A stretch of 64,000 bases of DNA, taken from Bacteroidota bacterium. Its GTDB lineage: Bacteria > Bacteroidota > Ignavibacteria > UBA10030 > UBA8401. The notes under the pieces are model-generated. The model searched no databases. It was not told the DNA's origin and saw nothing but the letters and a program-made list of their open reading frames with translations. Shown in pieces: positions 1 to 64,000 of this stretch. The stretch lies in the NCBI GenBank assembly GCA_021796215.1, contig JAJYOK010000007.1, forward strand, positions 1 to 64,000. The letters are read 5' to 3'. Made by a program: the position numbers and the translations under genes. How positions within the stretch are numbered: the first letter of the stretch is position 1; each line of letters starts with the position of its first letter.

Positions 1-3000
1 GTAACAGCAAGTAATAGTTTTACCGTCTCCGGAGTGCTGGCACTGAATGGCAATCTTGTGATGGGCTCGTACACACTTGATCAAGGGACGACAGGAACAA
101 TCAGCGGAACGGGAGATGTCACTGGTAACGTCCGGCGCAGCGGCACATTGTCAACAGGCGTCGCCTACAGTTTTGGAAGTCAATTCACAACAATCAATTT
201 TGCTTCGGGCACGCTTCCTGTTTCGATCACAATGAATATTACCACCGGTTCGGCGCCGCCGGAAAAACCGGAAGCAATTCTTCGCTATTATACAATTACC
301 ACAACCGGCGGCGGTTCGTATTCAGCGACAGCACAATTGCGGTTCCTATCAGGAGAACTGAACGGCAACGACCCTTCGACTCTTTCGCTCTGGCAACAAG
401 TGGGCGTGAATCCATATCTTGATCAGCGGAAAACAACCAACGATCTTGTAAATAATTGGGTATCGAAAGCTTCTATTACTTCTATTGTCGGTACATGGAC
501 ATTGAGTAAACAAAGTCCATTGGGATTTAACGCCGCAATTTCGGGAAATTGGAACAGCGGAGCGACGTGGGGCAACAGCGGCAATGATGTCGAAGGATCG
601 GGCTATCCGGGCGTGAACGATATTGCAAACATCAGCAACAACGTTATCGTGACGCTGACGGCAGATCAATCGTGCACAAAGCTGTACGTGTACGGTCATT
701 CAGTAGATGGAACTTCAACGCTTGCGATTGGCTCGTACGCTCTCAGCGTAGGAACTGGAGGCGTGCAGATTGCCGGAGGAACGACAGACGCGCGAATTGC
801 ACAGGTTACCATAAGCGGCGGCACGCTGAGCGTGAACGGCAATGTCACATTCAGTTCGTCTTCTGCTGTGCGGGCAGTGCTTGATATGAGCTTAAGCGCA
901 AACAGTACACTTTCGTTGACCGGCTCGATGACAAAAAGCAGCGCAGGTACATTTACTCCGGGAATATCCGGTATTGTTAATTTCATAGGAACGGCAGGCG
1001 GCCAGACGCTGAATGTTTCAAGCTTTGCATTTGCAAACGTCTATATCAACAACACGAGCGGAAGCGGAGTAACAACGAACGCAAATATCACGACGAGCAA
1101 TGTTACGGGAAATATCCGCATTCAATCAGGATTATTCAGTAACGGCGGCTATTCGATTTCTGGAAATGTGTCGGATACATTTCAGGTTGCAAACGGAACA
1201 TCATTATATCTTGTCGGAACCACGAGTTTTCCAACTGGCTTTGTGCCGCTCCTGGGATCAACAAGCGTGGTGAATTATTCGGGCGGCACCCAAGTGGTTG
1301 ATAGTTTGTCTTTTGGAAATCTTACACTGAGCGGCACCGGCGGCAAAACGATTTCGGCAGGACTTGTTGTGAGCGGAACATTCACTTATTCAAGCAGCGG
1401 CTCGACCTCTTTGCCGCCAACGCCGGGGGAAAACTTAACCTGCTCGCAATTTGCATTGAGTTCCGGTACATTTTCAGACAACGGACGGACAATCACTGTG
1501 ACTGGTTCCGGTGCGGGAGTATGGCAGAAAACGGGCGGCACATTTTCGACGACAGGAACCGTTGCGTTTACCGGCACCTCGCCGCAGATTAGCACTTCGA
1601 ATTTTGGCACATTGCAAATTAACGTCGGACTGGGGAATACGGCGACGGCATCAGGAAATCTTACGGCAACAAATTTTGCGCTGCAATCGGGTACATTCGA
1701 TCCGGGGAATAATTTGATGACGATCTCATCTGCTTTTTCACTTTCTTCCGGAACAATTTTGAAAGTCAACACTTCAACATTTGCCGGAAATTATTCTCTC
1801 GCACCGACAAGTATTGCTTCAGGTTCAACAGTTGACTATACAAATTCTTCTGCAACAGTTGCCGGAACGTTTGTCTATTCAAATTTGAAAATCAGTGGGA
1901 CAGTGAGCGGTACATCTACAGCAAGTGTCAGCGGCACGTTTACAGTAGCCGGCACTTTCAATAATCCGGGCGGCACCATAACGATGAAGAATGGAGGTTC
2001 AATTGTTGTGTCGGGCGGAACATTGGATTTTACCAACCTCACAATTGACAGCAATGCAACGGTTACTTCCGCGGCGAGTTTTGGAGTGAATGGAACACTT
2101 CAGGAATATTCCGGAGCTGTATTTGCTCCGGCGGGAACGCTGACAATGAACGGCGGTTCCACAATTTCAAACGCAGGAATTTTGACGTTTACAACTTTGT
2201 CAATTGCTGGGTCGGTAACGTCGAATACGAGTTTTAGAGTGAACGGAACTCTTAATGTCGGAGCGTCTGGGAATTTGAGTCCTGCGAGTGGAGTAATTAC
2301 GATGATTGGCACTTCAACAATTATCAATGCGGGTGTTTTGAAATTTGCTACATTGCTTGATTCAGGAACAGTAACAACTTCATCAAATTTTTCGATTGAT
2401 ACCTCGATTATTGTTGCTGCAAGCGGAAACTTAACGGCGAGCGGCGGCACTATAACAATGAATGGTGGTTCATTAATTCAGAATTCCGGCTCGCTGACGT
2501 TTTATAATTTAACCTGCGCATCGGGAAGCCCGGTGACTTCGTCGGGCAGTTTCAGTGTTTCGGGAATAATGAATGTTGCATCCGGCGCATCGTTTAATCC
2601 GACCGGCACCGTTACCATGAACGACGGCTCCTCATTTACTATCAGCGGCACTGACACACTGAACAATGTGACTGTTGGAAGCGGGACTGTAACCGGAAAT
2701 ACAAGTATCAATATTCGCGGTGTGCTGACATTAAACGGCACACTTTCAATGGGCGCAAATACACTGTGGATGGATTCAAGTGCAACGACATCGGGCACAG
2801 GCGATGTTTCCGGAAATGTGAATCGAACAACAATGCTAACAGGAGTTTCGTACAGCTTTGGCAATCAATATACAACAATAACTTTTGCTTCCGGTACACC
2901 ACCAACGTCACTCACCGTAGGCATTACCATCGGCCAGGCTCCGAGTGCGAAAACTGACGCCGTATTGCGGGAATATTCGATGACGGAAAGCGGCGGGTCG

Positions 3001-6000
3001 GGATACTCAGTGACGGTGCGCTTGCATTATCTTGATGTGGAATTAAACGGGAATACAGCGTCGAGCTTGACTGTGTGGGAAAAGATCAGCGGGGTGTATT
3101 CAAATCAAGGCAAAGCAAATTATGATCTCGTCAATAAATGGTTTGAACAATCTGGCTTCACATCGTTAGGAACAAATTGGACGCTTGCGAATCAGCCGGC
3201 GGCGGGATTTACATCAAGTGCTTCCGGAAACTGGAGCGTTGGAGCGACCTGGGGAAATCCGGGGAATAATGTGGAAGGCTCCGGTTACCCCGGACCGACG
3301 GATATCGCAACAATCAATAATAATCTTACGGTTACTCTTGATGGAAACAGAACTGTCTATCAGCTGAAGATCACCGGTTCTACAGTGGCAAACGGTACTA
3401 CGACATTTAATATGGGAAGCTACAATCTCAATGTCGGCGGCGGCGGCATAACGCTTTCGCAAGGAAGTTCTACATCACGTATTGCCAAACTTATTGATAC
3501 GACAGGAACTCTTACTGTTGACGGAGACATTACATTCACTGCTTCGTCGGCAACTGCCGCAGTATTGGATATGAGCTCCGGCGCAGCAACATTGAATCTG
3601 GCGGGCAATCTCACTCGCAATACTACAGGCACATTAAATACGGGCACAAACAGCACAATTAATTTCAACAGTTCGACGATTAATCAGATTGTAAATGTGA
3701 CAAATTTCACGTATGCTAATGTCGTGTTTAATAATTCCAGTGTCAGTGGCGCAACGATTGGCGCGGCGGTTACGACAACCAACGTGACAGGAAATATTGA
3801 AGTTCAATCGGGTGTGTTTTCAAACGGCGGTTTCGCCATAGCCGGGAACGCCGGCAAATCTTTTCTTGTGGACAGTGCGGCCGTTTTTCAATTAACTGGT
3901 ACGAGCGGATTTCCTTCCGGTTTTGGTACAACAACGCTGCATCAATCGAGCACAGTACAATATTCCGGCGGCGCGCAGACTATCAGCAATTTGAGCTACG
4001 GAAATTTGACACTTGCCGGTAATGGCGCAAAAACAATCAATACATTGCTGAGTGTGGCAGGAACATTTACCTATTCCAGTTCCGCTGCGACATCGTTGTC
4101 ATCAACCGCGGGACAAGATTTGACGACGAACAGCTTTGTGATGAATTCCGGAACGCTCAGCGACAACGGGCGGACTATCTTTGTTACCGGAACAGGCAGT
4201 GTTGTATGGATAAAGAATGGCGGTACCTTTAACGCGGCTGGGAGAGCAAAGTTTATTGGTGCATCGCCGCAAATTGGTGTTTCGAATTTTGATACGCTCG
4301 AAGTTGCCGTTGCCGGCACGGCAACAGCAGCAGGAATTTTGACGCCGACTAATTTTGTCCTGACAAGCGGAACGTTTGATCCTTCGTCGTACGGTCATAC
4401 CATCACAACGAATTTTACACTTGCCGCAGGAACAACACTGCTTGTCCGCGGCGCGGAGTTTATAACGAATTACAGCAAGGTGCCGACACAAATTGATCCA
4501 ACAAGTACAATAGAATATTCAAGCTCCGCCGTACAAACGATTTCTTCTTCAATGACATACGGAAATCTTACTCTGACGGACGGCGGTTCAAATGCTAAAT
4601 CTGCCGGTGGAAATTTGAAGATTGACGGCACCTTAACGATTAATTCTGGAGCGACATTTGACGGCAGCACATACACCGATTCGCTCTACGGCGATTTTAT
4701 CAGTAACGGAACATTCACTCCATCTTATTCTACAATTGTTTTTGCCGGAAGCTCCGCGTCAAATATCACTGGCGCTTCGACGTTCTATGGGCTTGCCGTG
4801 AACAAAACAAGTGCAAGCACAGCTGTTGATTTGAATAATAATATTAGTGTGTCTACGCTGAATGTGAGTCAGGGAATAATGCAAACGGGCTCTAATGCCG
4901 TGACAATTACCGGCACTCGCACAGGCAACGGAATTATTTTGGGGACAATAACCCATACACACAGTTTTGCGCTTTCAACGCCGTATTCATTTGAAGGTCC
5001 GAATTCTTTAATTACATTCACTTCCGGGACAACGCCAAGTTCCGTCACGATGACAGTTGCACAGACTCCGCCGGCGAATCCAACAATGGTGGCAGTCAAT
5101 CGGTCTGTTACGTTATCGAATACCGGAGGTTCATTTACAGCAACAATGCGTTTGCATTATCTCGACAGCGAAACCGACAGCCTCAATAAATATTATTTGA
5201 CGTTATGGCGGTATTCAAGCGGTTGGTCAAATTTAGGTTACACGGCGCACGACACGACTTCATCAAATAATTATGTTGAAGTCAGCAATATTTCTTCTTT
5301 TGGATCGTGTGCAATTGGCGCCAGCACTTCTTCCAAATCAATTACCGATAATAACGGCGGCGTTGCTAATGCAGGTGACACGTTAACGTGTACAATTACG
5401 GTACAAAATCCATATATTGCCGATAAAACTGCAAACCTTTCCGATACGTTGGATGCTCATTTCCTTCAAGTCGGAACAATCAGCAATTCCGGCAGTATCT
5501 CCGGTCAAACGCTGTCCGGTTCGAATCTTGTTGGAGGAACCGTGGTATGGCCTGCAATTGCACTCGGATCGGGTGCTTCAGTGTCGCGTACAGTCGAGGT
5601 ATGTTCTGATTCTACTATCGGCATAAGTCAAACAATTACCAACTCCGCTCATATAGATTACGGCAGTGGAAATTCGGAAAACGTTTCGGCATCAATTGTA
5701 TTGACCAATTCTCCAAACATCACAATGACAAACATGGTTGATAAACAGCATCCGGCGCCGGGCGACACGTTAACGTACACCATTACAGTAATCAATACTG
5801 GAACAGCAAATGCAACATCGGTTATCCTGACAAACGCGTCACCGAATAACACAACGTTTGCGCCAGATGGCTATGGTGCGGGAATGGGAGTTCAAGTGGA
5901 TGGTGTTGTAAAAACAAATGCTTCCGACGCCGATGAAGTCACGGTCAGCAGCGGAACAATTACAGTGAACTTCGGGATTATGCAGCCGGGAGTTTCACAT

Positions 6001-6036
6001 GAACATATCATTCATTTTAGAACAGTCGTTAATTAA
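1..6036 (+). CDS. Giant repetitive surface protein with C-terminal DUF11 modules (5' end outside window)
   Basis: The frame is open to the left edge, so the N-terminus is missing; the first in-window GTG at 34 need not be the start. The visible part is about 2,000 residues, very rich in Ser, Thr, Gly and Asn, made of short beta-strand repeats of the type seen in beta-helical adhesins. A large module containing SGNWNSGATWGN (about residue 169 from the GTG) returns as SGNWSVGATWGN (about residue 1063), so roughly 890 residues are duplicated; part of it appears a third time near residue 1655. The last 250 or so residues contain two DUF11-like domains, the second beginning with PGDTLTYTITVINTGTA. 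No C-terminal T9SS motif is visible. It lies 54 bp before another DUF11 protein and is probably co-transcribed. I infer a secreted or surface adhesin; the substrate is unknown. Confidence 0.8.
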   Translation, partial: VTASNSFTVSGVLALNGNLVMGSYTLDQGTTGTISGTGDVTGNVRRSGTLSTGVAYSFGSQFTTINFASGTLPVSITMNITTGSAPPEKPEAILRYYTITTTGGGSYSATAQLRFLSGELNGNDPSTLSLWQQVGVNPYLDQRKTTNDLVNNWVSKASITSIVGTWTLSKQSPLGFNAAISGNWNSGATWGNSGNDVEGSGYPGVNDIANISNNVIVTLTADQSCTKLYVYGHSVDGTSTLAIGSYALSVGTGGVQIAGGTTDARIAQVTISGGTLSVNGNVTFSSSSAVRAVLDMSLSANSTLSLTGSMTKSSAGTFTPGISGIVNFIGTAGGQTLNVSSFAFANVYINNTSGSGVTTNANITTSNVTGNIRIQSGLFSNGGYSISGNVSDTFQVANGTSLYLVGTTSFPTGFVPLLGSTSVVNYSGGTQVVDSLSFGNLTLSGTGGKTISAGLVVSGTFTYSSSGSTSLPPTPGENLTCSQFALSSGTFSDNGRTITVTGSGAGVWQKTGGTFSTTGTVAFTGTSPQISTSNFGTLQINVGLGNTATASGNLTATNFALQSGTFDPGNNLMTISSAFSLSSGTILKVNTSTFAGNYSLAPTSIASGSTVDYTNSSATVAGTFVYSNLKISGTVSGTSTASVSGTFTVAGTFNNPGGTITMKNGGSIVVSGGTLDFTNLTIDSNATVTSAASFGVNGTLQEYSGAVFAPAGTLTMNGGSTISNAGILTFTTLSIAGSVTSNTSFRVNGTLNVGASGNLSPASGVITMIGTSTIINAGVLKFATLLDSGTVTTSSNFSIDTSIIVAASGNLTASGGTITMNGGSLIQNSGSLTFYNLTCASGSPVTSSGSFSVSGIMNVASGASFNPTGTVTMNDGSSFTISGTDTLNNVTVGSGTVTGNTSINIRGVLTLNGTLSMGANTLWMDSSATTSGTGDVSGNVNRTTMLTGVSYSFGNQYTTITFASGTPPTSLTVGITIGQAPSAKTDAVLREYSMTESGGSGYSVTVRLHYLDVELNGNTASSLTVWEKISGVYSNQGKANYDLVNKWFEQSGFTSLGTNWTLANQPAAGFTSSASGNWSVGATWGNPGNNVEGSGYPGPTDIATINNNLTVTLDGNRTVYQLKITGSTVANGTTTFNMGSYNLNVGGGGITLSQGSSTSRIAKLIDTTGTLTVDGDITFTASSATAAVLDMSSGAATLNLAGNLTRNTTGTLNTGTNSTINFNSSTINQIVNVTNFTYANVVFNNSSVSGATIGAAVTTTNVTGNIEVQSGVFSNGGFAIAGNAGKSFLVDSAAVFQLTGTSGFPSGFGTTTLHQSSTVQYSGGAQTISNLSYGNLTLAGNGAKTINTLLSVAGTFTYSSSAATSLSSTAGQDLTTNSFVMNSGTLSDNGRTIFVTGTGSVVWIKNGGTFNAAGRAKFIGASPQIGVSNFDTLEVAVAGTATAAGILTPTNFVLTSGTFDPSSYGHTITTNFTLAAGTTLLVRGAEFITNYSKVPTQIDPTSTIEYSSSAVQTISSSMTYGNLTLTDGGSNAKSAGGNLKIDGTLTINSGATFDGSTYTDSLYGDFISNGTFTPSYSTIVFAGSSASNITGASTFYGLAVNKTSASTAVDLNNNISVSTLNVSQGIMQTGSNAVTITGTRTGNGIILGTITHTHSFALSTPYSFEGPNSLITFTSGTTPSSVTMTVAQTPPANPTMVAVNRSVTLSNTGGSFTATMRLHYLDSETDSLNKYYLTLWRYSSGWSNLGYTAHDTTSSNNYVEVSNISSFGSCAIGASTSSKSITDNNGGVANAGDTLTCTITVQNPYIADKTANLSDTLDAHFLQVGTISNSGSISGQTLSGSNLVGGTVVWPAIALGSGASVSRTVEVCSDSTIGISQTITNSAHIDYGSGNSENVSASIVLTNSPNITMTNMVDKQHPAPGDTLTYTITVINTGTANATSVILTNASPNNTTFAPDGYGAGMGVQVDGVVKTNASDADEVTVSSGTITVNFGIMQPGVSHEHIIHFRTVVN

Positions 6037-6090
6037 CAATAATTATATCAATAAAAATTCACAACCATTTTATAAAAAGGAGTTACACTG

Positions 6091-7179
6091 ATGAAAAAGT
6101 TTTTAAGTGCAGCAGCAGTGATTGCTTTTTTATGTTTTCTGAATGTTTCCTTCGCGCAGAAATCAAATCTCGCTATGGGAAACTATACCATCGGCGTCAT
6201 GACTGAGCCGGCTAAGGAAGGCGCCCAGTTCGGTTTTATTCAGGCTACGTCTGTCAAGCCGGAAAAAGGGGAGAAACCGTTCGGGTTTTGGTATTCCGGC
6301 GCAGTGCTTGAATTGAAAGACGCTGCGACCAAAAAAACTCTTGCAACCGTTTCAGCGAATGAACTTACTAATGGCAAGACTGTTGCAGTTGAGGGTGGAA
6401 CCCAAACAACATACAACGTAGGAAATGGTGGAAATAAATTCGATTTGTTAATTGAGTCCGTTATGAAAGCGGACGATGGAATGCCATTAGGAAAAATGCT
6501 TGTTGTGTCTTTCAAAATTAAAGGCGCCAAAGCCGCGAAAGTCAATGCAACACTGAAGATGAAAACAAATGGCGCTGCTGAAAAACTTGGAACGTCTGGA
6601 ATAATATCAAACCGAATTGTGAAAGGTGAGTCAGGTTATCCTGCTATTGTAATTACTGCTGCTGAGCCGGCAAGGATTACCGTGAGCAAGCGCCAGAAAA
6701 AGGAATTACTTCAGGACGTCTCGCTTGAAATCTCAAACGCCTCTCTTTCCACGACAGATTGGTCTAATTTGTTTGTGTTCGATGTAAGTGGTTCCACGGT
6801 GAATGATGCGGGAAAATCAATTGCCCAAGCAAATCACATTGTTAATCGCGTGACAAAAAAAGAATCCACACCGGAAGTAGTGATCTTCAATCGTACGAGT
6901 TCTGCGACGACAACACCGGGAGACACAATTACATTTACTATTTCGTACATGAATATCGGAAACGGCACCGCAACAAATGCCGAAATTACAAATCCAATTC
7001 CGGATGGCGTCACATATCTCGAAGGTTCTGCTGAAGGCGCTAACACGGAAATTTCCATCGATCGAAAAGCAGCCGTTGGAAACCAATTAGGCGAAGCGAC
7101 GCTTGTTCGCTGGAAAGTTACTAAAACAATTCTTCCCGGCGAAGGTGGAAGTGTTTCAATGCGGGCTATTGTTCGATAA
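6091..7179 (+). CDS. Secreted DUF11-domain protein
   Basis: A 362-residue protein with a clear signal peptide (MKK start, hydrophobic core, likely cleavage near residue 22 before QKSN). Residues about 25-260 form an Ala/Lys-rich region I do not recognise. Residues about 265-362 form one DUF11 domain, with TPGDTITFTISYMNIGNG and a closing LPGEGGSVSMRAIV strand. The start is supported by AAAGGAG 7-13 bp upstream of the ATG. It lies between two giant DUF11 proteins with short gaps (54 and 32 bp), so it is likely part of one operon and may be a small structural partner of the same surface layer or fibre. That role is an inference from context. Confidence 0.82.
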   Translation: MKKFLSAAAVIAFLCFLNVSFAQKSNLAMGNYTIGVMTEPAKEGAQFGFIQATSVKPEKGEKPFGFWYSGAVLELKDAATKKTLATVSANELTNGKTVAVEGGTQTTYNVGNGGNKFDLLIESVMKADDGMPLGKMLVVSFKIKGAKAAKVNATLKMKTNGAAEKLGTSGIISNRIVKGESGYPAIVITAAEPARITVSKRQKKELLQDVSLEISNASLSTTDWSNLFVFDVSGSTVNDAGKSIAQANHIVNRVTKKESTPEVVIFNRTSSATTTPGDTITFTISYMNIGNGTATNAEITNPIPDGVTYLEGSAEGANTEISIDRKAAVGNQLGEATLVRWKVTKTILPGEGGSVSMRAIVR

Positions 7180-7211
7180 GAATACACAGTGTGAGTGACA
7201 AAGGTGAAATT

Positions 7212-10200
7212 GTGAAATTCGGTCTGGCACCAAAAGCAATGCAAAGATTTTCGTTCAGCGTGCTTTTGAAAATTTTCGTTATGGCAATTACGACGGCAAG
7301 TAGTTTGTATGCAGCCGGGACACCGGCCGGGACTGTAATCAAATCGGAAGTGGTCGTTACCTACACGTCCGATAAGGGCGTTCGGTTTACAGTGTCCAAG
7401 GAGGTGCAACTGGTTGTTAAACAAGTTGCTGCTGTAAACCTCACGCCAGGCTCGTTGAGCACCACAGCGCATTTAGGGAATTTTACAATTTTTCCTCTCA
7501 CACTTGTTAATTCGGGAAACGGCTCAGATAACTTTTCTTTTAATGCCGCAAGCAGTTCGGGGAAGGAAATTGCTGTGTTTAAAGATGTTGACGGCAGCGG
7601 ATCACTAACTGCCGGCGATACGCTCGCCGGGCGATTGACGACTTCCGGTGCACTTGCAGAAGATTCCTCTATGGGCATTTTTGTGCGTGTTAGTATTCCG
7701 GATGACGAAGCGTTAAACAATCAGAGCGATCAAACATCGTTAACGGCAACTTCAAATTTTGACGCTGCAAAAAAAGTTGTATCGTTATTAAATTCAACTG
7801 TCAGGTCTCCGATTATTCACCTTCAAAATGCTTTATCAGTTAATAATCCTTCGCCCACTGTACCGGGTCCGGTAACCTATACACTTTCATTCACTAATAC
7901 TGGATCAGATTCTGCAACAAATGTTGTTGTGAGCCAAAAGTTGGATCAGCGATTTTCTTTTCTCAGTGCAACTGCTGGCGGCATTCGTTCAGGTACTGAT
8001 TCTGTTTTGTGGAATTTGTCCTCTATTGCACCAGGCGCTTCGGTAACAGTGAGTGTTACGGTAAATCTTGTTCAGGGAATTCTTAACGGAACTATAATCC
8101 CGGACAGCATGAACGTTACTTTTGGCGATGGTTCACTTCGTCGGACAAAAACCTCAAACAGCGTTACAATTTCTGTCACTTCGACTTCAAATCAACCAAA
8201 TTTCGATTTCTCCTATTCGCTTCCAGATTCGAATGTAATTGCGGGGGATACAGTTCAGATATGGTTGAAATTTAAAAACACAGGCAGTGTTACAGCCGAT
8301 ACACTGACAATTCAAAACACGATTTCAGATTCACGGCTGCATCTGCTGAACGCTTCCGGCAGTGGAGTTGTTCATGGCGACACTGTGACATGGAGGCGTT
8401 TTCATTTCGTCCCGTCAAGTTCAGGTTCTGTGTTCTTTAGAGTTGTCATCCCCTCGGGTTTTCCTGCAGGCACATTTCTTGTTTCTGTCGGTACTCTTTC
8501 GTGGCATGATTATTCACAAACAATTTCTCAGCATTTGACTGTAGGTTCATTTGCGCGGCTCGAAGTTTCAGTCGTTCCCAGCTTGTCAGTTGTCGGCTCT
8601 GGCAGAACAATTGATTATCAGATTATTGTTAAAAATACCGGAAACAGCAACGCTCTTAGCGGCGTATTGACTGATACATTAGGCACAACAGGAACTGTCG
8701 TTCAAGTTTCTCCTTTTCCGCATGTTGTTTTTGACGGTGGAAATGCGATGCGCTGGAATCTAGGGACGCTTCCTTCTTCTTCGCAACGGACATTTTTCTT
8801 GACAGCACGAGCGTTTCCAAATCTTGGAACGAGCGAGTTAAGGAATATCGCATCGTTATCTGCTTCCAACATTACAGAGCCGTCAATACAGGAAACGCTG
8901 ACGCCAATTGTTTCTGTCAGACCGGCAACAATAACATTACACGCCTCTGAACAATATATTTTTGGACAAGTCAATCAGGACAGCACAAAAATTTCTGCTT
9001 CGCTTTCAGACTCGCTGGGTTCACCGATTCCTGACGGCGTTCCTGTTGTTTTTACGACAACGCTCGGAACATTTTCGAATGATACTTCTTCGTTTACGGT
9101 ATTTACAATGAACGGATCGGCATCGGCATTTCTTCATTCTGCAGATGTTGCAAATGATGTTCGGACAGCAAATGTCACAGTAACGGCAGGTGTGCCGCAA
9201 TTCGGTACAGCTAGTGCCGGCATAGATATTATTATGTATCCGAACGCAATCACGGGCTTTGTCAAGGAAATAACAGGGAATAGTGTTATACCGGTCGTGG
9301 GTGCGATCGTACGAGTATATAGTGATTACGACACGGTACATTATGTCGGCATTGATACAAGCGATGATCAGGGATTGTATTTTGTTGCCTTAAAACACGA
9401 TTTTACAGCAAAGTATTTTATTGCAAAGATTACTGCGCTCGATAATTTTGGCGAGCCTGTAACATGGTCTACAATATTCACACAGGGAACACAACCTAAA
9501 CCCGCGGTCAAAGCTTTAAGCAGCATTGAAGGCAGATTACAATATCTCGGTACAAATTCCCCCGCACCTATTTCGGGAATTCCATTATTTCTTGATTCGT
9601 TAGGTTTATTATCTGCACAGGGAAGCGCCGGCAAAGGTGCAAGCACTCTTACATTCAACGTGCAGAAAAGCATCACGGATAAAAATGGACGGTACCTTTT
9701 TGAGAATTTACAGCCTGCAGTATATAAAATTTGGGTCGACTCCGCAAAATATCCGCAATATGCCGGCTGTGACACGATAGCGCTTTCAGGGCACGGTATC
9801 TTTACAATCAATGCAAATATTCTTGTTCAAGTTGATTCTTCTGCGGCGATGACAATGACGGTCCCGGATACGGTTTATGCGGACAGCACGTATATGCTAT
9901 TAATTCACGTAGCGAATACCGGCAATGTTAATCACACAAACATAACAGTGCGCGATACATTGAATGCACACTTTACTTTTCTTGGTGCTGCCAAAAGTGT
10001 TTTCGATTCGCTGTCTTATGATTCTTCATCGCATGCAGTGGAATGGGGTTCTGCAGTAATGCTGCATAAAACCGACACAACACTTTGGGTAAGAGTCGGT
10101 TTTGTACCGAATATACCGGACGGGACAGTTCTTACAAACAGAGCGTGGATGAAATCAGACCAGCTTAGCTCGTCGCTTACAAGCCAGCGGACAATGATTG

Positions 10201-12773
10201 TCCGTTCTTCGCCGAATATAACCTTTGGACAATTTGTTGAAGGCGGAAGCGATTCGGTTATTGCCGGCTACCCGGTCAGGCTGAAACTCTGGTTCAGTAA
10301 CACCGGCACGGATTCACTGCACAATGTGATAATACGCGATACAATTTTTAACGCAGCGTTGAGTGGAATATCTGTTCAGATTGATACATCAAAATATGGT
10401 GTAAAAGACACGGCGACAGTGCATGATTCAATTATTACTTGGAATGTTCACAGCATTCCCAGTGGTATGTTTGATACCTTGCATATTTTACTGCGCACTG
10501 ATCCACGCTTGCCGGGAGGCGTGGCGATAAAGAGTAATGGATACATGCTGCAAAACGGTGCTGAAATTTTTTCTGCAAAAAAGACTATCACAACTGTATC
10601 GAACTCTCAGCTTGCAACATATCTTGTTATCAATAAAACAGGGAACAAACGGACGGCAGAAATCGGTGACGTTGTAACGTATCAAATAACTATCACCAAT
10701 AATAGTCCGGATAGCCTGTATCACCTTCAAATCATTGATCAACTTCCGTACGCATTTACATATTACAAAGGTTCCGGCCATTACAATGGCATAGCACTTG
10801 AACCTGTGAAGCAAAATCGAACTCTTTCATGGACAATTTCGTCTTCACTGGCAAAAGGCACTCCAGCCACGCTAATCTATCAGCTTGTTCTTGGCGCCGA
10901 CGCTCTTGAGAGCGACGGCATGAACAGTGCAATTGCTGTTGCCACAACAATAGATGGTGCTCCGTTGTATTCAGCATCCTCGCAATGGCAGGTGGCGGTG
11001 AAGCCGGGAGTTTTTACCGACCGCGGCATTATTTTCGGTAAAATATTTTATGATGACGATCGAAATGCGTATCAAAGCGACGGAGAAGACGGTGTTAAGA
11101 ATGTTGAAATTTGGATGGAAGACGGTACTCGTATCACGACCGGTGATAATGGGAAATATTCTCTTCCCAATGTTAAACCCGGAGAACATGTTTTACGTGT
11201 GAATGAACGAACCCTTCCGAAGGGCACTGAGCTTACTTTAGGGAAACATAGTTTTGCAGGAGATGCTTCGTCAAGATTTGTAACACTCACTGAAGGCGGC
11301 ATAGCGCGGGCGAATTTTTACGTTAAGCGGACATTTCAGGACAGTTTGACGCAATCGGCTGCTCAGACAATCCGTCTTGCAGCACGAAAAGTTGAAACTC
11401 CCAAAGAAATTCTTGTTCGAAGCGGAGCAGGCGTAGCGTGGCAAAAGAATGTGGCGGAATATGTCCTTCAGTTTAATTACAGCGGGCCGGCATGGATTCA
11501 GCGCATTACAGTTGTTGATTCGCTGCCTGCAGGTTTCGATTACATAAAAGGCTCTGCTACATTCAATGGACAAAGTGTTGAGCCAATAATTGACGGAGAA
11601 TTCTTACGTTGGAACCTGGGCCGCGGCGTATCTCCATTTGAAGGTGAGCTCCACTATCGAGTGCAGGTTCGTTATTTTAAGCTGGAAAAAATTCCTGCAC
11701 GAAGTTATTCTTATCTGGAAATCATGAATGCGGACAGTCTTGTAACTCATCTTGATAAGCTTTGGACGACAACGTATCTCCAAGGCTCACCCTATCAGGA
11801 AACTATTTTTAAGATCGGGTTACCGATGTTTGAGGCAGGGAAAATTTCGCTACAAAATGATGCATTTGAAGCTTTTGACAAAATTTGCTCGATCGTCCGT
11901 AAATACAAGAAAGCGAATTTCATTGTTGTCGGCTTACCTGATTCTGTCGAGGGAAATGCACAACAAATTCAAGGTTCATTGCTTGCTCAGAAAAGAGCGC
12001 AGGTTGCTCTTGATTTTCTTTATCGCAGACTCGGCAAAGACAGCGTGCGTGTAACTTCGGCAGGACTATTTGACGCAGGCACGGGAGGTAACGTACCAGG
12101 GACTCTTGTTGACGAAGCTGCTGAAGAGAATCGTGCGGTGTCTCATGTAGAATTAATAATGCGCGATTATTTTGTGAGTGAGTTGGCCCCCAAACTCCCA
12201 ATTGATTCTGTGGAGGATTTCGCAATAACAGAGAATATTCCCGAGCTAGAAAAATATTACAATGATAAACTTACTGTTTCACCGGATGACCACATTATAT
12301 TTCGCACCAATTTGTTTTCAAATCCGTTGGCAAAAAACAGAGAAGTAGAATTGTTGGACACTATACCAAGCGGTCTTATGATGCAAATAAAAAAAATGTT
12401 TCTGAACGGAATACCCGTTTATTCGTTAGGAAGAAACAGCAATGTGTTCATTTCTCGGATTTCTAGTCTTTTGAAAAAGGGAAGAAATGAAATTTCCTTC
12501 GAGGCTTCAGTAACTCCGCCATTTACAACAGAAACATTAAAAAATGAAATATGGTTGAGAAGAATTAATAATTTTAATGAAGCGACTTTTGAAAAAAGTA
12601 ATGAAGTGAAAATTTTAGTTCAAAAGAAAAGATTACCCCTTTTTGAAAAAGTGGAACGATCCCTCGTGTCATTAAAAAGAGCAAACATGTCTGTTCTGGG
12701 AAGCGAAATTATTAAGCCCCCCGCAGCAAAAGAGCAAAGGGAGCTGCTACACCACTCAGTAAAGCGTAAATAG
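7212..12773 (+). CDS. Giant multi-DUF11 cell-surface protein with SdrD-B-like and OmpA-like domains
   Basis: About 1,850 residues. I chose GTG 7212 because AAAGGTG lies just upstream. GTG 7191 and ATG 7239 are alternatives; the ATG sits directly before the signal sequence (QRFSFSVLLKIFVM, cleavage near YAAG). Several DUF11 repeats follow (for example PGPVTYTLSFTNTGSDSATN and IGDVVTYQITITNNSPDS), with a carboxypeptidase-regulatory-like module around residues 690-790. Near residue 1275 an SdrD-B-like calcium-binding module begins (IFGKIFYDDDRNAYQSDGED). Residues about 1545-1660 resemble an OmpA C-terminal domain: LLAQKRAQVALDFLYRRLG, then EENRAVSHVEL, the usual RA...NR peptidoglycan-binding pattern. 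A further DUF11-like stretch ends the protein. I infer an envelope-anchored stalk or adhesin. The middle position of the OmpA-like domain is unusual. Confidence 0.8.
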   Translation: MKFGLAPKAMQRFSFSVLLKIFVMAITTASSLYAAGTPAGTVIKSEVVVTYTSDKGVRFTVSKEVQLVVKQVAAVNLTPGSLSTTAHLGNFTIFPLTLVNSGNGSDNFSFNAASSSGKEIAVFKDVDGSGSLTAGDTLAGRLTTSGALAEDSSMGIFVRVSIPDDEALNNQSDQTSLTATSNFDAAKKVVSLLNSTVRSPIIHLQNALSVNNPSPTVPGPVTYTLSFTNTGSDSATNVVVSQKLDQRFSFLSATAGGIRSGTDSVLWNLSSIAPGASVTVSVTVNLVQGILNGTIIPDSMNVTFGDGSLRRTKTSNSVTISVTSTSNQPNFDFSYSLPDSNVIAGDTVQIWLKFKNTGSVTADTLTIQNTISDSRLHLLNASGSGVVHGDTVTWRRFHFVPSSSGSVFFRVVIPSGFPAGTFLVSVGTLSWHDYSQTISQHLTVGSFARLEVSVVPSLSVVGSGRTIDYQIIVKNTGNSNALSGVLTDTLGTTGTVVQVSPFPHVVFDGGNAMRWNLGTLPSSSQRTFFLTARAFPNLGTSELRNIASLSASNITEPSIQETLTPIVSVRPATITLHASEQYIFGQVNQDSTKISASLSDSLGSPIPDGVPVVFTTTLGTFSNDTSSFTVFTMNGSASAFLHSADVANDVRTANVTVTAGVPQFGTASAGIDIIMYPNAITGFVKEITGNSVIPVVGAIVRVYSDYDTVHYVGIDTSDDQGLYFVALKHDFTAKYFIAKITALDNFGEPVTWSTIFTQGTQPKPAVKALSSIEGRLQYLGTNSPAPISGIPLFLDSLGLLSAQGSAGKGASTLTFNVQKSITDKNGRYLFENLQPAVYKIWVDSAKYPQYAGCDTIALSGHGIFTINANILVQVDSSAAMTMTVPDTVYADSTYMLLIHVANTGNVNHTNITVRDTLNAHFTFLGAAKSVFDSLSYDSSSHAVEWGSAVMLHKTDTTLWVRVGFVPNIPDGTVLTNRAWMKSDQLSSSLTSQRTMIVRSSPNITFGQFVEGGSDSVIAGYPVRLKLWFSNTGTDSLHNVIIRDTIFNAALSGISVQIDTSKYGVKDTATVHDSIITWNVHSIPSGMFDTLHILLRTDPRLPGGVAIKSNGYMLQNGAEIFSAKKTITTVSNSQLATYLVINKTGNKRTAEIGDVVTYQITITNNSPDSLYHLQIIDQLPYAFTYYKGSGHYNGIALEPVKQNRTLSWTISSSLAKGTPATLIYQLVLGADALESDGMNSAIAVATTIDGAPLYSASSQWQVAVKPGVFTDRGIIFGKIFYDDDRNAYQSDGEDGVKNVEIWMEDGTRITTGDNGKYSLPNVKPGEHVLRVNERTLPKGTELTLGKHSFAGDASSRFVTLTEGGIARANFYVKRTFQDSLTQSAAQTIRLAARKVETPKEILVRSGAGVAWQKNVAEYVLQFNYSGPAWIQRITVVDSLPAGFDYIKGSATFNGQSVEPIIDGEFLRWNLGRGVSPFEGELHYRVQVRYFKLEKIPARSYSYLEIMNADSLVTHLDKLWTTTYLQGSPYQETIFKIGLPMFEAGKISLQNDAFEAFDKICSIVRKYKKANFIVVGLPDSVEGNAQQIQGSLLAQKRAQVALDFLYRRLGKDSVRVTSAGLFDAGTGGNVPGTLVDEAAEENRAVSHVELIMRDYFVSELAPKLPIDSVEDFAITENIPELEKYYNDKLTVSPDDHIIFRTNLFSNPLAKNREVELLDTIPSGLMMQIKKMFLNGIPVYSLGRNSNVFISRISSLLKKGRNEISFEASVTPPFTTETLKNEIWLRRINNFNEATFEKSNEVKILVQKKRLPLFEKVERSLVSLKRANMSVLGSEIIKPPAAKEQRELLHHSVKRK

Positions 12774-12783
12774 CATTATGTAC

Positions 12784-12812
12784 TTGCATTCAACGAAAGG
12801 TTTTCTTATACT
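12784..12812 (+). promoter_or_regulatory. Predicted sigma70 promoter for nirK
   Basis: TTGCAT at 12784-12789, a 17-bp spacer, and TATACT at 12807-12812, 66 bp upstream of the nirK ATG. Just downstream, CAGAC-A6-GTCTG (12818-12833) forms a small perfect inverted repeat over the expected transcript start and could be an operator. The match is by eye. Confidence 0.55.
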
Positions 12813-12877
12813 ATAAACAGACAAAAAAGTCTGAAATTAACAATAACAAGATTAAATGAGCTGAAAGGAAAGACATT

Positions 12878-13897
12878 ATGGAAAAGATTTCAATGTCGAA
12901 GAAGCTGGTGATCATTTTGCCCTTTGTGATGACCGTGTTCTCTTTGTTCTTCTTATCGGGGTGCAATAAAGAAGTGAATCTTCAGAATTCAGTTGAATCA
13001 ATGTCGTTTGCGCCTGACGTTCCGCCTCAAATCACCCGCACGTTTGCCGACACCGTCAGAGTATATTTAAACGCGACAATGAAAGATATTGAGCTTGCGC
13101 CCAACGTCATGTACCACGCTTGGACATTCAATGATCATGTTCCCGGACCGTTCCTTCGCACTCGTGTCGGAGACATACTTGAAGTGCATGTTACGAACAG
13201 CGATCATACCGGCATGTTACACAATGTTGATTTTCACGCCGTCACTGGTCCCGGCGGCGGTTCAATTCTCACCAGTGTTGCGCCAGGGCAAACGCGGGTT
13301 GCATATTTCAAAATGATGCACCCAGGATTATTCGTGTATCATTGTGCAACGCAGCCGATGACAGCACATATCTCTAATGGAATGTATGGAATGATTTTAG
13401 TTCAGCCAAAAAGCGGATTGCCTTCGGTCGACCATGAATACTACGTAATGCAAAGTGAATTTTATACGACAGCGCCGGTTAAAGACTCATTGTTTGTCGA
13501 GTATTCTCCTGAAGACGGAGCGCGTGAAGACCCGCGATTTGTTGTTTTTAACGGCAGCACTGATGCGTTAATGGGTTATCGCGCGCTGAAAGCCAAGACC
13601 GGTGAAACAGTTCGTATTTATTTCGGAAATATTGGACCCAACAAAATTTCATCTTTTCATATTGTTGGCTGTATCATGGACAAAGTATATCGTGAAGGCG
13701 ATCTTGTCAGCGAGCCTGCACGGTCAATACAAACAACGCTCGTGCCTGCCGGCGGTGCCGTAGTCGTCGAAGTTAAACCGATTGTTCCCGGAAATTACAT
13801 TATGCTCGACCATTCAATGTTCAGAATGGAAAAAGGGGCAATGGGAATTTTGAGCGTTGAAGGAGAACCGCGCCCGGATATTTATAGCGGCCAATAA
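12878..13897 (+). CDS. nirK: Copper-containing nitrite reductase, lipid-anchored (AniA-like)
   Basis: Reduces nitrite to nitric oxide in denitrification, on the periplasmic or surface side. The 339-residue protein has a lipoprotein signal with lipobox LSGC (Cys29). Two cupredoxin domains follow. All expected ligands are visible: type 1 copper His115, Cys156, His164 and Met169; type 2 copper His120, His155 and His312 (the last from a neighbouring subunit in the trimer). The catalytic Asp118 (in HNVDFH) and His261 (in SSFHIVG) are also present. The short Cys156-His164 spacing matches the AniA-type class rather than the Alcaligenes/Achromobacter class. AAAGGAAAG upstream supports the start. No nor, nos or cytochrome donor genes are nearby, so it looks like a stand-alone gene with its own promoter. 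Confidence 0.95.
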   Translation: MEKISMSKKLVIILPFVMTVFSLFFLSGCNKEVNLQNSVESMSFAPDVPPQITRTFADTVRVYLNATMKDIELAPNVMYHAWTFNDHVPGPFLRTRVGDILEVHVTNSDHTGMLHNVDFHAVTGPGGGSILTSVAPGQTRVAYFKMMHPGLFVYHCATQPMTAHISNGMYGMILVQPKSGLPSVDHEYYVMQSEFYTTAPVKDSLFVEYSPEDGAREDPRFVVFNGSTDALMGYRALKAKTGETVRIYFGNIGPNKISSFHIVGCIMDKVYREGDLVSEPARSIQTTLVPAGGAVVVEVKPIVPGNYIMLDHSMFRMEKGAMGILSVEGEPRPDIYSGQ

Positions 13898-13935
13898 GCA
13901 ATGATAAATGAAATTCTGTCAAAATTCAGCCGATG

Positions 13936-13964
13936 TTGACACTTCATAAAATCATAAGTAAATT
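13936..13964 (+). promoter_or_regulatory. Predicted sigma70 promoter for nadA
   Basis: TTGACA at 13936-13941, a 17-bp spacer, and TAAATT at 13959-13964. The -10 ends only 6 bp before the nadA ATG at 13971, so the expected transcript start falls on or next to the start codon, which suggests a leaderless mRNA. Confidence 0.5.
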
Positions 13965-13970
13965 ACTTTT

Positions 13971-14936
13971 ATGATTGACGTTTTATCACATACTGATCCG
14001 AAGCTTCACGCGTTGCAGCTTGATTTGAAAGAAGAGATTCTGCATTTAAAAAAAGAATTGAATGCAGTTATCCTTGCGCATTACTATCAGGAATCCGAAA
14101 TCCAAGACTTAGCAGATTTTGTCGGCGATAGTCTTGACCTCTCCCGCCGTGCGGCTTCAACAAATGCTGACGTGATTGTTTTTGCCGGTGTTCATTTTAT
14201 GGCTGAGACTGCAAAAATACTGAATCCGTTGAAGCAGGTTTTGTTGCCGGATATTGAAGCTGGCTGCTCGCTTGCTGATAGCTGCCCTGCTGCGCAGTTC
14301 AAAGCCTTTCGCCAACTGCATCCGGATCACATATCAATTACTTATATCAATTGCTCTGCAGAAGTCAAAGCGCTCAGCGACATTATCTGCACGTCAAGCA
14401 ACGCGGAGAAAATTATAAATCAAATCCCCGTTGAGCGCCCGATTCTATTTTCTCCTGACAGGAATCTTGGCGCTTATCTTCAAAAGAAAACAAATCGCGA
14501 CATGCTTTTATGGAACGGCAGCTGCATTGTGCATGAAACGTTCAGTGAGCGAAAGATTATCGGTTTACAGATTGAACACCCCGAAGCAAAGCTTATTGCA
14601 CATCCTGAATGCGAAGAGCCGATTCTACGACGGGCGGATTTTGTCGGTTCAACCAGTGCCTTGCTAAAGTACACACAGTCTTCACCAGAAAAGGAATTTA
14701 TTGTTGCGACGGAGGTTGGAATTCTGCATCAAATGCAAAAAGCTTGCCCGAATAAGATTTTTATTCCTGCACCGCCGGATGAGAATTGCGCCTGCAATGA
14801 ATGTCCGCACATGAAGCGTAACACAGTCGAAAAGCTTTACTCCTGCATGAAAAACCGCCAACCAGAAATAATTCTGGATGCGTTGCTGATGAAGCGTGCG
14901 TTGACACCAATTCATCGCATGTTGGAGATGAGTTAG
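13971..14936 (+). CDS. nadA: Quinolinate synthase
   Basis: Condenses iminoaspartate with dihydroxyacetone phosphate to quinolinate in de novo NAD synthesis, in the cytoplasm, using an oxygen-sensitive [4Fe-4S] cluster. The 321 residues have the family pattern: LAHYYQ near residue 36, [10 protein letters not shown] near 50, and three cluster cysteines at about Cys99 (EAGCSLAD), Cys185 (NGSCIVHE) and Cys278 (the last Cys of CACNECPHM). The length is usual for the shorter NadA form. There is no Shine-Dalgarno sequence before the ATG; see the promoter entry. nadB and nadC are not in the window, so the gene stands alone between nirK and asnS. Confidence 0.96.
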
Positions 14937-14980
14937 GTTCACGCCTTTATAAAACTCATTCTAAAAAAGATGCTCTCTTC

Positions 14981-15011
14981 AAGAAATCCCGCTTTCTAAA
15001 CGGGATTTCTT
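14981..15011 (+). terminator. Hairpin terminator after nadA
   Basis: A perfect 11-bp inverted repeat (AAGAAATCCCG and CGGGATTTCTT) with a 9-base loop, 44 bp after the nadA stop. The T-tract is short and interrupted. Confidence 0.65.
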
Positions 15012-15034
15012 GTTCCATGGAGATTCTTCGGAAT

Positions 15035-15063
15035 TTGTGAATCATGCCCAAGTTTCGTATATT
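15035..15063 (+). promoter_or_regulatory. Predicted sigma70 promoter for asnS
   Basis: TTGTGA at 15035-15040, a 17-bp spacer and TATATT at 15058-15063, between the nadA terminator and asnS. Found by eye. Confidence 0.5.
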
Positions 15064-15097
15064 TTTCACGACAAATTTAAAAGGATGAGATTCACAC

Positions 15098-16396
15098 ATG
15101 AGCTCTCGCGTTTACATCGAAAATCTTGCTGATTATATTGGTAAAGAGGTAAGTATTGCCGGCTGGCTCTATAATAAACGATCGAGCGGCAAAATTCGTT
15201 TTCTCATTATTCGTGATGGAACAGGATTACTGCAGGGAGTAATCGTAAAACAGAATGTCAGCGAAGAAGTTTTTAATACTTTCGATTCGCTCACACAGGA
15301 ATCGTCGTTAAGCATACGCGGAACGATTCGCAAAGATGATCGGGCACCGGGCGGTTATGAAATGGATGTGACTCATGTAGAAATTATTTCCATCGCGAAA
15401 GAATATCCCATCACTCCGAAAGAACACGGCGTCGAATTTCTGATGGATCGCCGTCATCTCTGGCTTCGGTCTCAGCGCCAACACGCCATTTTGCGTATCC
15501 GGCACGAAATCATTCGTTCGATTCGGGAATTTTTCGATGGCCGCGGTTTTCTGTTGATGGATGCGCCGATCTTTACGCCAGCCGCGTGCGAGGGAACGTC
15601 CACATTGTTTGAAACGGAATATTTTGATTTAGGAAAAGCATATCTTACACAATCAGGCCAGCTCTATGGCGAAGCCGGTGCATTGGCGTTTGGAAAGGTG
15701 TACGTTTTCGGTCCCACATTCCGCGCAGAAAAATCAAAGACCCGCCGGCATTTGACTGAGTTTTGGATGGTCGAACCGGAGGTGGCGTTCAATGATTTGA
15801 ATGACGATATGGACCTGGCAGAAGAATTTCTTGAACATATTGTCAGCAGTGTTTTGAAGAATCGCTCTGCAGAATTAAAAACACTTGAACGAAATACAAA
15901 ATTTCTGGAAAAGGTGAAGAAACCGCTTCCGAGAATTACTTATGACGAGGCTGTGGCGATTCTTCACAAAAAGGGAACAGCATTTGAGTGGGGGAATGAC
16001 TTTGGCGGAACGGATGAAACAGTTATTTCAGAAGAGTTTGATCGGCCGGTCATGGTACATCGTTATCCGTCGAAAGTTAAAGCGTTCTATATGAAACGTG
16101 ATCCGCAGAATGAAGAACTTGCGCTTGCCGTTGATGTGCTGGCACCGGAAGGTTATGGTGAAATTATTGGCGGCAGCCAGCGTGAGGACGATTACGATAC
16201 GATTCTCAAGCGATTGCACGAACACAATCTTCCGGAGTCCGCTTTCGAATGGTATCTTGATTTGCGACGTTTTGGTTCAGTTCCTCATTCAGGATTTGGT
16301 TTAGGCGTGGAAAGAACAGTTTCATGGATTTGCGGCTTGGATCATGTGCGGGAAACTATTCCGTTCCCAAGAATGATTTACCGCCTGACACCGTGA
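15098..16396 (+). CDS. asnS: Asparaginyl-tRNA synthetase
   Basis: Charges tRNA-Asn with asparagine; a class II synthetase. The 432 residues begin with an OB-fold anticodon-binding domain (about 1-105). The catalytic core has motif 2 at about 208-228 ([21 protein letters not shown] region) and motif 3 near 400 ([15 protein letters not shown]), then [10 protein letters not shown]. The [15 protein letters not shown] form of motif 2 separates it from aspartyl-tRNA synthetase. The length is normal. AAAGGATGAG upstream supports the ATG. It is transcribed alone, between a terminator and a 129-bp gap before the ABC genes. Confidence 0.96.
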
Positions 16397-16524
16397 ACTA
16401 TAGGAAAGATAAAAGTGACTGAGTTGATAAAACTTTCTTCACGCATATTAATGACCTTTATACAAATAACTGCACATATATTTGGCAACTCAAATACTCA
16501 ACACGCCCGCTAACTTTACTACGA

Positions 16525-17688
16525 ATGATTAAAGCAGAGCACCTTCGAAAGCAATTCTCCACTGTTTTGGCAGTTGACGATGTTTCTCTGGAAGTCTCCA
16601 GAGGAAAGATTTTCGGACTATTGGGTCCGAACGGCGCAGGAAAGAGCACGACAATTCGGATGCTGCTGAATATTATTCCGCCGGACAGCGGAACCGTAGC
16701 GTTTGACGGCGCACAGTTTCAATCTGCGCTTCAGAATAAGATCGGCTATCTACCGGAAGAGCGCGGGCTTTACAGAAAGAACAAACTCCTCGATTCTATT
16801 CTCTATTTTGCAAGCTTAAAGGGCATTCCTGTAAACGAGGCAAAGCAACGGGCAATACAATGGCTGCGCCGTTTTGATCTTGAACGTTATGCAGGAAAGC
16901 GTACCGAAGAGCTTTCGAAAGGGAACCAGCAGAAAGTTCAATTTATAATTTCAATCCTTCACGATCCTCAATACATCGTTCTTGATGAACCTTTTTCAGG
17001 ACTCGATCCGGTCAATCAGATTTTGCTGAAGGATATTTTGCAGGACTTAAAGCAGCAAGAGAAAGTGATAATTTTTTCCACTCATCAGATGGATTCTGCA
17101 GAGAAATTATGCGATGAAATTTGCCTGATCAATCATGGTAAAATTGTTCTCGAAGGAAATTTGAAGAACATAAAACAGCGGTACGGAAAGAATTCAGTTC
17201 ACATCGAATTCATCGGAGACGGCTCTTTTCTTTCACGCTTGCCTTCTGTGAAGCATGCAACCGTGTATGAAAATTACGCTGAACTGGAATTGGATGGTGA
17301 AACGCACTCACGCGGCTTGCTTTCAAAAATAGCTTCGAACGTAGAAGTGCGAAAGTTTGAATTTGTTGAGCCGTCGCTCAATTCTATTTTCCTTGATGTT
17401 GTAGGTGTGCCGGATCAAACGCACGAAGAAGAACGCACGGAGATTGCTCTCCCGAAAGCCGCAATAAAAAGGGACCCGCGCATTACGAAAGCGCTGTTTT
17501 CATTTATTATTGTTGCAATCGTTACTGTTGTCCTGGTTATCGTTAGTCTGAAAAAAGGCGAAAATGCGTGGACGACCCCGGTGGTGTTTGCCGCAGCAAC
17601 TGTATTTTCTTTATTTAGGTATTTGAAATTAAAGAAGGAAAGCGCAAAGCCCGAAAGAGACTCATTCGAAGGAACCTCACCCAAATGA
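16525..17688 (+). CDS. ABC exporter ATP-binding protein with a C-terminal membrane hairpin (NatA-like)
   Basis: ATPase of an ABC-2 type exporter. Walker A GPNGAGKST (residues 34-42), signature LSKGNQQ (130-136), Walker B YIVLDEP (150-156) and H-loop His187 are intact. The NatA/CcmA-type architecture continues to about residue 300. The last 70 or so residues are unusual: two hydrophobic segments (about 322-344 and 352-368) suggest a membrane hairpin fused to the ATPase, ending in a charged tail. The stop overlaps the next gene's start (ATGA), so ATPase and permease are translationally coupled. By family the exporter may move sodium, drugs or another small substrate; the substrate cannot be told. 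No clear Shine-Dalgarno sequence precedes the ATG. Confidence 0.88.
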   Translation: MIKAEHLRKQFSTVLAVDDVSLEVSRGKIFGLLGPNGAGKSTTIRMLLNIIPPDSGTVAFDGAQFQSALQNKIGYLPEERGLYRKNKLLDSILYFASLKGIPVNEAKQRAIQWLRRFDLERYAGKRTEELSKGNQQKVQFIISILHDPQYIVLDEPFSGLDPVNQILLKDILQDLKQQEKVIIFSTHQMDSAEKLCDEICLINHGKIVLEGNLKNIKQRYGKNSVHIEFIGDGSFLSRLPSVKHATVYENYAELELDGETHSRGLLSKIASNVEVRKFEFVEPSLNSIFLDVVGVPDQTHEEERTEIALPKAAIKRDPRITKALFSFIIVAIVTVVLVIVSLKKGENAWTTPVVFAAATVFSLFRYLKLKKESAKPERDSFEGTSPK

Positions 17689-18938
17689 AGAATAAAGCAT
17701 TCCGCGTTGCGCGGTGGGAATTTATTGAAAAAGTAAAAACGAAGGCTTTCATTATTAGCCTTTTCATGTTGCCGGTCATTATCGGAGTTTTTGCCGTGCT
17801 TCCGGGAATACTTGCATCGAAAGCAGACAATCAAACGCGGAACATTGGCATCATTGACCAGACCGATTCTCTAACTTTACAAATTGCAACAAAATTAGAT
17901 ATAAAATATAAATTGCCGGACGGACGTCCGAATTACAAGCTTATTCCGATCACTGACAATGACACCACACTCGAACACTTGAAGAAACTTGCAACGGCAA
18001 TGATTCTCGGAAACGAAATCGAGGGATATTTCATTTTGCCAAGAGACATCATGACAAAAGGGAATGTTGAGTACCGGTCAGAAAACGTCGGGAACATTCG
18101 TGAACAGGAACGATTTTCTTCTGCAATAGGAGATGTTGTTGTTGAAAAGCGGTTGCTTGCGAGCGGTCTCGATGCACAAAAAATTAAAACGCTGACTACA
18201 AAAGTTGATGTCAAAACGATTAAGATTTCTTCGAAAGGCGAGGAAAAAGAATCAGGGTTTCTGGAAACATTTTTTAGCGGCTATATTTTTATCATGATGT
18301 TGATGTTTCTTGTCATCACCTCAGGGCAGATGTTGATTCGGAGTGTCGTTGAGGAAAAATCAAACCGTATTGTTGAAGTTCTTCTTTCGTCATGCTCGCC
18401 GATGGAATTAATGACCGGCAAAGTTCTTGGGTTAACGCTGCTTGGACTCACTACTGTTTCATTCTGGATTTTGATTTTGATTGGAGTAAATTTTTCTACA
18501 CCAACCCCGTTTCTTAATGTTGATCATTTATTTCTGTTAATCGTTTATTTTGTTTTGGGATATCTGTTGTACGCAGCGGTCTTTGTGGCGGTGGGAGCGC
18601 CCCTGAATACAGAGCAAGAAGCCCAGCAGATGACCAGCTACATCAGTTTATTGCTTGTTTTCCCGATTGCTCTTGCAATTCCAATTATGCAAAATCCGGA
18701 TTCGCTTTTTGCAAAGATTCTCACTCTGATTCCAATTTTCACACCGACCTTTATGGCTCTTCGCTTAGCGATCCAACTGCCGGAGTGGTGGGAAATAGTT
18801 CTTTCGCTGGTTATTCTTTGCGGCTCAATTGTAGTGATGATGTGGGCGGCAGCAAAAATTTTCCGCATAGGAATATTACTGACGGGAAAACGTCCAAGTT
18901 TGAAAGAAATCGTTCATTGGCTCACTACCAATGCATGA
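17685..18938 (+). CDS. ABC-2 type permease (NatB-like)
   Basis: Membrane partner of the ATPase just upstream; the two genes share 4 bp (ATGA). The 417 residues show the NatB layout: a first membrane helix near residues 22-45, a large extracytoplasmic domain to about 195, then five or six membrane helices. The conserved SVVEEKSNRIVEVLLSS segment follows the second helix and is typical of ABC-2 permeases that contact the ATPase. The C-terminus overlaps the upstream alternative start of the next gene, so three genes form one operon. Substrate unknown. Confidence 0.9.
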   Translation: MKNKAFRVARWEFIEKVKTKAFIISLFMLPVIIGVFAVLPGILASKADNQTRNIGIIDQTDSLTLQIATKLDIKYKLPDGRPNYKLIPITDNDTTLEHLKKLATAMILGNEIEGYFILPRDIMTKGNVEYRSENVGNIREQERFSSAIGDVVVEKRLLASGLDAQKIKTLTTKVDVKTIKISSKGEEKESGFLETFFSGYIFIMMLMFLVITSGQMLIRSVVEEKSNRIVEVLLSSCSPMELMTGKVLGLTLLGLTTVSFWILILIGVNFSTPTPFLNVDHLFLLIVYFVLGYLLYAAVFVAVGAPLNTEQEAQQMTSYISLLLVFPIALAIPIMQNPDSLFAKILTLIPIFTPTFMALRLAIQLPEWWEIVLSLVILCGSIVVMMWAAAKIFRIGILLTGKRPSLKEIVHWLTTNA

Positions 18939-18948
18939 AAGGGAAATT

Positions 18949-19446
18949 ATGCGATTAATCACTATCGTTTGTTCTATGTTCTTTCTTGCTTTGAGCGGGA
19001 TTGCCTATGCGCAAGTCAATGTTGCAGGAACGCAGCGGGCCGAGGGATTCTCCTCCAATATTTATGGGCTCGGGTTTTCAGCCGGGCCGGCATCGGGAGT
19101 CGGCATCAGTTTCCGCGATCATCTTCCGTCAAAATCTTCCTATCAACTTATCGCCGGTATTATAAAATTGAAATCAAAAGTTTCAGCATCGGTTGGTGCA
19201 GAATATCAATATGATCTCGTCAGAGGAAACACGACCCGCTTCTTTTTCGGTCCGTCCGCATCATATTTTTATTCAGGGGAGCATGAAAATACATTCGAAG
19301 CGCCGTTCCGATTCGGGGTGGGACTTGGCGGAGAGTTTGACGTTCAAGAAGCACTGCATATTTCAATTGAAGGTGTTTTTACTTATTTTTCAGACGGCAG
19401 CATTGTTCCCTTGCCACAGTTTGCCGTCCACTATTATTTTTATTAA
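18949..19446 (+). CDS. Small outer-membrane beta-barrel-like protein
   Basis: 165 residues from ATG 18949, which has AAAGGGA 4 bp upstream and begins directly with a signal peptide (MRLITIV..., cleavage after YAQ). A longer version from ATG 18931 would overlap the permease gene by 8 bp. The mature part has alternating hydrophobic and polar strands, Gly and aromatic residues, and ends in aromatic residues (HYYFY), as small outer-membrane barrels do. I do not recognise a named family. Its position at the end of the natAB-like operon suggests an envelope role tied to the exporter, but that is inference. Confidence 0.7.
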   Translation: MRLITIVCSMFFLALSGIAYAQVNVAGTQRAEGFSSNIYGLGFSAGPASGVGISFRDHLPSKSSYQLIAGIIKLKSKVSASVGAEYQYDLVRGNTTRFFFGPSASYFYSGEHENTFEAPFRFGVGLGGEFDVQEALHISIEGVFTYFSDGSIVPLPQFAVHYYFY

Positions 19447-19511
19447 TCATTTCAACTGAACCTCTCTTTTCTTCCCTGCGTTATCTCCAGTAACAATACG
19501 GAAGGGAAAAT

Positions 19512-20120
19512 ATGCCGTTCTTTTCAAATAAGCCAAATACTGTTTCTGTGGAAAATTATTTCAATAAACCAAAATATCCCCCGGGACAATACACCACCGA
19601 GAAATTCCCAGTCCTCACGTACGGGGCAACACCAAATATTTTAAAGGAAGAATGGAAATTGCGCGTGTTCGGATTGGTGGAAAAACCTATCGTGTTTACG
19701 TGGGAAGAGTTTATGAAATTTCCACAATCTAAATTGAAAGCTGACTTCCATTGTGTGACAACATGGAGCAGATATGATGATGAGTGGGAAGGGGTATTCT
19801 TTACGGATTTTCTCAATGCGGTGAAAGTGAAACCGGAAGCGCGGTTTGTTATGCAGCATGCGTACGGCGGATATACAACCAACCTTCCGCTGCAATGGAT
19901 GATAGAGGAGGACGTGATGTTTGTGCATACATGGAATGGAAAACCATTGGAGCGCGAACATGGGGGACCGATGCGGATTTTTACTCCGCGGCGTTATGCA
20001 TGGAAAGGTGCGAAGTGGGTGAACGGAATCGAATTTATGAAAGATGACCGGCAAGGTTTTTGGGAACAAAATGGTTACAGCAACTCAGCGGACCCGTGGA
20101 AAGAGGAGCGATATTGGTAA
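19512..20120 (+). CDS. Sulfite-oxidase-like molybdopterin oxidoreductase (cytoplasmic)
   Basis: 202 residues covering a single oxidoreductase molybdopterin-binding domain of the sulfite oxidase superfamily. The expected molybdenum-ligating cysteine is in DFHCVTTWS (about Cys81). Other family landmarks are WKLRVFGLVEKP, HAYGGYTTNLPL, EREHGGPMRIFTPRRYAWKGAKWVNGIEF (quoted in parts) and a Trp/Asp-rich C-terminus. There is no Tat signal and no haem domain, so it is the short cytoplasmic type often called YuiH-like, not MsrP or a full sulfite oxidase. Its physiological substrate is unknown. GGAAGGGAAAAT precedes the ATG. A strong bidirectional terminator follows. Confidence 0.88.
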   Translation: MPFFSNKPNTVSVENYFNKPKYPPGQYTTEKFPVLTYGATPNILKEEWKLRVFGLVEKPIVFTWEEFMKFPQSKLKADFHCVTTWSRYDDEWEGVFFTDFLNAVKVKPEARFVMQHAYGGYTTNLPLQWMIEEDVMFVHTWNGKPLEREHGGPMRIFTPRRYAWKGAKWVNGIEFMKDDRQGFWEQNGYSNSADPWKEERYW

Positions 20121-20137
20121 AGGTTCAATCAAGAAAT

Positions 20138-20173
20138 AAAAAAGCCATCCCGGATTCTCAGGATGGCTTTTTT
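20138..20173. terminator. Bidirectional Rho-independent terminator
   Basis: A 13-bp perfect stem (AAAAAAGCCATCC with GGATGGCTTTTTT) and a 10-base loop, lying between the convergent molybdoenzyme and T9SS cargo genes. It has A/T tracts on both sides and can serve both strands. Confidence 0.9.
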
Positions 20174-20194
20174 GTTGTTGCAGAAAGAAACTTA

Positions 20195-21730
20195 TTACTT
20201 CAGCAGAGTCATTTTCTTTGTAACAGTGAAGTTTTTCGTTTTCATTGTGTAGAAATAAATTCCCGAAGAAAGTTTAGAGGCATTGAGAGTGACAACATGA
20301 GTTCCCGCGCTCATATTTTCATCAATCAGTGTGGCAACAGTCTGTCCGAGAATATTCTCTACGGTTAAGACTACATGGTCTTTTTGCGGCAGTGTGAATT
20401 TGATATTCGTTGTTGGGTTAAATGGGTTCGGGTAATTTTGAGTTAAATCAAATTTTCCCGGCGTTATAGACTGCTGACGCACAGCGTCCACAACAACAGT
20501 CGGCAATGTTCCGGTGTAATGCCATTTTTCCACAACCCAACTGTAAAACGATTGTGTAAACATATCATTATTTTCATCGAAACCAACATCGTACAAACTC
20601 GCATATCCTGCAATATGAAGTGTGTCGCTGAATACCTGCGTTGTGTAACTGCCGGTGCTGTCAAAATAATATTTTGCTACATCCAAACTATCCATCCTTG
20701 ATCCATCGTTTGGATCAACTTCAAACAATTTAGAATACTGATAACCGCTGTATCCGGTTTGCGACAATATATTATTTCCAAGCCAGCGTGCCGCAGTAAT
20801 AAAGAGAAGATTGTTGTTCCTCATATATGCCATACCAAGCGGATGTGCTGTAAGCCATTTTCCGTTTGTGGTATCGTATAACGTGTTTGGAATTGTGTCG
20901 GCATCACTAAGTGCAAAGCTGAAGTTATTGGATTTAGTATACCCGGAAGTTGGGTTACCAAGATATTTCACAACGTTGTTATCGCTTACGCTTGAAATAA
21001 AAAGCTGATGTCCATCGGGACTTACAGCTAACCCGCGATAAACACCTTCTGGCAGGTCAATTGTCGTTATCGGACTTGAGTTGTGTAAATCTGCCCACTG
21101 TGCGTCGTCTTTAATTCCTTTGAAAACTTTGACCTCATCAGTTATTCCCGCGCTGCCATAAATATCAAGGACGTAGACATAGCCATTATCATCAACGGCT
21201 AAGCCCATAATATCTTCGGTTCCCGTCATCATTCGATAATCTGTAGACATAACACTATCCGGTGACGATGCAAATCGGAATACGAGAATATTGTGGTCGG
21301 GGTCATTGTTCGCAACATATACCAGACTATCCGACGTCCCAACTGCTTTATATGCACGATACAATTGAACCTCATCGAAGCCGGATGCCCATTTCATAAA
21401 AAAGCCGTTAAGTTCGCTGCCATAACCCGGGATGTATGTTACCCGCCCTGTAAAGTCAGTAGCATTGGAATATCCGGCAAGAAAATTTGTAACCACGCTG
21501 TCTTGTTTGTACACATCATCCCATGTTGAGTCGGTTTGTCCTGCCGGGATGACTACTCGTGAAACAAGCGCCACAAAAGTATTTGCGTTGATAACAGCAA
21601 CACTGGACACCTGGTCGCTCGGTCCATTCGGTCTGTCATCCTGCGTGGCAAGCACAGTGTTCCACTGAGAGTAAAGCGAAAAGGGGAGAAGCATGGAAAA
21701 AACGAAAAGCAGTACCAAAGTTTTTTTCAT
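20195..21730 (-). CDS. Secreted beta-propeller-like protein with T9SS C-terminal sorting domain
   Basis: 511 residues from the ATG at 21730, chosen because AGGAGG lies 7 bp upstream and the reading begins at once with a signal peptide (MKKTLVLLF..., cleavage near LYSQ). The middle resembles an NHL/SMP-30-type propeller (VYVLDIYGSAG, GLAVSPDGHQLFISSV). The last 85 or so residues are a type A T9SS sorting domain: NYPNPFNPTTNIKF, then LGQTVATLIDE, and a final KKMTLLK. It should cross the outer membrane by T9SS and stay at the surface or be released. It is divergent from the TonB receptor gene at 21944 and may belong to that locus. Confidence 0.87.
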   Translation of the reverse strand: MKKTLVLLFVFSMLLPFSLYSQWNTVLATQDDRPNGPSDQVSSVAVINANTFVALVSRVVIPAGQTDSTWDDVYKQDSVVTNFLAGYSNATDFTGRVTYIPGYGSELNGFFMKWASGFDEVQLYRAYKAVGTSDSLVYVANNDPDHNILVFRFASSPDSVMSTDYRMMTGTEDIMGLAVDDNGYVYVLDIYGSAGITDEVKVFKGIKDDAQWADLHNSSPITTIDLPEGVYRGLAVSPDGHQLFISSVSDNNVVKYLGNPTSGYTKSNNFSFALSDADTIPNTLYDTTNGKWLTAHPLGMAYMRNNNLLFITAARWLGNNILSQTGYSGYQYSKLFEVDPNDGSRMDSLDVAKYYFDSTGSYTTQVFSDTLHIAGYASLYDVGFDENNDMFTQSFYSWVVEKWHYTGTLPTVVVDAVRQQSITPGKFDLTQNYPNPFNPTTNIKFTLPQKDHVVLTVENILGQTVATLIDENMSAGTHVVTLNASKLSSGIYFYTMKTKNFTVTKKMTLLK

Positions 21731-21789
21731 TGTGATTCCTCCTAATGCTGATTGTGAATGGGAATTGTTATTTGGAAGCAAGTAATGTG

Positions 21790-21818
21790 TAGTTACGAAA
21801 TTCTTACTTTAATGTCAA
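21790..21818 (-). promoter_or_regulatory. Possible promoter for the T9SS cargo gene
   Basis: On the minus strand TTGACA (21813-21818) is followed after 17 bp by TAACTA, a weak -10. The CTTGACATT around the -35 recurs before two other minus-strand surface-protein genes. Confidence 0.35.
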
Positions 21819-21862
21819 GCTAATGTAGGGAAAAAATTAAGGGAGAAATCTTCTGTTTTCAC

Positions 21863-21891
21863 TTGACAAACAGGGCATCAATCTCTATATT
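21863..21891 (+). promoter_or_regulatory. Predicted sigma70 promoter for TonB receptor locus
   Basis: A perfect TTGACA at 21863-21868, a 17-bp spacer and TATATT at 21886-21891, about 50 bp before the receptor start codon. It is one of the best promoter matches in the window. Confidence 0.65.
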
Positions 21892-21943
21892 CAACAAAGT
21901 TTTCAGCCCTATATAGCTTACCATAAACAAAGGTTGAGTTGCC

Positions 21944-24871
21944 ATGATCAAATGCTACTGTGCGTTGCTCCTTTTTGTTTTCTTTTTCTTCACTTTTGGG
22001 GCGCATGCCGGTACGACAGGGAAAATTGCCGGCAAAATTACCGATGCAAAAACCGGCGAGGCTCTTCCCGGTGTTAATATTGTTATTGTAGGCACACCTC
22101 TCGGAGCGCAAAGCGACCCCAGCGGACAGTACACTATTCTCAATATCCGGCCTGGCACCTATTCTGTCAAAGCAACTTTGATCGGTTATCAATCTCAAAC
22201 TGTTGTCAATACCGGTGTTGCCGTTGATTATACAACAACGATAAATTTTAGTTTAACCGAATCCGCGGTTGAGATGCAATCTGTTATTGTTCAGGGCGAA
22301 AGAAACCCGCTCATCCGGCCCGATCAAACAAATCCTGTCGCCGCAATTTCTTCTGAAACATTTCAATCCTTGCCGGTTACGGAAATCAGCCAAGTTGTCG
22401 GCTTGCAGGCAGGAATTGTTGTTGATGATAATGGCGACCTGCATGTTCGGGGCGGGAGGAGCAACGAAATATCTTATACCTTGAACGGTTTGTCAATTAA
22501 TGATCCGTTCAATAATCTTGGTTCTGTTGGAGTAGCGACCAACGCATTACAGGAAGTATCGGTTTCTACCGGAACATTCAGCGCTGAATATGGCAATGCG
22601 TTGAGCGGCGTCGTTAACTATGTTACGAAGGAAGGCGGCGCACATTATACGGGAAGCATACGAACATATTCCGGTGATTATGTGAGTAATCATTCAGATG
22701 TGTTTCCCGATATTCAAAAAGTAGACCCATTCAATCAATACAGGTTAGAAGGAACGCTGGGTGGACCGATTCCGCTTACTTCAAACAATAATTTGACATT
22801 TTATGCTTCAGGAGTTTATCAAAGAAATAATGGCTATTTGTATGGCAAGAGAATTTACAACACTACAGATTTTTATGTTTCGAGAGACCAATTGAATTGG
22901 TCTTCTTCTACCGACCATAACGGGGTCATGAATATTAACCCGACAACAGGCGACACTACGTACACAGACCCGCGCGCGGGAGCTCTCAACGATCCTTATT
23001 ATTTTAATCCGTTGAACAAGTCACGATATGATTCGCTGGGATTGCCGTCGGGAAATGGTGCGATTGTCCCTTTGAATACAAGCGATTCCTATAATATTCA
23101 GGGAAATCTTTCATATCATATTTCGCCGACACTGAAATTGAAATACGAAGCAGTCGCAGATCATGGACACAGTTTTAGTACGCTTTATTATTCTTATCGT
23201 TACAACCCTGATGGCCGTCCCCAAAACTTCAGTAATTCAATGATTCACTCGCTTGATTTAACACACACAATCAGCAATGATTTATTTTACACTGTGAAAC
23301 TTGCCTATAGTTCAGATAAAAATGAAACGTATGCATTTCCAAGCATTAACGATCCGCGGTATCTTCCGAGTTTTTACCAAACGACTTTCCCAAGCACAAG
23401 TTTCCTTTCCGGCGGAACGTACAATGAACGAACGATGCAATCAACGCAAACATACTCGGCGAAATTTGATATTGTTGCAGAGCTGTTTGACGAGCACGAA
23501 GTAAAGTTCGGCATTGAAGCGCGGGCACACAACGTGAAGTATGAGGATTATTCCCTCGAGTTTGTTGATGCCAACAATCCTTCCTATGTGTTGACACAAT
23601 CTCATGGATTTTACGATGTGTATCTTGACAGCATCCGTTACGTTGCCCGAATTCCCAGCGTAGCAAATGGCTACACCTATTATTCGCGCAATCCAAAACA
23701 ATTTTCGACGTACATTCAGGATAAAATTGAAATAGCCAAATCGCTTATTTTGAACGCAGGGCTTCGGTATGAATATTTTGATCCCGATGCCTACTACAAT
23801 CCGAATCTTAGCACGGCTCTCTCTAATCAGGACACCACTTTTTTGACTCAAGGTTTAAAAAAAGCATCGGTAAAACAAAACCTTAGTCCTCGCATCAGCA
23901 TTGCATATCCAATTACAGATCAAGGCGTGATACGTTTCTCATATGGACATTTTTATCAGACTGCCAATCTCGCTTCACTTTATTCCAATCCGGATTATCG
24001 TGCATCGTTCGGAACGACCCCGGCATTTGGTAACACAAATGTCAATCCACAAAAGAGCGTTCAATACGAAATCGGATTACAGCAAGGGCTTACGCCTGAT
24101 TTTCGCATGGACGTTACAGGATTCTACAAAGACGTTCGCGATTATATATATACCGAAACTGTTCTTACTGCAAAGGGCGATTTGCAATATCAGGTATTAA
24201 CCAATCTCTCATATGCAAATTCCCGTGGTATCACAATATCATTGTATCAGAGAAGAACACCGGGAAGCCTCTTTTCGGGCTCGCTGGATTATACATTCGC
24301 TGTTGCTGAGGGCAACCGCACAGAACCGCAAGCAGAATTATTTTACAGTGAGAAATCTGGAGAATCACCGGAAACATTTTTGGTTCCGCTGAGTTTCGAC
24401 AGAACTCATACGCTAAATGCCGTTCTTACACTGAGCGAACCCAACAACTGGTCGGTAAGTACAATTTGCCGTCTCCAAAGCGGCAGCCCCTACACACCGA
24501 GCTTTCCGGCAAGTCTTTCGACACAGCAATCGCCGTTTATCCAAAACAGCGGAAGCAAACCGCTTCAGTGGTCGGTTGATTTGAAAGCCGAAAAAGATTT
24601 TCAACTGGGAAGCTTTACCTATGCAGTATTTCTGCAGGTAAATAACGTGTTTGATGTTAAAAACCAACTTGATGTTTGGACAAATAGCGGTCAGGCGCTC
24701 TATAGTGCAGATCAAGTGGTAAATCCGTACGAATTTACACAAACTCGAAGCAGAATCGTACGTGGCGATGCCGGAATGATTCCGTTAGATGCAATAGATA
24801 AATATTTTGTTAACCCGCTGAATGTAAGCAGACCGAGATTGGTGCAAGTCGGATTGTCTATGTATTTTTAA
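21944..24871 (+). CDS. TonB-dependent outer-membrane receptor (locus C)
   Basis: 975 residues. Signal peptide (MIKCYCALLLF..., cleavage near AHA/G), then a carboxypeptidase-regulatory-like domain (about 25-105; GKIAGKITDAKTGEALPGVN), a plug domain (about 115-230, with LHVRGGRSNEISYTLNGLS and GTFSAEYGNALSGVVNYVTK) and a long beta-barrel that ends in an aromatic residue (MYF). This is the SusC-like layout without a SusD partner. It should import a substrate across the outer membrane using TonB energy. A large secreted protein and a PorV-family gene follow on the same strand. Two paralogues lie at 35594-38647 and 46435-49461. No substrate can be inferred. Confidence 0.92.
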   Translation: MIKCYCALLLFVFFFFTFGAHAGTTGKIAGKITDAKTGEALPGVNIVIVGTPLGAQSDPSGQYTILNIRPGTYSVKATLIGYQSQTVVNTGVAVDYTTTINFSLTESAVEMQSVIVQGERNPLIRPDQTNPVAAISSETFQSLPVTEISQVVGLQAGIVVDDNGDLHVRGGRSNEISYTLNGLSINDPFNNLGSVGVATNALQEVSVSTGTFSAEYGNALSGVVNYVTKEGGAHYTGSIRTYSGDYVSNHSDVFPDIQKVDPFNQYRLEGTLGGPIPLTSNNNLTFYASGVYQRNNGYLYGKRIYNTTDFYVSRDQLNWSSSTDHNGVMNINPTTGDTTYTDPRAGALNDPYYFNPLNKSRYDSLGLPSGNGAIVPLNTSDSYNIQGNLSYHISPTLKLKYEAVADHGHSFSTLYYSYRYNPDGRPQNFSNSMIHSLDLTHTISNDLFYTVKLAYSSDKNETYAFPSINDPRYLPSFYQTTFPSTSFLSGGTYNERTMQSTQTYSAKFDIVAELFDEHEVKFGIEARAHNVKYEDYSLEFVDANNPSYVLTQSHGFYDVYLDSIRYVARIPSVANGYTYYSRNPKQFSTYIQDKIEIAKSLILNAGLRYEYFDPDAYYNPNLSTALSNQDTTFLTQGLKKASVKQNLSPRISIAYPITDQGVIRFSYGHFYQTANLASLYSNPDYRASFGTTPAFGNTNVNPQKSVQYEIGLQQGLTPDFRMDVTGFYKDVRDYIYTETVLTAKGDLQYQVLTNLSYANSRGITISLYQRRTPGSLFSGSLDYTFAVAEGNRTEPQAELFYSEKSGESPETFLVPLSFDRTHTLNAVLTLSEPNNWSVSTICRLQSGSPYTPSFPASLSTQQSPFIQNSGSKPLQWSVDLKAEKDFQLGSFTYAVFLQVNNVFDVKNQLDVWTNSGQALYSADQVVNPYEFTQTRSRIVRGDAGMIPLDAIDKYFVNPLNVSRPRLVQVGLSMYF

Positions 24872-24883
24872 CAGCAGCCTTTA

Positions 24884-24928
24884 GGGTTTAGCTTTTAGGT
24901 GTTAGCAAAAACCTAAAGCCTAAAACCC
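24884..24928. repeat. Imperfect hairpin of TTTAGG-like repeats
   Basis: In the 80-bp gap between receptor and secreted-protein genes, GGGTTTAGCTTTTAGG (24884-24899) pairs imperfectly with CCTAAAGCCTAAAACCC (24912-24928). It could weaken read-through from the receptor to the next gene, or be a small dispersed repeat. Confidence 0.5.
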
Positions 24929-24951
24929 AACACTTAAAAACCCAAAGTCTT

Positions 24952-27900
24952 ATGAAAAGAATTCTCATATTTTCTCTCTTCACAGTTTACATGTTTGTGT
25001 TTGCCGTCGCGCAGGATACAACAAAAATTGATTGGCTAAAAATGGATGCCAAAGGTTTAAGCCCTGCGCAGCTTGTTGAATGGAATAGAGCACAAGAACG
25101 ATTTCATAAAACTTCAGGGTATTCTTCAGAAATTAGAAGCCTTATTATTCAAGGGAATAAGATCAAGACAATTGTTTACAATTACGGCTCGATAAGCCGT
25201 CCCGGTTTGACTCCGGATGTTGAGGATTTAGTATGGCACGGTTTAGGATATGGTTATGAATTTGGTCCACTTGTAGGTGCGAAAGTAAAAGATGCAAACA
25301 CGCCTGGCTCAACCGATTCTACTGAGTATAAAATTGTCTCTGAAGGTTTTTGGTCGTCGGCTGACGGGGAATATGGGCCCGACGGTACAAAGTGGGGTTG
25401 GTTGCCGGAACCGGGGTACGCGGCTGAGGGGCAGCCGGATATTGCAAGCTGGGGTGCACGCGCTACTGTGAATAATGATTTAACACATCGCCCGTTAAGC
25501 TGGCCCGAATCATGGTACAATCCCACGTTGGGTAGATATGTATGGCCCGCATATCTTGGCTCCGATGCCACAACCCCTGATGAAGAAGTTTATTTTGTTG
25601 TAGATGATTATACGAAGAAGGAATTTGCGTATTATCCCTTCGCGCCTGCCGATTCGACGAAACGAGGCTTAGGCGTCCGATTAGAATGCCGGCTCTTTCA
25701 ATTTCAAAATGCGCTTGCACAAGATATTATCTTCCTTGTTTATACAGTTGAAAACTCAAGCCCGCGTACTTTGCCTAATGTTTTTTTCGGAATGTTTGGT
25801 GATCCTCATATAGGCGGAGCAAACGATTATTCTGATGATGACGCGTCTTTTATTCCTGCTCGTGAAGGAACAGTATTTAACAACGGACAGGACCTCACGT
25901 ATGTCAACGGTGTTTTAACTTCTCAACGCTCGCGGAATCTTGTCTATGCATGGGATGATAATGGTAAGGGTGATATTCCGGGAATAGTGCCGGGGTATTT
26001 CGGGTACAAATTTCTTGAAAGCCCGTCAAACAGCAACGACGGTATTGATAATGATGACGACGGAATAATTGATGAAGATCCGTTTAATGACAAGGGATAT
26101 TATATTGATGGCGTCCAATATCCTCTGACGACAGGCATTGCGGACGTTGATAAGTATAAAGCAGTGTATGGTAATCCGAAGCCGCGTTGGTCTGGGGATG
26201 AGAACGGTAATTGGGATCCGGAAAAAGATGATGTCGGCATTGACGGTATTCCAGGTACGCACGACTATGGAGAAGGGAACGGGGTTCCCGATCAGCTTAT
26301 TGATGCCAATGGTAATTGGTTAGGTTCCGAGCCGGATTTCGGATTTCGCGATGTCAATGAGTCGGATCAAATAGGTTTGCGTAGCTTTTGGGCATTACCA
26401 TTTGGCGGAACTAATCGTCCGAAGAATGATTTACTGATGTACGACAAAATGTCATCGGATACGTCTGACGTATCTTTGTTATATCCTGCGCCAGCGAGTG
26501 ATAATATTTTTCTATATGGTTCTGGACCTTTTACCTTGCATCCCGGTGACCGCCAGCGTTTTTCTATTGCGCTTATTTTAGGTCAAACCCTTAATGATCT
26601 TTTATTGCATTCCGAAGCATCTCAGCGCGTGCTAGAAGCGAATTACCGCTTTGCTCAGCCGCCTCCGAAACCCCGTGTTACTGCAGTTGCCGGTGACGGG
26701 CGCGTAACGCTGTATTGGGACAATTCTGCTGAGGTCGGTGTTGACCCGTTGACCAATCTCAACGACTTTGAGGGATATAAAATCTATCGCAGCGAAGATT
26801 ACACATTTAAAGATGTGTTCACCATTACGGATGCAAATGGTACTCCCTTTATTGGCAAGCCGCTGTTTGATGTTGATGCAGGCAAGTATGCACAATGGCA
26901 TCTGCCGTGGAGTGATTCGCTGAAGAATATTTTTGTAGATGGATTCCAGCCTGTAGAATACCCGGGCTATCATGTCAAATATTATATGGGTGACCCATCG
27001 GATAATTCCGGTCTTCGTCATCAATATGTTGATTCGACCGTGACGAACGGAAAGACGTATTATTATGCAGTCGTTTCATATGACTACGGTTCCTTCACTC
27101 CGAGTTTGCAGCTTCCGCCCACCGAATCTCAGGCGACGATTACCCGCAACCCTGTGACTCAGGAATTGAAATTTGATGTCAACACCGTTGCGGCAACTCC
27201 GGGTCCCGAGGCGGCTGGCTTGAAGAGCATTATCAACGATATTGAAAACGGTGCAACGATTCACCATAATGAAAAAGGAAAGGCGACCGGAAAATTAAGC
27301 ATTGTTGTGCTTGACAAACAACAGTTGGGCAATAATGACTACACGCTTTTCTTTACAAAGGACAGCAGTGCTTTATCTTACTCAGTGTTTCGACAAACCC
27401 CATTTTCTGAGAACATCATCGGACGGGATACACTTGTTATTGCTTTGCAGCATCAAAATATTGTTCCATCAAGTTTAATGATAACAGACGCAAACGGAAC
27501 TCCGATTCCTTCAAGCTATATCGTCGTTGATTCTGTCACTGGTCAAATACATGCAAATACATCCGGCAAATTGTTGACCAATGTGCCATATACTGTTACT
27601 TATCAGTACTATCCGATCGTTAACAGCACACTTAAGAATAGTGAGGATGGTAATCCGGTGTTTGACGGAATTCGACCTTTTGTTCAGGATGACCCGCTTG
27701 CAATTGATACCGTAGGCAGCGGCTTTACCACAACAGGGACAAATATTCAAGGCGCTGTCAAGGTTTCAACAATTGGAAAGCCGACGTTAGCACCCTTTGA
27801 TGTTGAGGTTGTCTTTACTTCTCTGGATACTGACAGCGGCAAGTATGTAACTCCGGGTGATACACTTTCACCAACTGCGGGCCCAGTGAAAGTTGTTGCG

Positions 27901-28515
27901 CCGTTTCACATTTACAATGCAACTGATACTACCAAACTGACAACAATTATTGAAGATAAAAACAAAAACGGCTTATGGGATTTTGGTGAAAAAATTATTG
28001 TATTGACACCGCCTCCATATAAGACTTCTTCTACAAGTTCTATGATGGAGATAGATTTTTCTAAATCTTCGGATTCATTGCTTCAGCCCGCGATTCATGG
28101 CGGCGAAACATTCGTAGGGAAAATGAAGAAGCCGTTCACGGTTAACGATACGCTTATGTTCAGTACGCAAAAAGTTTCGTATGACCAGCAGCTTGCAAAT
28201 CAGGAACTAGACAAGGTGATTGTTGTTCCCAATCCCTATGTTGAAGTCAGCACGTTTGAACAGCCGGGAACGACACCGACGTCGAGAGGGAACAGAATAA
28301 TTCAATTCCGTAATTTGCCGACCGAATGTACAGTTAGAATTTACACGTTGACCGGCGAGCTTGTTCGAACACTTCATAAGAACGACACGACAGGCTATTT
28401 GGACTGGGATGTTTTGTCTTCGGAAAGCGCCCGCATCGGTTATGGCGTGTACATTTATCAGATAGAAACGCCAACCGGCGGCACGCGCATTGGAAGGCTC
28501 GCTATCATTAAATGA
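24952..28515 (+). CDS. Very large secreted protein with FN3-like module and VPNPY-type C-terminal domain (locus C)
   Basis: 1,187 residues with a signal peptide (MKRILIFSLFTVYMFVFAVAQ). The N-terminal 600 or so residues are an unrecognised region containing acidic, calcium-loop-like runs (NDGIDNDDDGIIDEDP; GDENGNWDPEKDD). A fibronectin type III-like module follows (about 570-700; AGDGRVTLYWDNSAE, GYKIYRSED, KTYYYAVVSYDYG). Another acidic loop (DKNKNGLWDFGEK) is near residue 1003. The last 100 or so residues resemble a T9SS/FlgD-like C-terminal domain (VIVVPNPYVEV, CTVRIYTLTGELVRTL, final LAIIK). It is probably exported by T9SS with help from the PorV protein encoded next. Paralogues of its C-terminal half are at 33028 and 44135. 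Confidence 0.85.
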   Translation: MKRILIFSLFTVYMFVFAVAQDTTKIDWLKMDAKGLSPAQLVEWNRAQERFHKTSGYSSEIRSLIIQGNKIKTIVYNYGSISRPGLTPDVEDLVWHGLGYGYEFGPLVGAKVKDANTPGSTDSTEYKIVSEGFWSSADGEYGPDGTKWGWLPEPGYAAEGQPDIASWGARATVNNDLTHRPLSWPESWYNPTLGRYVWPAYLGSDATTPDEEVYFVVDDYTKKEFAYYPFAPADSTKRGLGVRLECRLFQFQNALAQDIIFLVYTVENSSPRTLPNVFFGMFGDPHIGGANDYSDDDASFIPAREGTVFNNGQDLTYVNGVLTSQRSRNLVYAWDDNGKGDIPGIVPGYFGYKFLESPSNSNDGIDNDDDGIIDEDPFNDKGYYIDGVQYPLTTGIADVDKYKAVYGNPKPRWSGDENGNWDPEKDDVGIDGIPGTHDYGEGNGVPDQLIDANGNWLGSEPDFGFRDVNESDQIGLRSFWALPFGGTNRPKNDLLMYDKMSSDTSDVSLLYPAPASDNIFLYGSGPFTLHPGDRQRFSIALILGQTLNDLLLHSEASQRVLEANYRFAQPPPKPRVTAVAGDGRVTLYWDNSAEVGVDPLTNLNDFEGYKIYRSEDYTFKDVFTITDANGTPFIGKPLFDVDAGKYAQWHLPWSDSLKNIFVDGFQPVEYPGYHVKYYMGDPSDNSGLRHQYVDSTVTNGKTYYYAVVSYDYGSFTPSLQLPPTESQATITRNPVTQELKFDVNTVAATPGPEAAGLKSIINDIENGATIHHNEKGKATGKLSIVVLDKQQLGNNDYTLFFTKDSSALSYSVFRQTPFSENIIGRDTLVIALQHQNIVPSSLMITDANGTPIPSSYIVVDSVTGQIHANTSGKLLTNVPYTVTYQYYPIVNSTLKNSEDGNPVFDGIRPFVQDDPLAIDTVGSGFTTTGTNIQGAVKVSTIGKPTLAPFDVEVVFTSLDTDSGKYVTPGDTLSPTAGPVKVVAPFHIYNATDTTKLTTIIEDKNKNGLWDFGEKIIVLTPPPYKTSSTSSMMEIDFSKSSDSLLQPAIHGGETFVGKMKKPFTVNDTLMFSTQKVSYDQQLANQELDKVIVVPNPYVEVSTFEQPGTTPTSRGNRIIQFRNLPTECTVRIYTLTGELVRTLHKNDTTGYLDWDVLSSESARIGYGVYIYQIETPTGGTRIGRLAIIK

Positions 28516-28556
28516 CGATTATGAATGACAGACACGGATTCTTTGGAGTATTTCGA

Positions 28557-29594
28557 ATGAGAAACAAGCATTATCTTCTTTCCATATGTGTGTTGTCTGT
28601 TTTGATTGTTGCAGCAGCCAGCGCACAATTTTCTCAAGGCACGACAAAAGTTGGAACTACTGTCGCACAGTTTTTGAAGATTGGCGCCGGTGCACGTTCA
28701 CTTGGAATGGGGGGAAGCGCAGCGGCAGTCGAAGGAGATGTTTATTCAATTTACTGGAATCCCGGCGCGCTGGCGCGTGTCGGAGGCGACGGTGCTGCTT
28801 CGTTTACCCACGCAGCGTGGCTTGCTGATATCAATTTTGATTTTGCTGCGGCGGCGTTATCTGTAGGAGATTTTGGAGTATTAGGTATTTCCGTTACTTC
28901 ATTAGGCGTACCGCAGGATATTGTTCGTACAGAAGATCATCCGAATGGAGACGGCAGGGTGTGGAATGCAAATGATTTTGCTCTCGGCGTCACTTATGCG
29001 CGCTCATTGACCGATCGCTTCTCAATCGGCGCAACGTTCAAATATATCCGTCAGGGAATTTGGAATGAAAGCGCTCAAGGGGTTGCGTTCGATATTGGTA
29101 CGATTTATACGACTCAATTTAATGATCTGAAAATAGGTGCAAGCATTTCTAACTTCGGAACAAAATTGCGCCTTCAGGGACCGGACTTGACGTTTAATAA
29201 TACTCCTGAAGGGCAATTAGGACAGGGCCCGCAAAATATTCCCGCTGAATATGCAACGGATTCGTACGATATCCCATTGATGTTTCGTTTAGGTTTGTCA
29301 ATGGATGTGGTTAAGTCGGAATTGGTGCGAACGACGGTAGCAATAGATGCCACACATCCGAATGACAATTCGGAGTATATCAATTCCGGTGTTGAATTTG
29401 GCTTTCGGGAAATATTCTTTGCTCGCGTAGGATATAAGTCTCTTTTTCTGCCGAATTCAGAAGAAGGCCTGACATGGGGAGCAGGAGTAAATGCCGCCGT
29501 TTCTTCCTCAACAATGATCAAAGTTGATTATGCTTTTGCAGATTACGGGCGGTTGAAGAACGTGCAATACGTTTCATTGACAGTAGCGTACTGA
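28557..29594 (+). CDS. PorV/PorQ-family outer-membrane protein (locus C)
   Basis: 345 residues from ATG 28557, chosen for GGAG 8 bp upstream and the immediate signal peptide (MRNKHYLLSICVL..., cleavage near ASA/Q). An in-frame ATG at 28512 overlaps the previous stop (ATGA). The mature start has the family pattern: VAQFLKIGAGARSLGMGGSA, then YWNPGALARV. A FadL-like beta-barrel follows, ending LTVAY. PorV proteins act in T9SS as outer-membrane partners that take cargo from the translocon. Two relatives lie at 38703 and 43102, so each receptor/secreted-protein set has its own copy, suggesting dedicated handling of the adjacent cargo. A strong terminator follows. Confidence 0.87.
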   Translation: MRNKHYLLSICVLSVLIVAAASAQFSQGTTKVGTTVAQFLKIGAGARSLGMGGSAAAVEGDVYSIYWNPGALARVGGDGAASFTHAAWLADINFDFAAAALSVGDFGVLGISVTSLGVPQDIVRTEDHPNGDGRVWNANDFALGVTYARSLTDRFSIGATFKYIRQGIWNESAQGVAFDIGTIYTTQFNDLKIGASISNFGTKLRLQGPDLTFNNTPEGQLGQGPQNIPAEYATDSYDIPLMFRLGLSMDVVKSELVRTTVAIDATHPNDNSEYINSGVEFGFREIFFARVGYKSLFLPNSEEGLTWGAGVNAAVSSSTMIKVDYAFADYGRLKNVQYVSLTVAY

Positions 29595-29615
29595 TTTCCC
29601 TAAAACATAGTTAGA

Positions 29616-29652
29616 AATAAAAAAGCCCCGTTGATTGCGGGGCTTTTTTATT
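29616..29652. terminator. Bidirectional Rho-independent terminator
   Basis: A perfect 15-bp stem (AATAAAAAAGCCCCG with CGGGGCTTTTTTATT) and a 7-base loop between the convergent PorV gene and the FG-GAP cargo gene. Confidence 0.92.
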
Positions 29653-29668
29653 ATGGAATAGTAACTGG

Positions 29669-31522
29669 TTATTTCAACAGCAGCATTTTCTTTGATTGTT
29701 CGAAATTTCCAAATTTCATACGGTAGATGTATGTTCCCGAGGCGACCGCATGCCCGACATTGTTCTTTCCATCCCAAGTCACGCTGTGCTTTCCTTTAGC
29801 ATATTCTTCGTTGTTGATCAGTGTCCGCACTTCTCTGCCAAGCATATCGTACACTGCGAGCGTAATTTTCTTGTTCAGAGGAAGTGTGAAGGAAATAGTT
29901 GTTGTTGGGTTGAAGGGATTAGGGAAATTCTGGTCAAGCTGGTAATCGTTCGGTGTAATAAAGGTAATGTTGTGTGCTTCAACACCCGTTGAGGTACTTT
30001 TCTCTAACATAACAAAAGAATACCTTGTCGGATTGTACACTGTTGCTGTGGAAGAATCAAATTTGCTTAAAGAACTGTTCCATGTCAATGTCGTGACCGC
30101 AATGCTGTCCCGCGTTCCAGCATAAAGCCATGGCTGATAGCCGGCAACGATATCTTCCTTTCCATCGCCGTCAACATCTGTACCCTGTGCAAATATTTTC
30201 GATGGAAAATAAGTGTCGTAAACAACACTTGTATCAGCGTGGCCTAACGAATCTTTAATTGTCATAGAGTATGCTGTGGAATCTCCATTGTACAGTACTG
30301 AGGTTTGCCAATTGTCAGGATTTTTTTTATCGCCGCCTTCAAATTCTGCCGAGAGAATAGCATGTCCTAGCTCCGCGGTAGTAAAATACAAATTCGGCTT
30401 ACCATTTCCGTCAATATCTCCGTACCCATATCCCCATAATGAAGTTTTGGTGATCTTTGAGAAATCTATCTCAAAGGTATTTGTTGAATCTATTTGCGTA
30501 GGAGTGGAGGACGAGTCGTAACATATCCCTACTACCTTTCCAAGTTTTGTAGTATCAGAACTAACATTTGTCGGCAGATATACTTCATCGCGGCCATCCT
30601 TATCTATATCGTAAGCAAACCCGCCAAAGTAACTTACTCCGTCTGTGTTATACAGATACAAATTCTGTTTATGTGTTGACGTATCCGGCAGTACCCATTT
30701 TGTTCCATCGTAGCGCAGGACGCTGACATCGCCATAATTGTACGCGTGCAAAATTACCTCTTTTGGTCCCGTGCCGTCCAAATTAGCGGCCACCATGGCT
30801 GTGGCACTTCCACCACCTAATCCCCATGGACCTAAATCAGGTCTCGCACCGACATAATCCATTGTAAATGAGCTAAAGCCGGGGTCGTTAACATCCCAAT
30901 TTCCCACTGCAGAAATGATCATATATTTTTGCTCTGCCGTTGTTGTGGAACGAAGGGAAACGATTAATTCTTGTCGTCCGTCGCCATAAAGGTCCGCAAC
31001 AGACATTTTTTCTGTGTAGAAGTCAACACCGGCAGTTACCGTAAAGCCCGAACAGTTATTTTCATTAATAAGCTGGGAATAGGTTGTTCCAAAATTATAG
31101 CTGCCGGAAACGCCATCCCACTCGTAGATATAAATGCCATTGCGATTAGAATCAAAAATAATTTCTTTCAATCCGTCATTGTCTAAATCGGCGATAATAA
31201 CGTTTCGTGGAGAAGAATTGTCAACTTGTACATCAACCTTCGGTGAGCTCCACACGAGTTCAAAAGAATCTACACCAACCGGTGCGAAAACGTGTACATG
31301 TCCGCCGTCAGTATAATCCGTGGCAATAATCTCTTGTTTTCCGTCATTATTTAAGTCTGCAGCGGCAACGCAGCGTATTGATTCTAATTGAATGTGCATA
31401 TCTCTATCTAACAGGTTTGAAGAAGGCGACCTGTAAAACCTTGTTTTCTGAACAGCAGGCTGGGAAAAGCTTATCCCCGCGACAAAAAGTAATGTTAAAA
31501 AAGTGATACAAAAGCGCTTCAT
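29669..31522 (-). CDS. Secreted FG-GAP/VCBS-repeat protein with T9SS sorting domain
   Basis: 617 residues; GAGGAGG lies 6 bp upstream of the ATG, and a signal peptide (MKRFCITFLTLLFVAGISFSQ) follows. At least six FG-GAP/VCBS calcium-loop repeats are visible (AADLNNDGKQEII, IADLDNDGLKEII, VADLYGDGRQELI, YDIDKDGRDEVY, GDIDGNGKPNLYF, TDVDGDGKEDIV), pointing to an integrin-alpha-like beta-propeller. The last 85 or so residues are a type A T9SS sorting domain (QNFPNPFNPTTTISF; LGREVRTLINNEE; final KKMLLLK). It is exported to the surface; the ligand is unknown. It follows the IPT lipoprotein gene of locus B on the same strand but has its own promoter. Confidence 0.9.
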   Translation of the reverse strand: MKRFCITFLTLLFVAGISFSQPAVQKTRFYRSPSSNLLDRDMHIQLESIRCVAAADLNNDGKQEIIATDYTDGGHVHVFAPVGVDSFELVWSSPKVDVQVDNSSPRNVIIADLDNDGLKEIIFDSNRNGIYIYEWDGVSGSYNFGTTYSQLINENNCSGFTVTAGVDFYTEKMSVADLYGDGRQELIVSLRSTTTAEQKYMIISAVGNWDVNDPGFSSFTMDYVGARPDLGPWGLGGGSATAMVAANLDGTGPKEVILHAYNYGDVSVLRYDGTKWVLPDTSTHKQNLYLYNTDGVSYFGGFAYDIDKDGRDEVYLPTNVSSDTTKLGKVVGICYDSSSTPTQIDSTNTFEIDFSKITKTSLWGYGYGDIDGNGKPNLYFTTAELGHAILSAEFEGGDKKNPDNWQTSVLYNGDSTAYSMTIKDSLGHADTSVVYDTYFPSKIFAQGTDVDGDGKEDIVAGYQPWLYAGTRDSIAVTTLTWNSSLSKFDSSTATVYNPTRYSFVMLEKSTSTGVEAHNITFITPNDYQLDQNFPNPFNPTTTISFTLPLNKKITLAVYDMLGREVRTLINNEEYAKGKHSVTWDGKNNVGHAVASGTYIYRMKFGNFEQSKKMLLLK

Positions 31523-31578
31523 GCAAACCTCCTCAAATTAGTTAATGATGACATGGATGGCATTTTGATTACATTGGA

Positions 31579-31607
31579 AAAATAGAAAGTGAAGAGGGGA
31601 ATGTCAA
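31579..31607 (-). promoter_or_regulatory. Predicted sigma70 promoter for FG-GAP protein gene
   Basis: On the minus strand TTGACA (31602-31607), a 17-bp spacer and TATTTT (31579-31584), about 57 bp before the start codon. The -35 context CTTGACATT is shared with positions 21811 and 49610. Confidence 0.6.
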
Positions 31608-31646
31608 GTAGTCGTGCTGAAAATATTTTTTGCAGAGTATTCAAAA

Positions 31647-31684
31647 AAAATCCCCGACTCCAGTAAAATGGAATCGGGGATTTT
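31647..31684 (-). terminator. Rho-independent terminator after locus B
   Basis: A 16-bp stem with one mismatch (AAAATCCCCGACTCCA with TGGAATCGGGGATTTT) and a 6-base loop. It is 35 bp after the IPT lipoprotein stop and is followed on the minus strand by a T-run (A-run 31643-31650 on the plus strand). It overlaps the region just upstream of the FG-GAP gene promoter. Confidence 0.9.
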
Positions 31685-31718
31685 ACAATGGGGAACGGTA
31701 ATGGATTATCTCATTAAT

Positions 31719-32963
31719 TCATTGTATTCCATAATATGGGGCGCCTTGTTTTCTAACGACAATTTCAAGAAGTTCTCCATCCAGCGTTGTTGCATAAAGA
31801 TTTTCTCCAATCCAGGCAAACGATCTGCATGGCGACTTCAATACTCCGCTTGTTACAAAGAGAGAATATGGTTTTTCAATAACTCCATTAGGGTGAACAA
31901 CAATTAGATAATCTGAGGAATCAGTTCCTGCATACATATCACCATCAGCGGAAAATGTTATTGCATACATGTTTTTACCGCCGGTTGGATCATTGGAGAT
32001 ATCGAAATAAACTTCCGGAGTTCCTAGGCTGTCATTAACAATCGGCGCTCTGAAAACTTTACTTGGGTTGGTTGCCACATTAGCAACGAAATAAAGGTAT
32101 CCGTTGTAGTATCTGACTGACTGGACATTGCCAACAAAGGGATAAGTTTTCGACGTAGCGTTGGGCATGATTTTATAGATGGACTGGTTGTTACCGCCTA
32201 CCCAGAGGTTTTGGTTCGGATCAAAATCCATATATGTAAAATGAGTAGTAGATGAGGAAGAAGCTGCCCATGGTAATTGTTGTAAAGAACCACCGCCGGG
32301 TGCATACCTATAAATTGCTCGGAAATCTCTGGCACAATAAAGGTATCCCCCCGTGCCAAATACAATTGAATTCCAATGCTTCACTCCTGTTGTTGCAGTG
32401 CCGTATGTGGTTGTCCCGCTTGCGGTCACTTTGACTATGCCTCTGTCGATATCAGCTGTTGAAGTAATTTCCGAATAAAGAGCATTGTCAGGCGGTGGTC
32501 CAACACAAAGGCTTACCGCAAGATTGGTGTCAGTCACAGTCACAAGATTGCCATAAGGAGCGATCGCCGCAATTAACTTGTAGTTGAAGATTGGACTGTA
32601 TAGCAATGCCCCATTAACAGTGACTCTCACTGCAATGCTATCGCCTTGTAGCGCAGGTGCTTTCACTTTAATCTTGTTTGCATCTCCGCTAAAAATTTGA
32701 GCAGGCGAACTATTGAAGTACACTATCTCATGGTTTGGATCGGCTACCGCAGAAAAATTCCTTCCGTAGATTGTGATAGTATCAATACCGGCAAGCGCGC
32801 TGGAAGGAGAGAGGCTGTCCACTGTAGGATTTGGCAGGTATTGCTGGTTGTATTGATAGAGGCTCGATGTCGGCTCAGACTGGCAACCATAAATGTACAA
32901 CGATAGGCTGAAGAGGAAAATGAATACTGCCCATCGAATTAAAAATTTATAAATCCTTTTCAT
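31719..32963 (-). CDS. IPT/TIG-domain beta-propeller lipoprotein (locus B)
   Basis: 414 residues. A lipoprotein signal ends at lipobox YIYGC (Cys27). An IPT/TIG immunoglobulin-like domain follows (about 48-135; VDSLSPSSALAGIDTITIYGRNF). Residues about 135-410 look like a six-bladed NHL-type propeller (FDPNQNLWVGGNNQSIYKIMP; FSADGDMYAGTDSSDYLIVV). GAGGAAAG lies upstream of the ATG. The paralogue at 41708 has the same design and the near-identical end AWIGENLYA/AWVGTTLYA. Given the lipid anchor and its position after a receptor and a secreted protein, I infer a surface or periplasmic accessory of the same complex, perhaps comparable in role to SusE/F, without sequence evidence for sugar binding. 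Confidence 0.87.
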   Translation of the reverse strand: MKRIYKFLIRWAVFIFLFSLSLYIYGCQSEPTSSLYQYNQQYLPNPTVDSLSPSSALAGIDTITIYGRNFSAVADPNHEIVYFNSSPAQIFSGDANKIKVKAPALQGDSIAVRVTVNGALLYSPIFNYKLIAAIAPYGNLVTVTDTNLAVSLCVGPPPDNALYSEITSTADIDRGIVKVTASGTTTYGTATTGVKHWNSIVFGTGGYLYCARDFRAIYRYAPGGGSLQQLPWAASSSSTTHFTYMDFDPNQNLWVGGNNQSIYKIMPNATSKTYPFVGNVQSVRYYNGYLYFVANVATNPSKVFRAPIVNDSLGTPEVYFDISNDPTGGKNMYAITFSADGDMYAGTDSSDYLIVVHPNGVIEKPYSLFVTSGVLKSPCRSFAWIGENLYATTLDGELLEIVVRKQGAPYYGIQ

Positions 32964-33027
32964 CTGCTTTCCTCGTATATGAAATTAATACATAAATAAG
33001 GATATGTTTCACTGTCACAGGTTTCAA

Positions 33028-35562
33028 TCATCGGATAATAATACATTTTTGATATGCTGTGTCACCCTTACGATATACCAATTCACCAGTGTTAGGGTCT
33101 GTATAATCCTGTGTTACTGTAAAATGGACAATGTAGACACCACTCACAACGACTTGTCCGGAGGAGGTATTTGAGTTCCAGCTCTCATCTCCGCTTCCAT
33201 TTTCATGGTTGATTGTTTTGATGAGGTTTCCGTTTTCCGTGTAAATCCTGATGGTGCAGTGCCCGGGAATATTAAAGAATTCAATCTTATCCGGTTCTCC
33301 AGGGAATTGTAATTCAGCGGATCTAATGTTGTATGGGTTGGGAACAATTCGAATAGCATCAGTCCATTTTTTGTATGGTGTGATAATTGACGCGGGAAGG
33401 TTGAGCCTGCTACCATTGACAGTGATTAAAGCTGCGTCCGGTGATTGAGCATTATCTATTTTTACTGCGTACCACACCTGGTTCGCCCTTGCAACTGTTG
33501 TTGAATCGAGTGTAAATGTGAACGATGTCCCTGTATCGGAGGCGGTGCTGAGCCGGAGCGGAAGTAGTGTTCCCTGTGGGGGAGCGATTGTTTTTTTATT
33601 TCCGTCATTGCCAGCAACCGTAATGCTGAAATCAGTGACTGCGACGGATTGCCCTGCAAAACGAGGATCAAGTTTAAACTGAACCGTGTTGGTGTCTCGT
33701 TTTATTACTGACACAGATATCGAATCTGTCGCGCTCTGAGGCAACGGTCCGGGAGGGCGTCGGAGATATGCACCTATATTGGTCTTTGTGTAAAACCTGC
33801 TGCTCCATAATTGTCCAGTAGGGTTCGGCCCGCCGGAAGTGTTATTGCTTCCATCACTAAAAGCTGAGATATAGTAATAATATGAGAACCCTCGCTGGGC
33901 TGTTACGTCGTCGTAACTTGTTGAGCCTGGAGGCAGTGTTGCTATTTCATCGAATGTAGTATCAGGCGTACCTACAGCACGGAAAATTTTATAGCCGCCA
34001 AAGCCAGAGGACCCATCAGAAAGGCTCTTGCCCCATGTGAGGCTGATCCGGTCACCGCCAGAAGTAACGCTGAATACCGGAGGAGGCTGCGGTGGCTCAG
34101 GAATGTTGTACCCATCATCATAGTTTCGTACCGCGCGACTAAACGTTTTCATAATTGAATCTGTGCCTGTCATGACCCATGCGTCTTTATATACATCCTT
34201 ATCTGTGGTTGTCGATCCGTCAGGAAGTGTAAATGGGCCCTTGTCGCTTGAGTTGTAATAGGCTAACACCCATCGATGTCCGATTTGAATGCACGACTGT
34301 CGATCTAACCCATTGACACCGACAGCAATCACGATTTCAATGCTGTCGCCCGGATTTATATCCCATGGACCGTAAGATATCCAAATGCCGGTTCCGCCTT
34401 TATCGCCGTGAACCTTCCATGGGTCATCATATTTCGAAATATACGTCTCGTACATGCGCTCCGAAGGGCTACCGAGTCCTTTGTATGGGGTTCCGCTTAA
34501 TAAAGCATAGCAGTCAGCTTGTTGCGGTGCTGTCGACGGTGTCATTGATCCGAGGCCAGGGTATGTATCTCCGGCATGCCAACCCAGGACAGCGGGCTGG
34601 TTTGCATCATCGGACCGGTCGGTAGCGCTCTTGTCCACATGAAGAGTGACTATGCCGCAAAATTGAGGCGAGCAGAGCCTTCCGTTGCCTAAGTGATCTG
34701 GCGATCCGATATTGTCGTATGTATTTTCATCCCTCTGACCAGTCCATTCGAAACCCGCACGAAGCCAATCAGGAATAGGACTTGATTCAGTGAGGCTTGA
34801 GAGTTCGCTCGCGTGTTGGGGATAATTCTCGCCGCGTCGCGAGGTCCAACTGTGCTTTCCATATTCCTGATCATAACCCATTTTGTCTGCGCCTTCGCGG
34901 CAAACGCTATAACGATTCATGAACCCAAAACGAAATCCTTTTACCTGTGCGTTTAAGACTTTAGTGTTCGTTCCATCTACATAACCAGTGTTCTTGAATG
35001 TATATTCCAAGATAAAGTAGTTATCGTGGTATTGCTGGCTGAAGGCAATTACCCGTCGTGTCATCGTGATACCCATTGTTGTGTTCACGATGTTTGTGAC
35101 AACTCGGTCAGGGATTTGATTGGGATCAACATCGTCCACGTCGGCACTGTAGGGGGCGCTGACATCGACTCCATCTACATAGATAGTTGGGTTGAGAAAT
35201 TTTGCGGTCTCTTTGTCTTCCATCGGGAAAACATTGCTTGCCGCATACGCTGAGTTAATAGGAACACAGTAGTTGGTCCAGCTTTGTCCTAATTTGTCAG
35301 TAAAATTCTGGCAGCCAATCCACGTTCGCTCAATCACAGCGTTATCCTGATAAGGATAATCTGAAGGCCACGTCAATCCTTCGTAATAAACATTATTCCA
35401 AGCTCGTTCAGATCCAATAGAAGTAAATTTGCTTTGGAGTGAACCGACTCGAATGTATCGCGTTTCTGTTCCTGCCAGTTGCGCGGACAGAGGGGATGCC
35501 ATAGAAAATAAACAGGCCGCCGTAGCAATAGCAGCTAAGCATTTATTTACACGAAACATCAT
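33028..35562 (-). CDS. Large secreted protein with FN3-like module and VPNPY-type C-terminal domain (locus B)
   Basis: 844 residues with a signal peptide (MMFRVNKCLAAIATAACLFS..., cleavage near LSAQ) and GGAG close upstream. Residues 30-500 form a domain I do not recognise; it is shared with the locus A protein (RYIRVGSLQSKF and KWMDIGSFQSWY; both have TMGI/AIGLTMxRxxIxFSQQYHDNYxxxxYTFxNTG, quoted as a pattern). An FN3-like module is at about 510-620 (VTSGGDRISLTWGKSLSDG; GYKIFRA; RGFSYYYYISAF). The C-terminal 110 residues resemble a T9SS/FlgD-like domain (RIVPNPYNIRS; CTIRIYTENGNLIKTI; CIIIR). I infer T9SS export and assembly near the TonB receptor encoded 31 bp upstream. Confidence 0.85.
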   Translation of the reverse strand: MMFRVNKCLAAIATAACLFSMASPLSAQLAGTETRYIRVGSLQSKFTSIGSERAWNNVYYEGLTWPSDYPYQDNAVIERTWIGCQNFTDKLGQSWTNYCVPINSAYAASNVFPMEDKETAKFLNPTIYVDGVDVSAPYSADVDDVDPNQIPDRVVTNIVNTTMGITMTRRVIAFSQQYHDNYFILEYTFKNTGYVDGTNTKVLNAQVKGFRFGFMNRYSVCREGADKMGYDQEYGKHSWTSRRGENYPQHASELSSLTESSPIPDWLRAGFEWTGQRDENTYDNIGSPDHLGNGRLCSPQFCGIVTLHVDKSATDRSDDANQPAVLGWHAGDTYPGLGSMTPSTAPQQADCYALLSGTPYKGLGSPSERMYETYISKYDDPWKVHGDKGGTGIWISYGPWDINPGDSIEIVIAVGVNGLDRQSCIQIGHRWVLAYYNSSDKGPFTLPDGSTTTDKDVYKDAWVMTGTDSIMKTFSRAVRNYDDGYNIPEPPQPPPVFSVTSGGDRISLTWGKSLSDGSSGFGGYKIFRAVGTPDTTFDEIATLPPGSTSYDDVTAQRGFSYYYYISAFSDGSNNTSGGPNPTGQLWSSRFYTKTNIGAYLRRPPGPLPQSATDSISVSVIKRDTNTVQFKLDPRFAGQSVAVTDFSITVAGNDGNKKTIAPPQGTLLPLRLSTASDTGTSFTFTLDSTTVARANQVWYAVKIDNAQSPDAALITVNGSRLNLPASIITPYKKWTDAIRIVPNPYNIRSAELQFPGEPDKIEFFNIPGHCTIRIYTENGNLIKTINHENGSGDESWNSNTSSGQVVVSGVYIVHFTVTQDYTDPNTGELVYRKGDTAYQKCIIIR

Positions 35563-35593
35563 GATTCTCCTTTTTCATGCTAAAAAGATCCAA

Positions 35594-38500
35594 TCAGAAA
35601 TTGATTCTAATGCCAAAACTAATATGTCGTGGATTAAGGAATGCCATAGACTCGTCATTCGGCATATTGATGTATGATTTCGTTGATATTCGCTTATTGT
35701 TCGCAGCAGTGATTGCAGGATCGTTGCCCGGATTCGGTTGGAGTGGATCATACGCTACACCTGCCGGACGGTAATCGCCAACTCGATCATTTCCTTTTTG
35801 AACTCCATCTTCCCACGGGAAACGAAGAGAAGCGAGATAGTCCTGATAATCATACGAATCTACAAAGCCCGCAGTGTTGAGGTATTTGAAATTAAAAACG
35901 TTCGAGATATCCATGTAGAATTGCAAATCCATTCCGGAAACCGGAAGACCGCGGAAGATTTTCGTCAACCGCATATCAACGTTGTAATAATCAACCCACT
36001 GAACATTGTTCGCAATTCCCGGAGTGTTATTGGGATTATACGTACCGTATGCTCCTGACTGCCAATTACCGATAAGGCTGAGGCTCCAGTCGCCGAGTGG
36101 ATTTACACCCGCTACCCTCGGTCCGAAAGTTTCCGGTGAAATGAACTCAACATTAGCTCTGGCGTACGGCTGCGGAACCGGTTTCGACTGCTGAGGATTT
36201 ATCAAAAGATAATTCCGTTGTTTATTTATATCCTGATAATAAGTTTGTACACCAAAATATCCGGAGGAGACTACATCATACGTGTAATTGATAAACCCTC
36301 TAATCCATCCGCCGGTAACTTTCGACAACGTCGCCTCGAAACCCCGGATATCGGCGTAGTTATTACTTGTAGCTTCATAATAATTTGCGGAAAGATTGAT
36401 ACTTTGGTAAAGAATCCATCCGGGCTGGTTTGTAATATCTTTATAATATGCCGCGAGATGGAAAAGAAGCGTGTTGAACATATTCTGTTCGTAGCCAAGT
36501 TCGTACGCAATTGTTTTTTCATAAGCCATGTTGGGGTTTCCCATGTAGTCAACTTGGCCGTTTGATTCTCTTTGGAGTAAGAACCTGTACGATGACGATG
36601 GCTCAGAAACAAAATGCCCGTAATTAAAATACAGTTTCGAATTTTCTGTAATTGGGTGCGAAATACCGATTCGCGGGCTAATGTAGAATTGCGAAGCGGC
36701 TTTTTCCGTAGGAGCAAGCTGCCCAATCTGATTCCCTTGCCCTGCACCATAAACAGGACTATAAGGATTGAGGACATAGTAGTCCGTTCCGGGGTTTGAA
36801 TAGTCAAGTCTGACTCCAAGATTCGCGATGAAACCTTGAAATTCAAGTTTATCTTGAGCATACGCACCAATCCGGTACGGGAAAATATGATAAACTAAAC
36901 TTCTGGTCCACGTTGACATGGATGGGCTGTAAGTACCCGAATTAACATTCATGTCATTGTAATAGTACTGAAATCCTGTCTTAACCTGATTGACTTTATC
37001 AATCTGACTGGTCAAACTGAACAATAGGGAAGTGGTCGTGACAACGCTTTGGTCACGACCTAAATTCATCCATCCGCCCATGCTCATAACGCCGTCAACT
37101 GCTCCCGTGCTGTAGCCCCAGTAACCATTCGGTGATTCATCAACGAAGTATCCGGGAACCGGCTGGTATGTTTTTGAAGTGTCACGGGTAGTAGTTTGGA
37201 ACGTGTTATATTGGTTGTGATTCTGCTGAATTGATAAGTCGTAGAATGTGGACGGGCTTAGTACGTGAGTGAGCGAAGCACCGAAGATGTAACGATACAC
37301 CGAACTTGGGCTGTACCGGTCAGGCATGTATAACACATTCATGCCGTCAGTGCTGCTGAGAAGATCGGCGACTTCTGATTGGCTTCGCATCAGGTAGCCG
37401 GTTGGTGTGGTTGTCCATTCATAAGGAGAAACGGAGTTGTCTTCTCCGTAAAGTCCCATAACAGTTAGCTTCATATTCGGAGAAATATCCGAGTTGAGTT
37501 TCACTTCTGTATGATTATCGGTATAGGCATCGCGCGAGAGCGGAACCACAAACATGTCGCGCTCACCAAAGTACGTAAGATAAAAACGAAGATTGCCGAG
37601 CGGCTCACTGATAAATGGAACGGGGCCGCCGAATCCCGCGTCTAGCGTATAATCGGGCTTGTTAATATCTCCGGTGCGGCGCCGCTGCCACTCCCATAAT
37701 CGCTGGAGTTCAGACGGAGTAAGAGGGTTTGGATCATTATTCTGAAGCATCTTTTGAGCAACAGCATTCCATCCTTCAAAAGTGGGATAGCTCTCACGTG
37801 TGTAAGTATCCCAAGCGCCATTATTTGTACCTGTCCAGCAAACAGCCGGGTCGGTGTATGGGCGGTTAAAATACGAATTCGGATCATATGGAGACAAACC
37901 GAAATGTTTCTGTTGTGGTGGGGCGTAATTAACATTCACGGTGGCGCTGTAGCGGCTCCGGTCTCCATCCTTGGTTATAACATTAACAATGCCGGACCGT
38001 ACGTTGCCGTATTCAGCATTGAAGCCGCCGGTCTGTACTTGGATCTCTTTTGCAGAAGATAAACTGACTGCTGCATAAGGAATATCAGAGCGTTCGTCGT
38101 TGAGGCGGAAACCATCAACCACATAAATGGTTTGGTTTGCTCCGCCGCCGCGCACAAGAATTCCGCTGCTGCCTTGCTGAATTCCTGCCTGCAAAGTGAG
38201 GACCTCTGTCACAGTTTGCACCGGCATTGCCTCTACACTTGCTGTTTGAATATTTAACACACTGTTGGAGACATCTTTCGCAACTATCGGGCGTGAGGCA
38301 GTAACGACAATCTCCCCCGTAACGAGTGCGGTCGAGCGTAATTGTGTGTTCGCGTTCGCCGTCAAATCTATTTCTACCCGTAAACCCTCGACAACCACTT
38401 TTTCATAACCGATCATACTGAATTTGATGTTGTAGGTACCGGGCGGAACATTCAAAATTGCGTAAGAACCGTCTACGTTTGTAGCAGCTCCCATCGTCGT

Positions 38501-38647
38501 TCCATCAATGATAACGCTGACACCCGGAAGGGGCTGACCTGTTTCTGCGTCGGTTACTTTGCCTGCTATCTTCCCGGTCGTTCCGGCGAAGAGGGAGTTG
38601 AAGACTCCCAATACCATTGCTATCAGCAAGACACGCGCAAATTTCAT
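35594..38647 (-). CDS. TonB-dependent outer-membrane receptor (locus B)
   Basis: 1,017 residues; GGAGGTAG precedes the ATG. Signal peptide (MKFARVLLIAMVLG..., cleavage near LFA/G), carboxypeptidase-regulatory-like domain (about 22-105; GKIAGKVTDAETGQPLPGVS), plug (about 125-235; ILVRGGGANQTIYVVDGF; GGFNAEYGNVRSGIVNVITK) and a barrel ending in Phe (GIRINF). It starts 56 bp after the PorV gene of this locus and ends 31 bp before the secreted FN3 protein, so the genes are surely co-transcribed. It is more similar by eye to the locus A receptor (shared HISFGIRINF/TVYFGIKFTY ends and DGFxLxDxR) than to the locus C receptor. Confidence 0.92.
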   Translation of the reverse strand: MKFARVLLIAMVLGVFNSLFAGTTGKIAGKVTDAETGQPLPGVSVIIDGTTMGAATNVDGSYAILNVPPGTYNIKFSMIGYEKVVVEGLRVEIDLTANANTQLRSTALVTGEIVVTASRPIVAKDVSNSVLNIQTASVEAMPVQTVTEVLTLQAGIQQGSSGILVRGGGANQTIYVVDGFRLNDERSDIPYAAVSLSSAKEIQVQTGGFNAEYGNVRSGIVNVITKDGDRSRYSATVNVNYAPPQQKHFGLSPYDPNSYFNRPYTDPAVCWTGTNNGAWDTYTRESYPTFEGWNAVAQKMLQNNDPNPLTPSELQRLWEWQRRRTGDINKPDYTLDAGFGGPVPFISEPLGNLRFYLTYFGERDMFVVPLSRDAYTDNHTEVKLNSDISPNMKLTVMGLYGEDNSVSPYEWTTTPTGYLMRSQSEVADLLSSTDGMNVLYMPDRYSPSSVYRYIFGASLTHVLSPSTFYDLSIQQNHNQYNTFQTTTRDTSKTYQPVPGYFVDESPNGYWGYSTGAVDGVMSMGGWMNLGRDQSVVTTTSLLFSLTSQIDKVNQVKTGFQYYYNDMNVNSGTYSPSMSTWTRSLVYHIFPYRIGAYAQDKLEFQGFIANLGVRLDYSNPGTDYYVLNPYSPVYGAGQGNQIGQLAPTEKAASQFYISPRIGISHPITENSKLYFNYGHFVSEPSSSYRFLLQRESNGQVDYMGNPNMAYEKTIAYELGYEQNMFNTLLFHLAAYYKDITNQPGWILYQSINLSANYYEATSNNYADIRGFEATLSKVTGGWIRGFINYTYDVVSSGYFGVQTYYQDINKQRNYLLINPQQSKPVPQPYARANVEFISPETFGPRVAGVNPLGDWSLSLIGNWQSGAYGTYNPNNTPGIANNVQWVDYYNVDMRLTKIFRGLPVSGMDLQFYMDISNVFNFKYLNTAGFVDSYDYQDYLASLRFPWEDGVQKGNDRVGDYRPAGVAYDPLQPNPGNDPAITAANNKRISTKSYINMPNDESMAFLNPRHISFGIRINF

Positions 38648-38702
38648 TTTTCTACCTCCACAAATTTAAATCATCCAATGCACTTATTGCTATCAACTTT
38701 TC

Positions 38703-39785
38703 TTATATGACAAATCGTAATGAGAATCTTTGAATGTTATTGAAGATATCATGAGGCGTGTAAGAATAGTCAAAACTAAAACCGAACTTATGCACGCCAA
38801 GTCCAAGTGTCAATCCATAGTCATCCTGTTTCGTGACATACCCTGCACGCAGTATAAACGTGTTCATGAATGAATATTCGCCGCCGATATTGAGATATTC
38901 AGAAAATGAACGCGGGTGTGCCGCATCAATAGAAACGACAAATGAATTATTATCCCCCATGCTCGGAACGAAGTCCATAATGTTCATGGAGATTCCAAAT
39001 TTGAAAGTGAGAGGGAGTTCGAAGCTCTCACGTTCGTAAGCGATTTCCCGTGAGAAATTGCTTACGGACATTCCAAATGCAAGGCTCTTGTATCCCGTCT
39101 TGTAAATTGTTCCGAAATCGAATGCGAAAACATTGAGAGAATAATCTTTTTCTTGGTAGGTTGTATCTGTGGTTAAAACAGAATCAACGATCATTTGACT
39201 ATAAATTGGTACCACACTGTGACCGAGATTTTGATTTGCGTATTTCACCGTTCCACCGACGGAGAATTCTTCTGACAATTGTTTCCCGTATGCAAGGCCG
39301 ACGGCCAGTGCGTACGGTTTTGGATAGCCTTGGATGTCCTGATAGCCTTGTTCATTGTTTGCAACCTTTGTAAAGTTAAAGCTGCCGTAATCTACATTGA
39401 TGAAGTCCAGCCCGATCACGCCATACTTTCCCTCGAAAGGAGCAAAAGCTGCTGCAACGGAAAGATATTTGATATCGGCGATCCAATTCAACTGGTTGGC
39501 GCCGATATCTGCAAAAGAAGAAATTGTTGCAATACCGGCAGGGTTATAAAACATTGATTCCGACGATCCGTCAATCGTCGTAAAAGCTTCGCCCATTCCG
39601 GTTGCCCTTGCGTTCGTGGGAACATCGAGAAACTCAAATCCGGTTTGCGCTAATTTCACCTGTGCATGAACGGCTGGGCCGTACACAAGAATTATTGCCA
39701 GCAACATGAGCAAGGTTCGTTTTATGTACATGGGATTCTTTTGTGAGAAGAATCTCGTCGAATAATTTTTAAGGATTTCACACAT
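38703..39785 (-). CDS. PorV/PorQ-family outer-membrane protein (locus B)
   Basis: 360 residues from the ATG at 39785, which has AAAGGAA 6 bp upstream. The signal peptide core starts 18 residues later at an internal ATG (39731; MYIKRTLLMLLAIILVYGP), which lacks a good ribosome site, so either an extended N-region or the later start is possible. The mature protein opens with KLAQTGFEFLDVPTNARATGMGEA and FYNPAGIATI, the family hallmark, then a FadL-like barrel. It is the first gene of locus B, before the receptor, whereas in the other two loci the PorV gene comes after the secreted protein. Confidence 0.87.
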   Translation of the reverse strand: MCEILKNYSTRFFSQKNPMYIKRTLLMLLAIILVYGPAVHAQVKLAQTGFEFLDVPTNARATGMGEAFTTIDGSSESMFYNPAGIATISSFADIGANQLNWIADIKYLSVAAAFAPFEGKYGVIGLDFINVDYGSFNFTKVANNEQGYQDIQGYPKPYALAVGLAYGKQLSEEFSVGGTVKYANQNLGHSVVPIYSQMIVDSVLTTDTTYQEKDYSLNVFAFDFGTIYKTGYKSLAFGMSVSNFSREIAYERESFELPLTFKFGISMNIMDFVPSMGDNNSFVVSIDAAHPRSFSEYLNIGGEYSFMNTFILRAGYVTKQDDYGLTLGLGVHKFGFSFDYSYTPHDIFNNIQRFSLRFVI

Positions 39786-40124
39786 GACTGTTCCTTTACT
39801 TATGCCGTAGAGACATTGCTAAATGAGGGTGGGTGTTAGGTAGGTCTTATCTTTACGTGAGAAGGATGGAACTATCAAGACCTGTAAGCACTACACGATC
39901 TTCTGTCTCATAATTATTTGCGGTAAAAAATGCCTGACTTATTTTTTCCTTTCGTCAGGTGAAAATTCTCTTCACTTACTATCCCCTGAATTCTAATCTA
40001 ACACATTTATACTAAACATCCACTGCTGACAACTTTATTTAATTTCCCCCTTCCTAATCGGAAGGGGGAAATTAGTAAAAACATCTCCGAAAGTTTTAAC
40101 GCTTCGGATTATCTAACATCAACA
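39786..40124. other. Intergenic region between PorV gene and T9SS cargo gene
   Basis: 340 bp without a supported gene. It holds the 40041-40073 hairpin and a weaker inverted repeat, CCTGAC (39933-39938) with GTCAGG (39954-39959). It should contain the locus B promoter; I found no convincing -35/-10 pair. Confidence 0.5.
40041..40073 (-). terminator. Strong hairpin after T9SS cargo gene
   Basis: A perfect 14-bp stem (AATTTCCCCCTTCC with GGAAGGGGGAAATT) and a 5-base loop, 52 bp after the stop of the 40125 gene. There is no clean T-run, so it may be a terminator or only an mRNA-stabilising hairpin. Confidence 0.55.
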
Positions 40125-41468
40125 TTACTTCAGCAGAATCATCTTGTTCGTCAGGCGTTGGTTACCTGATGCCAAGACATACAGATACGTGCCGGAAGCA
40201 AGCCGTGAAGCATCGAACGTTGCACTGTATGATCCGGGTGTAAGATTTTCGCTCACCAGTGTTGCGACTTCTTCACCGAGAATGTTGTACACCTTCAGTG
40301 TGGTAAAGCCGGATTTTGCCACTGAGAACTTGATCTGTGTTGACGGGTTGAACGGATTCGGATAGTTCTGCGACAACGAGTAGCTGTTCGCCACTACATC
40401 TGGCTGGCGTTGAACACCTACTGTCAATGAGAACTCCTGGCAGAAACCGTTCTCAGGACCGAATGCACACACATATGCCTTTGAACCATCAGGGCTGAAT
40501 GCAATGCCTCTCGGACGCGGGTCGTTTGCAATACTATCAAGAGGAATACCAGTGTTTCCATTCCATAAAATACTGTCTTTCAAAACGGGATTGGAACGGT
40601 TAGTCATATCAAAGCCATACCATGCATAGCCGCTGTAATTGCCCGTGGGCATACCGCTAACGATGTTGCCCGAGCTAACCCACAGATATCCTGTATGCGG
40701 CTGCCATGCAGCGCTTTCCACTACAAGGTCTTTGAATACCGTATCTACCAACGTGTATGAACCGAGAGTTCCCAGGTCAGAATGATAATGCGGGACTCCG
40801 TGTCCAATGAGTCCTATGTACACATCGTTTCCATCTCCGGTAACCATAACGTTCCTTGAGAAGGCTCCATACATGCTCGTATCAACGTTTGCAGACACAG
40901 AGCTAAAATCTGACGCAAGAGCAACGGGACCTACGGCAGATGTCGGCACAACTGAGGTGATGAAGACCTCATCCGCATCATCGCACATTGGTGATGTCAT
41001 TGAGCTTGCATAGCCCGGGATCGGGTCGTTCGCTGTTGCCATCATTACATCAGTCTGGTAATTGAACTTGTGCAACGAAAGGCTGCTTTTAACAACCACA
41101 ATGTTTCCCGAGTGATCTGCACACATTCCGTACCCTGCTCCGGGGGCGAAAAGCGTATCAGGGCTGCCGTTGTACTGAACGACGGGTCCGACTTTTCTAT
41201 TAAGAGTGCCGTTAGGATTATACACATTTATGTAAAATCCGTATGTTGTATCAGTGCCATTAACAAGAGTGTCCCTTACACCGGAAGAATAGGGAGCAAG
41301 CCACACATTGCCCGCTCCGTCCACAGCAACTGTGTTGTTAATTCCACCTGCCCAATGGGTGCTGGTATCCGGGAACACTTTCACGAATGTCCCTTGAGCG
41401 TACATTGCAGTAACGCTCAGGCACAACAAAGCTCCCAATACCGCGGAAATAGAAAGCCATTTTTTCAT
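40125..41468 (-). CDS. Secreted beta-propeller-like protein with T9SS sorting domain
   Basis: 447 residues; AAGGAGG precedes the ATG, and a signal peptide follows (MKKWLSISAVLGALLCLSVTAMYAQ). Short propeller-like strands are visible (VDGAGNVWLAPYSSG, FSPDGSKAYVCAFGPE). The last 85 residues are a type A T9SS sorting domain (QNYPNPFNPSTQIKF; LGEEVATLVSENL; final NKMILLK). It is similar in design to the protein at 20195. It lies between locus A and locus B with its own promoter flanked by two near-identical 17-bp repeats, so it seems separately regulated. Confidence 0.88.
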   Translation of the reverse strand: MKKWLSISAVLGALLCLSVTAMYAQGTFVKVFPDTSTHWAGGINNTVAVDGAGNVWLAPYSSGVRDTLVNGTDTTYGFYINVYNPNGTLNRKVGPVVQYNGSPDTLFAPGAGYGMCADHSGNIVVVKSSLSLHKFNYQTDVMMATANDPIPGYASSMTSPMCDDADEVFITSVVPTSAVGPVALASDFSSVSANVDTSMYGAFSRNVMVTGDGNDVYIGLIGHGVPHYHSDLGTLGSYTLVDTVFKDLVVESAAWQPHTGYLWVSSGNIVSGMPTGNYSGYAWYGFDMTNRSNPVLKDSILWNGNTGIPLDSIANDPRPRGIAFSPDGSKAYVCAFGPENGFCQEFSLTVGVQRQPDVVANSYSLSQNYPNPFNPSTQIKFSVAKSGFTTLKVYNILGEEVATLVSENLTPGSYSATFDASRLASGTYLYVLASGNQRLTNKMILLK

Positions 41469-41509
41469 TACAACCTCCTTAAAAAAATTTGTTTGGAGAA
41501 AAAGGGTTG

Positions 41510-41573
41510 AAGACGTCAGACATCTCCAATATACAAAAAAAACTTCTCAGCGCAACAAGACGTCTGACATCTC
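41510..41573 (-). promoter_or_regulatory. Promoter flanked by a duplicated 17-bp operator-like repeat
   Basis: AAGACGTCAGACATCTC (41510-41526) and AAGACGTCTGACATCTC (41557-41573) are direct repeats with one mismatch. Between them, on the minus strand, lies TATATT (41528-41533) as a -10, preceded by a weak -35 such as TTGCGC or TTGTTG. One repeat would cover the -35 and the other the transcript start of the 40125 gene, the usual place for repressor or activator sites. Confidence 0.5.
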
Positions 41574-41707
41574 GTTGAACGTCAATGCAACAATTGTAAT
41601 CCGTACCACCTCCTTCTGTGCTTGGGTTTGTTGGAATACATATGGTAGCTTGAACTTGATGTTTTAGTGAAAATGAAGATAGTTTTTTGTATTACTTATG
41701 ACACTCC

Positions 41708-42979
41708 TTAATGCAATCCATAATTTGTGGAGCCTTGTTTTTGTGGTGCAATTTTTAAGAGACCGCCGCCAGATGTGCTTGCGTAGAGTGTTGTTCCCAC
41801 CCAGGCGAACGATTTACAGGCAGATGTCAACACACCACTGCTTACGTACAAGGGGTACGGTCGTTCAACACTTCCATTGGAACCGACAATGATCAGAAAA
41901 TCTGCTGCATCTGTTCCAACATACATATCGCCCTCTGCGGAAAACGTAATTGCCAAAATGTTCGGGGGAGTGCCTGTGTAAGCAGTGGAAATATCGAAAT
42001 AAGTTTCGATATTTCCAAGTGAATCGCCGACAATTGGCGCCCGAAATACTTTATTAGCTCCACTGACTGTTGCCGCAAAATAAAGGTAGCCGTTAAAGCA
42101 ACGCATTGCACGAACATTACCGACAAAAGGAAACGATTTAGTGCTTTTATCGTTAATATTTACTCTATAAATAGCCTGGTTATTGCCGCCTACCCAAAGG
42201 TTATTATTCGCGTCGAAATCCAAATCGTTAAATGATGTTGCAGCAGGGGAAAAGGAACTAATCCAATGTGCCGTTGCACCTCCGGGATTTGTCGCTCCCG
42301 GAACAAGTTGATAAACTATTCTCTTTCCATTGAGAGCGTAAATATTGCCGTCGGGACCAAACTTTATAGATCCCCAATAAGAATTGATTGGTGAAGTTGT
42401 GGGCAGCACATAGGCAGTTCTGTTAATAGTTCCATCAGAAGTGATTTTGAAGATTCCTTCATCCTTCACTGAAAGATTCGCATTGAAAAGTGATGCGTAA
42501 AGAGAATCATCCGGTCCGATGCATAAACCGTATGCGCTTTCACCGCTTGCGAGCTTGCTGAATGGGCTTACTGCGGCGATTAGTTTGTATGTGATTGTCG
42601 GGCTAAAATTTTCAGCGCCGACCACATACACTCTCACTTGGATCGTATCGCCGGATATGGCTGGTGCTTTCACAACCAATTTCGTAGGACTTGCACTGAT
42701 AATGGATGTGTTGTAAAGCAGCGTTGCATTAAAATAAATGCCGTCGTTTGCTTTATCGGCGGAAAAATTTTTTCCATAGATCGTTATTGTATCAATGCCC
42801 GCAAGTGCACTACCGGCAGGGGACAAGCTGTCTACAATGGGCTGAGGCGAGCCCTTATAATTCTGATCATAAAGGCTGGGCGCGTCTACCTTTGTACAGC
42901 CGCTGAGAAACAGAAGAACACCTGCGGCGAAAAATGCGAGGGCAAGGATTTTCTCAATAGTAGTTTGTCTCAACTTCAT
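41708..42979 (-). CDS. IPT/TIG-domain beta-propeller lipoprotein (locus A)
   Basis: 423 residues; AGAGGAT lies upstream of the ATG. Lipobox LSGC (Cys28). The IPT/TIG domain spans about 48-135 (VDSLSPAGSALAGIDTITIYGKNF) and is followed by an NHL-type propeller (IGPDDSLYASLFNAN, FGPDGNIYALNGKRI, FDANNNLWVGGNNQAIYRV, FSAEGDMYVGTDAADFLIIV). It is a clear paralogue of the protein at 31719, at the same place in its locus: last, after receptor, secreted protein and PorV. A lipid-anchored surface accessory is the likeliest role. Confidence 0.87.
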   Translation of the reverse strand: MKLRQTTIEKILALAFFAAGVLLFLSGCTKVDAPSLYDQNYKGSPQPIVDSLSPAGSALAGIDTITIYGKNFSADKANDGIYFNATLLYNTSIISASPTKLVVKAPAISGDTIQVRVYVVGAENFSPTITYKLIAAVSPFSKLASGESAYGLCIGPDDSLYASLFNANLSVKDEGIFKITSDGTINRTAYVLPTTSPINSYWGSIKFGPDGNIYALNGKRIVYQLVPGATNPGGATAHWISSFSPAATSFNDLDFDANNNLWVGGNNQAIYRVNINDKSTKSFPFVGNVRAMRCFNGYLYFAATVSGANKVFRAPIVGDSLGNIETYFDISTAYTGTPPNILAITFSAEGDMYVGTDAADFLIIVGSNGSVERPYPLYVSSGVLTSACKSFAWVGTTLYASTSGGGLLKIAPQKQGSTNYGLH

Positions 42980-43101
42980 TTTGGAATCCTCTTTATATTT
43001 TTTTCGTAATCATATTCTTGCAAAAATGGATTATTGAAGCGGTCATTCAAAATAAACGTATCAGTTTAATCTTGTCGGAATGATCATGTCGTCATTCGTA
43101 T

Positions 43102-44112
43102 TTAGTACGAGAAGTGGAACGCTAACCGCTGAACGTTTCCGAGAATTCCGAAAGGAGTATAGGCATAATCAAGACCGATCATAAGATTATCAAACTGTTT
43201 TTGTACGCCTACACCGCCGGTGATGCCGTATTCATCGTTATTGAACATGTAACCGCCGCGCAGCGAAAACATCTGCATGAATGTATATTCCAATCCGACA
43301 TTCACCTGTTCAGGATAATCTCGCGGGTGTGTAGCATTAACAGCGACATTCAATGATTGTATTTTACTATCCATATCCCATAAATCGAGCACGTTCATTG
43401 AAATACCAAGATGGAAAATAAGTGGAAGGTCGAAGCTTTCTTCTTCGTATTTAATTTGACGTGAAAAGCTTCTAATATCCATACCGAATGCAAAACTCTT
43501 GAAACCTGTTCTGTAGATCATACCGAAATCAAAACAGGGGACGCCCTTTCTCTCTTTCGTATAGACGTACTTTCCGTTTGCGTCGTAGTTCGTAATGGTT
43601 GACCCGAGATCCTGGTACACGTAGCTGATATCTCCGCCGACAGCAAATTTATCGCTAAGTGCATTGGCATACCCTAGCCCCACAGAATAGGCAGTAGGGG
43701 AGAATGTTCCAACATCAAGAAATCCCTCACTATTGGTGGCGAGAACGGTCTGCTGTAAGTCTCCATAATTGACGGACCGAAAAGTGAGTCCAAAGACGCC
43801 ATAATCACCGTTGAAAGGACTGACAGCAATACTTCCATACGTATGGTTAATGCCAGCAATCCAATTCACCATTCCGACTGAAACGTCAGCGGAATTACCC
43901 ATTCTTGCCATTCCGGCTGCATTGAAAAACATCGAAGATGAATTGCCATCCATTGATGTTACCGCTTCTCCCATTGCTTCCGCCCGCGGATCGGTAGAGA
44001 CATTGATGAAGCCCATACCTGTTTGAGCTAACTTTTGCTGCCCATACATAATTGCCGGCAGGGAGAGTGATACAATAATAACAGCATGAATAAGAAATCG
44101 AATTTTGCTCAT
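43102..44112 (-). CDS. PorV/PorQ-family outer-membrane protein (locus A)
   Basis: 336 residues from ATG 44112, chosen for GAGGA about 8 bp upstream and the immediate signal peptide (MSKIRFLIHAVIIVSLSL..., cleavage near YGQ). The longer open frame to 44226 would run into the upstream gene and is rejected. It has the family signature KLAQTGMGFINVSTDPRAEAMGEA and FFNAAGMARMG, and a barrel very like the 38703 protein (SFAFGMDIRSFSRQIKYEEESFDLPL against SLAFGMSVSNFSREIAYERESFELPL, quoted in part). It starts 22 bp after the secreted FN3 protein. Confidence 0.88.
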   Translation of the reverse strand: MSKIRFLIHAVIIVSLSLPAIMYGQQKLAQTGMGFINVSTDPRAEAMGEAVTSMDGNSSSMFFNAAGMARMGNSADVSVGMVNWIAGINHTYGSIAVSPFNGDYGVFGLTFRSVNYGDLQQTVLATNSEGFLDVGTFSPTAYSVGLGYANALSDKFAVGGDISYVYQDLGSTITNYDANGKYVYTKERKGVPCFDFGMIYRTGFKSFAFGMDIRSFSRQIKYEEESFDLPLIFHLGISMNVLDLWDMDSKIQSLNVAVNATHPRDYPEQVNVGLEYTFMQMFSLRGGYMFNNDEYGITGGVGVQKQFDNLMIGLDYAYTPFGILGNVQRLAFHFSY

Positions 44113-44134
44113 TGTGGTTCCTCGTTTCAAGTTT

Positions 44135-46378
44135 CTACCTAATGACGACAAATTTTCTCGTTGCAACGAGCCCGGCAGGAATTGCGTCGTGTGTAACCGG
44201 GTCAGTACCGCCAGCCGTTGTTTCAAAAACAGCGATATATATTCCGCTCACAACAATCTGGTCAGACGACGTTGTAAGATTCCAGTACTCATCACCGCTG
44301 CCGTTCGTGTGCTGAATTGTTTTGATCAACTGCCCAAGTTCAGTAAATATCCTGATAGTACACTGCGATGGAATATTTAAAAAGCCGATTTGGTTCGGTT
44401 CACCAACATACCGGAGTGTGTTTTGGTTAGCCGCAATATTGTAAGGATTCGGTACTACGCGTATCTGATCCAAGTGCCATGCACCGTTCTGTTTTACCGG
44501 AGCAACACCGGGTCTGAGAAGCTTTGCGGGATCATAGGTCTGCGTATAATAGCGGCTGCTTTCAAGTGCACCACCCGGTGTATTGCCTGCACCATTGTTA
44601 TCAGCGGCGTCTCCTGTGGAAGTAATATAATAGTAGTAATCGAATCCACGGACTGCAGTGGCGTCATCGTAACTTGTAACATTCGGAGCGCACTCATACA
44701 ACAGCGTATATGAACTATCATACAATCCTTGTGCTCTGTAAATTTTAAAACCCTTCACTTTTGGGTCTTGCGGTGGAGTCCATGAGAGAGAGATTTTATC
44801 TCCGCCGGAAGTTACGCTGAAAAGCGAAGGTGGTAGGGGAGCCGATGGAATATTGTATCCCGAGTGATAATTTGCAAGTGCTCTGCGAAATGTCTGGAAG
44901 AGAGAATCTCTGCCAGTATAAACAGAATCATCTTTTTGTGCCGCAGTTATTTCTCCCCATTTGAATTCATGTCCGATTCTGATACATGCTTCGCGGCTCA
45001 ATCCCGCTGCTGCTTCTGCCATGACAATGTGAAAACTTTGTCCCGGTGCAAGATTATATGGTCCGTAACCGTTAGCCACAGACAATCCACCTGTTGATCC
45101 CTGTGACGGGTCGCCGCCTAAGCCAACTCTATCCGCGAGACGTTGTCCCTGCCAATTTACTTGGCCGGCAAGCCATCCGACGCCGTGTCCTGCTGACATC
45201 AACGCGTATTCCGATTCCATCTTCGAACTGTTGAATTGACTGCTTTGCGAATTTAAAGGATCGTCCGAGCTTACATACGCTGTTGTTGTCGGCTCGCCCG
45301 TGTCATCTGTTGTATCGGTTGCAGATTTATCGGCATGAAGAGTTGCAATGCCGATAAACTGTGCAGAGCCCAATCTTCCCATTGTATCATCTGCCGCAGG
45401 TCCAGGTCCAGTTGACAAGGCTCTGCCCCATATAGGACCTCCGATGTTATCACTTGGAGGTGCACCAGTAACGCCGAGACCAGGCATTCCGGGAAACGTA
45501 TAACTTCCATACGTTGGGCTATTGAAATTTCCCAGCCATGTGTATTGTGCCCTGATATCATCATCTGCATTGACCGGTGTATTTGTCCTCACAACCGAGC
45601 CAAAGAAAGTGGAAGCGGGATTCAGTTTATCGCCGCGGGTATCGTTGTTGGCACCGATGCCCCATCCTGCAGAGTTGGAGCCAATAACGTAGCGGGTTTC
45701 AGCGCAAACCGCATATCGATATTGAAAGAAAATTCGTATGCTGTCAAGCGTTTGAGTAGGAAGTTCTGCTGCCGGAGTTGCGTCTACATTTCCGGTGTTT
45801 GTAAATGTATAATCATAGATGATGTAATTATCGTGGTACTGTTGGGAGAAGCCGATCATTTTTCTGACCATCGTCAAACCGATTGCCGTGTTCACACTAT
45901 CATAGATCATTCTGTCAGCATTTAAGTTCGGGTCAGTATTGTCAACATCCGGAGGATTATTATACGACGTATTGCCATCCACGATGACCTGAACAGGGGA
46001 AATTTTATCAGTTGTTGTGAATGCCACTGGAACAAATTCCGAAGCGTCGCCGTCGAATCGGGGACCGAAGTGCACGACCTTCACTGGCCACGTTGTGCCG
46101 GAGGCATCTTTCCAGTTTTTGATTCCAATCCACAGTCCCTTTGCCGCCTGCATATCCATATTAGGATAAATTGCTGGCCAGCGGCAGCCGTCCTGCTGCG
46201 TCAATGTCCTTTGTTCTTCATACTCGCATCCGGCATTTGAATACCAGCTTTGAAATGATCCTATGTCCATCCACTTTGTTGCATACTGAGCAAAGGCGGA
46301 GCTGCTTAGGAACAACAGCCCAACCACCGCCCTTGTTACGAAGTACCTTAGCGATTGTCTTTCAATTTTCAATTTCAT
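44135..46378 (-). CDS. Large secreted protein with FN3-like module and VPNPY-type C-terminal domain (locus A)
   Basis: 747 residues from the ATG at 46378, which has GAGGA 5 bp upstream; an ATG 18 bp earlier is less well placed. Signal peptide ends near AFAQ. Residues 25-470 are homologous by eye to the locus B protein (shared FSQQYHDNY, GxADKxxxDxxDD-type segment HADKSATDTTDD against HVDKSATDRSDD). The FN3-like module is at about 490-590 (VTSGGDKISLSWTPPQDPK; GFKIYRAQG; RGFDYYYYITSTG). The C-terminus has RVVPNPYNIAA and CTIRIFTELGQLIKTIQ, ending KFVVIR. It lies 56 bp after the receptor gene and 22 bp before PorV. Export by T9SS is inferred. Confidence 0.85.
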   Translation of the reverse strand: MKLKIERQSLRYFVTRAVVGLLFLSSSAFAQYATKWMDIGSFQSWYSNAGCEYEEQRTLTQQDGCRWPAIYPNMDMQAAKGLWIGIKNWKDASGTTWPVKVVHFGPRFDGDASEFVPVAFTTTDKISPVQVIVDGNTSYNNPPDVDNTDPNLNADRMIYDSVNTAIGLTMVRKMIGFSQQYHDNYIIYDYTFTNTGNVDATPAAELPTQTLDSIRIFFQYRYAVCAETRYVIGSNSAGWGIGANNDTRGDKLNPASTFFGSVVRTNTPVNADDDIRAQYTWLGNFNSPTYGSYTFPGMPGLGVTGAPPSDNIGGPIWGRALSTGPGPAADDTMGRLGSAQFIGIATLHADKSATDTTDDTGEPTTTAYVSSDDPLNSQSSQFNSSKMESEYALMSAGHGVGWLAGQVNWQGQRLADRVGLGGDPSQGSTGGLSVANGYGPYNLAPGQSFHIVMAEAAAGLSREACIRIGHEFKWGEITAAQKDDSVYTGRDSLFQTFRRALANYHSGYNIPSAPLPPSLFSVTSGGDKISLSWTPPQDPKVKGFKIYRAQGLYDSSYTLLYECAPNVTSYDDATAVRGFDYYYYITSTGDAADNNGAGNTPGGALESSRYYTQTYDPAKLLRPGVAPVKQNGAWHLDQIRVVPNPYNIAANQNTLRYVGEPNQIGFLNIPSQCTIRIFTELGQLIKTIQHTNGSGDEYWNLTTSSDQIVVSGIYIAVFETTAGGTDPVTHDAIPAGLVATRKFVVIR

Positions 46379-46434
46379 TTTTTCCTCAGGATTCATTTTT
46401 AAAAAACAAGCACTTCTAACACTTACTGTTTTAG

Positions 46435-49400
46435 TTATGGTATGTCGTATGTAAATTTAATTCCAAAATAGACAGTTCTTGGATTGAGAAAAGCTATCTG
46501 AGAAAATTTCGGCATATAGATATATGGTTTACTTGCGGACTGATAATCTCCGGGTCTGTCGTTACCCGGCGTGTTGACGTACCCCAACTTTGTATGTGTC
46601 GAATCACCGGCGATCGAAGCAGGCAGATGGAGAGACATCATGTATTTATTGAAATCATTTCCGTCATAGAAACCATAGAAGGGTGAGAAATATTTAAGGT
46701 TAAATACATTGTAAATATCTGCCAAGAATTCCAAATTAAGACCGGCGAAATGAAAGGCACGGCTTATTCTGAGGTCGAAGTTGACATAGTCAGTCCACTC
46801 AACGTTGTCCTGAACTCCCGGGATTGAACCGCCACCTGCCCATGTAAACCACTGTCCCGCTACCCAACTACCAAGAAGATTGAAATGCCAATCTTCAAAT
46901 GGTTTGATTCCCGCCCAGCTCGGGCCGATGCCTGTCGGCGTAAAGAAGTCTAGGTTCAATCTTGCGTATGGCTGTGGAAGTGGTTTTGTTTGGTAAAGGT
47001 CTGTGTAATTATTTAAATCATACTGCCGCTGATCAGCCGGACTTTGATACTGCACTGCATATCCGAATCTGCCTGAGCTTGTGACTTCGTAAGTATAGTT
47101 TATAAAACCATGAAACCAGTTTCCTTGATTCTTTGAAAGGGTTGCTTCAAAACCCCTAATGTCTTCGTAAAGATTGCTTGTGTACAACGAATAGTTAACT
47201 TTGCTGTCCGCACTTCGGTAAGTTGTGGTTGTTCTTTCGTCTGAAACATCCTTGTAATATCCGGCAAGGCGAAATAAATACTCGTCAAATAAACTCTGTT
47301 CGAAGCCTAATTCGTAAGCAATCGTTCGCGGAAGAGGAGCATTTGGGTCTGCAACCAAACTCACGTTATTAGTTCCTGTCAGCCTGCGGATAAGATACAG
47401 GTTATCCGGAGTAGGCATAGAATAGAAATGTCCATAGTTGAAATACAATTTTGAATTTACAGTTACCGGGAAGGAAACACCTAAACGAGGCTCAACCTCA
47501 ATAATATTTTTGGTCGGCTGCTTTGAAACAGTATCAAGTCCGATAAGATCAGAGCCGGAGAAAATTGTAGAATATTGATTGTTAATATTATACCATTGGC
47601 CTCCCGCATGGGAATCGTCAACTCGTATGCCAAGGTTCGCTACCATTCCTTCGAATTCTATTTTATCCTGAGCGTATAGCGATGCACGGAATGGATACGT
47701 GTGCCAATGCGACCACGATGTTCCTGTGGGGAGATACGTTTCAACGGTCGCGTAGCTGACATCATTGTTTGTTGAAGTCATCTCAATGCCAAACTGAACC
47801 TGATTATGATCATCAACCTGACTTGTCAAATCAAACTTTCCATCGTAGGTTGTGATCTTGCTGCTGTCACGACCGGTGCTCATACCAATACTCATTCTCA
47901 TACCGTCAATTGCACTGGAAGGAAATGTCCAGAATCCGACTGGTGCTTCATCAGCATAGTAATAATTTCCAAACTGATAAATTCTAGAAGTATCACGGAG
48001 TGCGGGCGGATTAGTGCTATAGTTGGATCCGCTCTGGCGTACGTTAATTTCATAAAATGTTTTGGAGCTGATTGCGTGAGAGAATTTCGCGCCGTACATG
48101 TTGAAGTCTACCGTGGTCGGGGCCCAGTAGTCATATGTAAACATTCGAGCGTCGGCATAGTTCGCTCCTCGGTATTGTCCAACATTAAACCCGAAGTCTT
48201 CGCTTGTTTGAAAAATTCCCGGCTGTCCGGCGTTACTGCTGCTTGTGCCGGTTTGCTTTCCTCGTAATCCTTCAACGATAAACTTCATTCCCGGACCAAC
48301 ATCCGATGTTAACTTCAATGTGCCGTTATAATTCCGGTAGGCATCAGTTGACAAGGGGATCATGTACATTGATTGCTGCTGTACGTACGAGGCCCAGAAG
48401 CGGAGGTTGCCCAGTTTCTTACTTACGAACGGAAAAGGTCCGCCGAAACTTGCATCAATGTTATAGTTCGGTTTCAGTATGCTGAAATCTTTTCGATGCT
48501 GCCACTCCCACAATCGTTGTGCGGCGGTTGGGCTTAAAAACTGCGACGAATCTCCTCTTGCTAAAGTTTTTTGTGACTCTGCAATCCATCCATCGAAGGT
48601 CGGATAGTTTGCTTGTGTTCCTGCATCCCACGCGCCATTGCTTGTCCCATAGTAAGATACTGCGGGATCCATGTAGGGTCTTACATAGTAAGTGTTTATT
48701 CCGTTCAGAGGTCCGCCAAAATTCTGTGCCTGTGGTGGAGCAATGCGTGTGAGAACGCTGATGGTATAATGATCTGTGCTTCCATCGTTGGTTGTGACAT
48801 TGACCACACCTGACCTGATGTTGCCGTACTCTGCATTGAACCCGCCGGTCTGGACTTGAATATCGGAAACAGATGTTAAGCTAATATTTGTATAAGCGTA
48901 ATTGTTACGCGCATCCCGAAGAGTGAAACCATCAATGTTAAAAGCTGTTTGATCACTTCCAGCTCCACGAATTACTAGACCGCTCGCATTACTTTGAACG
49001 CCAGCTTGCAATAAAATGGCGCCGGCGACACTAACAGTTGGGATTGATGCGACATCTTGCGGAGTGAGGTTGACCGTGCTTGCCGACACGTCTTTTTGGA
49101 TTACAGGTTTCGTAGCGGTAATTACCACTTCCTTTGTGGTAACGGCTGCTTCGGATAACTTCATATCTATCGTTGTCGTTTGGTCAATCGAAACGCGGAC
49201 GTTTTCAACCACCGTTGTAGTATATCCAATGATTGAAGCTTTTACCATGTATGTCCCCGGAGGTACGTTCAAAATTGCATAATAGCCGTTCACATCCGTC
49301 GAAGCGCCCATTGATGTTCCCTCAATAAGCACGTTGGCAGAAATTAATTTCTCTCCAGTTGTTGCGTCGGTGAGAGTACCTGCAATTTTTCCTGTCGTTC

Positions 49401-49461
49401 CCGCAAGGGCAAGGGAGGTTGAGAGGATACAGGTCAGCACCCAAATAGAAACAACTTTCAT
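46435..49461 (-). CDS. TonB-dependent outer-membrane receptor (locus A)
   Basis: 1,008 residues from ATG 49461, chosen because AAAGGAGA lies 9 bp upstream and the signal peptide begins there (MKVVSIWVLTCILSTSLALA). Carboxypeptidase-regulatory-like domain about 22-105 (GKIAGTLTDATTGEKLISAN), plug about 120-235 (LVIRGAGSDQTAFNIDGF; GGFNAEYGNIRSGVVNVTT), then a large barrel. It is the first gene of the locus A operon: receptor, secreted FN3 protein, PorV, IPT lipoprotein. Confidence 0.92.
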   Translation of the reverse strand: MKVVSIWVLTCILSTSLALAGTTGKIAGTLTDATTGEKLISANVLIEGTSMGASTDVNGYYAILNVPPGTYMVKASIIGYTTTVVENVRVSIDQTTTIDMKLSEAAVTTKEVVITATKPVIQKDVSASTVNLTPQDVASIPTVSVAGAILLQAGVQSNASGLVIRGAGSDQTAFNIDGFTLRDARNNYAYTNISLTSVSDIQVQTGGFNAEYGNIRSGVVNVTTNDGSTDHYTISVLTRIAPPQAQNFGGPLNGINTYYVRPYMDPAVSYYGTSNGAWDAGTQANYPTFDGWIAESQKTLARGDSSQFLSPTAAQRLWEWQHRKDFSILKPNYNIDASFGGPFPFVSKKLGNLRFWASYVQQQSMYMIPLSTDAYRNYNGTLKLTSDVGPGMKFIVEGLRGKQTGTSSSNAGQPGIFQTSEDFGFNVGQYRGANYADARMFTYDYWAPTTVDFNMYGAKFSHAISSKTFYEINVRQSGSNYSTNPPALRDTSRIYQFGNYYYADEAPVGFWTFPSSAIDGMRMSIGMSTGRDSSKITTYDGKFDLTSQVDDHNQVQFGIEMTSTNNDVSYATVETYLPTGTSWSHWHTYPFRASLYAQDKIEFEGMVANLGIRVDDSHAGGQWYNINNQYSTIFSGSDLIGLDTVSKQPTKNIIEVEPRLGVSFPVTVNSKLYFNYGHFYSMPTPDNLYLIRRLTGTNNVSLVADPNAPLPRTIAYELGFEQSLFDEYLFRLAGYYKDVSDERTTTTYRSADSKVNYSLYTSNLYEDIRGFEATLSKNQGNWFHGFINYTYEVTSSGRFGYAVQYQSPADQRQYDLNNYTDLYQTKPLPQPYARLNLDFFTPTGIGPSWAGIKPFEDWHFNLLGSWVAGQWFTWAGGGSIPGVQDNVEWTDYVNFDLRISRAFHFAGLNLEFLADIYNVFNLKYFSPFYGFYDGNDFNKYMMSLHLPASIAGDSTHTKLGYVNTPGNDRPGDYQSASKPYIYMPKFSQIAFLNPRTVYFGIKFTYDIP

Positions 49462-49778
49462 GATTACAGTCTCCTTTATTACTGAAGGTAGAAAGGGTCT
49501 CACGTATTACCTAGAACACCTAGAATGATACCGTTAGACTTTAACGGATTGAAAAAAAGTTGAAGAATTTATTCCGTAGTTCGAGATTAATTTGATAAAA
49601 GTTTTTTGTAATGTCAAGTACATTTTGTTTATGAAGATAAACTTAAAGCCTTACTCTAAAACATATAGAATTTGCGCATATTAACCATTGCAATGGAGAA
49701 TTTCTTTGTTTACATTCCGCTAATTTGTTTCAATGAAATCCTTTTGGTATGTGTGTATAAAATAATAACGATGTTTTC
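49462..49778. promoter_or_regulatory. Divergent intergenic region upstream of locus A receptor and nth
   Basis: 318 AT-rich bp without a gene. On the minus strand CTTGACATT (TTGACA at 49612-49617) repeats the -35 context seen before two T9SS cargo genes; the matching -10 is unclear (AAATTA at 18 bp). No hairpin or convincing plus-strand promoter for nth was found. Confidence 0.4.
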
Positions 49779-50525
49779 ATGAAAATAAAAAAAAATACTA
49801 TCTCTCACAACAGGGTTGCAATTGTTATCGAAACTCTGGAGCAACTTCAGGGAACTCCTCAACAGAAACATCAACGTGCTGATCCTCTGGATATGCTCAT
49901 CGGTACGTTGCTTTCACAAAATACAAATGATAAGAACAGTCATCAGGCATATGTCCGCTTAAGAAAGAAATTTCCGGATTGGAAGAGAGCAGCGGAAGCG
50001 CCGGTCAATCAAATTGCATCTGCTATCAAAGTCGGAGGAATGAAAAATCAAAAAAGCCGCCGCATCAAAAAACTTCTCCATGAGATTCATCGGCAGTTTA
50101 GCGGATACAAACTCAGAGGGATTGAGCGATGGGAAAATAAAAAGATCATTGAACGCTTAACTTCATTTGACGGCATCGGTTACAAAACGGCGGCGTGCGT
50201 TGCGCTCTTTTCTTTGCGCCGCGAAATTTTCCCCGTTGATACTCATATTCACCGAATTCTGAACCGCCTCGGCATAGTCCAGACAAAAACTCCTGATAAA
50301 ACATTTGAAGCTATGGAAGAAAAAATTCCGGAAGGGAAATCATACTCCTTCCACACAAACCTTATTCGTTTCGGACGCACGGTGTGTTTAGCGCAGCGTC
50401 CACAGTGCGGTATTTGCCCATTGTTTGAGGAATGCGGATTTTCAGAAAAAGATAAGTTTGTTTTCAGAAAACAAACGCCTGCTAAAAGACGTGACCCAAA
50501 TTTTATGTTGCTTGATGAAATCTAA
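49779..50525 (+). CDS. nth: Endonuclease III-like DNA glycosylase
   Basis: Base-excision repair enzyme for oxidised pyrimidines, with glycosylase and AP-lyase activity. The 248 residues contain LLSQNTNDKNS (about 44-54, the LSQQTTD region), the helix-hairpin-helix DGIGYKTAACV with catalytic Lys136, and catalytic Asp154 in FPVDTHIHRI. The [4Fe-4S] cysteines have the exact C-x6-C-x2-C-x5-C spacing (Cys203, 210, 213, 219). The N-terminus and the Lys-rich C-terminal tail are a little longer than in E. coli Nth. No strong ribosome site precedes the ATG. The 3' end overlaps the next gene by 11 bp. Confidence 0.93.
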   Translation: MKIKKNTISHNRVAIVIETLEQLQGTPQQKHQRADPLDMLIGTLLSQNTNDKNSHQAYVRLRKKFPDWKRAAEAPVNQIASAIKVGGMKNQKSRRIKKLLHEIHRQFSGYKLRGIERWENKKIIERLTSFDGIGYKTAACVALFSLRREIFPVDTHIHRILNRLGIVQTKTPDKTFEAMEEKIPEGKSYSFHTNLIRFGRTVCLAQRPQCGICPLFEECGFSEKDKFVFRKQTPAKRRDPNFMLLDEI

Positions 50526-51636
50526 TCTCATTGATTCGCCTGAAGGAATTTTGTACCTTACTAAAAGTTCCAACGTTACTTCCACCTTTTTGAACTTTCT
50601 TGTGATCAACGCAGAACGAATTTTATTAATCAAACTTCGCGCAATTGGCGATGTGTTGCTTTCCACCCCGGTGATTTACAATTTACGCCAGGCATATCCC
50701 GGCGCTACAATCGATTTTTTAACTGAAGAATTTGCCGCCGACGTGGTTCGTGGAAATCCGTGGGTGAATGATGTTATCACTTTCAAAAAAAAACGGGACG
50801 GAAGCATCGGCCTTTTGCGTACAATTCGTTCACGCCGCTACGGTCTCGTGATTGACCTTTTCTGCAATCCCCGCTCTGCACTCGTGACAAGAATAAGCGG
50901 TGCACAAACGCGTGTTGGATTTCCGTTCCGTGGAAGAAAATACGCATACAATGTTTACGTTACTTCGCGCAGCGATTTTGTTCATAATGTGGAATTTAAT
51001 CTTGATGCGTTACGGCGGCTGGATATTCCAATCGTATCATCCCAGCCGTATTTTCCGGTAGATGATGCTTCAAAAGTGTTTGCTGACTCGTGGATGAAGA
51101 ATGAACATCTCAAAAACAAAACTATTATTGCGCTAAATCCGAGCGGCGGCTGGGAAACAAAGCGATGGGGACTCGACCACTTTGCACAATTCGGAGATTG
51201 GGTTGCAGAAAAATATGATGTGGAAATTCTTCTTGTGTGGGGACCGGGTGAAGAAGAGGACGCATCAGCGATTCAAACAATGATGAAACATCCGTCCCAC
51301 AAAATCCCACGGACTTCGTTGAAGCAGCTTGGCGCGATATTACAGCAGTGCTCATTCGTCGTGAGCAATGATTCCGGTCCGATGCACATTGCTGCAGCGC
51401 TTGGCGTGCCGACACTTGGAATTTTCGGACCGACAACTCCGCGGCTTCAAGGTCCATACGGCGGGCAGCATGCGTGGGTAAGGAACGAAGGGCTTGATTG
51501 CCTTGAGTGTAATCTCACCAAATGTCCGATTGGAAATATTTGCATGACCAGGTTGGATGTTGACCGAGTTGTCTCCGCGTTTGATGCGCTGGTACAAAAA
51601 AATGCGAAACATCGTGAAGCCTCACTTCAAAAATAA
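50515..51636 (+). CDS. Glycosyltransferase family 9 (heptosyltransferase-like), first copy
   Basis: 373 residues from ATG 50515, which overlaps the nth stop; GTG 50602 is an alternative that starts nearer the conserved strand. Family 9 landmarks: RILLIKLRAIGDVLLSTPVI at the N-terminus, NPSGGWETKRWGLDHFAQFG in the middle, and SNDSGPMHIAAALGVPTLGIFG near the C-terminus, as in ADP-heptose:LPS heptosyltransferases. A Cys-rich end (LDCLECNLTKCPIGNIC) is present. It probably adds a sugar to lipopolysaccharide core or a related glycan. A second family 9 gene begins 7 bp downstream. Confidence 0.88.
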   Translation: MKSNLIDSPEGILYLTKSSNVTSTFLNFLVINAERILLIKLRAIGDVLLSTPVIYNLRQAYPGATIDFLTEEFAADVVRGNPWVNDVITFKKKRDGSIGLLRTIRSRRYGLVIDLFCNPRSALVTRISGAQTRVGFPFRGRKYAYNVYVTSRSDFVHNVEFNLDALRRLDIPIVSSQPYFPVDDASKVFADSWMKNEHLKNKTIIALNPSGGWETKRWGLDHFAQFGDWVAEKYDVEILLVWGPGEEEDASAIQTMMKHPSHKIPRTSLKQLGAILQQCSFVVSNDSGPMHIAAALGVPTLGIFGPTTPRLQGPYGGQHAWVRNEGLDCLECNLTKCPIGNICMTRLDVDRVVSAFDALVQKNAKHREASLQK

Positions 51637-51643
51637 TCCTCGT

Positions 51644-52816
51644 ATGAAAAGCACAAAGAAAAAGAAACGCAGCCCAAAAAAATCATTCACCATTCCTGAT
51701 GGAACATCCCCCTGGGACTGCAAACGCTTCACTGGATATAAGCCGTGCTTTCCCGGAACCGAGTGTTACAAGGAATGTGCAGACAATATTCCAATTGGAA
51801 AACGAATTCTCATCATTAATCTTGATGCAATGGGTGCTGTGCTTCAGACAACGGCATTGCTTCCCGCATTGAAGCGAAAATTTCCACAAAGCCGCATCAG
51901 CTGGATCACGCTGAAAAATTCTTACCGCCTGCTCGATCATAATCCGTATCTCGATGCTGTCTATATGTGGGAGCCGGAAAGCTGGCTTGTTCTTCAAAAA
52001 ATGGAATTTGATCTCGTTCTGAGCGCGGACAAAACGAAACATGCGTGTGCGTTCGCCGCAACACTCAATGCGAAGGAAACTCTCGGATTCGGCATGAACA
52101 AAAACGGCGTCATCGTTCCGTTGAATAAAGAAGCCGAATACAATTATCTGCTTGGTCTCGATGACCATCTGAAATTCCGCGTCAATCAAAAATACGGAAC
52201 GCAGATTCTTCAAGAGACGATGAAGCTGAAATGGCAGCGCGACGAATACGTTCTTACACTTACAGAAGAAGAGAAAATATTCTGTGAAGAATATAAAAAA
52301 GAAGTTGGATTGACTGATGACAGCCTTATTGTCGGATTCAATACCGGCTGCTCGAATTTGTATCCGAATAAAAAGATGACGATTGAACAGCACGAAACTC
52401 TTATCAATCGTTTAGCGGAAGTAAAAGGTCTTAAACTTGTCCTTGTCGGCGGACCGGAAGATACGGAACGAAATGCAGAGATCGTCCGCCGTGTTGGCAA
52501 AAAGGTGATCAGCACGCCGACAACGGAAGGTGTGCGGCGCGGACTTTGTTACGAAAACATTTGCGATGTAATCATCACTGGCGATTCATTCGGTATGCAC
52601 GCCGCTATCGGATTGAAGAAATATGTCATCGCGTGGTTCGGGCTAAGCTGCTGGAGTGAAATTGATTTGTACGACCGCGGAGTAAAATTGATTCCTGAAG
52701 GACTTGAATGCGCTCCGTGCTGGAAAAAAGTGTGTCCCTATAATCTTGAGTGCATTCAAATGATTGATCTGACGAGAATTGTTGAAGAAGTGGTGGAGTA
52801 TAAAAAGGCTCGTTGA
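51644..52816 (+). CDS. Glycosyltransferase family 9 (heptosyltransferase-like), second copy with N-terminal Cys motif
   Basis: 390 residues from ATG 51644, 7 bp after the first copy. The N-terminus is Lys-rich, then carries four cysteines (DCKRFTGYKPCFPGTECYKEC spacing, at about residues 26-46), before the usual RILIINLDAMGAVLQTTALL strand. The C-terminus has ITGDSFGMHAAIGLKKYVIAWFG (in part) and a second Cys cluster (CAPCWKKVCPYNLEC). The paired Cys clusters suggest a bound metal or disulfides; this is inference. Likely lipopolysaccharide or surface glycan assembly together with the first copy. Confidence 0.86.
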   Translation: MKSTKKKKRSPKKSFTIPDGTSPWDCKRFTGYKPCFPGTECYKECADNIPIGKRILIINLDAMGAVLQTTALLPALKRKFPQSRISWITLKNSYRLLDHNPYLDAVYMWEPESWLVLQKMEFDLVLSADKTKHACAFAATLNAKETLGFGMNKNGVIVPLNKEAEYNYLLGLDDHLKFRVNQKYGTQILQETMKLKWQRDEYVLTLTEEEKIFCEEYKKEVGLTDDSLIVGFNTGCSNLYPNKKMTIEQHETLINRLAEVKGLKLVLVGGPEDTERNAEIVRRVGKKVISTPTTEGVRRGLCYENICDVIITGDSFGMHAAIGLKKYVIAWFGLSCWSEIDLYDRGVKLIPEGLECAPCWKKVCPYNLECIQMIDLTRIVEEVVEYKKAR

Positions 52817-52838
52817 GTATGTGAAGAAAAATATCGCT

Positions 52839-52898
52839 TGTCATGCTGAGCGTCAGCGAAGCATCCAGCATGGATTCTTCACTTCGTTCAGAATGACA
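52839..52898. repeat. Dispersed palindromic repeat (GTCATTCTGA type)
   Basis: TGTCATGCTGAGCG... pairs with ...CAGAATGACA around a GGATxC centre, the common intergenic repeat whose other strand begins TGTCATTCTGAACG. It fills the gap between two convergent genes and might act as a terminator hairpin. Confidence 0.7.
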
Positions 52899-52918
52899 GA
52901 CATGATGCCAGCCGTTTT

Positions 52919-54796
52919 TTACTCCGCTTTTACTACTGCTGTCCGCTTTCCAATCCCGCTTTCGTTAAACGCTTCGATTTGAAAATAATACGGAATATCT
53001 TTCGTCATTCCGGCAAAGAAATATTCATTCGCGCCGTACACCTGAATGCTGTTGTAAAGTTTATCGGGTGCTGCGCCAAAATAGATTGTATAGCCAATTG
53101 CATCGTCAGATTGTTTCCATTTGATCCACGCATTCCGCCGTTCGCTTTCTCCTCGCAGCACAATAAAATCTTTTACTTCATCCGGCACATTACTGTGGGC
53201 ATTTCCGAAAACACGAAAGCCGCTCAGCGCAAACTTTCCCGTGGGAATATGAACGTTGACAATTTTCAAGTAACGGGTTTCGACAGGACGATTTAATTCC
53301 ACATAATCGTGCGGGACATCAGTTCTGTTTTTGCTTTTGTCAACGAGAAGATTCCATTGACTGCCGTCTGAAGATTCAAAGATCATATACTGATGAAAAA
53401 TATGAAGCTGCTTTCCCATTAGTTCTGCATTCTGATCGGCATAATTAATTTGAATTGCCCGAACGGTACACACTTCTCCGAGATCGCTTTCTAACCATTC
53501 GCCCGAATCCGCCGTTGCGGCGGACCAGTATGTTTTGATATTTTCATCGTCGGCATAATTTGGTTCATAGCCGCCGAATGTTGAGGAAACTGTAACGGGC
53601 TTGTTGTAATTCAACAGCATCCATCCGGTAAAATTTTTGTCAGTTTGTGACAGGTCGGCGCTCTCTTTTGGAACCGTCATTCCCGCATGCTTTTGGCGGG
53701 AATCTATTTTTTGATTGTTTTGAAATAATCGATTCCTCCCAACTTTGTCGGGACGGGAATGACTCCAAGTAGTTGTGTCGGGCAGATAATGCGGGTAATC
53801 ACCGTACGATGTGTTGCAATACAAAACTCCGTCACTATCAAAACCTGCGCGCCACAAACCGATGCGGCGTTCAAAATTATTTTTAACAGAAATTCCGATC
53901 GTTGACACGTGCCACCAGTTATCATACTTGTCCTGAAACGTCGCACCGTGTCCGGCTCCGCGGAAAAATCCGCCGGGCTTGTACGAAAACGGATTGTGCT
54001 GTTGATACACAAACGGTCCCAACGGATGGTCGCCGACATACACACCATCCGCATAGCCGCTTTGTTCCGTTCCTGGCGCCGCATACTGCAAATAATATTT
54101 TCCATTGTGCTTCGTCATCCACGAGCCTTCAATGAAAGGAGAGAGGAATGTGTTGTCGTTATGTTCGCCGAATCGTTCCCATCCGTGAATATCGTCGTGA
54201 AGTCTGATCAATTCTTTTCGTTCTCCGATCGGTTGAAATGTTGTGCGGTCAATTTCCTGTCCGTAAATCGGATAGACGTTGCTTGATCCGTAATAGAGAT
54301 ACAGCCTTCCGTCATCATCAAGAAAGAAATCCGGGTCCCACGCGGCAACCCGAAAAGAATCAACTGCCATTTTCCAATCGTCGCGCGTCGGGTCAGTGCT
54401 CATCCAAATTGGAAAATCAGTTGTCGCTGTCGAGCCGAAAAGCAGAAGCGTATCGCCGACAACTGTAGCCGCCGGAGCGCACAGATCGTCATACACGTGA
54501 TGGTACGGCAGAAGAAAGCTGCGCGGCACAAAATTCCACTTCGACATGTCGTCGCTCCACCAGTAACCGTACTGATTTGTTGAGAAGAGAAAATAATGAT
54601 TCTTGAACAGAACGATAACCGGATCGGCGGTGGCTCTGTGTTTTCCCTGCTCAACGTAATCAGGAATGTTGACGTATGCATAATCTATGTTGAGAGGATT
54701 GCAGTAGGTTTTCGGCTGAGCGTAAAGGGAATTTGCGCAGAGTAGATTGAAGGCGAGAAGAAAAGTAGAGATTGAGAAACGGGATAGTGGTTTCAT
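52919..54796 (-). CDS. Glycoside hydrolase family 43 with discoidin (F5/8 type C) domain
   Basis: 625 residues from ATG 54796, where the signal peptide begins (MKPLSRFSISTFLLAFNLL..., cleavage near LYAQ); no Shine-Dalgarno sequence is seen. The longer frame runs into an attC-like site and is rejected. The five-bladed GH43 propeller has three expected acidic residues: TADPVIV (Asp, base), WDPDFFLDDDG (Asp) and SPFIEGSWM (Glu, acid). After a linker comes a discoidin domain (about 393-535; TVSSTFGGYEPNYADDENIKTYWSA in part) and an FN3-like tail. GH43 enzymes act on arabinose- and xylose-containing glycans. The linker (near RNRLFQNNQKIDSRQKHAGM) is encoded by an in-frame palindromic repeat. Confidence 0.9.
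   Translation of the reverse strand: MKPLSRFSISTFLLAFNLLCANSLYAQPKTYCNPLNIDYAYVNIPDYVEQGKHRATADPVIVLFKNHYFLFSTNQYGYWWSDDMSKWNFVPRSFLLPYHHVYDDLCAPAATVVGDTLLLFGSTATTDFPIWMSTDPTRDDWKMAVDSFRVAAWDPDFFLDDDGRLYLYYGSSNVYPIYGQEIDRTTFQPIGERKELIRLHDDIHGWERFGEHNDNTFLSPFIEGSWMTKHNGKYYLQYAAPGTEQSGYADGVYVGDHPLGPFVYQQHNPFSYKPGGFFRGAGHGATFQDKYDNWWHVSTIGISVKNNFERRIGLWRAGFDSDGVLYCNTSYGDYPHYLPDTTTWSHSRPDKVGRNRLFQNNQKIDSRQKHAGMTVPKESADLSQTDKNFTGWMLLNYNKPVTVSSTFGGYEPNYADDENIKTYWSAATADSGEWLESDLGEVCTVRAIQINYADQNAELMGKQLHIFHQYMIFESSDGSQWNLLVDKSKNRTDVPHDYVELNRPVETRYLKIVNVHIPTGKFALSGFRVFGNAHSNVPDEVKDFIVLRGESERRNAWIKWKQSDDAIGYTIYFGAAPDKLYNSIQVYGANEYFFAGMTKDIPYYFQIEAFNESGIGKRTAVVKAE
53676..53763. repeat. Palindromic repeat pair inserted in frame inside the GH43 gene
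   Basis: GTCATTCCCG (53676-53685) and CGGGAATGAC (53754-53763) are perfect terminal inverted repeats. Inside are two related hairpin units in opposite orientation, both of the form GTCATTCCCG...CGGGAATC or similar. The unit is like those at 58363 and 60659. It adds about 29 residues between the propeller and the discoidin domain without breaking the frame. Confidence 0.75.
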
Positions 54797-54830
54797 TTTT
54801 TTGTGGCAAACATTAAAAATAAATTCTGAA

Positions 54831-54964
54831 GTATAACGTCCATTGGGAAGAAGTCGTTGTTTTCGCTCGTCATATAAGTTGCAAAGCATCGAGTGATCGA
54901 GCGAAAGCAACGAAGCAGCCATGAGATATGCAAATGTGGAGCGTCTTCTACTCGCATGTTAGGC
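54831..54964 (-). other. attC-like recombination site (downstream of small cassette gene)
   Basis: Bounded by GTATAAC (54831-54837) and GTTAGGC (54958-54964), matching the RYYYAAC/GTTRRRY logic of integron attC sites apart from one base. Inside, CGTTGTTTTCGCTCG pairs with CGAGCGAAAGCAACG with one mismatch. The core GTTAGGCGAC is a perfect complement of the core at the other end of the adjacent cassette (55435-55444). Confidence 0.55.
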
Positions 54965-54970
54965 GACGCC

Positions 54971-55429
54971 CTATCTATCTCGATGTAGGATTCCGTAGTC
55001 ATTAGCATAGCATCCTTCATCTCCACAGCTGTTAAACACCAAACGAACTCTATTTCTGGATCCTGACTCAACTCTGATGGATTGCAGACAATCCCCGCTC
55101 AGGTCTACGTATTGGATAACTGGAAAAGCGCGTCCGTGTTCATCTTCCTCTCTTAGTGGATTGACGCTTGCGGAGTCCAATATGGCACTTCCGACATCCA
55201 ATATTGAGCAACTATCGAGACATCCCTCTTGTCTGAACTCCCAACGAATAGTGTCTCCAGAAAAATACGATATCGTGAATGTCTGGCTTAGTGAAGCTGT
55301 GGAGAGCGTGTATGTCACGGCCGAGTCGCGGAGGGGTGAATGTGAATCTGTCGGATCACTAGACTGAGCAAACCCGGCCACAGTCGACATTAACGCCATA
55401 AGTGTAATCAGAGCAGAAAATGTTTTCAT
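54971..55429 (-). CDS. Small secreted protein in a cassette-like unit
   Basis: 152 residues from ATG 55429, where a signal peptide begins (MKTFSALITLMALMSTVAGFAQ). An upstream in-frame start at 55480 would lie within the attC-like site. The mature part has six cysteines (CLDSCS, GDCLQS, NSCGDEGC) and no family I recognise. The stop is only 3 bp from the attC-like core at one end and the ATG is 5 bp from the core at the other, the tight packing typical of integron cassettes. Base composition (more GC-rich, CGA/CGG codons) looks unlike the neighbours. Function unknown. Confidence 0.65.
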   Translation of the reverse strand: MKTFSALITLMALMSTVAGFAQSSDPTDSHSPLRDSAVTYTLSTASLSQTFTISYFSGDTIRWEFRQEGCLDSCSILDVGSAILDSASVNPLREEDEHGRAFPVIQYVDLSGDCLQSIRVESGSRNRVRLVFNSCGDEGCYANDYGILHRDR

Positions 55430-55437
55430 AGGATGTC

Positions 55438-55569
55438 GCCTAACGTTTCGGGGGTTTGCGATGGCGGGGAGTTTTAGCACTACTATTCATACGAAGCACA
55501 AATTTATGATTAACCGCTAAACTGTCAACGAAGGACTGCACCCCCGCTTTCGCAAACCCCTTGTTGGCG
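55438..55569 (-). other. attC-like recombination site between cassette genes
   Basis: GCCTAAC (55438-55444) and GTTGGCG (55563-55569) bound a palindrome in which GGGGGTTTGCGATGGCGGGG (55450-55469) pairs with CCCCGCTTTCGCAAACCCC (55542-55560) with two unpaired bases. The centre is about 70 bases. Its outer core GTTGGCGGC is a perfect complement of the core before the methyltransferase gene (58168-58176), as expected for one cassette's two ends. Confidence 0.65.
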
Positions 55570-55601
55570 GCTGCTCTAATTCTCGCCATGAAGGTATGTC
55601 G

Positions 55602-56447
55602 TCAAATTTTTACTTCGTCATCTCTCTCAGGTGGTTCAATTCCCAAATACTCTCGGTAAATTCGCTCACGATATTCTTTTCCTAAGTTGTTTATTTCGGA
55701 AATAAAAAGTTGGTATGTTCCTTTACCACCAATTAAATCCCAAAACTCTTCTCCGATTAAAACAGCTTTATCTTTTGTCATATTAAACCATCGAAAAGGA
55801 AATGACCATTTATAATCTTCTTTTTTACCATAAGGATTATAGGGCAAAACAAAATATGCAGCATCAATTTGAAGTGGTTGCATTGAAAGTAATTTCAAAA
55901 TCTTCTCCTTGCTTACTTTCGTTTGGTCGCTATTGGGTAATGGTGCTTTAATTTCAAAGGAATATTTTTTATTGTTTTCCAAATCTTCTGCATAAACATC
56001 ACATATAACTTGAACAGGAATTAATTCCCCATCGCCTTCAAGAATGTATTTTATTTCAGTATCCCAATCGGGTCTAACTCTATCTTTTTTCGCTTTTCCT
56101 TTTTCTGCATGTTCCAATTTGTTAAGTGTTTCTGTTATTCTTCTCAATCTTTCTTGAGGAACACTTCCGGTTATTGTTTTTTGCAATTCACATTTCCCTA
56201 ATCCTTTGATAGCAGCTACTTGGGCTAATTTTTCCCACACTCCACCGAATGGAGTTACAAACCTTCTTTCAAAATGTGAACCCTTAAAAATTTCGTCAGG
56301 AACAAGTGCCGCATACAATGGTTTCTCAGCGCGGTGTTCGTCAGCACTAAAAGGGTCTTTATACAAAACATTATTCATAACTCTGTCCATCAGAGTTTGA
56401 ATTACTTGTTTAATTGCTTCTGAAATTTCTTCGGATTTTTTTGCCAT
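55602..56447 (-). CDS. Type II restriction endonuclease, TdeIII-like
   Basis: 281 residues. A PD-(D/E)xK-type site is visible: RPDWD (Asp127) and SFEIKAPLPNSDQ (Glu165, Lys167). The segment HFERRFVTPFGGVWEKLAQVAA (in part) and the EIKxPxPNSDQ motif resemble TdeIII-family enzymes, recalled without a search. It would cut unmodified foreign DNA. It overlaps the methyltransferase stop by one base (TAATG), so the pair is translationally coupled with the methylase made first, which protects the host. Both genes lie inside the cassette-like unit. TdeIII itself recognises GGNCC; whether that holds here cannot be told. Confidence 0.78.
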   Translation of the reverse strand: MAKKSEEISEAIKQVIQTLMDRVMNNVLYKDPFSADEHRAEKPLYAALVPDEIFKGSHFERRFVTPFGGVWEKLAQVAAIKGLGKCELQKTITGSVPQERLRRITETLNKLEHAEKGKAKKDRVRPDWDTEIKYILEGDGELIPVQVICDVYAEDLENNKKYSFEIKAPLPNSDQTKVSKEKILKLLSMQPLQIDAAYFVLPYNPYGKKEDYKWSFPFRWFNMTKDKAVLIGEEFWDLIGGKGTYQLFISEINNLGKEYRERIYREYLGIEPPERDDEVKI

Positions 56448-58033
56448 TACTTTTTCTTTAAGTGGAAAATGATTTCTGAATATGCGCCCTTGTTTTTCTC
56501 AGTGCGGTTTAATACAGGTCGTTTGAATTGATTTACGATTTTCATTCCTGCATTTTCCGCGATGACAGGATACATGTTGTATTTGTCATTTGCCACTAAG
56601 AAAATGTCAAAATCTGAAACGAGATATTTTTTGGCGTTGTTCAAAACATCGCTGATACCTTGAATGTAACTCTGCTTTGCTTCCTTGCCTTGTCCTTTGA
56701 AAAGCGGACCGATTTCAAATTCATCGTGTCGGACAAAGCCAAATAAATCATAGGCGTAGGCATGTTGTTCGTGATAGTCAATTAGTCCGACATAAGGTGG
56801 TGAAGAAAAAATCCCTTTGATTTTTTTCTTTTCAGCTAATTTTGCGAAAGCAGAATTTTTCTTTTTGAGTTCAGAGAAAATATCAATGGTTCTGCTGTCG
56901 CCAGTTAAGCAAACCTGAAAGGTTTGCGTTCTCAAAGTGTCAAAATGAGCAAGGCGTTTCACCGTGTCTTTAGAGTAAGTTTCCCACCATTTAAGAATTG
57001 AGAAAAGTGGTTTGCACATTTTACCGTGCTTTGCACAATAATAAGTTGCAGTAATTGGCTCTAAAAGCGTAGCAAGGTCGGCATGAGTAGTTGCTCTGCA
57101 ACTACGAATTGTCCGACTAAGGATTACGCTGATAATTTTTTTCGTGTCAGCATTTTTTATTTTCTTGATTTCGTTGAACACGAATTCAATTTCTTCTCTG
57201 ATGTGTTGCGAATACCATTTGTCTAAAAAAGTATTTGACTTGTCTTGCCGCAATTTGATGTTGTATTGCTTTACAAGTTTGTTGTAAATCGGCAGAAACT
57301 CTTTTTCCTTCTCTGCTCCGAATTTCGCTTCGTCAATTTCTCCTTGGCGTAAACGATACTTGTATTCAGGAACCGGAAAATATTCGTTGTTGAATTCGTA
57401 GAGTGCTTGCAAAAGTTTTTGCTCAAACTCCAATGTGTGGCTGTTTGTCAAAAAATCTTTGAGTGCTTTAGTGATGCGGTTGATTTCTGTTTGAACATCA
57501 ACTAAATCATATTTCGTCACCTTGCAGTTTCCAATGAGTGCGTTGAAAGCAGAAACATCAATACCGATTGCGTTCATTCCAAGTTCGCATGATTGAACCA
57601 TTGTCGTTCCGCTACCGGAAAATGGGTCAAGAATGATGTCGCCTTTTTTGAAATAGGTTTCTGTTTTGAATTTGTCGGTTTTGCTGTCAAGAAAATACTC
57701 TACGAGTTGCGGAATGAATTTGCCTTTGTATGGATGCAGTCGGTGAACATGCTTTGTAGTTTCGGCTTCCTTGTATTGTTCAAATGACAAAGCCCAGTTT
57801 AAGTCGCTACCGAGTTGGTCTTTCCAGGAAACTTCTCGTTGTCCGTTGTAAGATTTGTAGTAGTTAGTTAAATTCTGTTTTGAAATTTGTGTTGAACCGT
57901 TATCGCCAATCTTCTTAATCCGTCCGTATTGAATAAGGTAGGAGATATTGGCAGTCGTAACTGTCTTGCCGGTGTGCTTTGTCGCCCACTCGCTTGCTTC
58001 TTTTATTGTCAGTAATTCGTCTGTCGCTATCAT
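56447..58033 (-). CDS. DNA methyltransferase of the restriction-modification pair (alpha-type motif order)
   Basis: 528 residues. An N-terminal helix-turn-helix (about 5-60; TIKEASEWATKHTGKTV) may autoregulate the operon. Motif X-like HPYKGKFIPQL (100-110) and motif I DPFSGSGTT (136-144) bind S-adenosylmethionine. Catalytic motif IV SPPY (411-414) comes some 265 residues later, so the target-recognition region lies between I and IV, the alpha arrangement. SPPY suggests N4-cytosine or N6-adenine modification, not C5. It is the partner of the endonuclease downstream. Lower GC content and many AAA/TTT codons compared with neighbours fit acquisition by transfer. Confidence 0.88.
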   Translation of the reverse strand: MIATDELLTIKEASEWATKHTGKTVTTANISYLIQYGRIKKIGDNGSTQISKQNLTNYYKSYNGQREVSWKDQLGSDLNWALSFEQYKEAETTKHVHRLHPYKGKFIPQLVEYFLDSKTDKFKTETYFKKGDIILDPFSGSGTTMVQSCELGMNAIGIDVSAFNALIGNCKVTKYDLVDVQTEINRITKALKDFLTNSHTLEFEQKLLQALYEFNNEYFPVPEYKYRLRQGEIDEAKFGAEKEKEFLPIYNKLVKQYNIKLRQDKSNTFLDKWYSQHIREEIEFVFNEIKKIKNADTKKIISVILSRTIRSCRATTHADLATLLEPITATYYCAKHGKMCKPLFSILKWWETYSKDTVKRLAHFDTLRTQTFQVCLTGDSRTIDIFSELKKKNSAFAKLAEKKKIKGIFSSPPYVGLIDYHEQHAYAYDLFGFVRHDEFEIGPLFKGQGKEAKQSYIQGISDVLNNAKKYLVSDFDIFLVANDKYNMYPVIAENAGMKIVNQFKRPVLNRTEKNKGAYSEIIFHLKKK

Positions 58034-58167
58034 TTTTTATTCTCTTGTCAAGTTACACAAAGGTAATTTTTTGGTCGGTCAAATCATTCCAAAGTTGTCA
58101 AATATTTTACACAAAGTCAGTGTCAAAACTTTGTCGGTTGAAAGTTGCACGGTCGCAAAAAGAGTTG

Positions 58168-58242
58168 CCGCCAACTTCTTGCTAACCGCATTATGGCGTT
58201 TAGCCGCCCAAATCTGGTATGCTAAACGCATTGCGTTTATTT
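58168..58242 (-). other. attC-like site upstream of the restriction-modification cassette
   Basis: GCCGCCAAC (58168-58176) and GTTTATT (58236-58242) enclose a hairpin with a perfect 9-bp stem, GCGTTTAGC (58197-58205) with GCTAAACGC (58222-58230). GCCGCCAAC exactly complements the core at 55563-55571 on the far side of the two genes. Confidence 0.5.
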
Positions 58243-58303
58243 CTTTTTCATCTGCACCAAAGTAAATAAATCACCCGCGAAGGTCAAGCAATGTGGGTTT
58301 GAG

Positions 58304-58433
58304 GTAGTGTCTCATTTTGGATGCCCGCCAAAAACCTGCGGGCATGTCGTTGATGGGAAGTTCGTCATTCCCGAACGTTTTTGTCGGGAATCTAATAAAC
58401 CTGTCACCAAATAGTTCAAAATGAGACACTACC
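58304..58433. mobile_element. MITE-like element with 17-bp perfect terminal inverted repeats
   Basis: GGTAGTGTCTCATTTTG (58304-58320) and its exact reverse complement (58417-58433) bound a 130-bp element. Inside are two further hairpins: ATGCCCGC/GCGGGCAT (from 58321) and the GTCATTCCCG...CGGGAATC unit (58363-58392). It encodes nothing. TTTGAG occurs on both flanks but not in the clear position of a target duplication. Confidence 0.7.
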
Positions 58434-58526
58434 GAGTTTGAGTGTTTACTCTTTTTTAGTTGGGAGAGGAACAGCGCAAGGAAAAGAGAAAATAGAAAAA
58501 TCGGTGGGAAAATATCGTTTCAACCC

Positions 58527-58841
58527 GAATAATTCAATTCTCTGGTCGGATAATTGCATTTCCGGCTCGGATAATTCAATTTCCAACACGGATAATCCGA
58601 TTTCCGGGAAGACTTGTCAGGTTTCCAAGACAACTTGTCCAATTTCCCAGTCGGATAATCGCATTTCCAGCCCGGATAATCCTATTTCCCGGTCGGCCGG
58701 ACCAATTTCCTAAATGGCTAATCCTATTTCCCGGTCGGTTAGATCAATTTCCAACACGGATAATTCTATTTCCCAAACGGATAATTGTTCCCCTGAATCG
58801 GAAAATCAGATTTCCGGGAAGTCTTGTCGAATAGGTTAAGC
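58527..58841. repeat. Strictly phased 21-bp tandem repeat, about 15 units
   Basis: GGATAAT or a variant recurs every 21 bp without a single indel (58548, 58569, 58590, 58653, 58674, 58716, 58758, 58779; degenerate units at 58527, 58611, 58632, 58695, 58737, 58800, 58821). On the plus strand the phase reads heptapeptides of the form SDNxIS, open from a possible TTG at 58438 to a TAA at 58711-58713, then open again. On the minus strand it reads LSxxEIx heptads, also with stops. No ribosome site or secretion signal was seen, so I do not call a gene; a decayed heptad-repeat gene is possible. Confidence 0.8.
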
Positions 58842-58858
58842 GGAAAACTCGGTCAAAT

Positions 58859-59383
58859 TTAATTAACCCCTTTTTCTTTTAAATAGTCTTCAAACTTTGT
58901 ATTGACGTACCGGTTGTCGGCAATGTAGGAAAGGATATTGGAAAATCTTCCGGCATCAACATAGCCGGGAAGGGAAGTGATCGGGTTGCCGTCTTCTTTA
59001 AGAAAGATAGTTGTCGGGTAACCGTTCACGCCGAATGCCTGAGCCAAGCCCGAAGCAGTGTACGATTGTCCTTTATAGTGCACCGATTCGTTGCTTTCGG
59101 CATTCAGCCGGATTGTGACAAAATTCTTTTTCAGATAATCGGCAACGGAAGCGTCGGAGTACACATCTGAATCCATCTTCTTGCACCACGTGCACCAATC
59201 GGTGTACACGTCAATCAGCACTTTTTTATTTTGATTGCTTGCCTGCTGCATGCCCGCGTCAAACGAATTCCACGTAACGTTTTTGCCTTCATGCGCGGAA
59301 TTACGCATTGTCGTTACGCCGTAAAGAACAACTGCAACAGCAGCAATTGATAGCGTAATTGCTATATGTTTCATCTTAATCAT
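58859..59383 (-). CDS. Membrane-anchored thioredoxin-like protein
   Basis: 174 residues from ATG 59383, which has GGAG 6 bp upstream. An N-terminal hydrophobic segment (about 5-23) is a signal or anchor. The thioredoxin fold has the redox motif WCTWCKK (Cys64, Cys67) and the cis-proline loop GYPTTIFLK. It resembles the DsbD C-terminal/thioredoxin_7 type of extracytoplasmic thioredoxin and likely reduces or isomerises disulfides in the periplasm. It is transcribed towards the 21-bp repeat array, with the stop 18 bp from the array end. No redox partner gene is adjacent. Confidence 0.87.
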   Translation of the reverse strand: MIKMKHIAITLSIAAVAVVLYGVTTMRNSAHEGKNVTWNSFDAGMQQASNQNKKVLIDVYTDWCTWCKKMDSDVYSDASVADYLKKNFVTIRLNAESNESVHYKGQSYTASGLAQAFGVNGYPTTIFLKEDGNPITSLPGYVDAGRFSNILSYIADNRYVNTKFEDYLKEKGVN

Positions 59384-59456
59384 TGGATGCTCCTTGAAAT
59401 AATTGAGTTTCAAGTTTAAAGTTGCAAGTTCAAGATTTATGACTTCAAATCTACAG

Positions 59457-59495
59457 ACTTTGAACTTTAGACTTTGAACTTTAGACTTTGAACTT
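59457..59495. repeat. 14-bp tandem repeat
   Basis: ACTTTGAACTTTAG is repeated 2.8 times between the thioredoxin and glycosyltransferase genes. An imperfect inverted copy (AAGTTTAAAGTTGCAAGTTC) lies at about 59413-59432, so the region can form a hairpin. Confidence 0.7.
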
Positions 59496-59518
59496 ACTAT
59501 ACTAACATTAGATGCAGG

Positions 59519-60622
59519 CTAAGCCGTTCCGGATTCAACAGGTTTGCTGAAAACGGATTCAAATTCATCAATCATCCGTTCGCGGGTGAATTTTTCTTCG
59601 ACAATCTGCCTCCCGCGCAAGCCCATTGCTGCGGATTTTGTAGAATCAGAAAGGAGGGAATCAATCGCCTGTGCCAACGCATCGGCATTTTTGGGCGGCA
59701 CAAGAATGCCCGATTTGTTATGTTCAACGATTTCAGGAATGCTGCTTGTCGCTGTTGCGACCGTTGGAAGCTTTGCCGCCATCGCTTCAACAAGCACGTA
59801 GCCGAATCCTTCCCACAATGAAGGAAGAACAAGCATGGAGCTTTGCAAAAGAATGTTTGGAACGTCGCTGCGGAATCCAGCCGTCACAATATTTTTTTGC
59901 AAATTATGTTGAACGATAAACTGCTGAATTACATTTTCCATTTTCCCTTTTCCGGCAATGAAAAGAATTGCTTCAGGAAATTCTGCGTGAACGGAAAGCC
60001 ATGCTTCCAAAAGATAATGCAGTCCTTTTCGTTCATCCAATTGTCCGACAAACGTGACAAGCGGGGAAGATGGAGGAAGATGAAATTCATTTCTGATGTC
60101 GCTCGTTGTTCCGTTGTCGTAACGCGAAAGAGCGATTCCTTTGTAGATAATTTTTGTGCGTTTCGCATCTAGCCACGGCGCGCTGGCAAGAATAGTTTGC
60201 TGTGTCGCTTTTGAGTTGACGACAATTTTTGTTGCAAGCACATTGTATGCGAAACGGTAGCGGAGGGTGTTCTTCAACGGATAATCAATTTCACGGCTTG
60301 GAACTATTCCGCGAACGCCGGCAAGTTTCGCTGCAATTCCGCCGAAGCGCAAATCTTTGTCCATGTTCGTGCAAATGACATTGATTTTTTTTTCTTTCAT
60401 AATACGCCGCGCATTCCAGATAACCAATGGATCGAAATCACCGCCGATGCGTATCGCGTGAACATCAAATCCTTGTGCTGAAGCATTCTGTGCAAGTTCT
60501 GTTTTCGGCCTGCAAATTAACGAAACAGAATGGCCGCGTTCTTTCAATCCCGACATAATGTCGAGCAGCCAGACTTCTCCGCCGCCCCACATTTGAATTG
60601 AACTGATGAAGAGAATATTCAT
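59519..60622 (-). CDS. Family 4 glycosyltransferase (GT-B)
   Basis: 367 residues. N-terminal Rossmann start FISSIQMWGGGEVWLLDIMSGL with the glycine loop; C-terminal GT4 signature with the E-x7-E pattern in SLWEGFGYVLVEAMA (about 268-282), then PTVATATSSIPEIVEH. It transfers a sugar from a nucleotide donor to a growing surface glycan at the inner membrane. It is the last gene of the polysaccharide cluster on this strand, 108 bp after the next GT4 gene, with a palindromic repeat between them. Confidence 0.88.
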   Translation of the reverse strand: MNILFISSIQMWGGGEVWLLDIMSGLKERGHSVSLICRPKTELAQNASAQGFDVHAIRIGGDFDPLVIWNARRIMKEKKINVICTNMDKDLRFGGIAAKLAGVRGIVPSREIDYPLKNTLRYRFAYNVLATKIVVNSKATQQTILASAPWLDAKRTKIIYKGIALSRYDNGTTSDIRNEFHLPPSSPLVTFVGQLDERKGLHYLLEAWLSVHAEFPEAILFIAGKGKMENVIQQFIVQHNLQKNIVTAGFRSDVPNILLQSSMLVLPSLWEGFGYVLVEAMAAKLPTVATATSSIPEIVEHNKSGILVPPKNADALAQAIDSLLSDSTKSAAMGLRGRQIVEEKFTRERMIDEFESVFSKPVESGTA

Positions 60623-60658
60623 TCGTGAAATAATTTTATCGCCGCTAAACCGGATGGC

Positions 60659-60719
60659 GTCATTCCTGCGAAAGCGGGAATCCAGTTGTGGGTGCCCGAC
60701 TAAAGCGTTCGGGCATGAC
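60659..60719. repeat. Palindromic repeat (GTCATTCC...ATGAC type)
   Basis: Between the two GT4 genes: GTCATTCCTGCGAAAGCGGGAATC is followed by TGCCCGACTAAAGCGTTCGGGCA and closes with TGAC. It has two hairpins in the same family as 53676 and 58321. Confidence 0.75.
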
Positions 60720-60730
60720 GGCTTTGTAGA

Positions 60731-61783
60731 TCAATGCTTCTGTTTTTTAACATCTTCTAACACCGATTTATACACTTCAAGCGTTTTTTGTGCGACATGC
60801 TTCCAAAGATAATTTGCTTTGATATGTTTTTGGAGCCGGTCATCTTTAGGTTTTTTCAGTGCGGCGAGAATACCGTTTCGAATCGAGTCAACGGAATTTG
60901 GTTCGACATATTCTGCCATGTCATTGAAATATTCTTTTGTCCCGCCGTGCGGAGTAATAACAATTTTGGCGCCGGCAAGTCCGGCTTCAAGCGCGGCGAT
61001 ACCGGGAGTTTCGTATAACGATGGGAGAGCAAACACATCGCACGCGGCGTATGCTGAGGCAAGCAGTTTTGAATCATTTAGCAATCCATCAATCAGGAGA
61101 ATATTTTTATTTTGTGCCGCTTCGCGCACGCACTGCTCACCTGCGCTGTTTTTAGAAATCTTTCCAACGATCACCGCCGGGCGGTCAATTGATTTCAACG
61201 CGCGGATAAGCCCAAGAACATTTTTCCGTGCCGGACCAATATGTCCGACACTCAAAATAAAATCTTTCACTCCGTATTTTTTAATAAAGAGGGACGGATT
61301 CCCTGACTGAAATCGCGATTCAACTCCGTTCGGCACAACGCTGATTTTTTTCTCATCAACGCCGAGTCCGTGAACAACAAGTTCCGCTTCTTCATGTGTA
61401 TTTGGAAGAACTTTTTTTGACCAGCCACAGATGTTCCGCGTGATGTTATAATCGGAATAGATGCCGGGACGGAATTTATTCAAAAATGAATTTCCTGCTA
61501 TCGCTGTGCGAATTGTTCGTGCAGCATGCTGCGTAAAAAAAATAGGGGACGTAACGAAAGGAATTCCGGCAAGATGAAGATTTCGTGCGAGGTGAAATGT
61601 TCCGATGTTTGCAGAAAATAAATGAACAAGATCATAGTCGGATTGAGAAAACGGTTTCCACGGATCAAACAGCCCGACGTTGACTCCAAGCTTTTCCAGT
61701 TCTTTTTTTGTCTGAAGAATCTGTACCAGCGGTCCGCCGTGATTCATGGAAACTGCTTCAAAACATGCCATGATGATATTCAT
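60731..61783 (-). CDS. Family 4 glycosyltransferase (GT-B)
   Basis: 350 residues. N-terminus MNIIMACFEAVSMNHGGPLVQI, a GT-B donor/acceptor loop. The GT4 C-terminal signature is present as PSLYETPGIAALEAGLAGAKIV (about 254-275, in part), with PTVIVG-like strands before it (RPAVIVGKISKN). Its ATG overlaps the stop of the deacetylase gene by 4 bp, so the genes are co-translated in one operon. It probably adds a residue of the exported polysaccharide; donor and linkage are unknown. Confidence 0.87.
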   Translation of the reverse strand: MNIIMACFEAVSMNHGGPLVQILQTKKELEKLGVNVGLFDPWKPFSQSDYDLVHLFSANIGTFHLARNLHLAGIPFVTSPIFFTQHAARTIRTAIAGNSFLNKFRPGIYSDYNITRNICGWSKKVLPNTHEEAELVVHGLGVDEKKISVVPNGVESRFQSGNPSLFIKKYGVKDFILSVGHIGPARKNVLGLIRALKSIDRPAVIVGKISKNSAGEQCVREAAQNKNILLIDGLLNDSKLLASAYAACDVFALPSLYETPGIAALEAGLAGAKIVITPHGGTKEYFNDMAEYVEPNSVDSIRNGILAALKKPKDDRLQKHIKANYLWKHVAQKTLEVYKSVLEDVKKQKH

Positions 61784-63339
61784 TGTGTCCTCTTATACCA
61801 TTCGTCTAACACATTAATAATTGGATGGCGGAAATCAAATCTTCGTGTCCGGTTGATGTCTGTCGGCGGAGTGTACTGCATCGTCCATCGCTGTTTATGC
61901 AATTTAGAAATTTGGATTATATTTTCAGCCGGTATAATCGCTTCTTGCTGGTCCGGGAAAAAGATTCGCCATCGCACATCGCTTTTGTTTGACGGGGTTG
62001 AAAAGGCGAGAGTATCTTTTTCATTATCGTAATTGATTGCCGAAGAGTGCGTGAGCCTTTTTTTCCACCATGTCGCATAGCCGGAATATGAAATGTTTCG
62101 GATCCCGTGTTCTTTAAGAAATTGAAACACAAATTCAATCACATCATTATAATGATGCGTCGGATGATGATAGAGATTGATGATTTCACGTTCGGCAATT
62201 TTTTTCTCCATCACTGCGCGAAAATATGATTTCATTTCTTCCCGTGAATACGATGCTCGGCGGAGACTGCCGGGGCAAATAGGGTGAATTGGAATTTGCA
62301 ACACGCTAGACGGTGTTCCTTCAACAAGCGGAAAAAGCGGAAAGTCATCGTAGTCGTAGCTAAATTCCGACGAAAATGTTATTCCCATCTCGCTGAATGT
62401 TTTAGCAATTGCTTCATTCCAAGTGCCGTACGGTGCAGCCGCGCCCGATGCTGAGAGTCCTGCTCCGTGAAAAAGCATCTGCGCAATTGCAAAGTTACGA
62501 AGGTTTTTTTCGCGTGAGTGATACGTGCGATGGTCATAGCAATGAATGCCGGCCTCTTGGTTTCCAAAATTCTGAAAATCTGATAACCATGTTTGATGAC
62601 TTTTCGTGTCGAGAAACCACATTGCTGCAACATCATACTGCTTGCACACATCATGAAGCGACATAACTTCTTCGCGGCTTCCTTTATCGGAATCCACACG
62701 GAATGTGAACATCGTTTGTGTATTCTCAGGGAAAAACCATTTGTGTGCGAACGGCAAATTTCTTTTGTGGTGAAGAAGCGCGAGCAAATCCATGAATAAT
62801 TTTCGCAGCGTTCCTTTCGAAGTTCGTGCGACAACTTCTGAGGGAAGCCGTTCTTTTGTAAAATAGAAATTTTTCCTGCACGAACGACTGTTGCTTATTG
62901 TTTCACCGAAATCAATCGGAATGGATATGAAGAAACCTCTGGCAATCTTGCCCGATGAATACCATCCCGAAGTTTCCATTGAGACATCATCTGGAAAGTT
63001 TTTCTCTTTGGAACCGTTCGAGTACACATCTATCATATCGGTTGGAGTAAAATTCGGAAACTCTTGTGGGGCTATTGTTGTACTCGAGGTTTTAGTTGAA
63101 TTAGAACCGATGATTGAAGAGCCTTTGCCGTTAATGGAAAGTACCGCTCCGCCGTTCACAAGATAGGAGCGAAGCGCCTTGCGCTCTGATGCCGTTGGTT
63201 CCTTGTTCACGATAATAACAGAATAGTTTTGCGGAAGAATCTCGCGTTCGTCTCCGAGAGCTTCCCATGCAACACCAACTTGCTGGAGAAGAAGATGCCA
63301 ACCACTATTCGCATCAAGAATTCCGACAGTAAGTCTCAC
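61780..63339 (-). CDS. Polysaccharide deacetylase-like protein (NodB fold)
   Basis: 519 residues from GTG 63339. This start has AAAGGAG 8 bp upstream and overlaps the flippase stop as GTGA, so the longer frame to 63408 is rejected. Residues about 1-200 form a domain I do not recognise (GILDANSGWHLLLQQVG; a segment about unsealed strings of Ser/Thr follows). Residues about 215-440 form a NodB-type barrel: FTFRVDSDKG with the first Asp pair, HCYDHRTYHS with metal-binding His residues, and PYGTWNEA. The usual catalytic motifs are therefore visible but divergent. It probably trims acetyl groups from a surface polysaccharide, in the same operon as the flippase and glycosyltransferases. Confidence 0.78.
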   Translation of the reverse strand: MRLTVGILDANSGWHLLLQQVGVAWEALGDEREILPQNYSVIIVNKEPTASERKALRSYLVNGGAVLSINGKGSSIIGSNSTKTSSTTIAPQEFPNFTPTDMIDVYSNGSKEKNFPDDVSMETSGWYSSGKIARGFFISIPIDFGETISNSRSCRKNFYFTKERLPSEVVARTSKGTLRKLFMDLLALLHHKRNLPFAHKWFFPENTQTMFTFRVDSDKGSREEVMSLHDVCKQYDVAAMWFLDTKSHQTWLSDFQNFGNQEAGIHCYDHRTYHSREKNLRNFAIAQMLFHGAGLSASGAAAPYGTWNEAIAKTFSEMGITFSSEFSYDYDDFPLFPLVEGTPSSVLQIPIHPICPGSLRRASYSREEMKSYFRAVMEKKIAEREIINLYHHPTHHYNDVIEFVFQFLKEHGIRNISYSGYATWWKKRLTHSSAINYDNEKDTLAFSTPSNKSDVRWRIFFPDQQEAIIPAENIIQISKLHKQRWTMQYTPPTDINRTRRFDFRHPIINVLDEWYKRTQ

Positions 63340-64000
63340 ACTAATCGCTCCTTTAAAAAAATCAAATCGTTCTTTGTCACGCCTTTGAACAAGACGAGAC
63401 ATGAACAATAGATGATGATGCCGATTAGGATTGCAGCAATTGGATTGTAACGAAGGGAAAAAATGCTCACAGCCATTGCTGCAGACGAAAATAGCGTAGC
63501 GAGCACGAAAGAATAATTTTTTATCCCGACAATTTTTTTCACTTCATAAAACATTACTGCCATCATTATACCTTCTCCAGCGGCCATTGTTACCGCAGCT
63601 CCGAACGCACTCCACCATGCTGTTGCAGCGATTAACACAATAATAAGAACCGAGGAAATGCTTATTGTTATTGCCGAGTACCGTTTTTCTTTTCCTCCGG
63701 CGATGAGAACGTACGCAAAAATGCTGTTAAGTATAGTGAAGAGAAAGTAAAAAATCAGAATCTGAAGAAGAACTCCTGCCGTGCCGTATCCGCTTCCAAA
63801 AATGAGATGAATAATCGGCTCTGCAAGGATGACGCCGCCAATGCACAGTGGTACGGCTGCAAGAAATACATATCTCACCGCGCGATGTACGTGTGCCGGA
63901 ACATTTTCCGGCGCGAGGCTGAAATTCCGCGCGATGAGCGGATAAAAAAGAAAGTAGATCGCACGGTCAATTGCGAGGAGGAAGAAAACAATTTTTGAAG
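63336..64000 (-). CDS. Polysaccharide flippase (Wzx-like), 5' end outside window
   Basis: The frame is open to the right edge, so only the C-terminal 221 residues are seen; the GTG at 63878 is not a real start, since coding continues upstream (FFLLAIDRAIYFLFYPLIAR). About six membrane helices are visible, with the loop AEPIIHLIFGSGYGTAGVLLQI typical of the MATE/MVF-type oligosaccharide flippases. It moves lipid-linked repeat units across the inner membrane. Its stop overlaps the deacetylase start by 4 bp (GTGA). Confidence 0.85.
   Translation of the reverse strand, partial: SKIVFFLLAIDRAIYFLFYPLIARNFSLAPENVPAHVHRAVRYVFLAAVPLCIGGVILAEPIIHLIFGSGYGTAGVLLQILIFYFLFTILNSIFAYVLIAGGKEKRYSAITISISSVLIIVLIAATAWWSAFGAAVTMAAGEGIMMAVMFYEVKKIVGIKNYSFVLATLFSSAAMAVSIFSLRYNPIAAILIGIIIYCSCLVLFKGVTKNDLIFLKERLV

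Follow-up and report, generated by a model that had tools for sequence, protein, structure and literature searches.

In chaperone-usher pili (FimD/PapC), an Ig-like domain is completed by the N-terminal extension of the next subunit through donor-strand exchange, and split domains of the SpyTag/SpyCatcher type consist of two halves that join by an isopeptide bond. The gene cluster described here would share with such pili an incomplete Ig-like domain that is predicted to be completed by the N-terminus of the next subunit, whereas the Ig part is a DUF11 domain and the predicted acceptor is the C-terminus of very large multidomain proteins. For the DUF11 (CLIPPER) domains of adhesin stalks, an isopeptide bond involving Lys715, Asp748 and Asn806 has been described in the structure 9ifr; the searched text of this work covers intramolecular bonds, the words "split" and "SpyTag" being absent from it (PMC12617251). 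The domain is the same in our cluster and its internal copies show the same Lys-Asp-Asn spacing, but here it appears to be cut between two natural proteins. Very long DUF11 cell-surface filaments are also known from the grappling hooks GhpA and GhlA, where, according to the parts of the texts consulted, one giant protein is the whole filament and is secreted by the type IX secretion system (T9SS) in Aureispira (PMC13319060, PMC11205867). A very long DUF11 surface filament is likewise proposed here, from genes alone, and would consist of several proteins with a barrel of their own and an OmpA base. Type 11 secretion was rejected as a relative, most of the "DUF11" matches in the searched text being the start of "DUF1194" and its cargo there having small eight-stranded barrels (PMC12282271). 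We found no description of a system such as ours in the open-licence literature searched.

We propose that the cluster encodes a multi-protein surface fibre whose subunits are joined by split DUF11 (CLIPPER) domains and which is built on a large barrel and an OmpA base, and we put the probability of this whole model at roughly 55%. Five proteins with putative signal peptides, recognized by eye, would reach the periplasm via Sec. The giant protein (tip), a small protein and a linker of about 570-640 aa would each end in a DUF11 lacking its last strands, and the N-terminal segment of a linker or base would supply these strands and complete the DUF11 of the preceding protein, resulting in a head-to-tail chain that leads from the tip over the linkers to the base. 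The OmpA-like domains of the base would hold the fibre to the peptidoglycan, whereas the very large barrel might represent an outer-membrane platform that either lets the chain through or holds it. The fibre may serve in adhesion.

The window analyzed here is a stretch of 64,000 nucleotides that begins at the end of a contig from a Bacteroidota genome. Three ORFs at its start lie consecutively on the same strand (Table 1), separated by 54 and 11 nt, as a preliminary description had stated, and DUF11 was matched in all three products by Pfam and NCBIfam models. The term giant DUF11 proteins has to be narrowed, as the product of ORF 1 carries a single DUF11 at its extreme end and a DUF11 array is present only in protein 3. 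ORF 1 encodes only the final 2,011 residues of a protein of ~4,555 aa, the remainder being cut off by the contig end at the window start. Contig C38, read on its reverse strand, has the window's first 127 nt at its end, the reading frame runs on across this overlap, and a sister species (G001) has a giant protein that spans the join in one alignment stretch with 82% identity. The joined tip protein contains five repeats of about 893 aa each. Upstream on C38 lie the genes of a barrel protein of 1,042 aa, a DUF11 protein of 640 aa and a putative regulator of 294 aa with a MerR-type helix-turn-helix and a B12-binding-like domain, and the genes of window and C38 therefore give the order regulator, DUF11 linker (640 aa), barrel, tip (4,555 aa), small DUF11 protein (362 aa) and linker-base protein (1,860 aa). 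The three ORFs of the window are the downstream half of this larger cluster, which is cut by the contig end. Two further cluster genes are located upstream on C38, and the barrel gene was out of sight because the contig ends at the window start. Scans of positions 5900-13100 were uninformative, with 19 promoter-like sites compared to 12.6 (sd 3.1) in shuffled sequences and 3 terminator-like sites compared to 6.8 (sd 2.9).

Table 1. Features of the cluster part located in the window (positions in the window; residue numbers refer to the respective protein).
Feature	Position	Strand	Evidence
Tip protein, last 2,011 residues, beta-repeat	1-6036	+	5'-open ORF; in-frame continuation on C38 over 127 nt; repeats; sister-species protein spans the join
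Tip, C-terminal ~510 residues	4507..6033	+	Best alignments to relatives of other genera fall here
Tip, terminal DUF11 (predicted acceptor), ends ...HFRTVVN-stop, without last strands	5707..6033	+	Pfam DUF11 to profile position 72-76 of 114
Small DUF11 protein, 362 aa, putative signal peptide (by eye)	6091-7179	+	ORF; Pfam DUF11
Small protein, terminal DUF11 (predicted acceptor), ends ...SMRAIVR-stop	6880..7176	+	Pfam DUF11 to profile position 84 of 114
Protein 3, 1,860 aa from GTG (ATG at 7239 also possible), linker-base fusion	7191-12773	+	Two genes in same-genus G001 and G002
Protein 3, donor-like segment GTPAGTVIKSEVVVTY, right after the putative signal peptide	7311..7373	+	6.1 bits, E 0.56 alone, model of the internal post-F segment
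Linker-base fusion-point region, residues 300-333	8088..8189	+	Alignment of the G002 base; end of the similarity to the linker
DUF11 array, residues 217-1493, seven matches	7839..11669	+	Local DUF11 model; also Pfam and NCBIfam
SdrD_B, residues 1285-1353	11043..11249	+	Pfam
Degenerate OmpA-like domain, residues 1547-1650	11829..12140	+	Local profile, E 1.2e-18; fold match; under Pfam cut-off
D1584 (11940-11942) to R1602 (11994-11996), two kept OmpA positions	11940..11996	+	Asp and Arg of the OmpA site kept

The cluster is conserved in the same family, where it comprises a DUF11 protein of ~600 aa, the barrel, a tip of about 2,500-4,555 aa and a small DUF11 protein, followed by a single DUF11 protein of ~560 aa or two of them and by a DUF11-SdrD_B-OmpA protein of ~1,580 aa, several of these loci being cut by contig ends. 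In six relatives, a regulator-related gene lies ahead of the cluster. When only strong matches are counted (barrel E < 1e-100, base E < 1e-60), 18 of 60 relatives have both barrel and base, 2 have just the barrel, 1 has just the base and 39 have neither. The window genome contains a paralogous cluster on contig C28 (DUF11 - DUF11n with two OmpA domains - barrel), and 22 of the 25 DUF11 matches in the genome belong to the window-type and C28 clusters, the other 3 to one protein on C26. In a collection with one genome per species, 328 barrel relatives were found, of which the best 80 were kept as loci; the records of these best 80 belong to Bacteroidota/Ignavibacteria, Neomarinimicrobiota, KSB1, Omnitrophota, Brocadiia, Lentisphaeria, Candidatus Uabimicrobium, delta-, gamma- and betaproteobacteria, and Campylobacteraceae. 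BLASTP recovered the barrel ORF in 78 of the 80 loci; the barrel protein or its same-strand run contained DUF11 in 71 and OmpA in only 39 of these 78, the latter number being a point against an OmpA base as a general part, and the barrel protein itself in 16 and 6, respectively. A different order, namely tip, small DUF11 protein (about 160-180 aa), linker (about 560-625 aa), DUF11n with or without OmpA, and barrel, is present in loci such as L082, L083, L085, L086, L089 and L090; their tips measure 586-611 aa or, where the locus edge cuts them, more than 1,300 aa. In locus L128 a single polypeptide comprises DUF7507/DUF11, SdrD_B (weak), OmpA and barrel in this order, and on a plasmid of Acinetobacter haemolyticus a DUF11-barrel fusion, an OmpA protein and a DUF11 protein are adjacent. 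Parts of the cluster recur in many phyla by these matches. The cluster might be one form of a widespread surface-fibre machine of diderm bacteria, with natural split CLIPPER subunits on a SprA-sized barrel that would lock themselves covalently in many lineages without sortase, a generalization that we advance tentatively and with less than even confidence.

In complete DUF11 domains, a strand ending in xFxVxI is followed by the segment GTxIxNxAxxxY, and the pattern N-x-A-x-V was found at most 40 residues downstream in 244 of 276 internal DUF11s. Among the DUF11-only proteins (80 named loci), 87 of 107 end no more than 4 aa past their last DUF11 match, before that segment, and 20 end otherwise; such a truncated ending was found in none of the 35 DUF11 proteins with an OmpA domain and in none of the 14 barrel fusions. 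The terminal DUF11s of the tip, the small protein, the 640-aa protein and the C28 linker reach Pfam profile positions of about 76-84 of 114. Internal DUF11s of the window genome reach positions 93-113 in 17 of 20 cases, the other 3 ending at 84-88, and one further terminal DUF11 at the C28 start was matched to position 99 only via read-through of its stop. The terminal DUF11 of the joined giant protein was missed by our local DUF11 model; the same copy is found by Pfam.

The missing segment (donor) opens other proteins of the same clusters, behind the putative signal peptide. A model of this segment, built from internal DUF11 copies only, reached 5 bits or more in 28 of the 37 linker-size (450-800 aa) proteins with a terminal DUF11 (0 with the reversed model), 19 of 33 OmpA proteins (reversed 2), 5 of 11 barrel fusions (reversed 1) and 9 of 19 other DUF11 proteins (reversed 0); the corresponding numbers were 1 of 12 small (reversed 2), 2 of 14 of 250-450 aa (reversed 0) and 2 of 8 large terminal-DUF11 proteins (reversed 1), 1 of 59 stand-alone barrels (reversed 0) and 1 of 480 other ORFs (reversed 0), in size classes that are crude, as some donor-less linker-size proteins resemble short tips and some of the others with a donor resemble linkers. 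Scores under 5 bits were obtained for 9 of the 37 linker-size and 14 of the 33 OmpA proteins, only some of which are explained (fragments, unrelated OmpA proteins, tip-like proteins). Counts of DUF11 ends, donors and residues refer to named loci only, several of which share genomes with separately found loci, and exclude 5'-cut ORFs for donors and 3'-cut ORFs for acceptors. Within the window system the donors are weak, that of the 640-aa linker scoring 6.7 bits (E 0.38 alone) and that of protein 3 less (Table 1), and tip, small protein and barrel score below zero. Tips thus tend to carry just an acceptor and bases just a donor, with both ends on linkers, which is the arrangement that a head-to-tail chain would need. 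The complementary ends suggest that a DUF11 domain is divided between proteins.

Alternatively, the cluster might encode independent surface adhesins, that is, separate stalks which are exported and anchored singly, with the OmpA protein binding peptidoglycan, the DUF11 ends representing ordinary boundaries and the N-terminal segment folding with its own first domain. This reading is close to that of the preliminary description, and fibrillar adhesins commonly use DUF11 in their stalks according to the consulted part of PMC12617251. Ordinary boundaries, however, fit poorly with a cut at the same place in most DUF11-only proteins and with a missing piece that starts just the other protein classes of the cluster.

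The gene structure of protein 3 speaks in the same direction. In two genomes of the same genus (G001, G002) its halves are separate genes, encoding a linker of 565 or 571 aa and a base of 1,586 or 1,594 aa. Residues 34-63 of the G002 base, the free donor segment, align with residues 300-331 of the window protein, which are the strand segment of an internal linker DUF11, so that the single chain would hold a completed domain of the kind predicted for the joint. Similarity to the linker stops at residue 365 at the latest. In these alignments the fusion point coincides with the predicted joint, which argues against independent adhesins, and the linker-base joint appears to have been turned into one polypeptide in the window genome.

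The 9ifr crystal structure itself bears the name OmpA-like domain-containing protein. Twelve internal DUF11s from these clusters all have the Asp and the Asn, and 8 of them have the Lys at the start, the spacing from the Lys being 34 and 91 in the first of the 12 sequences. In the profile alignment, the segment's invariant Asn falls on 9ifr chain residue 101, which is Asn806 if the numbering is continuous, and the Lys on residue 10. In the PDB, a search with the A4 profile gave 9ifr at E 0.0032, ranked behind 4uzg, and phmmer with a single DUF11 gave no match at E <= 0.01. In the split version, Lys and Asp are located on the acceptor and Asn on the donor in many relatives, and the joint could therefore close as an autocatalytic isopeptide bond. 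Lys plus Asp/Glu was found in 35 of 85 acceptors of the named loci (38 with Lys, 60 with Asp/Glu) compared to 243 of 352 internal domains, and Asn in 60 of 67 donors of the named loci called by a pattern that yields a few false calls, e.g., in the signal peptide of L062. Seven loci (L082, L083, L085, L086, L088, L089, L090) combine Lys plus Asp/Glu in their tips and linkers with Asn in their linkers and bases; the ~160-aa proteins of the same seven loci are without the Lys. Among window-type relatives, L175, L176, L183 and L184 keep Lys and Asp in the base-adjacent linker and Asn in the base donor, whereas in L172, L174, L179 and L182 the base donor retains Asn despite the lost acceptor Lys, which is evidence against a strict code; the association of Lys acceptors with Asn donors is, moreover, confounded by phylogeny. 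Self-ligation in such relatives is a sharp prediction from these residue patterns.

In the window genome itself, none of the three acceptors shows the Lys-Asp pair where it would be expected, and both donors carry Ser instead of Asn (by eye). Covalent joints were rejected for this genome, as the isopeptide residues are missing; its joints would therefore be non-covalent, and the linker-base joint would be one polypeptide. The lack of these residues, like the weak donor scores, counts against our model, and it is a point in favor of independent adhesins. With the common cut site and the fusion point against it, we consider that alternative unlikely, and the fibre joined by split DUF11 domains remains our preferred reading.

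No Pfam or NCBIfam model describes the barrel family, 40 members of which gave scattered weak matches, mostly to Ig-like domains. The usher model is absent from the 22 Pfam families matched by any of these members (E <= 1), and no pilus chaperone model is among the Pfam matches of the five cluster proteins. In the predicted structure of a relative with 85% identity (pLDDT 78.7), an Ig-like part at the N-terminus is followed by strands, about 38-40 by hand count from the DSSP list, with a short inserted domain near 376-445. In VIA-align comparisons OccD3 gave the best value (Z 17.0), FimD/PapC ushers aligned with Z of about 14-16 over 317-362 residues (rmsd 6-13), and SprA gave the longest alignment shown (493 residues, Z 12.7, rmsd 11.2). 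SprA was also the first Foldseek match (TM 0.15), followed by Deinococcus SlpA (TM 0.20-0.24). The fold matches of the barrel generally have large rmsd and low TM-scores. The modeled barrel resembles ushers in its plug-like insertion within a large barrel and in its Z values, and differs from them in its predicted strand number.

SprA has a barrel of 36 strands according to the part of the text consulted (PMC7463736). The cluster barrel is alike in being very large and in a local profile segment in common (columns 371-541, hhalign probability 87.9%, reversed control 0.2%), and its longest fold alignment shown, with a large rmsd, is that to SprA; it has half the length and is without a full-length profile match. 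Full-length homology to SprA was rejected in favor of the local segment only. The same segment is present in a family of 1,045-1,261-aa proteins (probability 96.2%, reversed 0.1%), and one barrel-family protein (G067) has a local match to the SprA model TIGR04189 (E 9.5e-4). A usher- or SprA-like barrel as the export route is a weaker proposal than the prediction of self-ligation.

The place of SlpA in the Foldseek list might also point to a tether between outer membrane and peptidoglycan or to an S-layer-like lattice, as in Deinococcus SlpA, in place of a fibre, and OmpA domains are typical tethers. The TM-scores to SlpA are low, however, and outside the genus the best alignments of the tips (about 2,500-4,555 aa) are confined to the final ~300-510 residues; this conservation mainly at the C-terminal end suits a variable exposed tip. 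We therefore regard a tether or lattice as improbable compared to a fibre.

Export by the T9SS of the genome, with the terminal Ig-like DUF11 as an unrecognized T9SS signal, has also to be considered. The genome possesses SprA (the sole TIGR04189 match is on C14, the C38 barrel being unmatched) and 102 matches to the tail model TIGR04183, and the terminal DUF11 is, like the T9SS tail, an Ig-like domain at the extreme C-terminus. Nevertheless, none of the 102 matches is located in positions 1-12773, and no tail model of Pfam or NCBIfam matched the three window proteins at E <= 0.1, so that a T9SS tail on these proteins was rejected, in agreement with the preliminary description. Moreover, protein 3 and its relatives are without a terminal DUF11, and barrel clusters are present in 6 of 16 searched genomes without a SprA match (G066, G068-G072; genome completeness not established). 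T9SS export of the cluster proteins thus seems very doubtful. By the tests made, the cluster would work like a chaperone-usher fibre, yet it is a member neither of the chaperone-usher systems nor of the T9SS, from which it differs by its tail-less cargo and its presence in genomes lacking a SprA match.

For the base, the Pfam OmpA match in protein 3 is weak (residues 1546-1621) and with 19.1 bits misses the curated cut-off of 27.2. The predicted structure of positions 11268-12770 has a pLDDT of 71.1, with parts of the OmpA-like domain under 50. Its residues ~180-300 aligned by VIA-align with the peptidoglycan-binding domains of TagL (Z 12.9, 103 residues, rmsd 2.5) and of Klebsiella OmpA (Z 12.6, 113 residues, rmsd 3.5), and an OmpA-C fold, as the preliminary description had expected, is predicted for this domain; by sequence, the best PDB match of the segment had E 0.095, though the fold comparison was clear. 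The protein does not end in this domain as had been described, about 200 residues following it. D1584 and R1602 are kept, at positions which we take to be the diaminopimelate contacts of the OmpA peptidoglycan site, whereas the N..LS motif and the NRRV end are lost. Six relatives of protein 3 have a canonical OmpA copy at the extreme C-terminus, which is absent from the window protein, and the paralogous bases have two canonical copies. Compared to PF00691 domains, the window copy thus shares the fold and the kept Asp and Arg, but is degenerate, falls under the Pfam cut-off and is placed inside a DUF11-array protein. Profile and model indicate a real, degenerate OmpA-like domain, and peptidoglycan anchoring via this copy is plausible. 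Overall, the preliminary description is partly supported, namely in the lack of a T9SS tail and in the predicted OmpA fold; it had seen neither the barrel gene nor the split DUF11 pattern, which suggests how the parts join.

If the proposed model is true, it would represent a new way of joining surface proteins, by which bacteria with an outer membrane may construct very long fibres and anchor them without the help of sortase or T9SS tails. It would give a role to a large barrel family that lacks a Pfam or NCBIfam model, and it suggests natural protein-ligation pairs with reactive residues that seem to change from one joint to the next. The split DUF11 would then be a natural counterpart of SpyTag/SpyCatcher, and the window genome would show the same joint having become a gene fusion.

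The paralogous cluster on contig C28 comprises a DUF11 linker, a protein of 2,288 aa in which DUF11 is combined with a pair of OmpA domains, and a second barrel; the start of this contig falls within another protein, whose C-terminal end is a terminal DUF11. The DUF11 protein on contig C26 lies outside both clusters of the genome, and inspection of its N-terminus by eye did not find the donor motif, which corresponds to the strands missing from terminal DUF11s.

The putative surface-fibre cluster is preceded by a relative of the MerR-type regulator in six relatives as well, and the regulator encoded on contig C38, which carries the upstream half of the cluster, is similar to light- or B12-sensing regulators. 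Downstream of the cluster, the multicopper-oxidase-like gene and the genes next to it (window 12878-17688) have an identical order in the same-genus genome G002, where they too come after the cluster. Acinetobacter haemolyticus plasmid p4, which carries barrel, OmpA and DUF11 parts, is annotated as mobilizable.

Features within and outside the window
Feature	Location	Strand	Remarks
MerR-type regulator gene with B12-binding-like domain	L008:13037-13918 (contig C38)	minus	outside window, ahead of cluster
Multicopper-oxidase-like gene, then nadA, asnS, ABC transporter gene	window 12878-17688		3' of cluster; last three named by look
Paralogous cluster	L042, contig C28:1-20000		window's own genome
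Further DUF11 protein, ORF 1,363 aa	L187, contig C26:1-4090		window's own genome; cut by contig end
Barrel, OmpA and DUF11 parts side by side	L040, CP085288.1		Acinetobacter haemolyticus plasmid p4

The SprA-like segment (DYxIDYxxGxIxF) is common to the barrel, to the T9SS translocon SprA and to a further protein family (L197-L206), which was found in relatives and consists of proteins of 1,045-1,261 aa.

Follow-up and report, generated by a model that had tools for sequence, protein, structure and literature searches.

The window analysed here, a stretch of 64,000 nucleotides (C36:1-64000) from a genome of 3.37 Mb in 44 contigs, carries three gene sets, A, B and C, each of which encodes consecutively and on the same strand a TonB receptor (R), a secreted FN3 protein (X, 750-1,190 aa across the three sets) and a barrel of the PorV/PorQ family (P); sets A and B additionally encode a TIG-propeller lipoprotein (L) (Table 1). 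The gene order is R-X-P-L-propeller in A and P-R-X-L in B, both on the minus strand, and R-X-P in C, on the plus strand. The open reading frame of A_R was called from a GTG at 49503, and we adopted the in-frame ATG at 49461, ahead of the signal peptide; an alternative TTG start of A_P at 44226 would make this gene overlap X.

Table 1. Genes of sets A, B and C and the T9SS cargo genes adjoining them, with positions in the window
Feature	Positions	Strand	Basis
A_R, TonB-dependent receptor, CarboxypepD-reg N-terminal domain and plug	46435..49461	-	Pfam PF13715, PF07715
A_X, secreted capture-like protein: supersandwich, FN3, PorZ-like tail	44135..46396	-	AlphaFold2, structure matches
A_P, PorV/PorQ-family outer-membrane barrel, likely A_X anchor	43102..44112	-	NF033709, 178 bits (cut-off 90)
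A_L, TIG and propeller-like lipoprotein, probably surface-exposed	41708..42979	-	PF01833, Cys lipobox
A_c1, propeller-like T9SS cargo, canonical type A tail, A operon gene 5	40125..41468	-	PF18962
B_P, PorV/PorQ-family barrel	38703..39785	-	NF033709, 193 bits
B_R, TonB-dependent receptor	35594..38647	-	PF13715, PF07715; 42% identity to A_R
B_X, A-type secreted capture-like protein	33028..35562	-	Homology to A_X over whole length
B_L, TIG and propeller-like lipoprotein	31719..32963	-	PF01833; 47% identity to A_L
FG-GAP T9SS cargo adjoining set B	29669..31522	-	PF13517, PF18962; homologues in 6 other loci
C_R, TonB-dependent receptor	21944..24871	+	PF00593, PF13715, PF07715
C_X, C-type secreted capture-like protein, FN3 and PorU-like tail	24952..28515	+	FN3/tail homology to A-type; weak PorU match of tail
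C_P, PorV/PorQ-family barrel	28512..29594	+	PF19572; NF033709, 217 bits
C propeller-like T9SS cargo, divergent from C_R	20195..21781	-	PF18962; homologues in L203, L204, L207, L209, L212

The first-pass annotation had described three R-X-P sets with L in A and B, and this description was borne out, every ORF being present, with CarbopepD_reg_2 and Plug in all R, PorV/PorQ-family matches in all P and TIG in both L. BLASTP comparisons indicated that the members of A and B are all close paralogues (42% identity for R, 42% for P, 47% for L and 34-55% for X) and that C is related along the full lengths of R and P (A/C identity of 41% over the N-terminal 220 aa of R and 27% for P), with the similarity between A_X and C_X confined to the FN3 module and the tail. 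The annotation had also placed a T9SS cargo propeller gene beside each set; such a gene accompanies A, as the fifth gene of the operon, and C, on the opposite strand and divergently oriented, but the neighbour of B is an FG-GAP protein. Elsewhere in the window, an enzyme of family GH43 that also carries F5/8 type C and FN3-like domains (52919-54922) lies upstream of set A with opposite-strand genes between them, and two very long ORFs of 2,000 and 1,860 aa (34-6036 and 7191-12773) lie outside the sets.

A scan of one genome per GTDB species with a profile of the A-type X yielded 514 relatives; we retained 80 loci, which span Ignavibacteria, Calditrichota, KSB1, Rhodothermia, Balneolia and further Bacteroidetes; the C-type X profile matched 53 of 61 relatives, in at most 10 copies each. 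In this search for co-occurrence, which had been suggested at the first pass, the members were not scattered apart. Among A-type loci with enough flanking sequence, R precedes X in 55 of 56, P follows in 52 of 53 and L follows in 50 of 53; among C-type loci, R lies beside X in 46 of 47 and P in 44 of 47. The T9SS-tail protein c1 is found downstream in 43 of 53 A-type loci with enough flank, and its homologues in 58 of all 80, and the propeller cargo of C is kept beside C-type sets of other families. X directly follows R in most sets. Across 75 sets from 44 genomes, tree distances of X correlated with those of R (r=0.954) and of P (r=0.923), and none of 500 within-genome partner shuffles gave correlations as high (maxima of 0.671 for X-R and 0.746 for X-P). 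Because these correlations exceed those of the shuffles, we conclude that the R-X-P sets evolve as fixed units, and the constant membership first noted within the window holds across genera, families and phyla, with near-perfect collinearity and partner fidelity. The same genome encodes additional R-X-P sets, recognized by profiles, at L064, L065, L067, L068, L069, L072 and L073, for a total of about 10. A-type and C-type sets lie approximately 15-35 kb apart on one contig in the window (21944-49461), at L083 and in other genera (G025:C74, G058:C64 and G067:C26), and the set cluster itself may be conserved. In a C-type subclade, a PPIC-type (rotamase) protein adjoins P (L189:5293-6957 and L065:6187-7806) and is perhaps a dedicated chaperone.

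It had been noted that the window contains no SusD gene, and this absence extends to the whole genome, in which PF14322, PF07980 and PF12771 were all without a match; PF14322 is present in 10 of 100 relatives. In addition, the receptors score below the cut-off of the SusC/RagA family TIGR04056 (368), A_R at 52 bits and B_R at 84, and C_R gave no match. We considered and rejected the possibility that the module replaces SusD everywhere: Rhodothermia and Balneolia, class labels that were inferred for the SusD-bearing genomes from named loci, hold the A-type operon alongside SusD. A 2023 survey described susCD as 'scarcely detected' in the CAZyme clusters of Ignavibacteriales and absent in Kapabacteria, with distinct machinery, and the portion of that survey cited here names no susCD replacement (PMC10576277). 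No published description of an R-X-P module was found in the open-licence literature, and one may exist elsewhere.

The P proteins pass the model of the PorV/PorQ family, NF033709, at 178-217 bits against a cut-off of 90, and fail the PorV and PorQ equivalogs, at 73-89 bits against cut-offs of 250 (NF033710) and 220 (NF033711). Since they score below both equivalog cut-offs, they are separate paralogues, and the genome's own PorV (268 bits) and PorQ (239 bits) are encoded elsewhere. The core of the T9SS is thus present, with SprA at 1,099 bits and PorU at 1,003 in addition to these two. At L063:3847-12267 (G000:C14), porU and porV form a pair, and an inactivated M6-type T9SS protein is encoded after them; these are the canonical T9SS attachment genes of the genome.

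An AlphaFold2 model of A_X (pLDDT 86.9, from an alignment of 80 rows) comprises a beta-supersandwich at residues ~37-520, an FN3 domain at ~525-600 and a T9SS C-terminal domain at ~645-753. The first of these matches the N-domains of GH94 phosphorylase, GH116, GH15-type and GH65-type enzymes (Z 15-18.6; VIA), those of the GH94, GH116 and GH15 types having a Z of about 18 over 235-288 residues of a galactose-mutarotase-like supersandwich, and A_X lacks the (alpha/alpha)6 catalytic barrel of those enzymes. The predicted fold suggests sugar binding, as a hint that is no proof by itself; YidC shares the supersandwich fold (5mg3, Z 12 to A_X). No SusD-fold match of A_X was found among the structure matches listed. 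For C_X, the model reached a pLDDT of 31 from 4 alignment rows, three of them 5'-truncated; a scan of viral contigs for more C-type X sequences found none, and profile comparison of the A-type and C-type N-domains gave a weak match (48% over 41 columns).

In this genome, sister sets are embedded in recognizable polysaccharide loci. One set on C14 is arranged as GH28-R-X-P-...-GH88-LacI-GDSL-GH28, another on C14 as R-X-P-GH94, one on C19 as R-X-P-GH13 and one on C30 as R-GH18-X-P. In a census of 155 genes contiguous with C-type sets and on the same strand, the functional families seen most often were GH144 (23), LacI (18), GH13 (12) and GH94 (11), and the census also included GH16 (3), GH2 (2), GH3 (2) and GH43 (2); in an opposite-strand control of 93 genes from the same loci, GH31 (2) was the only GH family among the 25 most frequent of 59 families. 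Here GH144 denotes PF10091, which we take to be that family, and its profile was built without the T9SS tail, as a tail-bearing version matched 175 proteins via the shared tail. The enzyme context is strongly clustered on the C-type X tree (67 homologues), where it changes 15 times, compared with 29.8 times on average after shuffling: in one clade of 15, all members have GH144 and/or GH94, and another clade is associated with GH13 and LacI. The clade to which C belongs (n=18) has no GH13, GH94, GH144 or LacI nearby, and no CAZyme is encoded in the operons of A, B and C. Thus, the earlier statement that there is no enzyme for a substrate is correct for the set operons of the window but does not extend to their homologues elsewhere in the genome or in relatives, which are accompanied by GH13, GH18, GH28, GH88, GH94, GH144 or GHL10, and a glycan specificity of sets A, B and C is indicated by homology only. 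For set A, 23 of 53 loci encode a GHL10 glycosidase with a T9SS tail no more than 9 kb downstream of the operon, and this conserved gene suggests that the ligand is a glycan. A T9SS-tail N-acetylmuramoyl-L-alanine amidase (Amidase_3) is found near the A operon in 7 loci (L114:1582-4098, L158, L160, L171, L177, L181 and L182), some of which also have GHL10, and an HGSNAT_cat acyltransferase in 5 A-type loci; GHL10 being broad and the co-occurrence partial, we keep peptidoglycan as the substrate of A only as a lead. At L079:7442-15889 (G000:C41), two GHL10 glycosidases are flanked by a FadL/TodX-type (PorV-related) barrel on one side and by a shorter TonB receptor of the CarboxypepD type on the other, which may be another variant of the module. 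Taken together, we consider it probable that R-X-P(-L) serves TonB-dependent glycan uptake and stands in for SusC/SusD in a SusD-less lineage.

The tails of X differ from those of T9SS cargo. A_X, B_X and C_X gave no match to the type A tail family PF18962 and reached 17-21 bits with TIGR04183 (cut-off 23), and the PNPFN core of the QNYPNPFNP motif occurs in 0% of C-type X and 19% of A-type X, compared with 99% of the cargo tails (n=209). Between A-type and C-type tails the scores are 65-72 bits, whereas PorU scores 25-43 and cargo tails about 14-18; at the structural level, the modelled tail of A_X matches PorZ (5m11, Z 12.2 over 94 residues, 23% identity), and the tail of C_X shows a weak PorU match. 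Judged from these comparisons, X tails are a class of their own, unlike the cleavable cargo tails and nearer to those of PorU and PorZ. P genes adjoin 146 X-type tails; one X alone has a tail of the cleavable type, and no R, P or L lies near it. This orphan A-type X (L098:8438-10606, at G070:C25:35437-37605) has a canonical QNFPNPFNP tail and, being one case, is only suggestive of a link between tail type and P. The tails of PorU and PorZ remain uncleaved and bound to PorV and PorQ, respectively, and a review has hypothesized that cognate PorV-like barrels shield certain tails from cleavage (PMC10202324); type B CTD proteins are held by PorP-like barrels (PMC9143113). Because X tails resemble those of PorU and PorZ, which are kept by PorV and PorQ, retention of X on the surface by P would fit better than its delivery to R, and both could occur. 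The same resemblance would also suit an additional platform for T9SS attachment or display, akin to PorQ-PorZ or PorV-PorU, that P and X form to hold co-encoded T9SS enzymes at the surface and beside which R imports the products without touching X; type A tails on adjacent enzymes (34 of the 155 neighbours, and also in sister sets of this genome) agree with such a role. We regard it as unlikely, however, since X is co-inherited with R as tightly as with P and mostly lies right after it, X carries a beta-supersandwich of the carbohydrate-enzyme type, and some sets have no co-encoded enzyme.

The lipoprotein L is probably surface-exposed. A lipobox was found by pattern search in 63 of 70 homologues, and 42 of the 70 have at least two acidic residues right after the Cys, resembling the lipoprotein export signal of Bacteroidota (PMC5080379); a lipobox-like motif is rare in A-type X (2 of 81), which carries the T9SS tail instead. 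A surface lipoprotein partner could also point to ordinary uptake of a micronutrient or metal chelate, as by BtuB-BtuG, with CAZyme neighbours only in some derived sets. BtuG surface lipoproteins stably complex BtuB, according to the portion of PMC10404256 cited here, L has TIG and propeller-type matches (the propeller label of c1 is the call of the first-pass annotation only), and the operons of A, B and C are free of CAZymes; nevertheless, several clades of X repeatedly have CAZyme and LacI genes beside them and GHL10 recurs close to the A operon, and we find this explanation improbable. The genome encodes 22 plug receptors and has 24 matches to the PorV family, and receptors, T9SS proteins and PorV paralogues are abundant enough for some adjacency to be expected. 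A chance neighbourhood without a common function is nonetheless largely refuted already and hardly tenable, since collinearity is almost perfect in different genera, families and phyla and partner fidelity far exceeds that of the shuffles.

Returning to glycan uptake, we infer binding, anchoring and transport by the module and propose the following model. X would leave the cell via Sec followed by the T9SS, and the X tail would escape cleavage by PorU and stay bound to the cognate P, which would serve as the membrane anchor of X in place of the lipid of SusD. The supersandwich domain of X would bind the glycan and present it to the plugged R, which would import it with TonB energy, while L may act as an accessory surface glycan-binding protein and neighbouring T9SS enzymes may pre-digest the polymer. 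The first-pass annotation had proposed a SusCD-like complex in which the PorV protein delivers the large secreted protein to its receptor; membership, partner fidelity, the absence of SusD and the sister sets in CAZyme loci agree well with the SusCD-like part of this proposal, and delivery of X by PorV may occur beside retention. On balance, we lean towards the view that these loci form an undescribed, SusD-independent class of glycan-uptake loci in Ignavibacteria and other phyla of the FCB group, in which a dedicated PorV paralogue holds the uncleaved tail of a capture protein that is a T9SS substrate.

Polysaccharide loci are normally spotted via susC and susD, and the module offers a testable answer to the question of how these abundant bacteria import glycans, with X and P together as a marker for finding their polysaccharide loci. 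The hypothesis that tails are protected by cognate PorV-like barrels (PMC10202324) gains about 10 natural test pairs per genome. If true, this arrangement would add a further mode of surface anchoring to lipidation and A-LPS attachment, with parallels in PorU-PorV, PorZ-PorQ and SprB-SprF.

Among known systems, SusC/SusD (RagA/RagB) of Bacteroidota resembles the module in that the receptor has a plug and an N-terminal extension of the CarboxypepD type and is co-encoded with a large extracellular partner and a further lipoprotein of surface type; the association with CAZyme loci is shared by sister sets and by sets in relatives. In contrast, SusD is absent here, X is a non-lipidated supersandwich-FN3 protein presumably exported by the T9SS, a barrel of the PorV family is always co-encoded, and R lies far below the SusC cut-off. 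The module would work like SusCD yet fails the tests that define it (SusD, the SusC cut-off and a lipidated partner), and may represent a new form of TonB-dependent glycan uptake. Enzymes of the GH94, GH116 and GH15 types have the N-terminal beta-supersandwich in common with A_X, but the catalytic (alpha/alpha)6 barrel is theirs only. The ligand of BtuB-BtuG is vitamin B12, and that system is not known to include a T9SS protein or a PorV paralogue. Its likeness to the module, as far as the cited portion of PMC10404256 describes the system in Bacteroides, lies in the pairing of a TonB receptor with a surface lipoprotein other than SusD. In the pairs of type B CTD proteins with PorP/SprF (PG1035-PorP and SprB-SprF; PMC9143113), a secreted CTD protein is likewise held by a dedicated FadL-type barrel, encoded by an adjacent gene in the case of SprB-SprF; however, those pairs combine a type B tail with the PorP family and have no TonB receptor, whereas the tail here is PorU/PorZ-like and the barrel belongs to the PorV family. 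The PorU-PorV and PorZ-PorQ pairs, in which the tail is retained (PMC10202324), also couple a T9SS-tail protein to a PorV/PorQ barrel and have the nearest tail class, but X is without a sortase or PorZ propeller, P falls below the equivalog cut-offs, and the sets of this genome come with a TonB receptor and, in sister loci, CAZymes.
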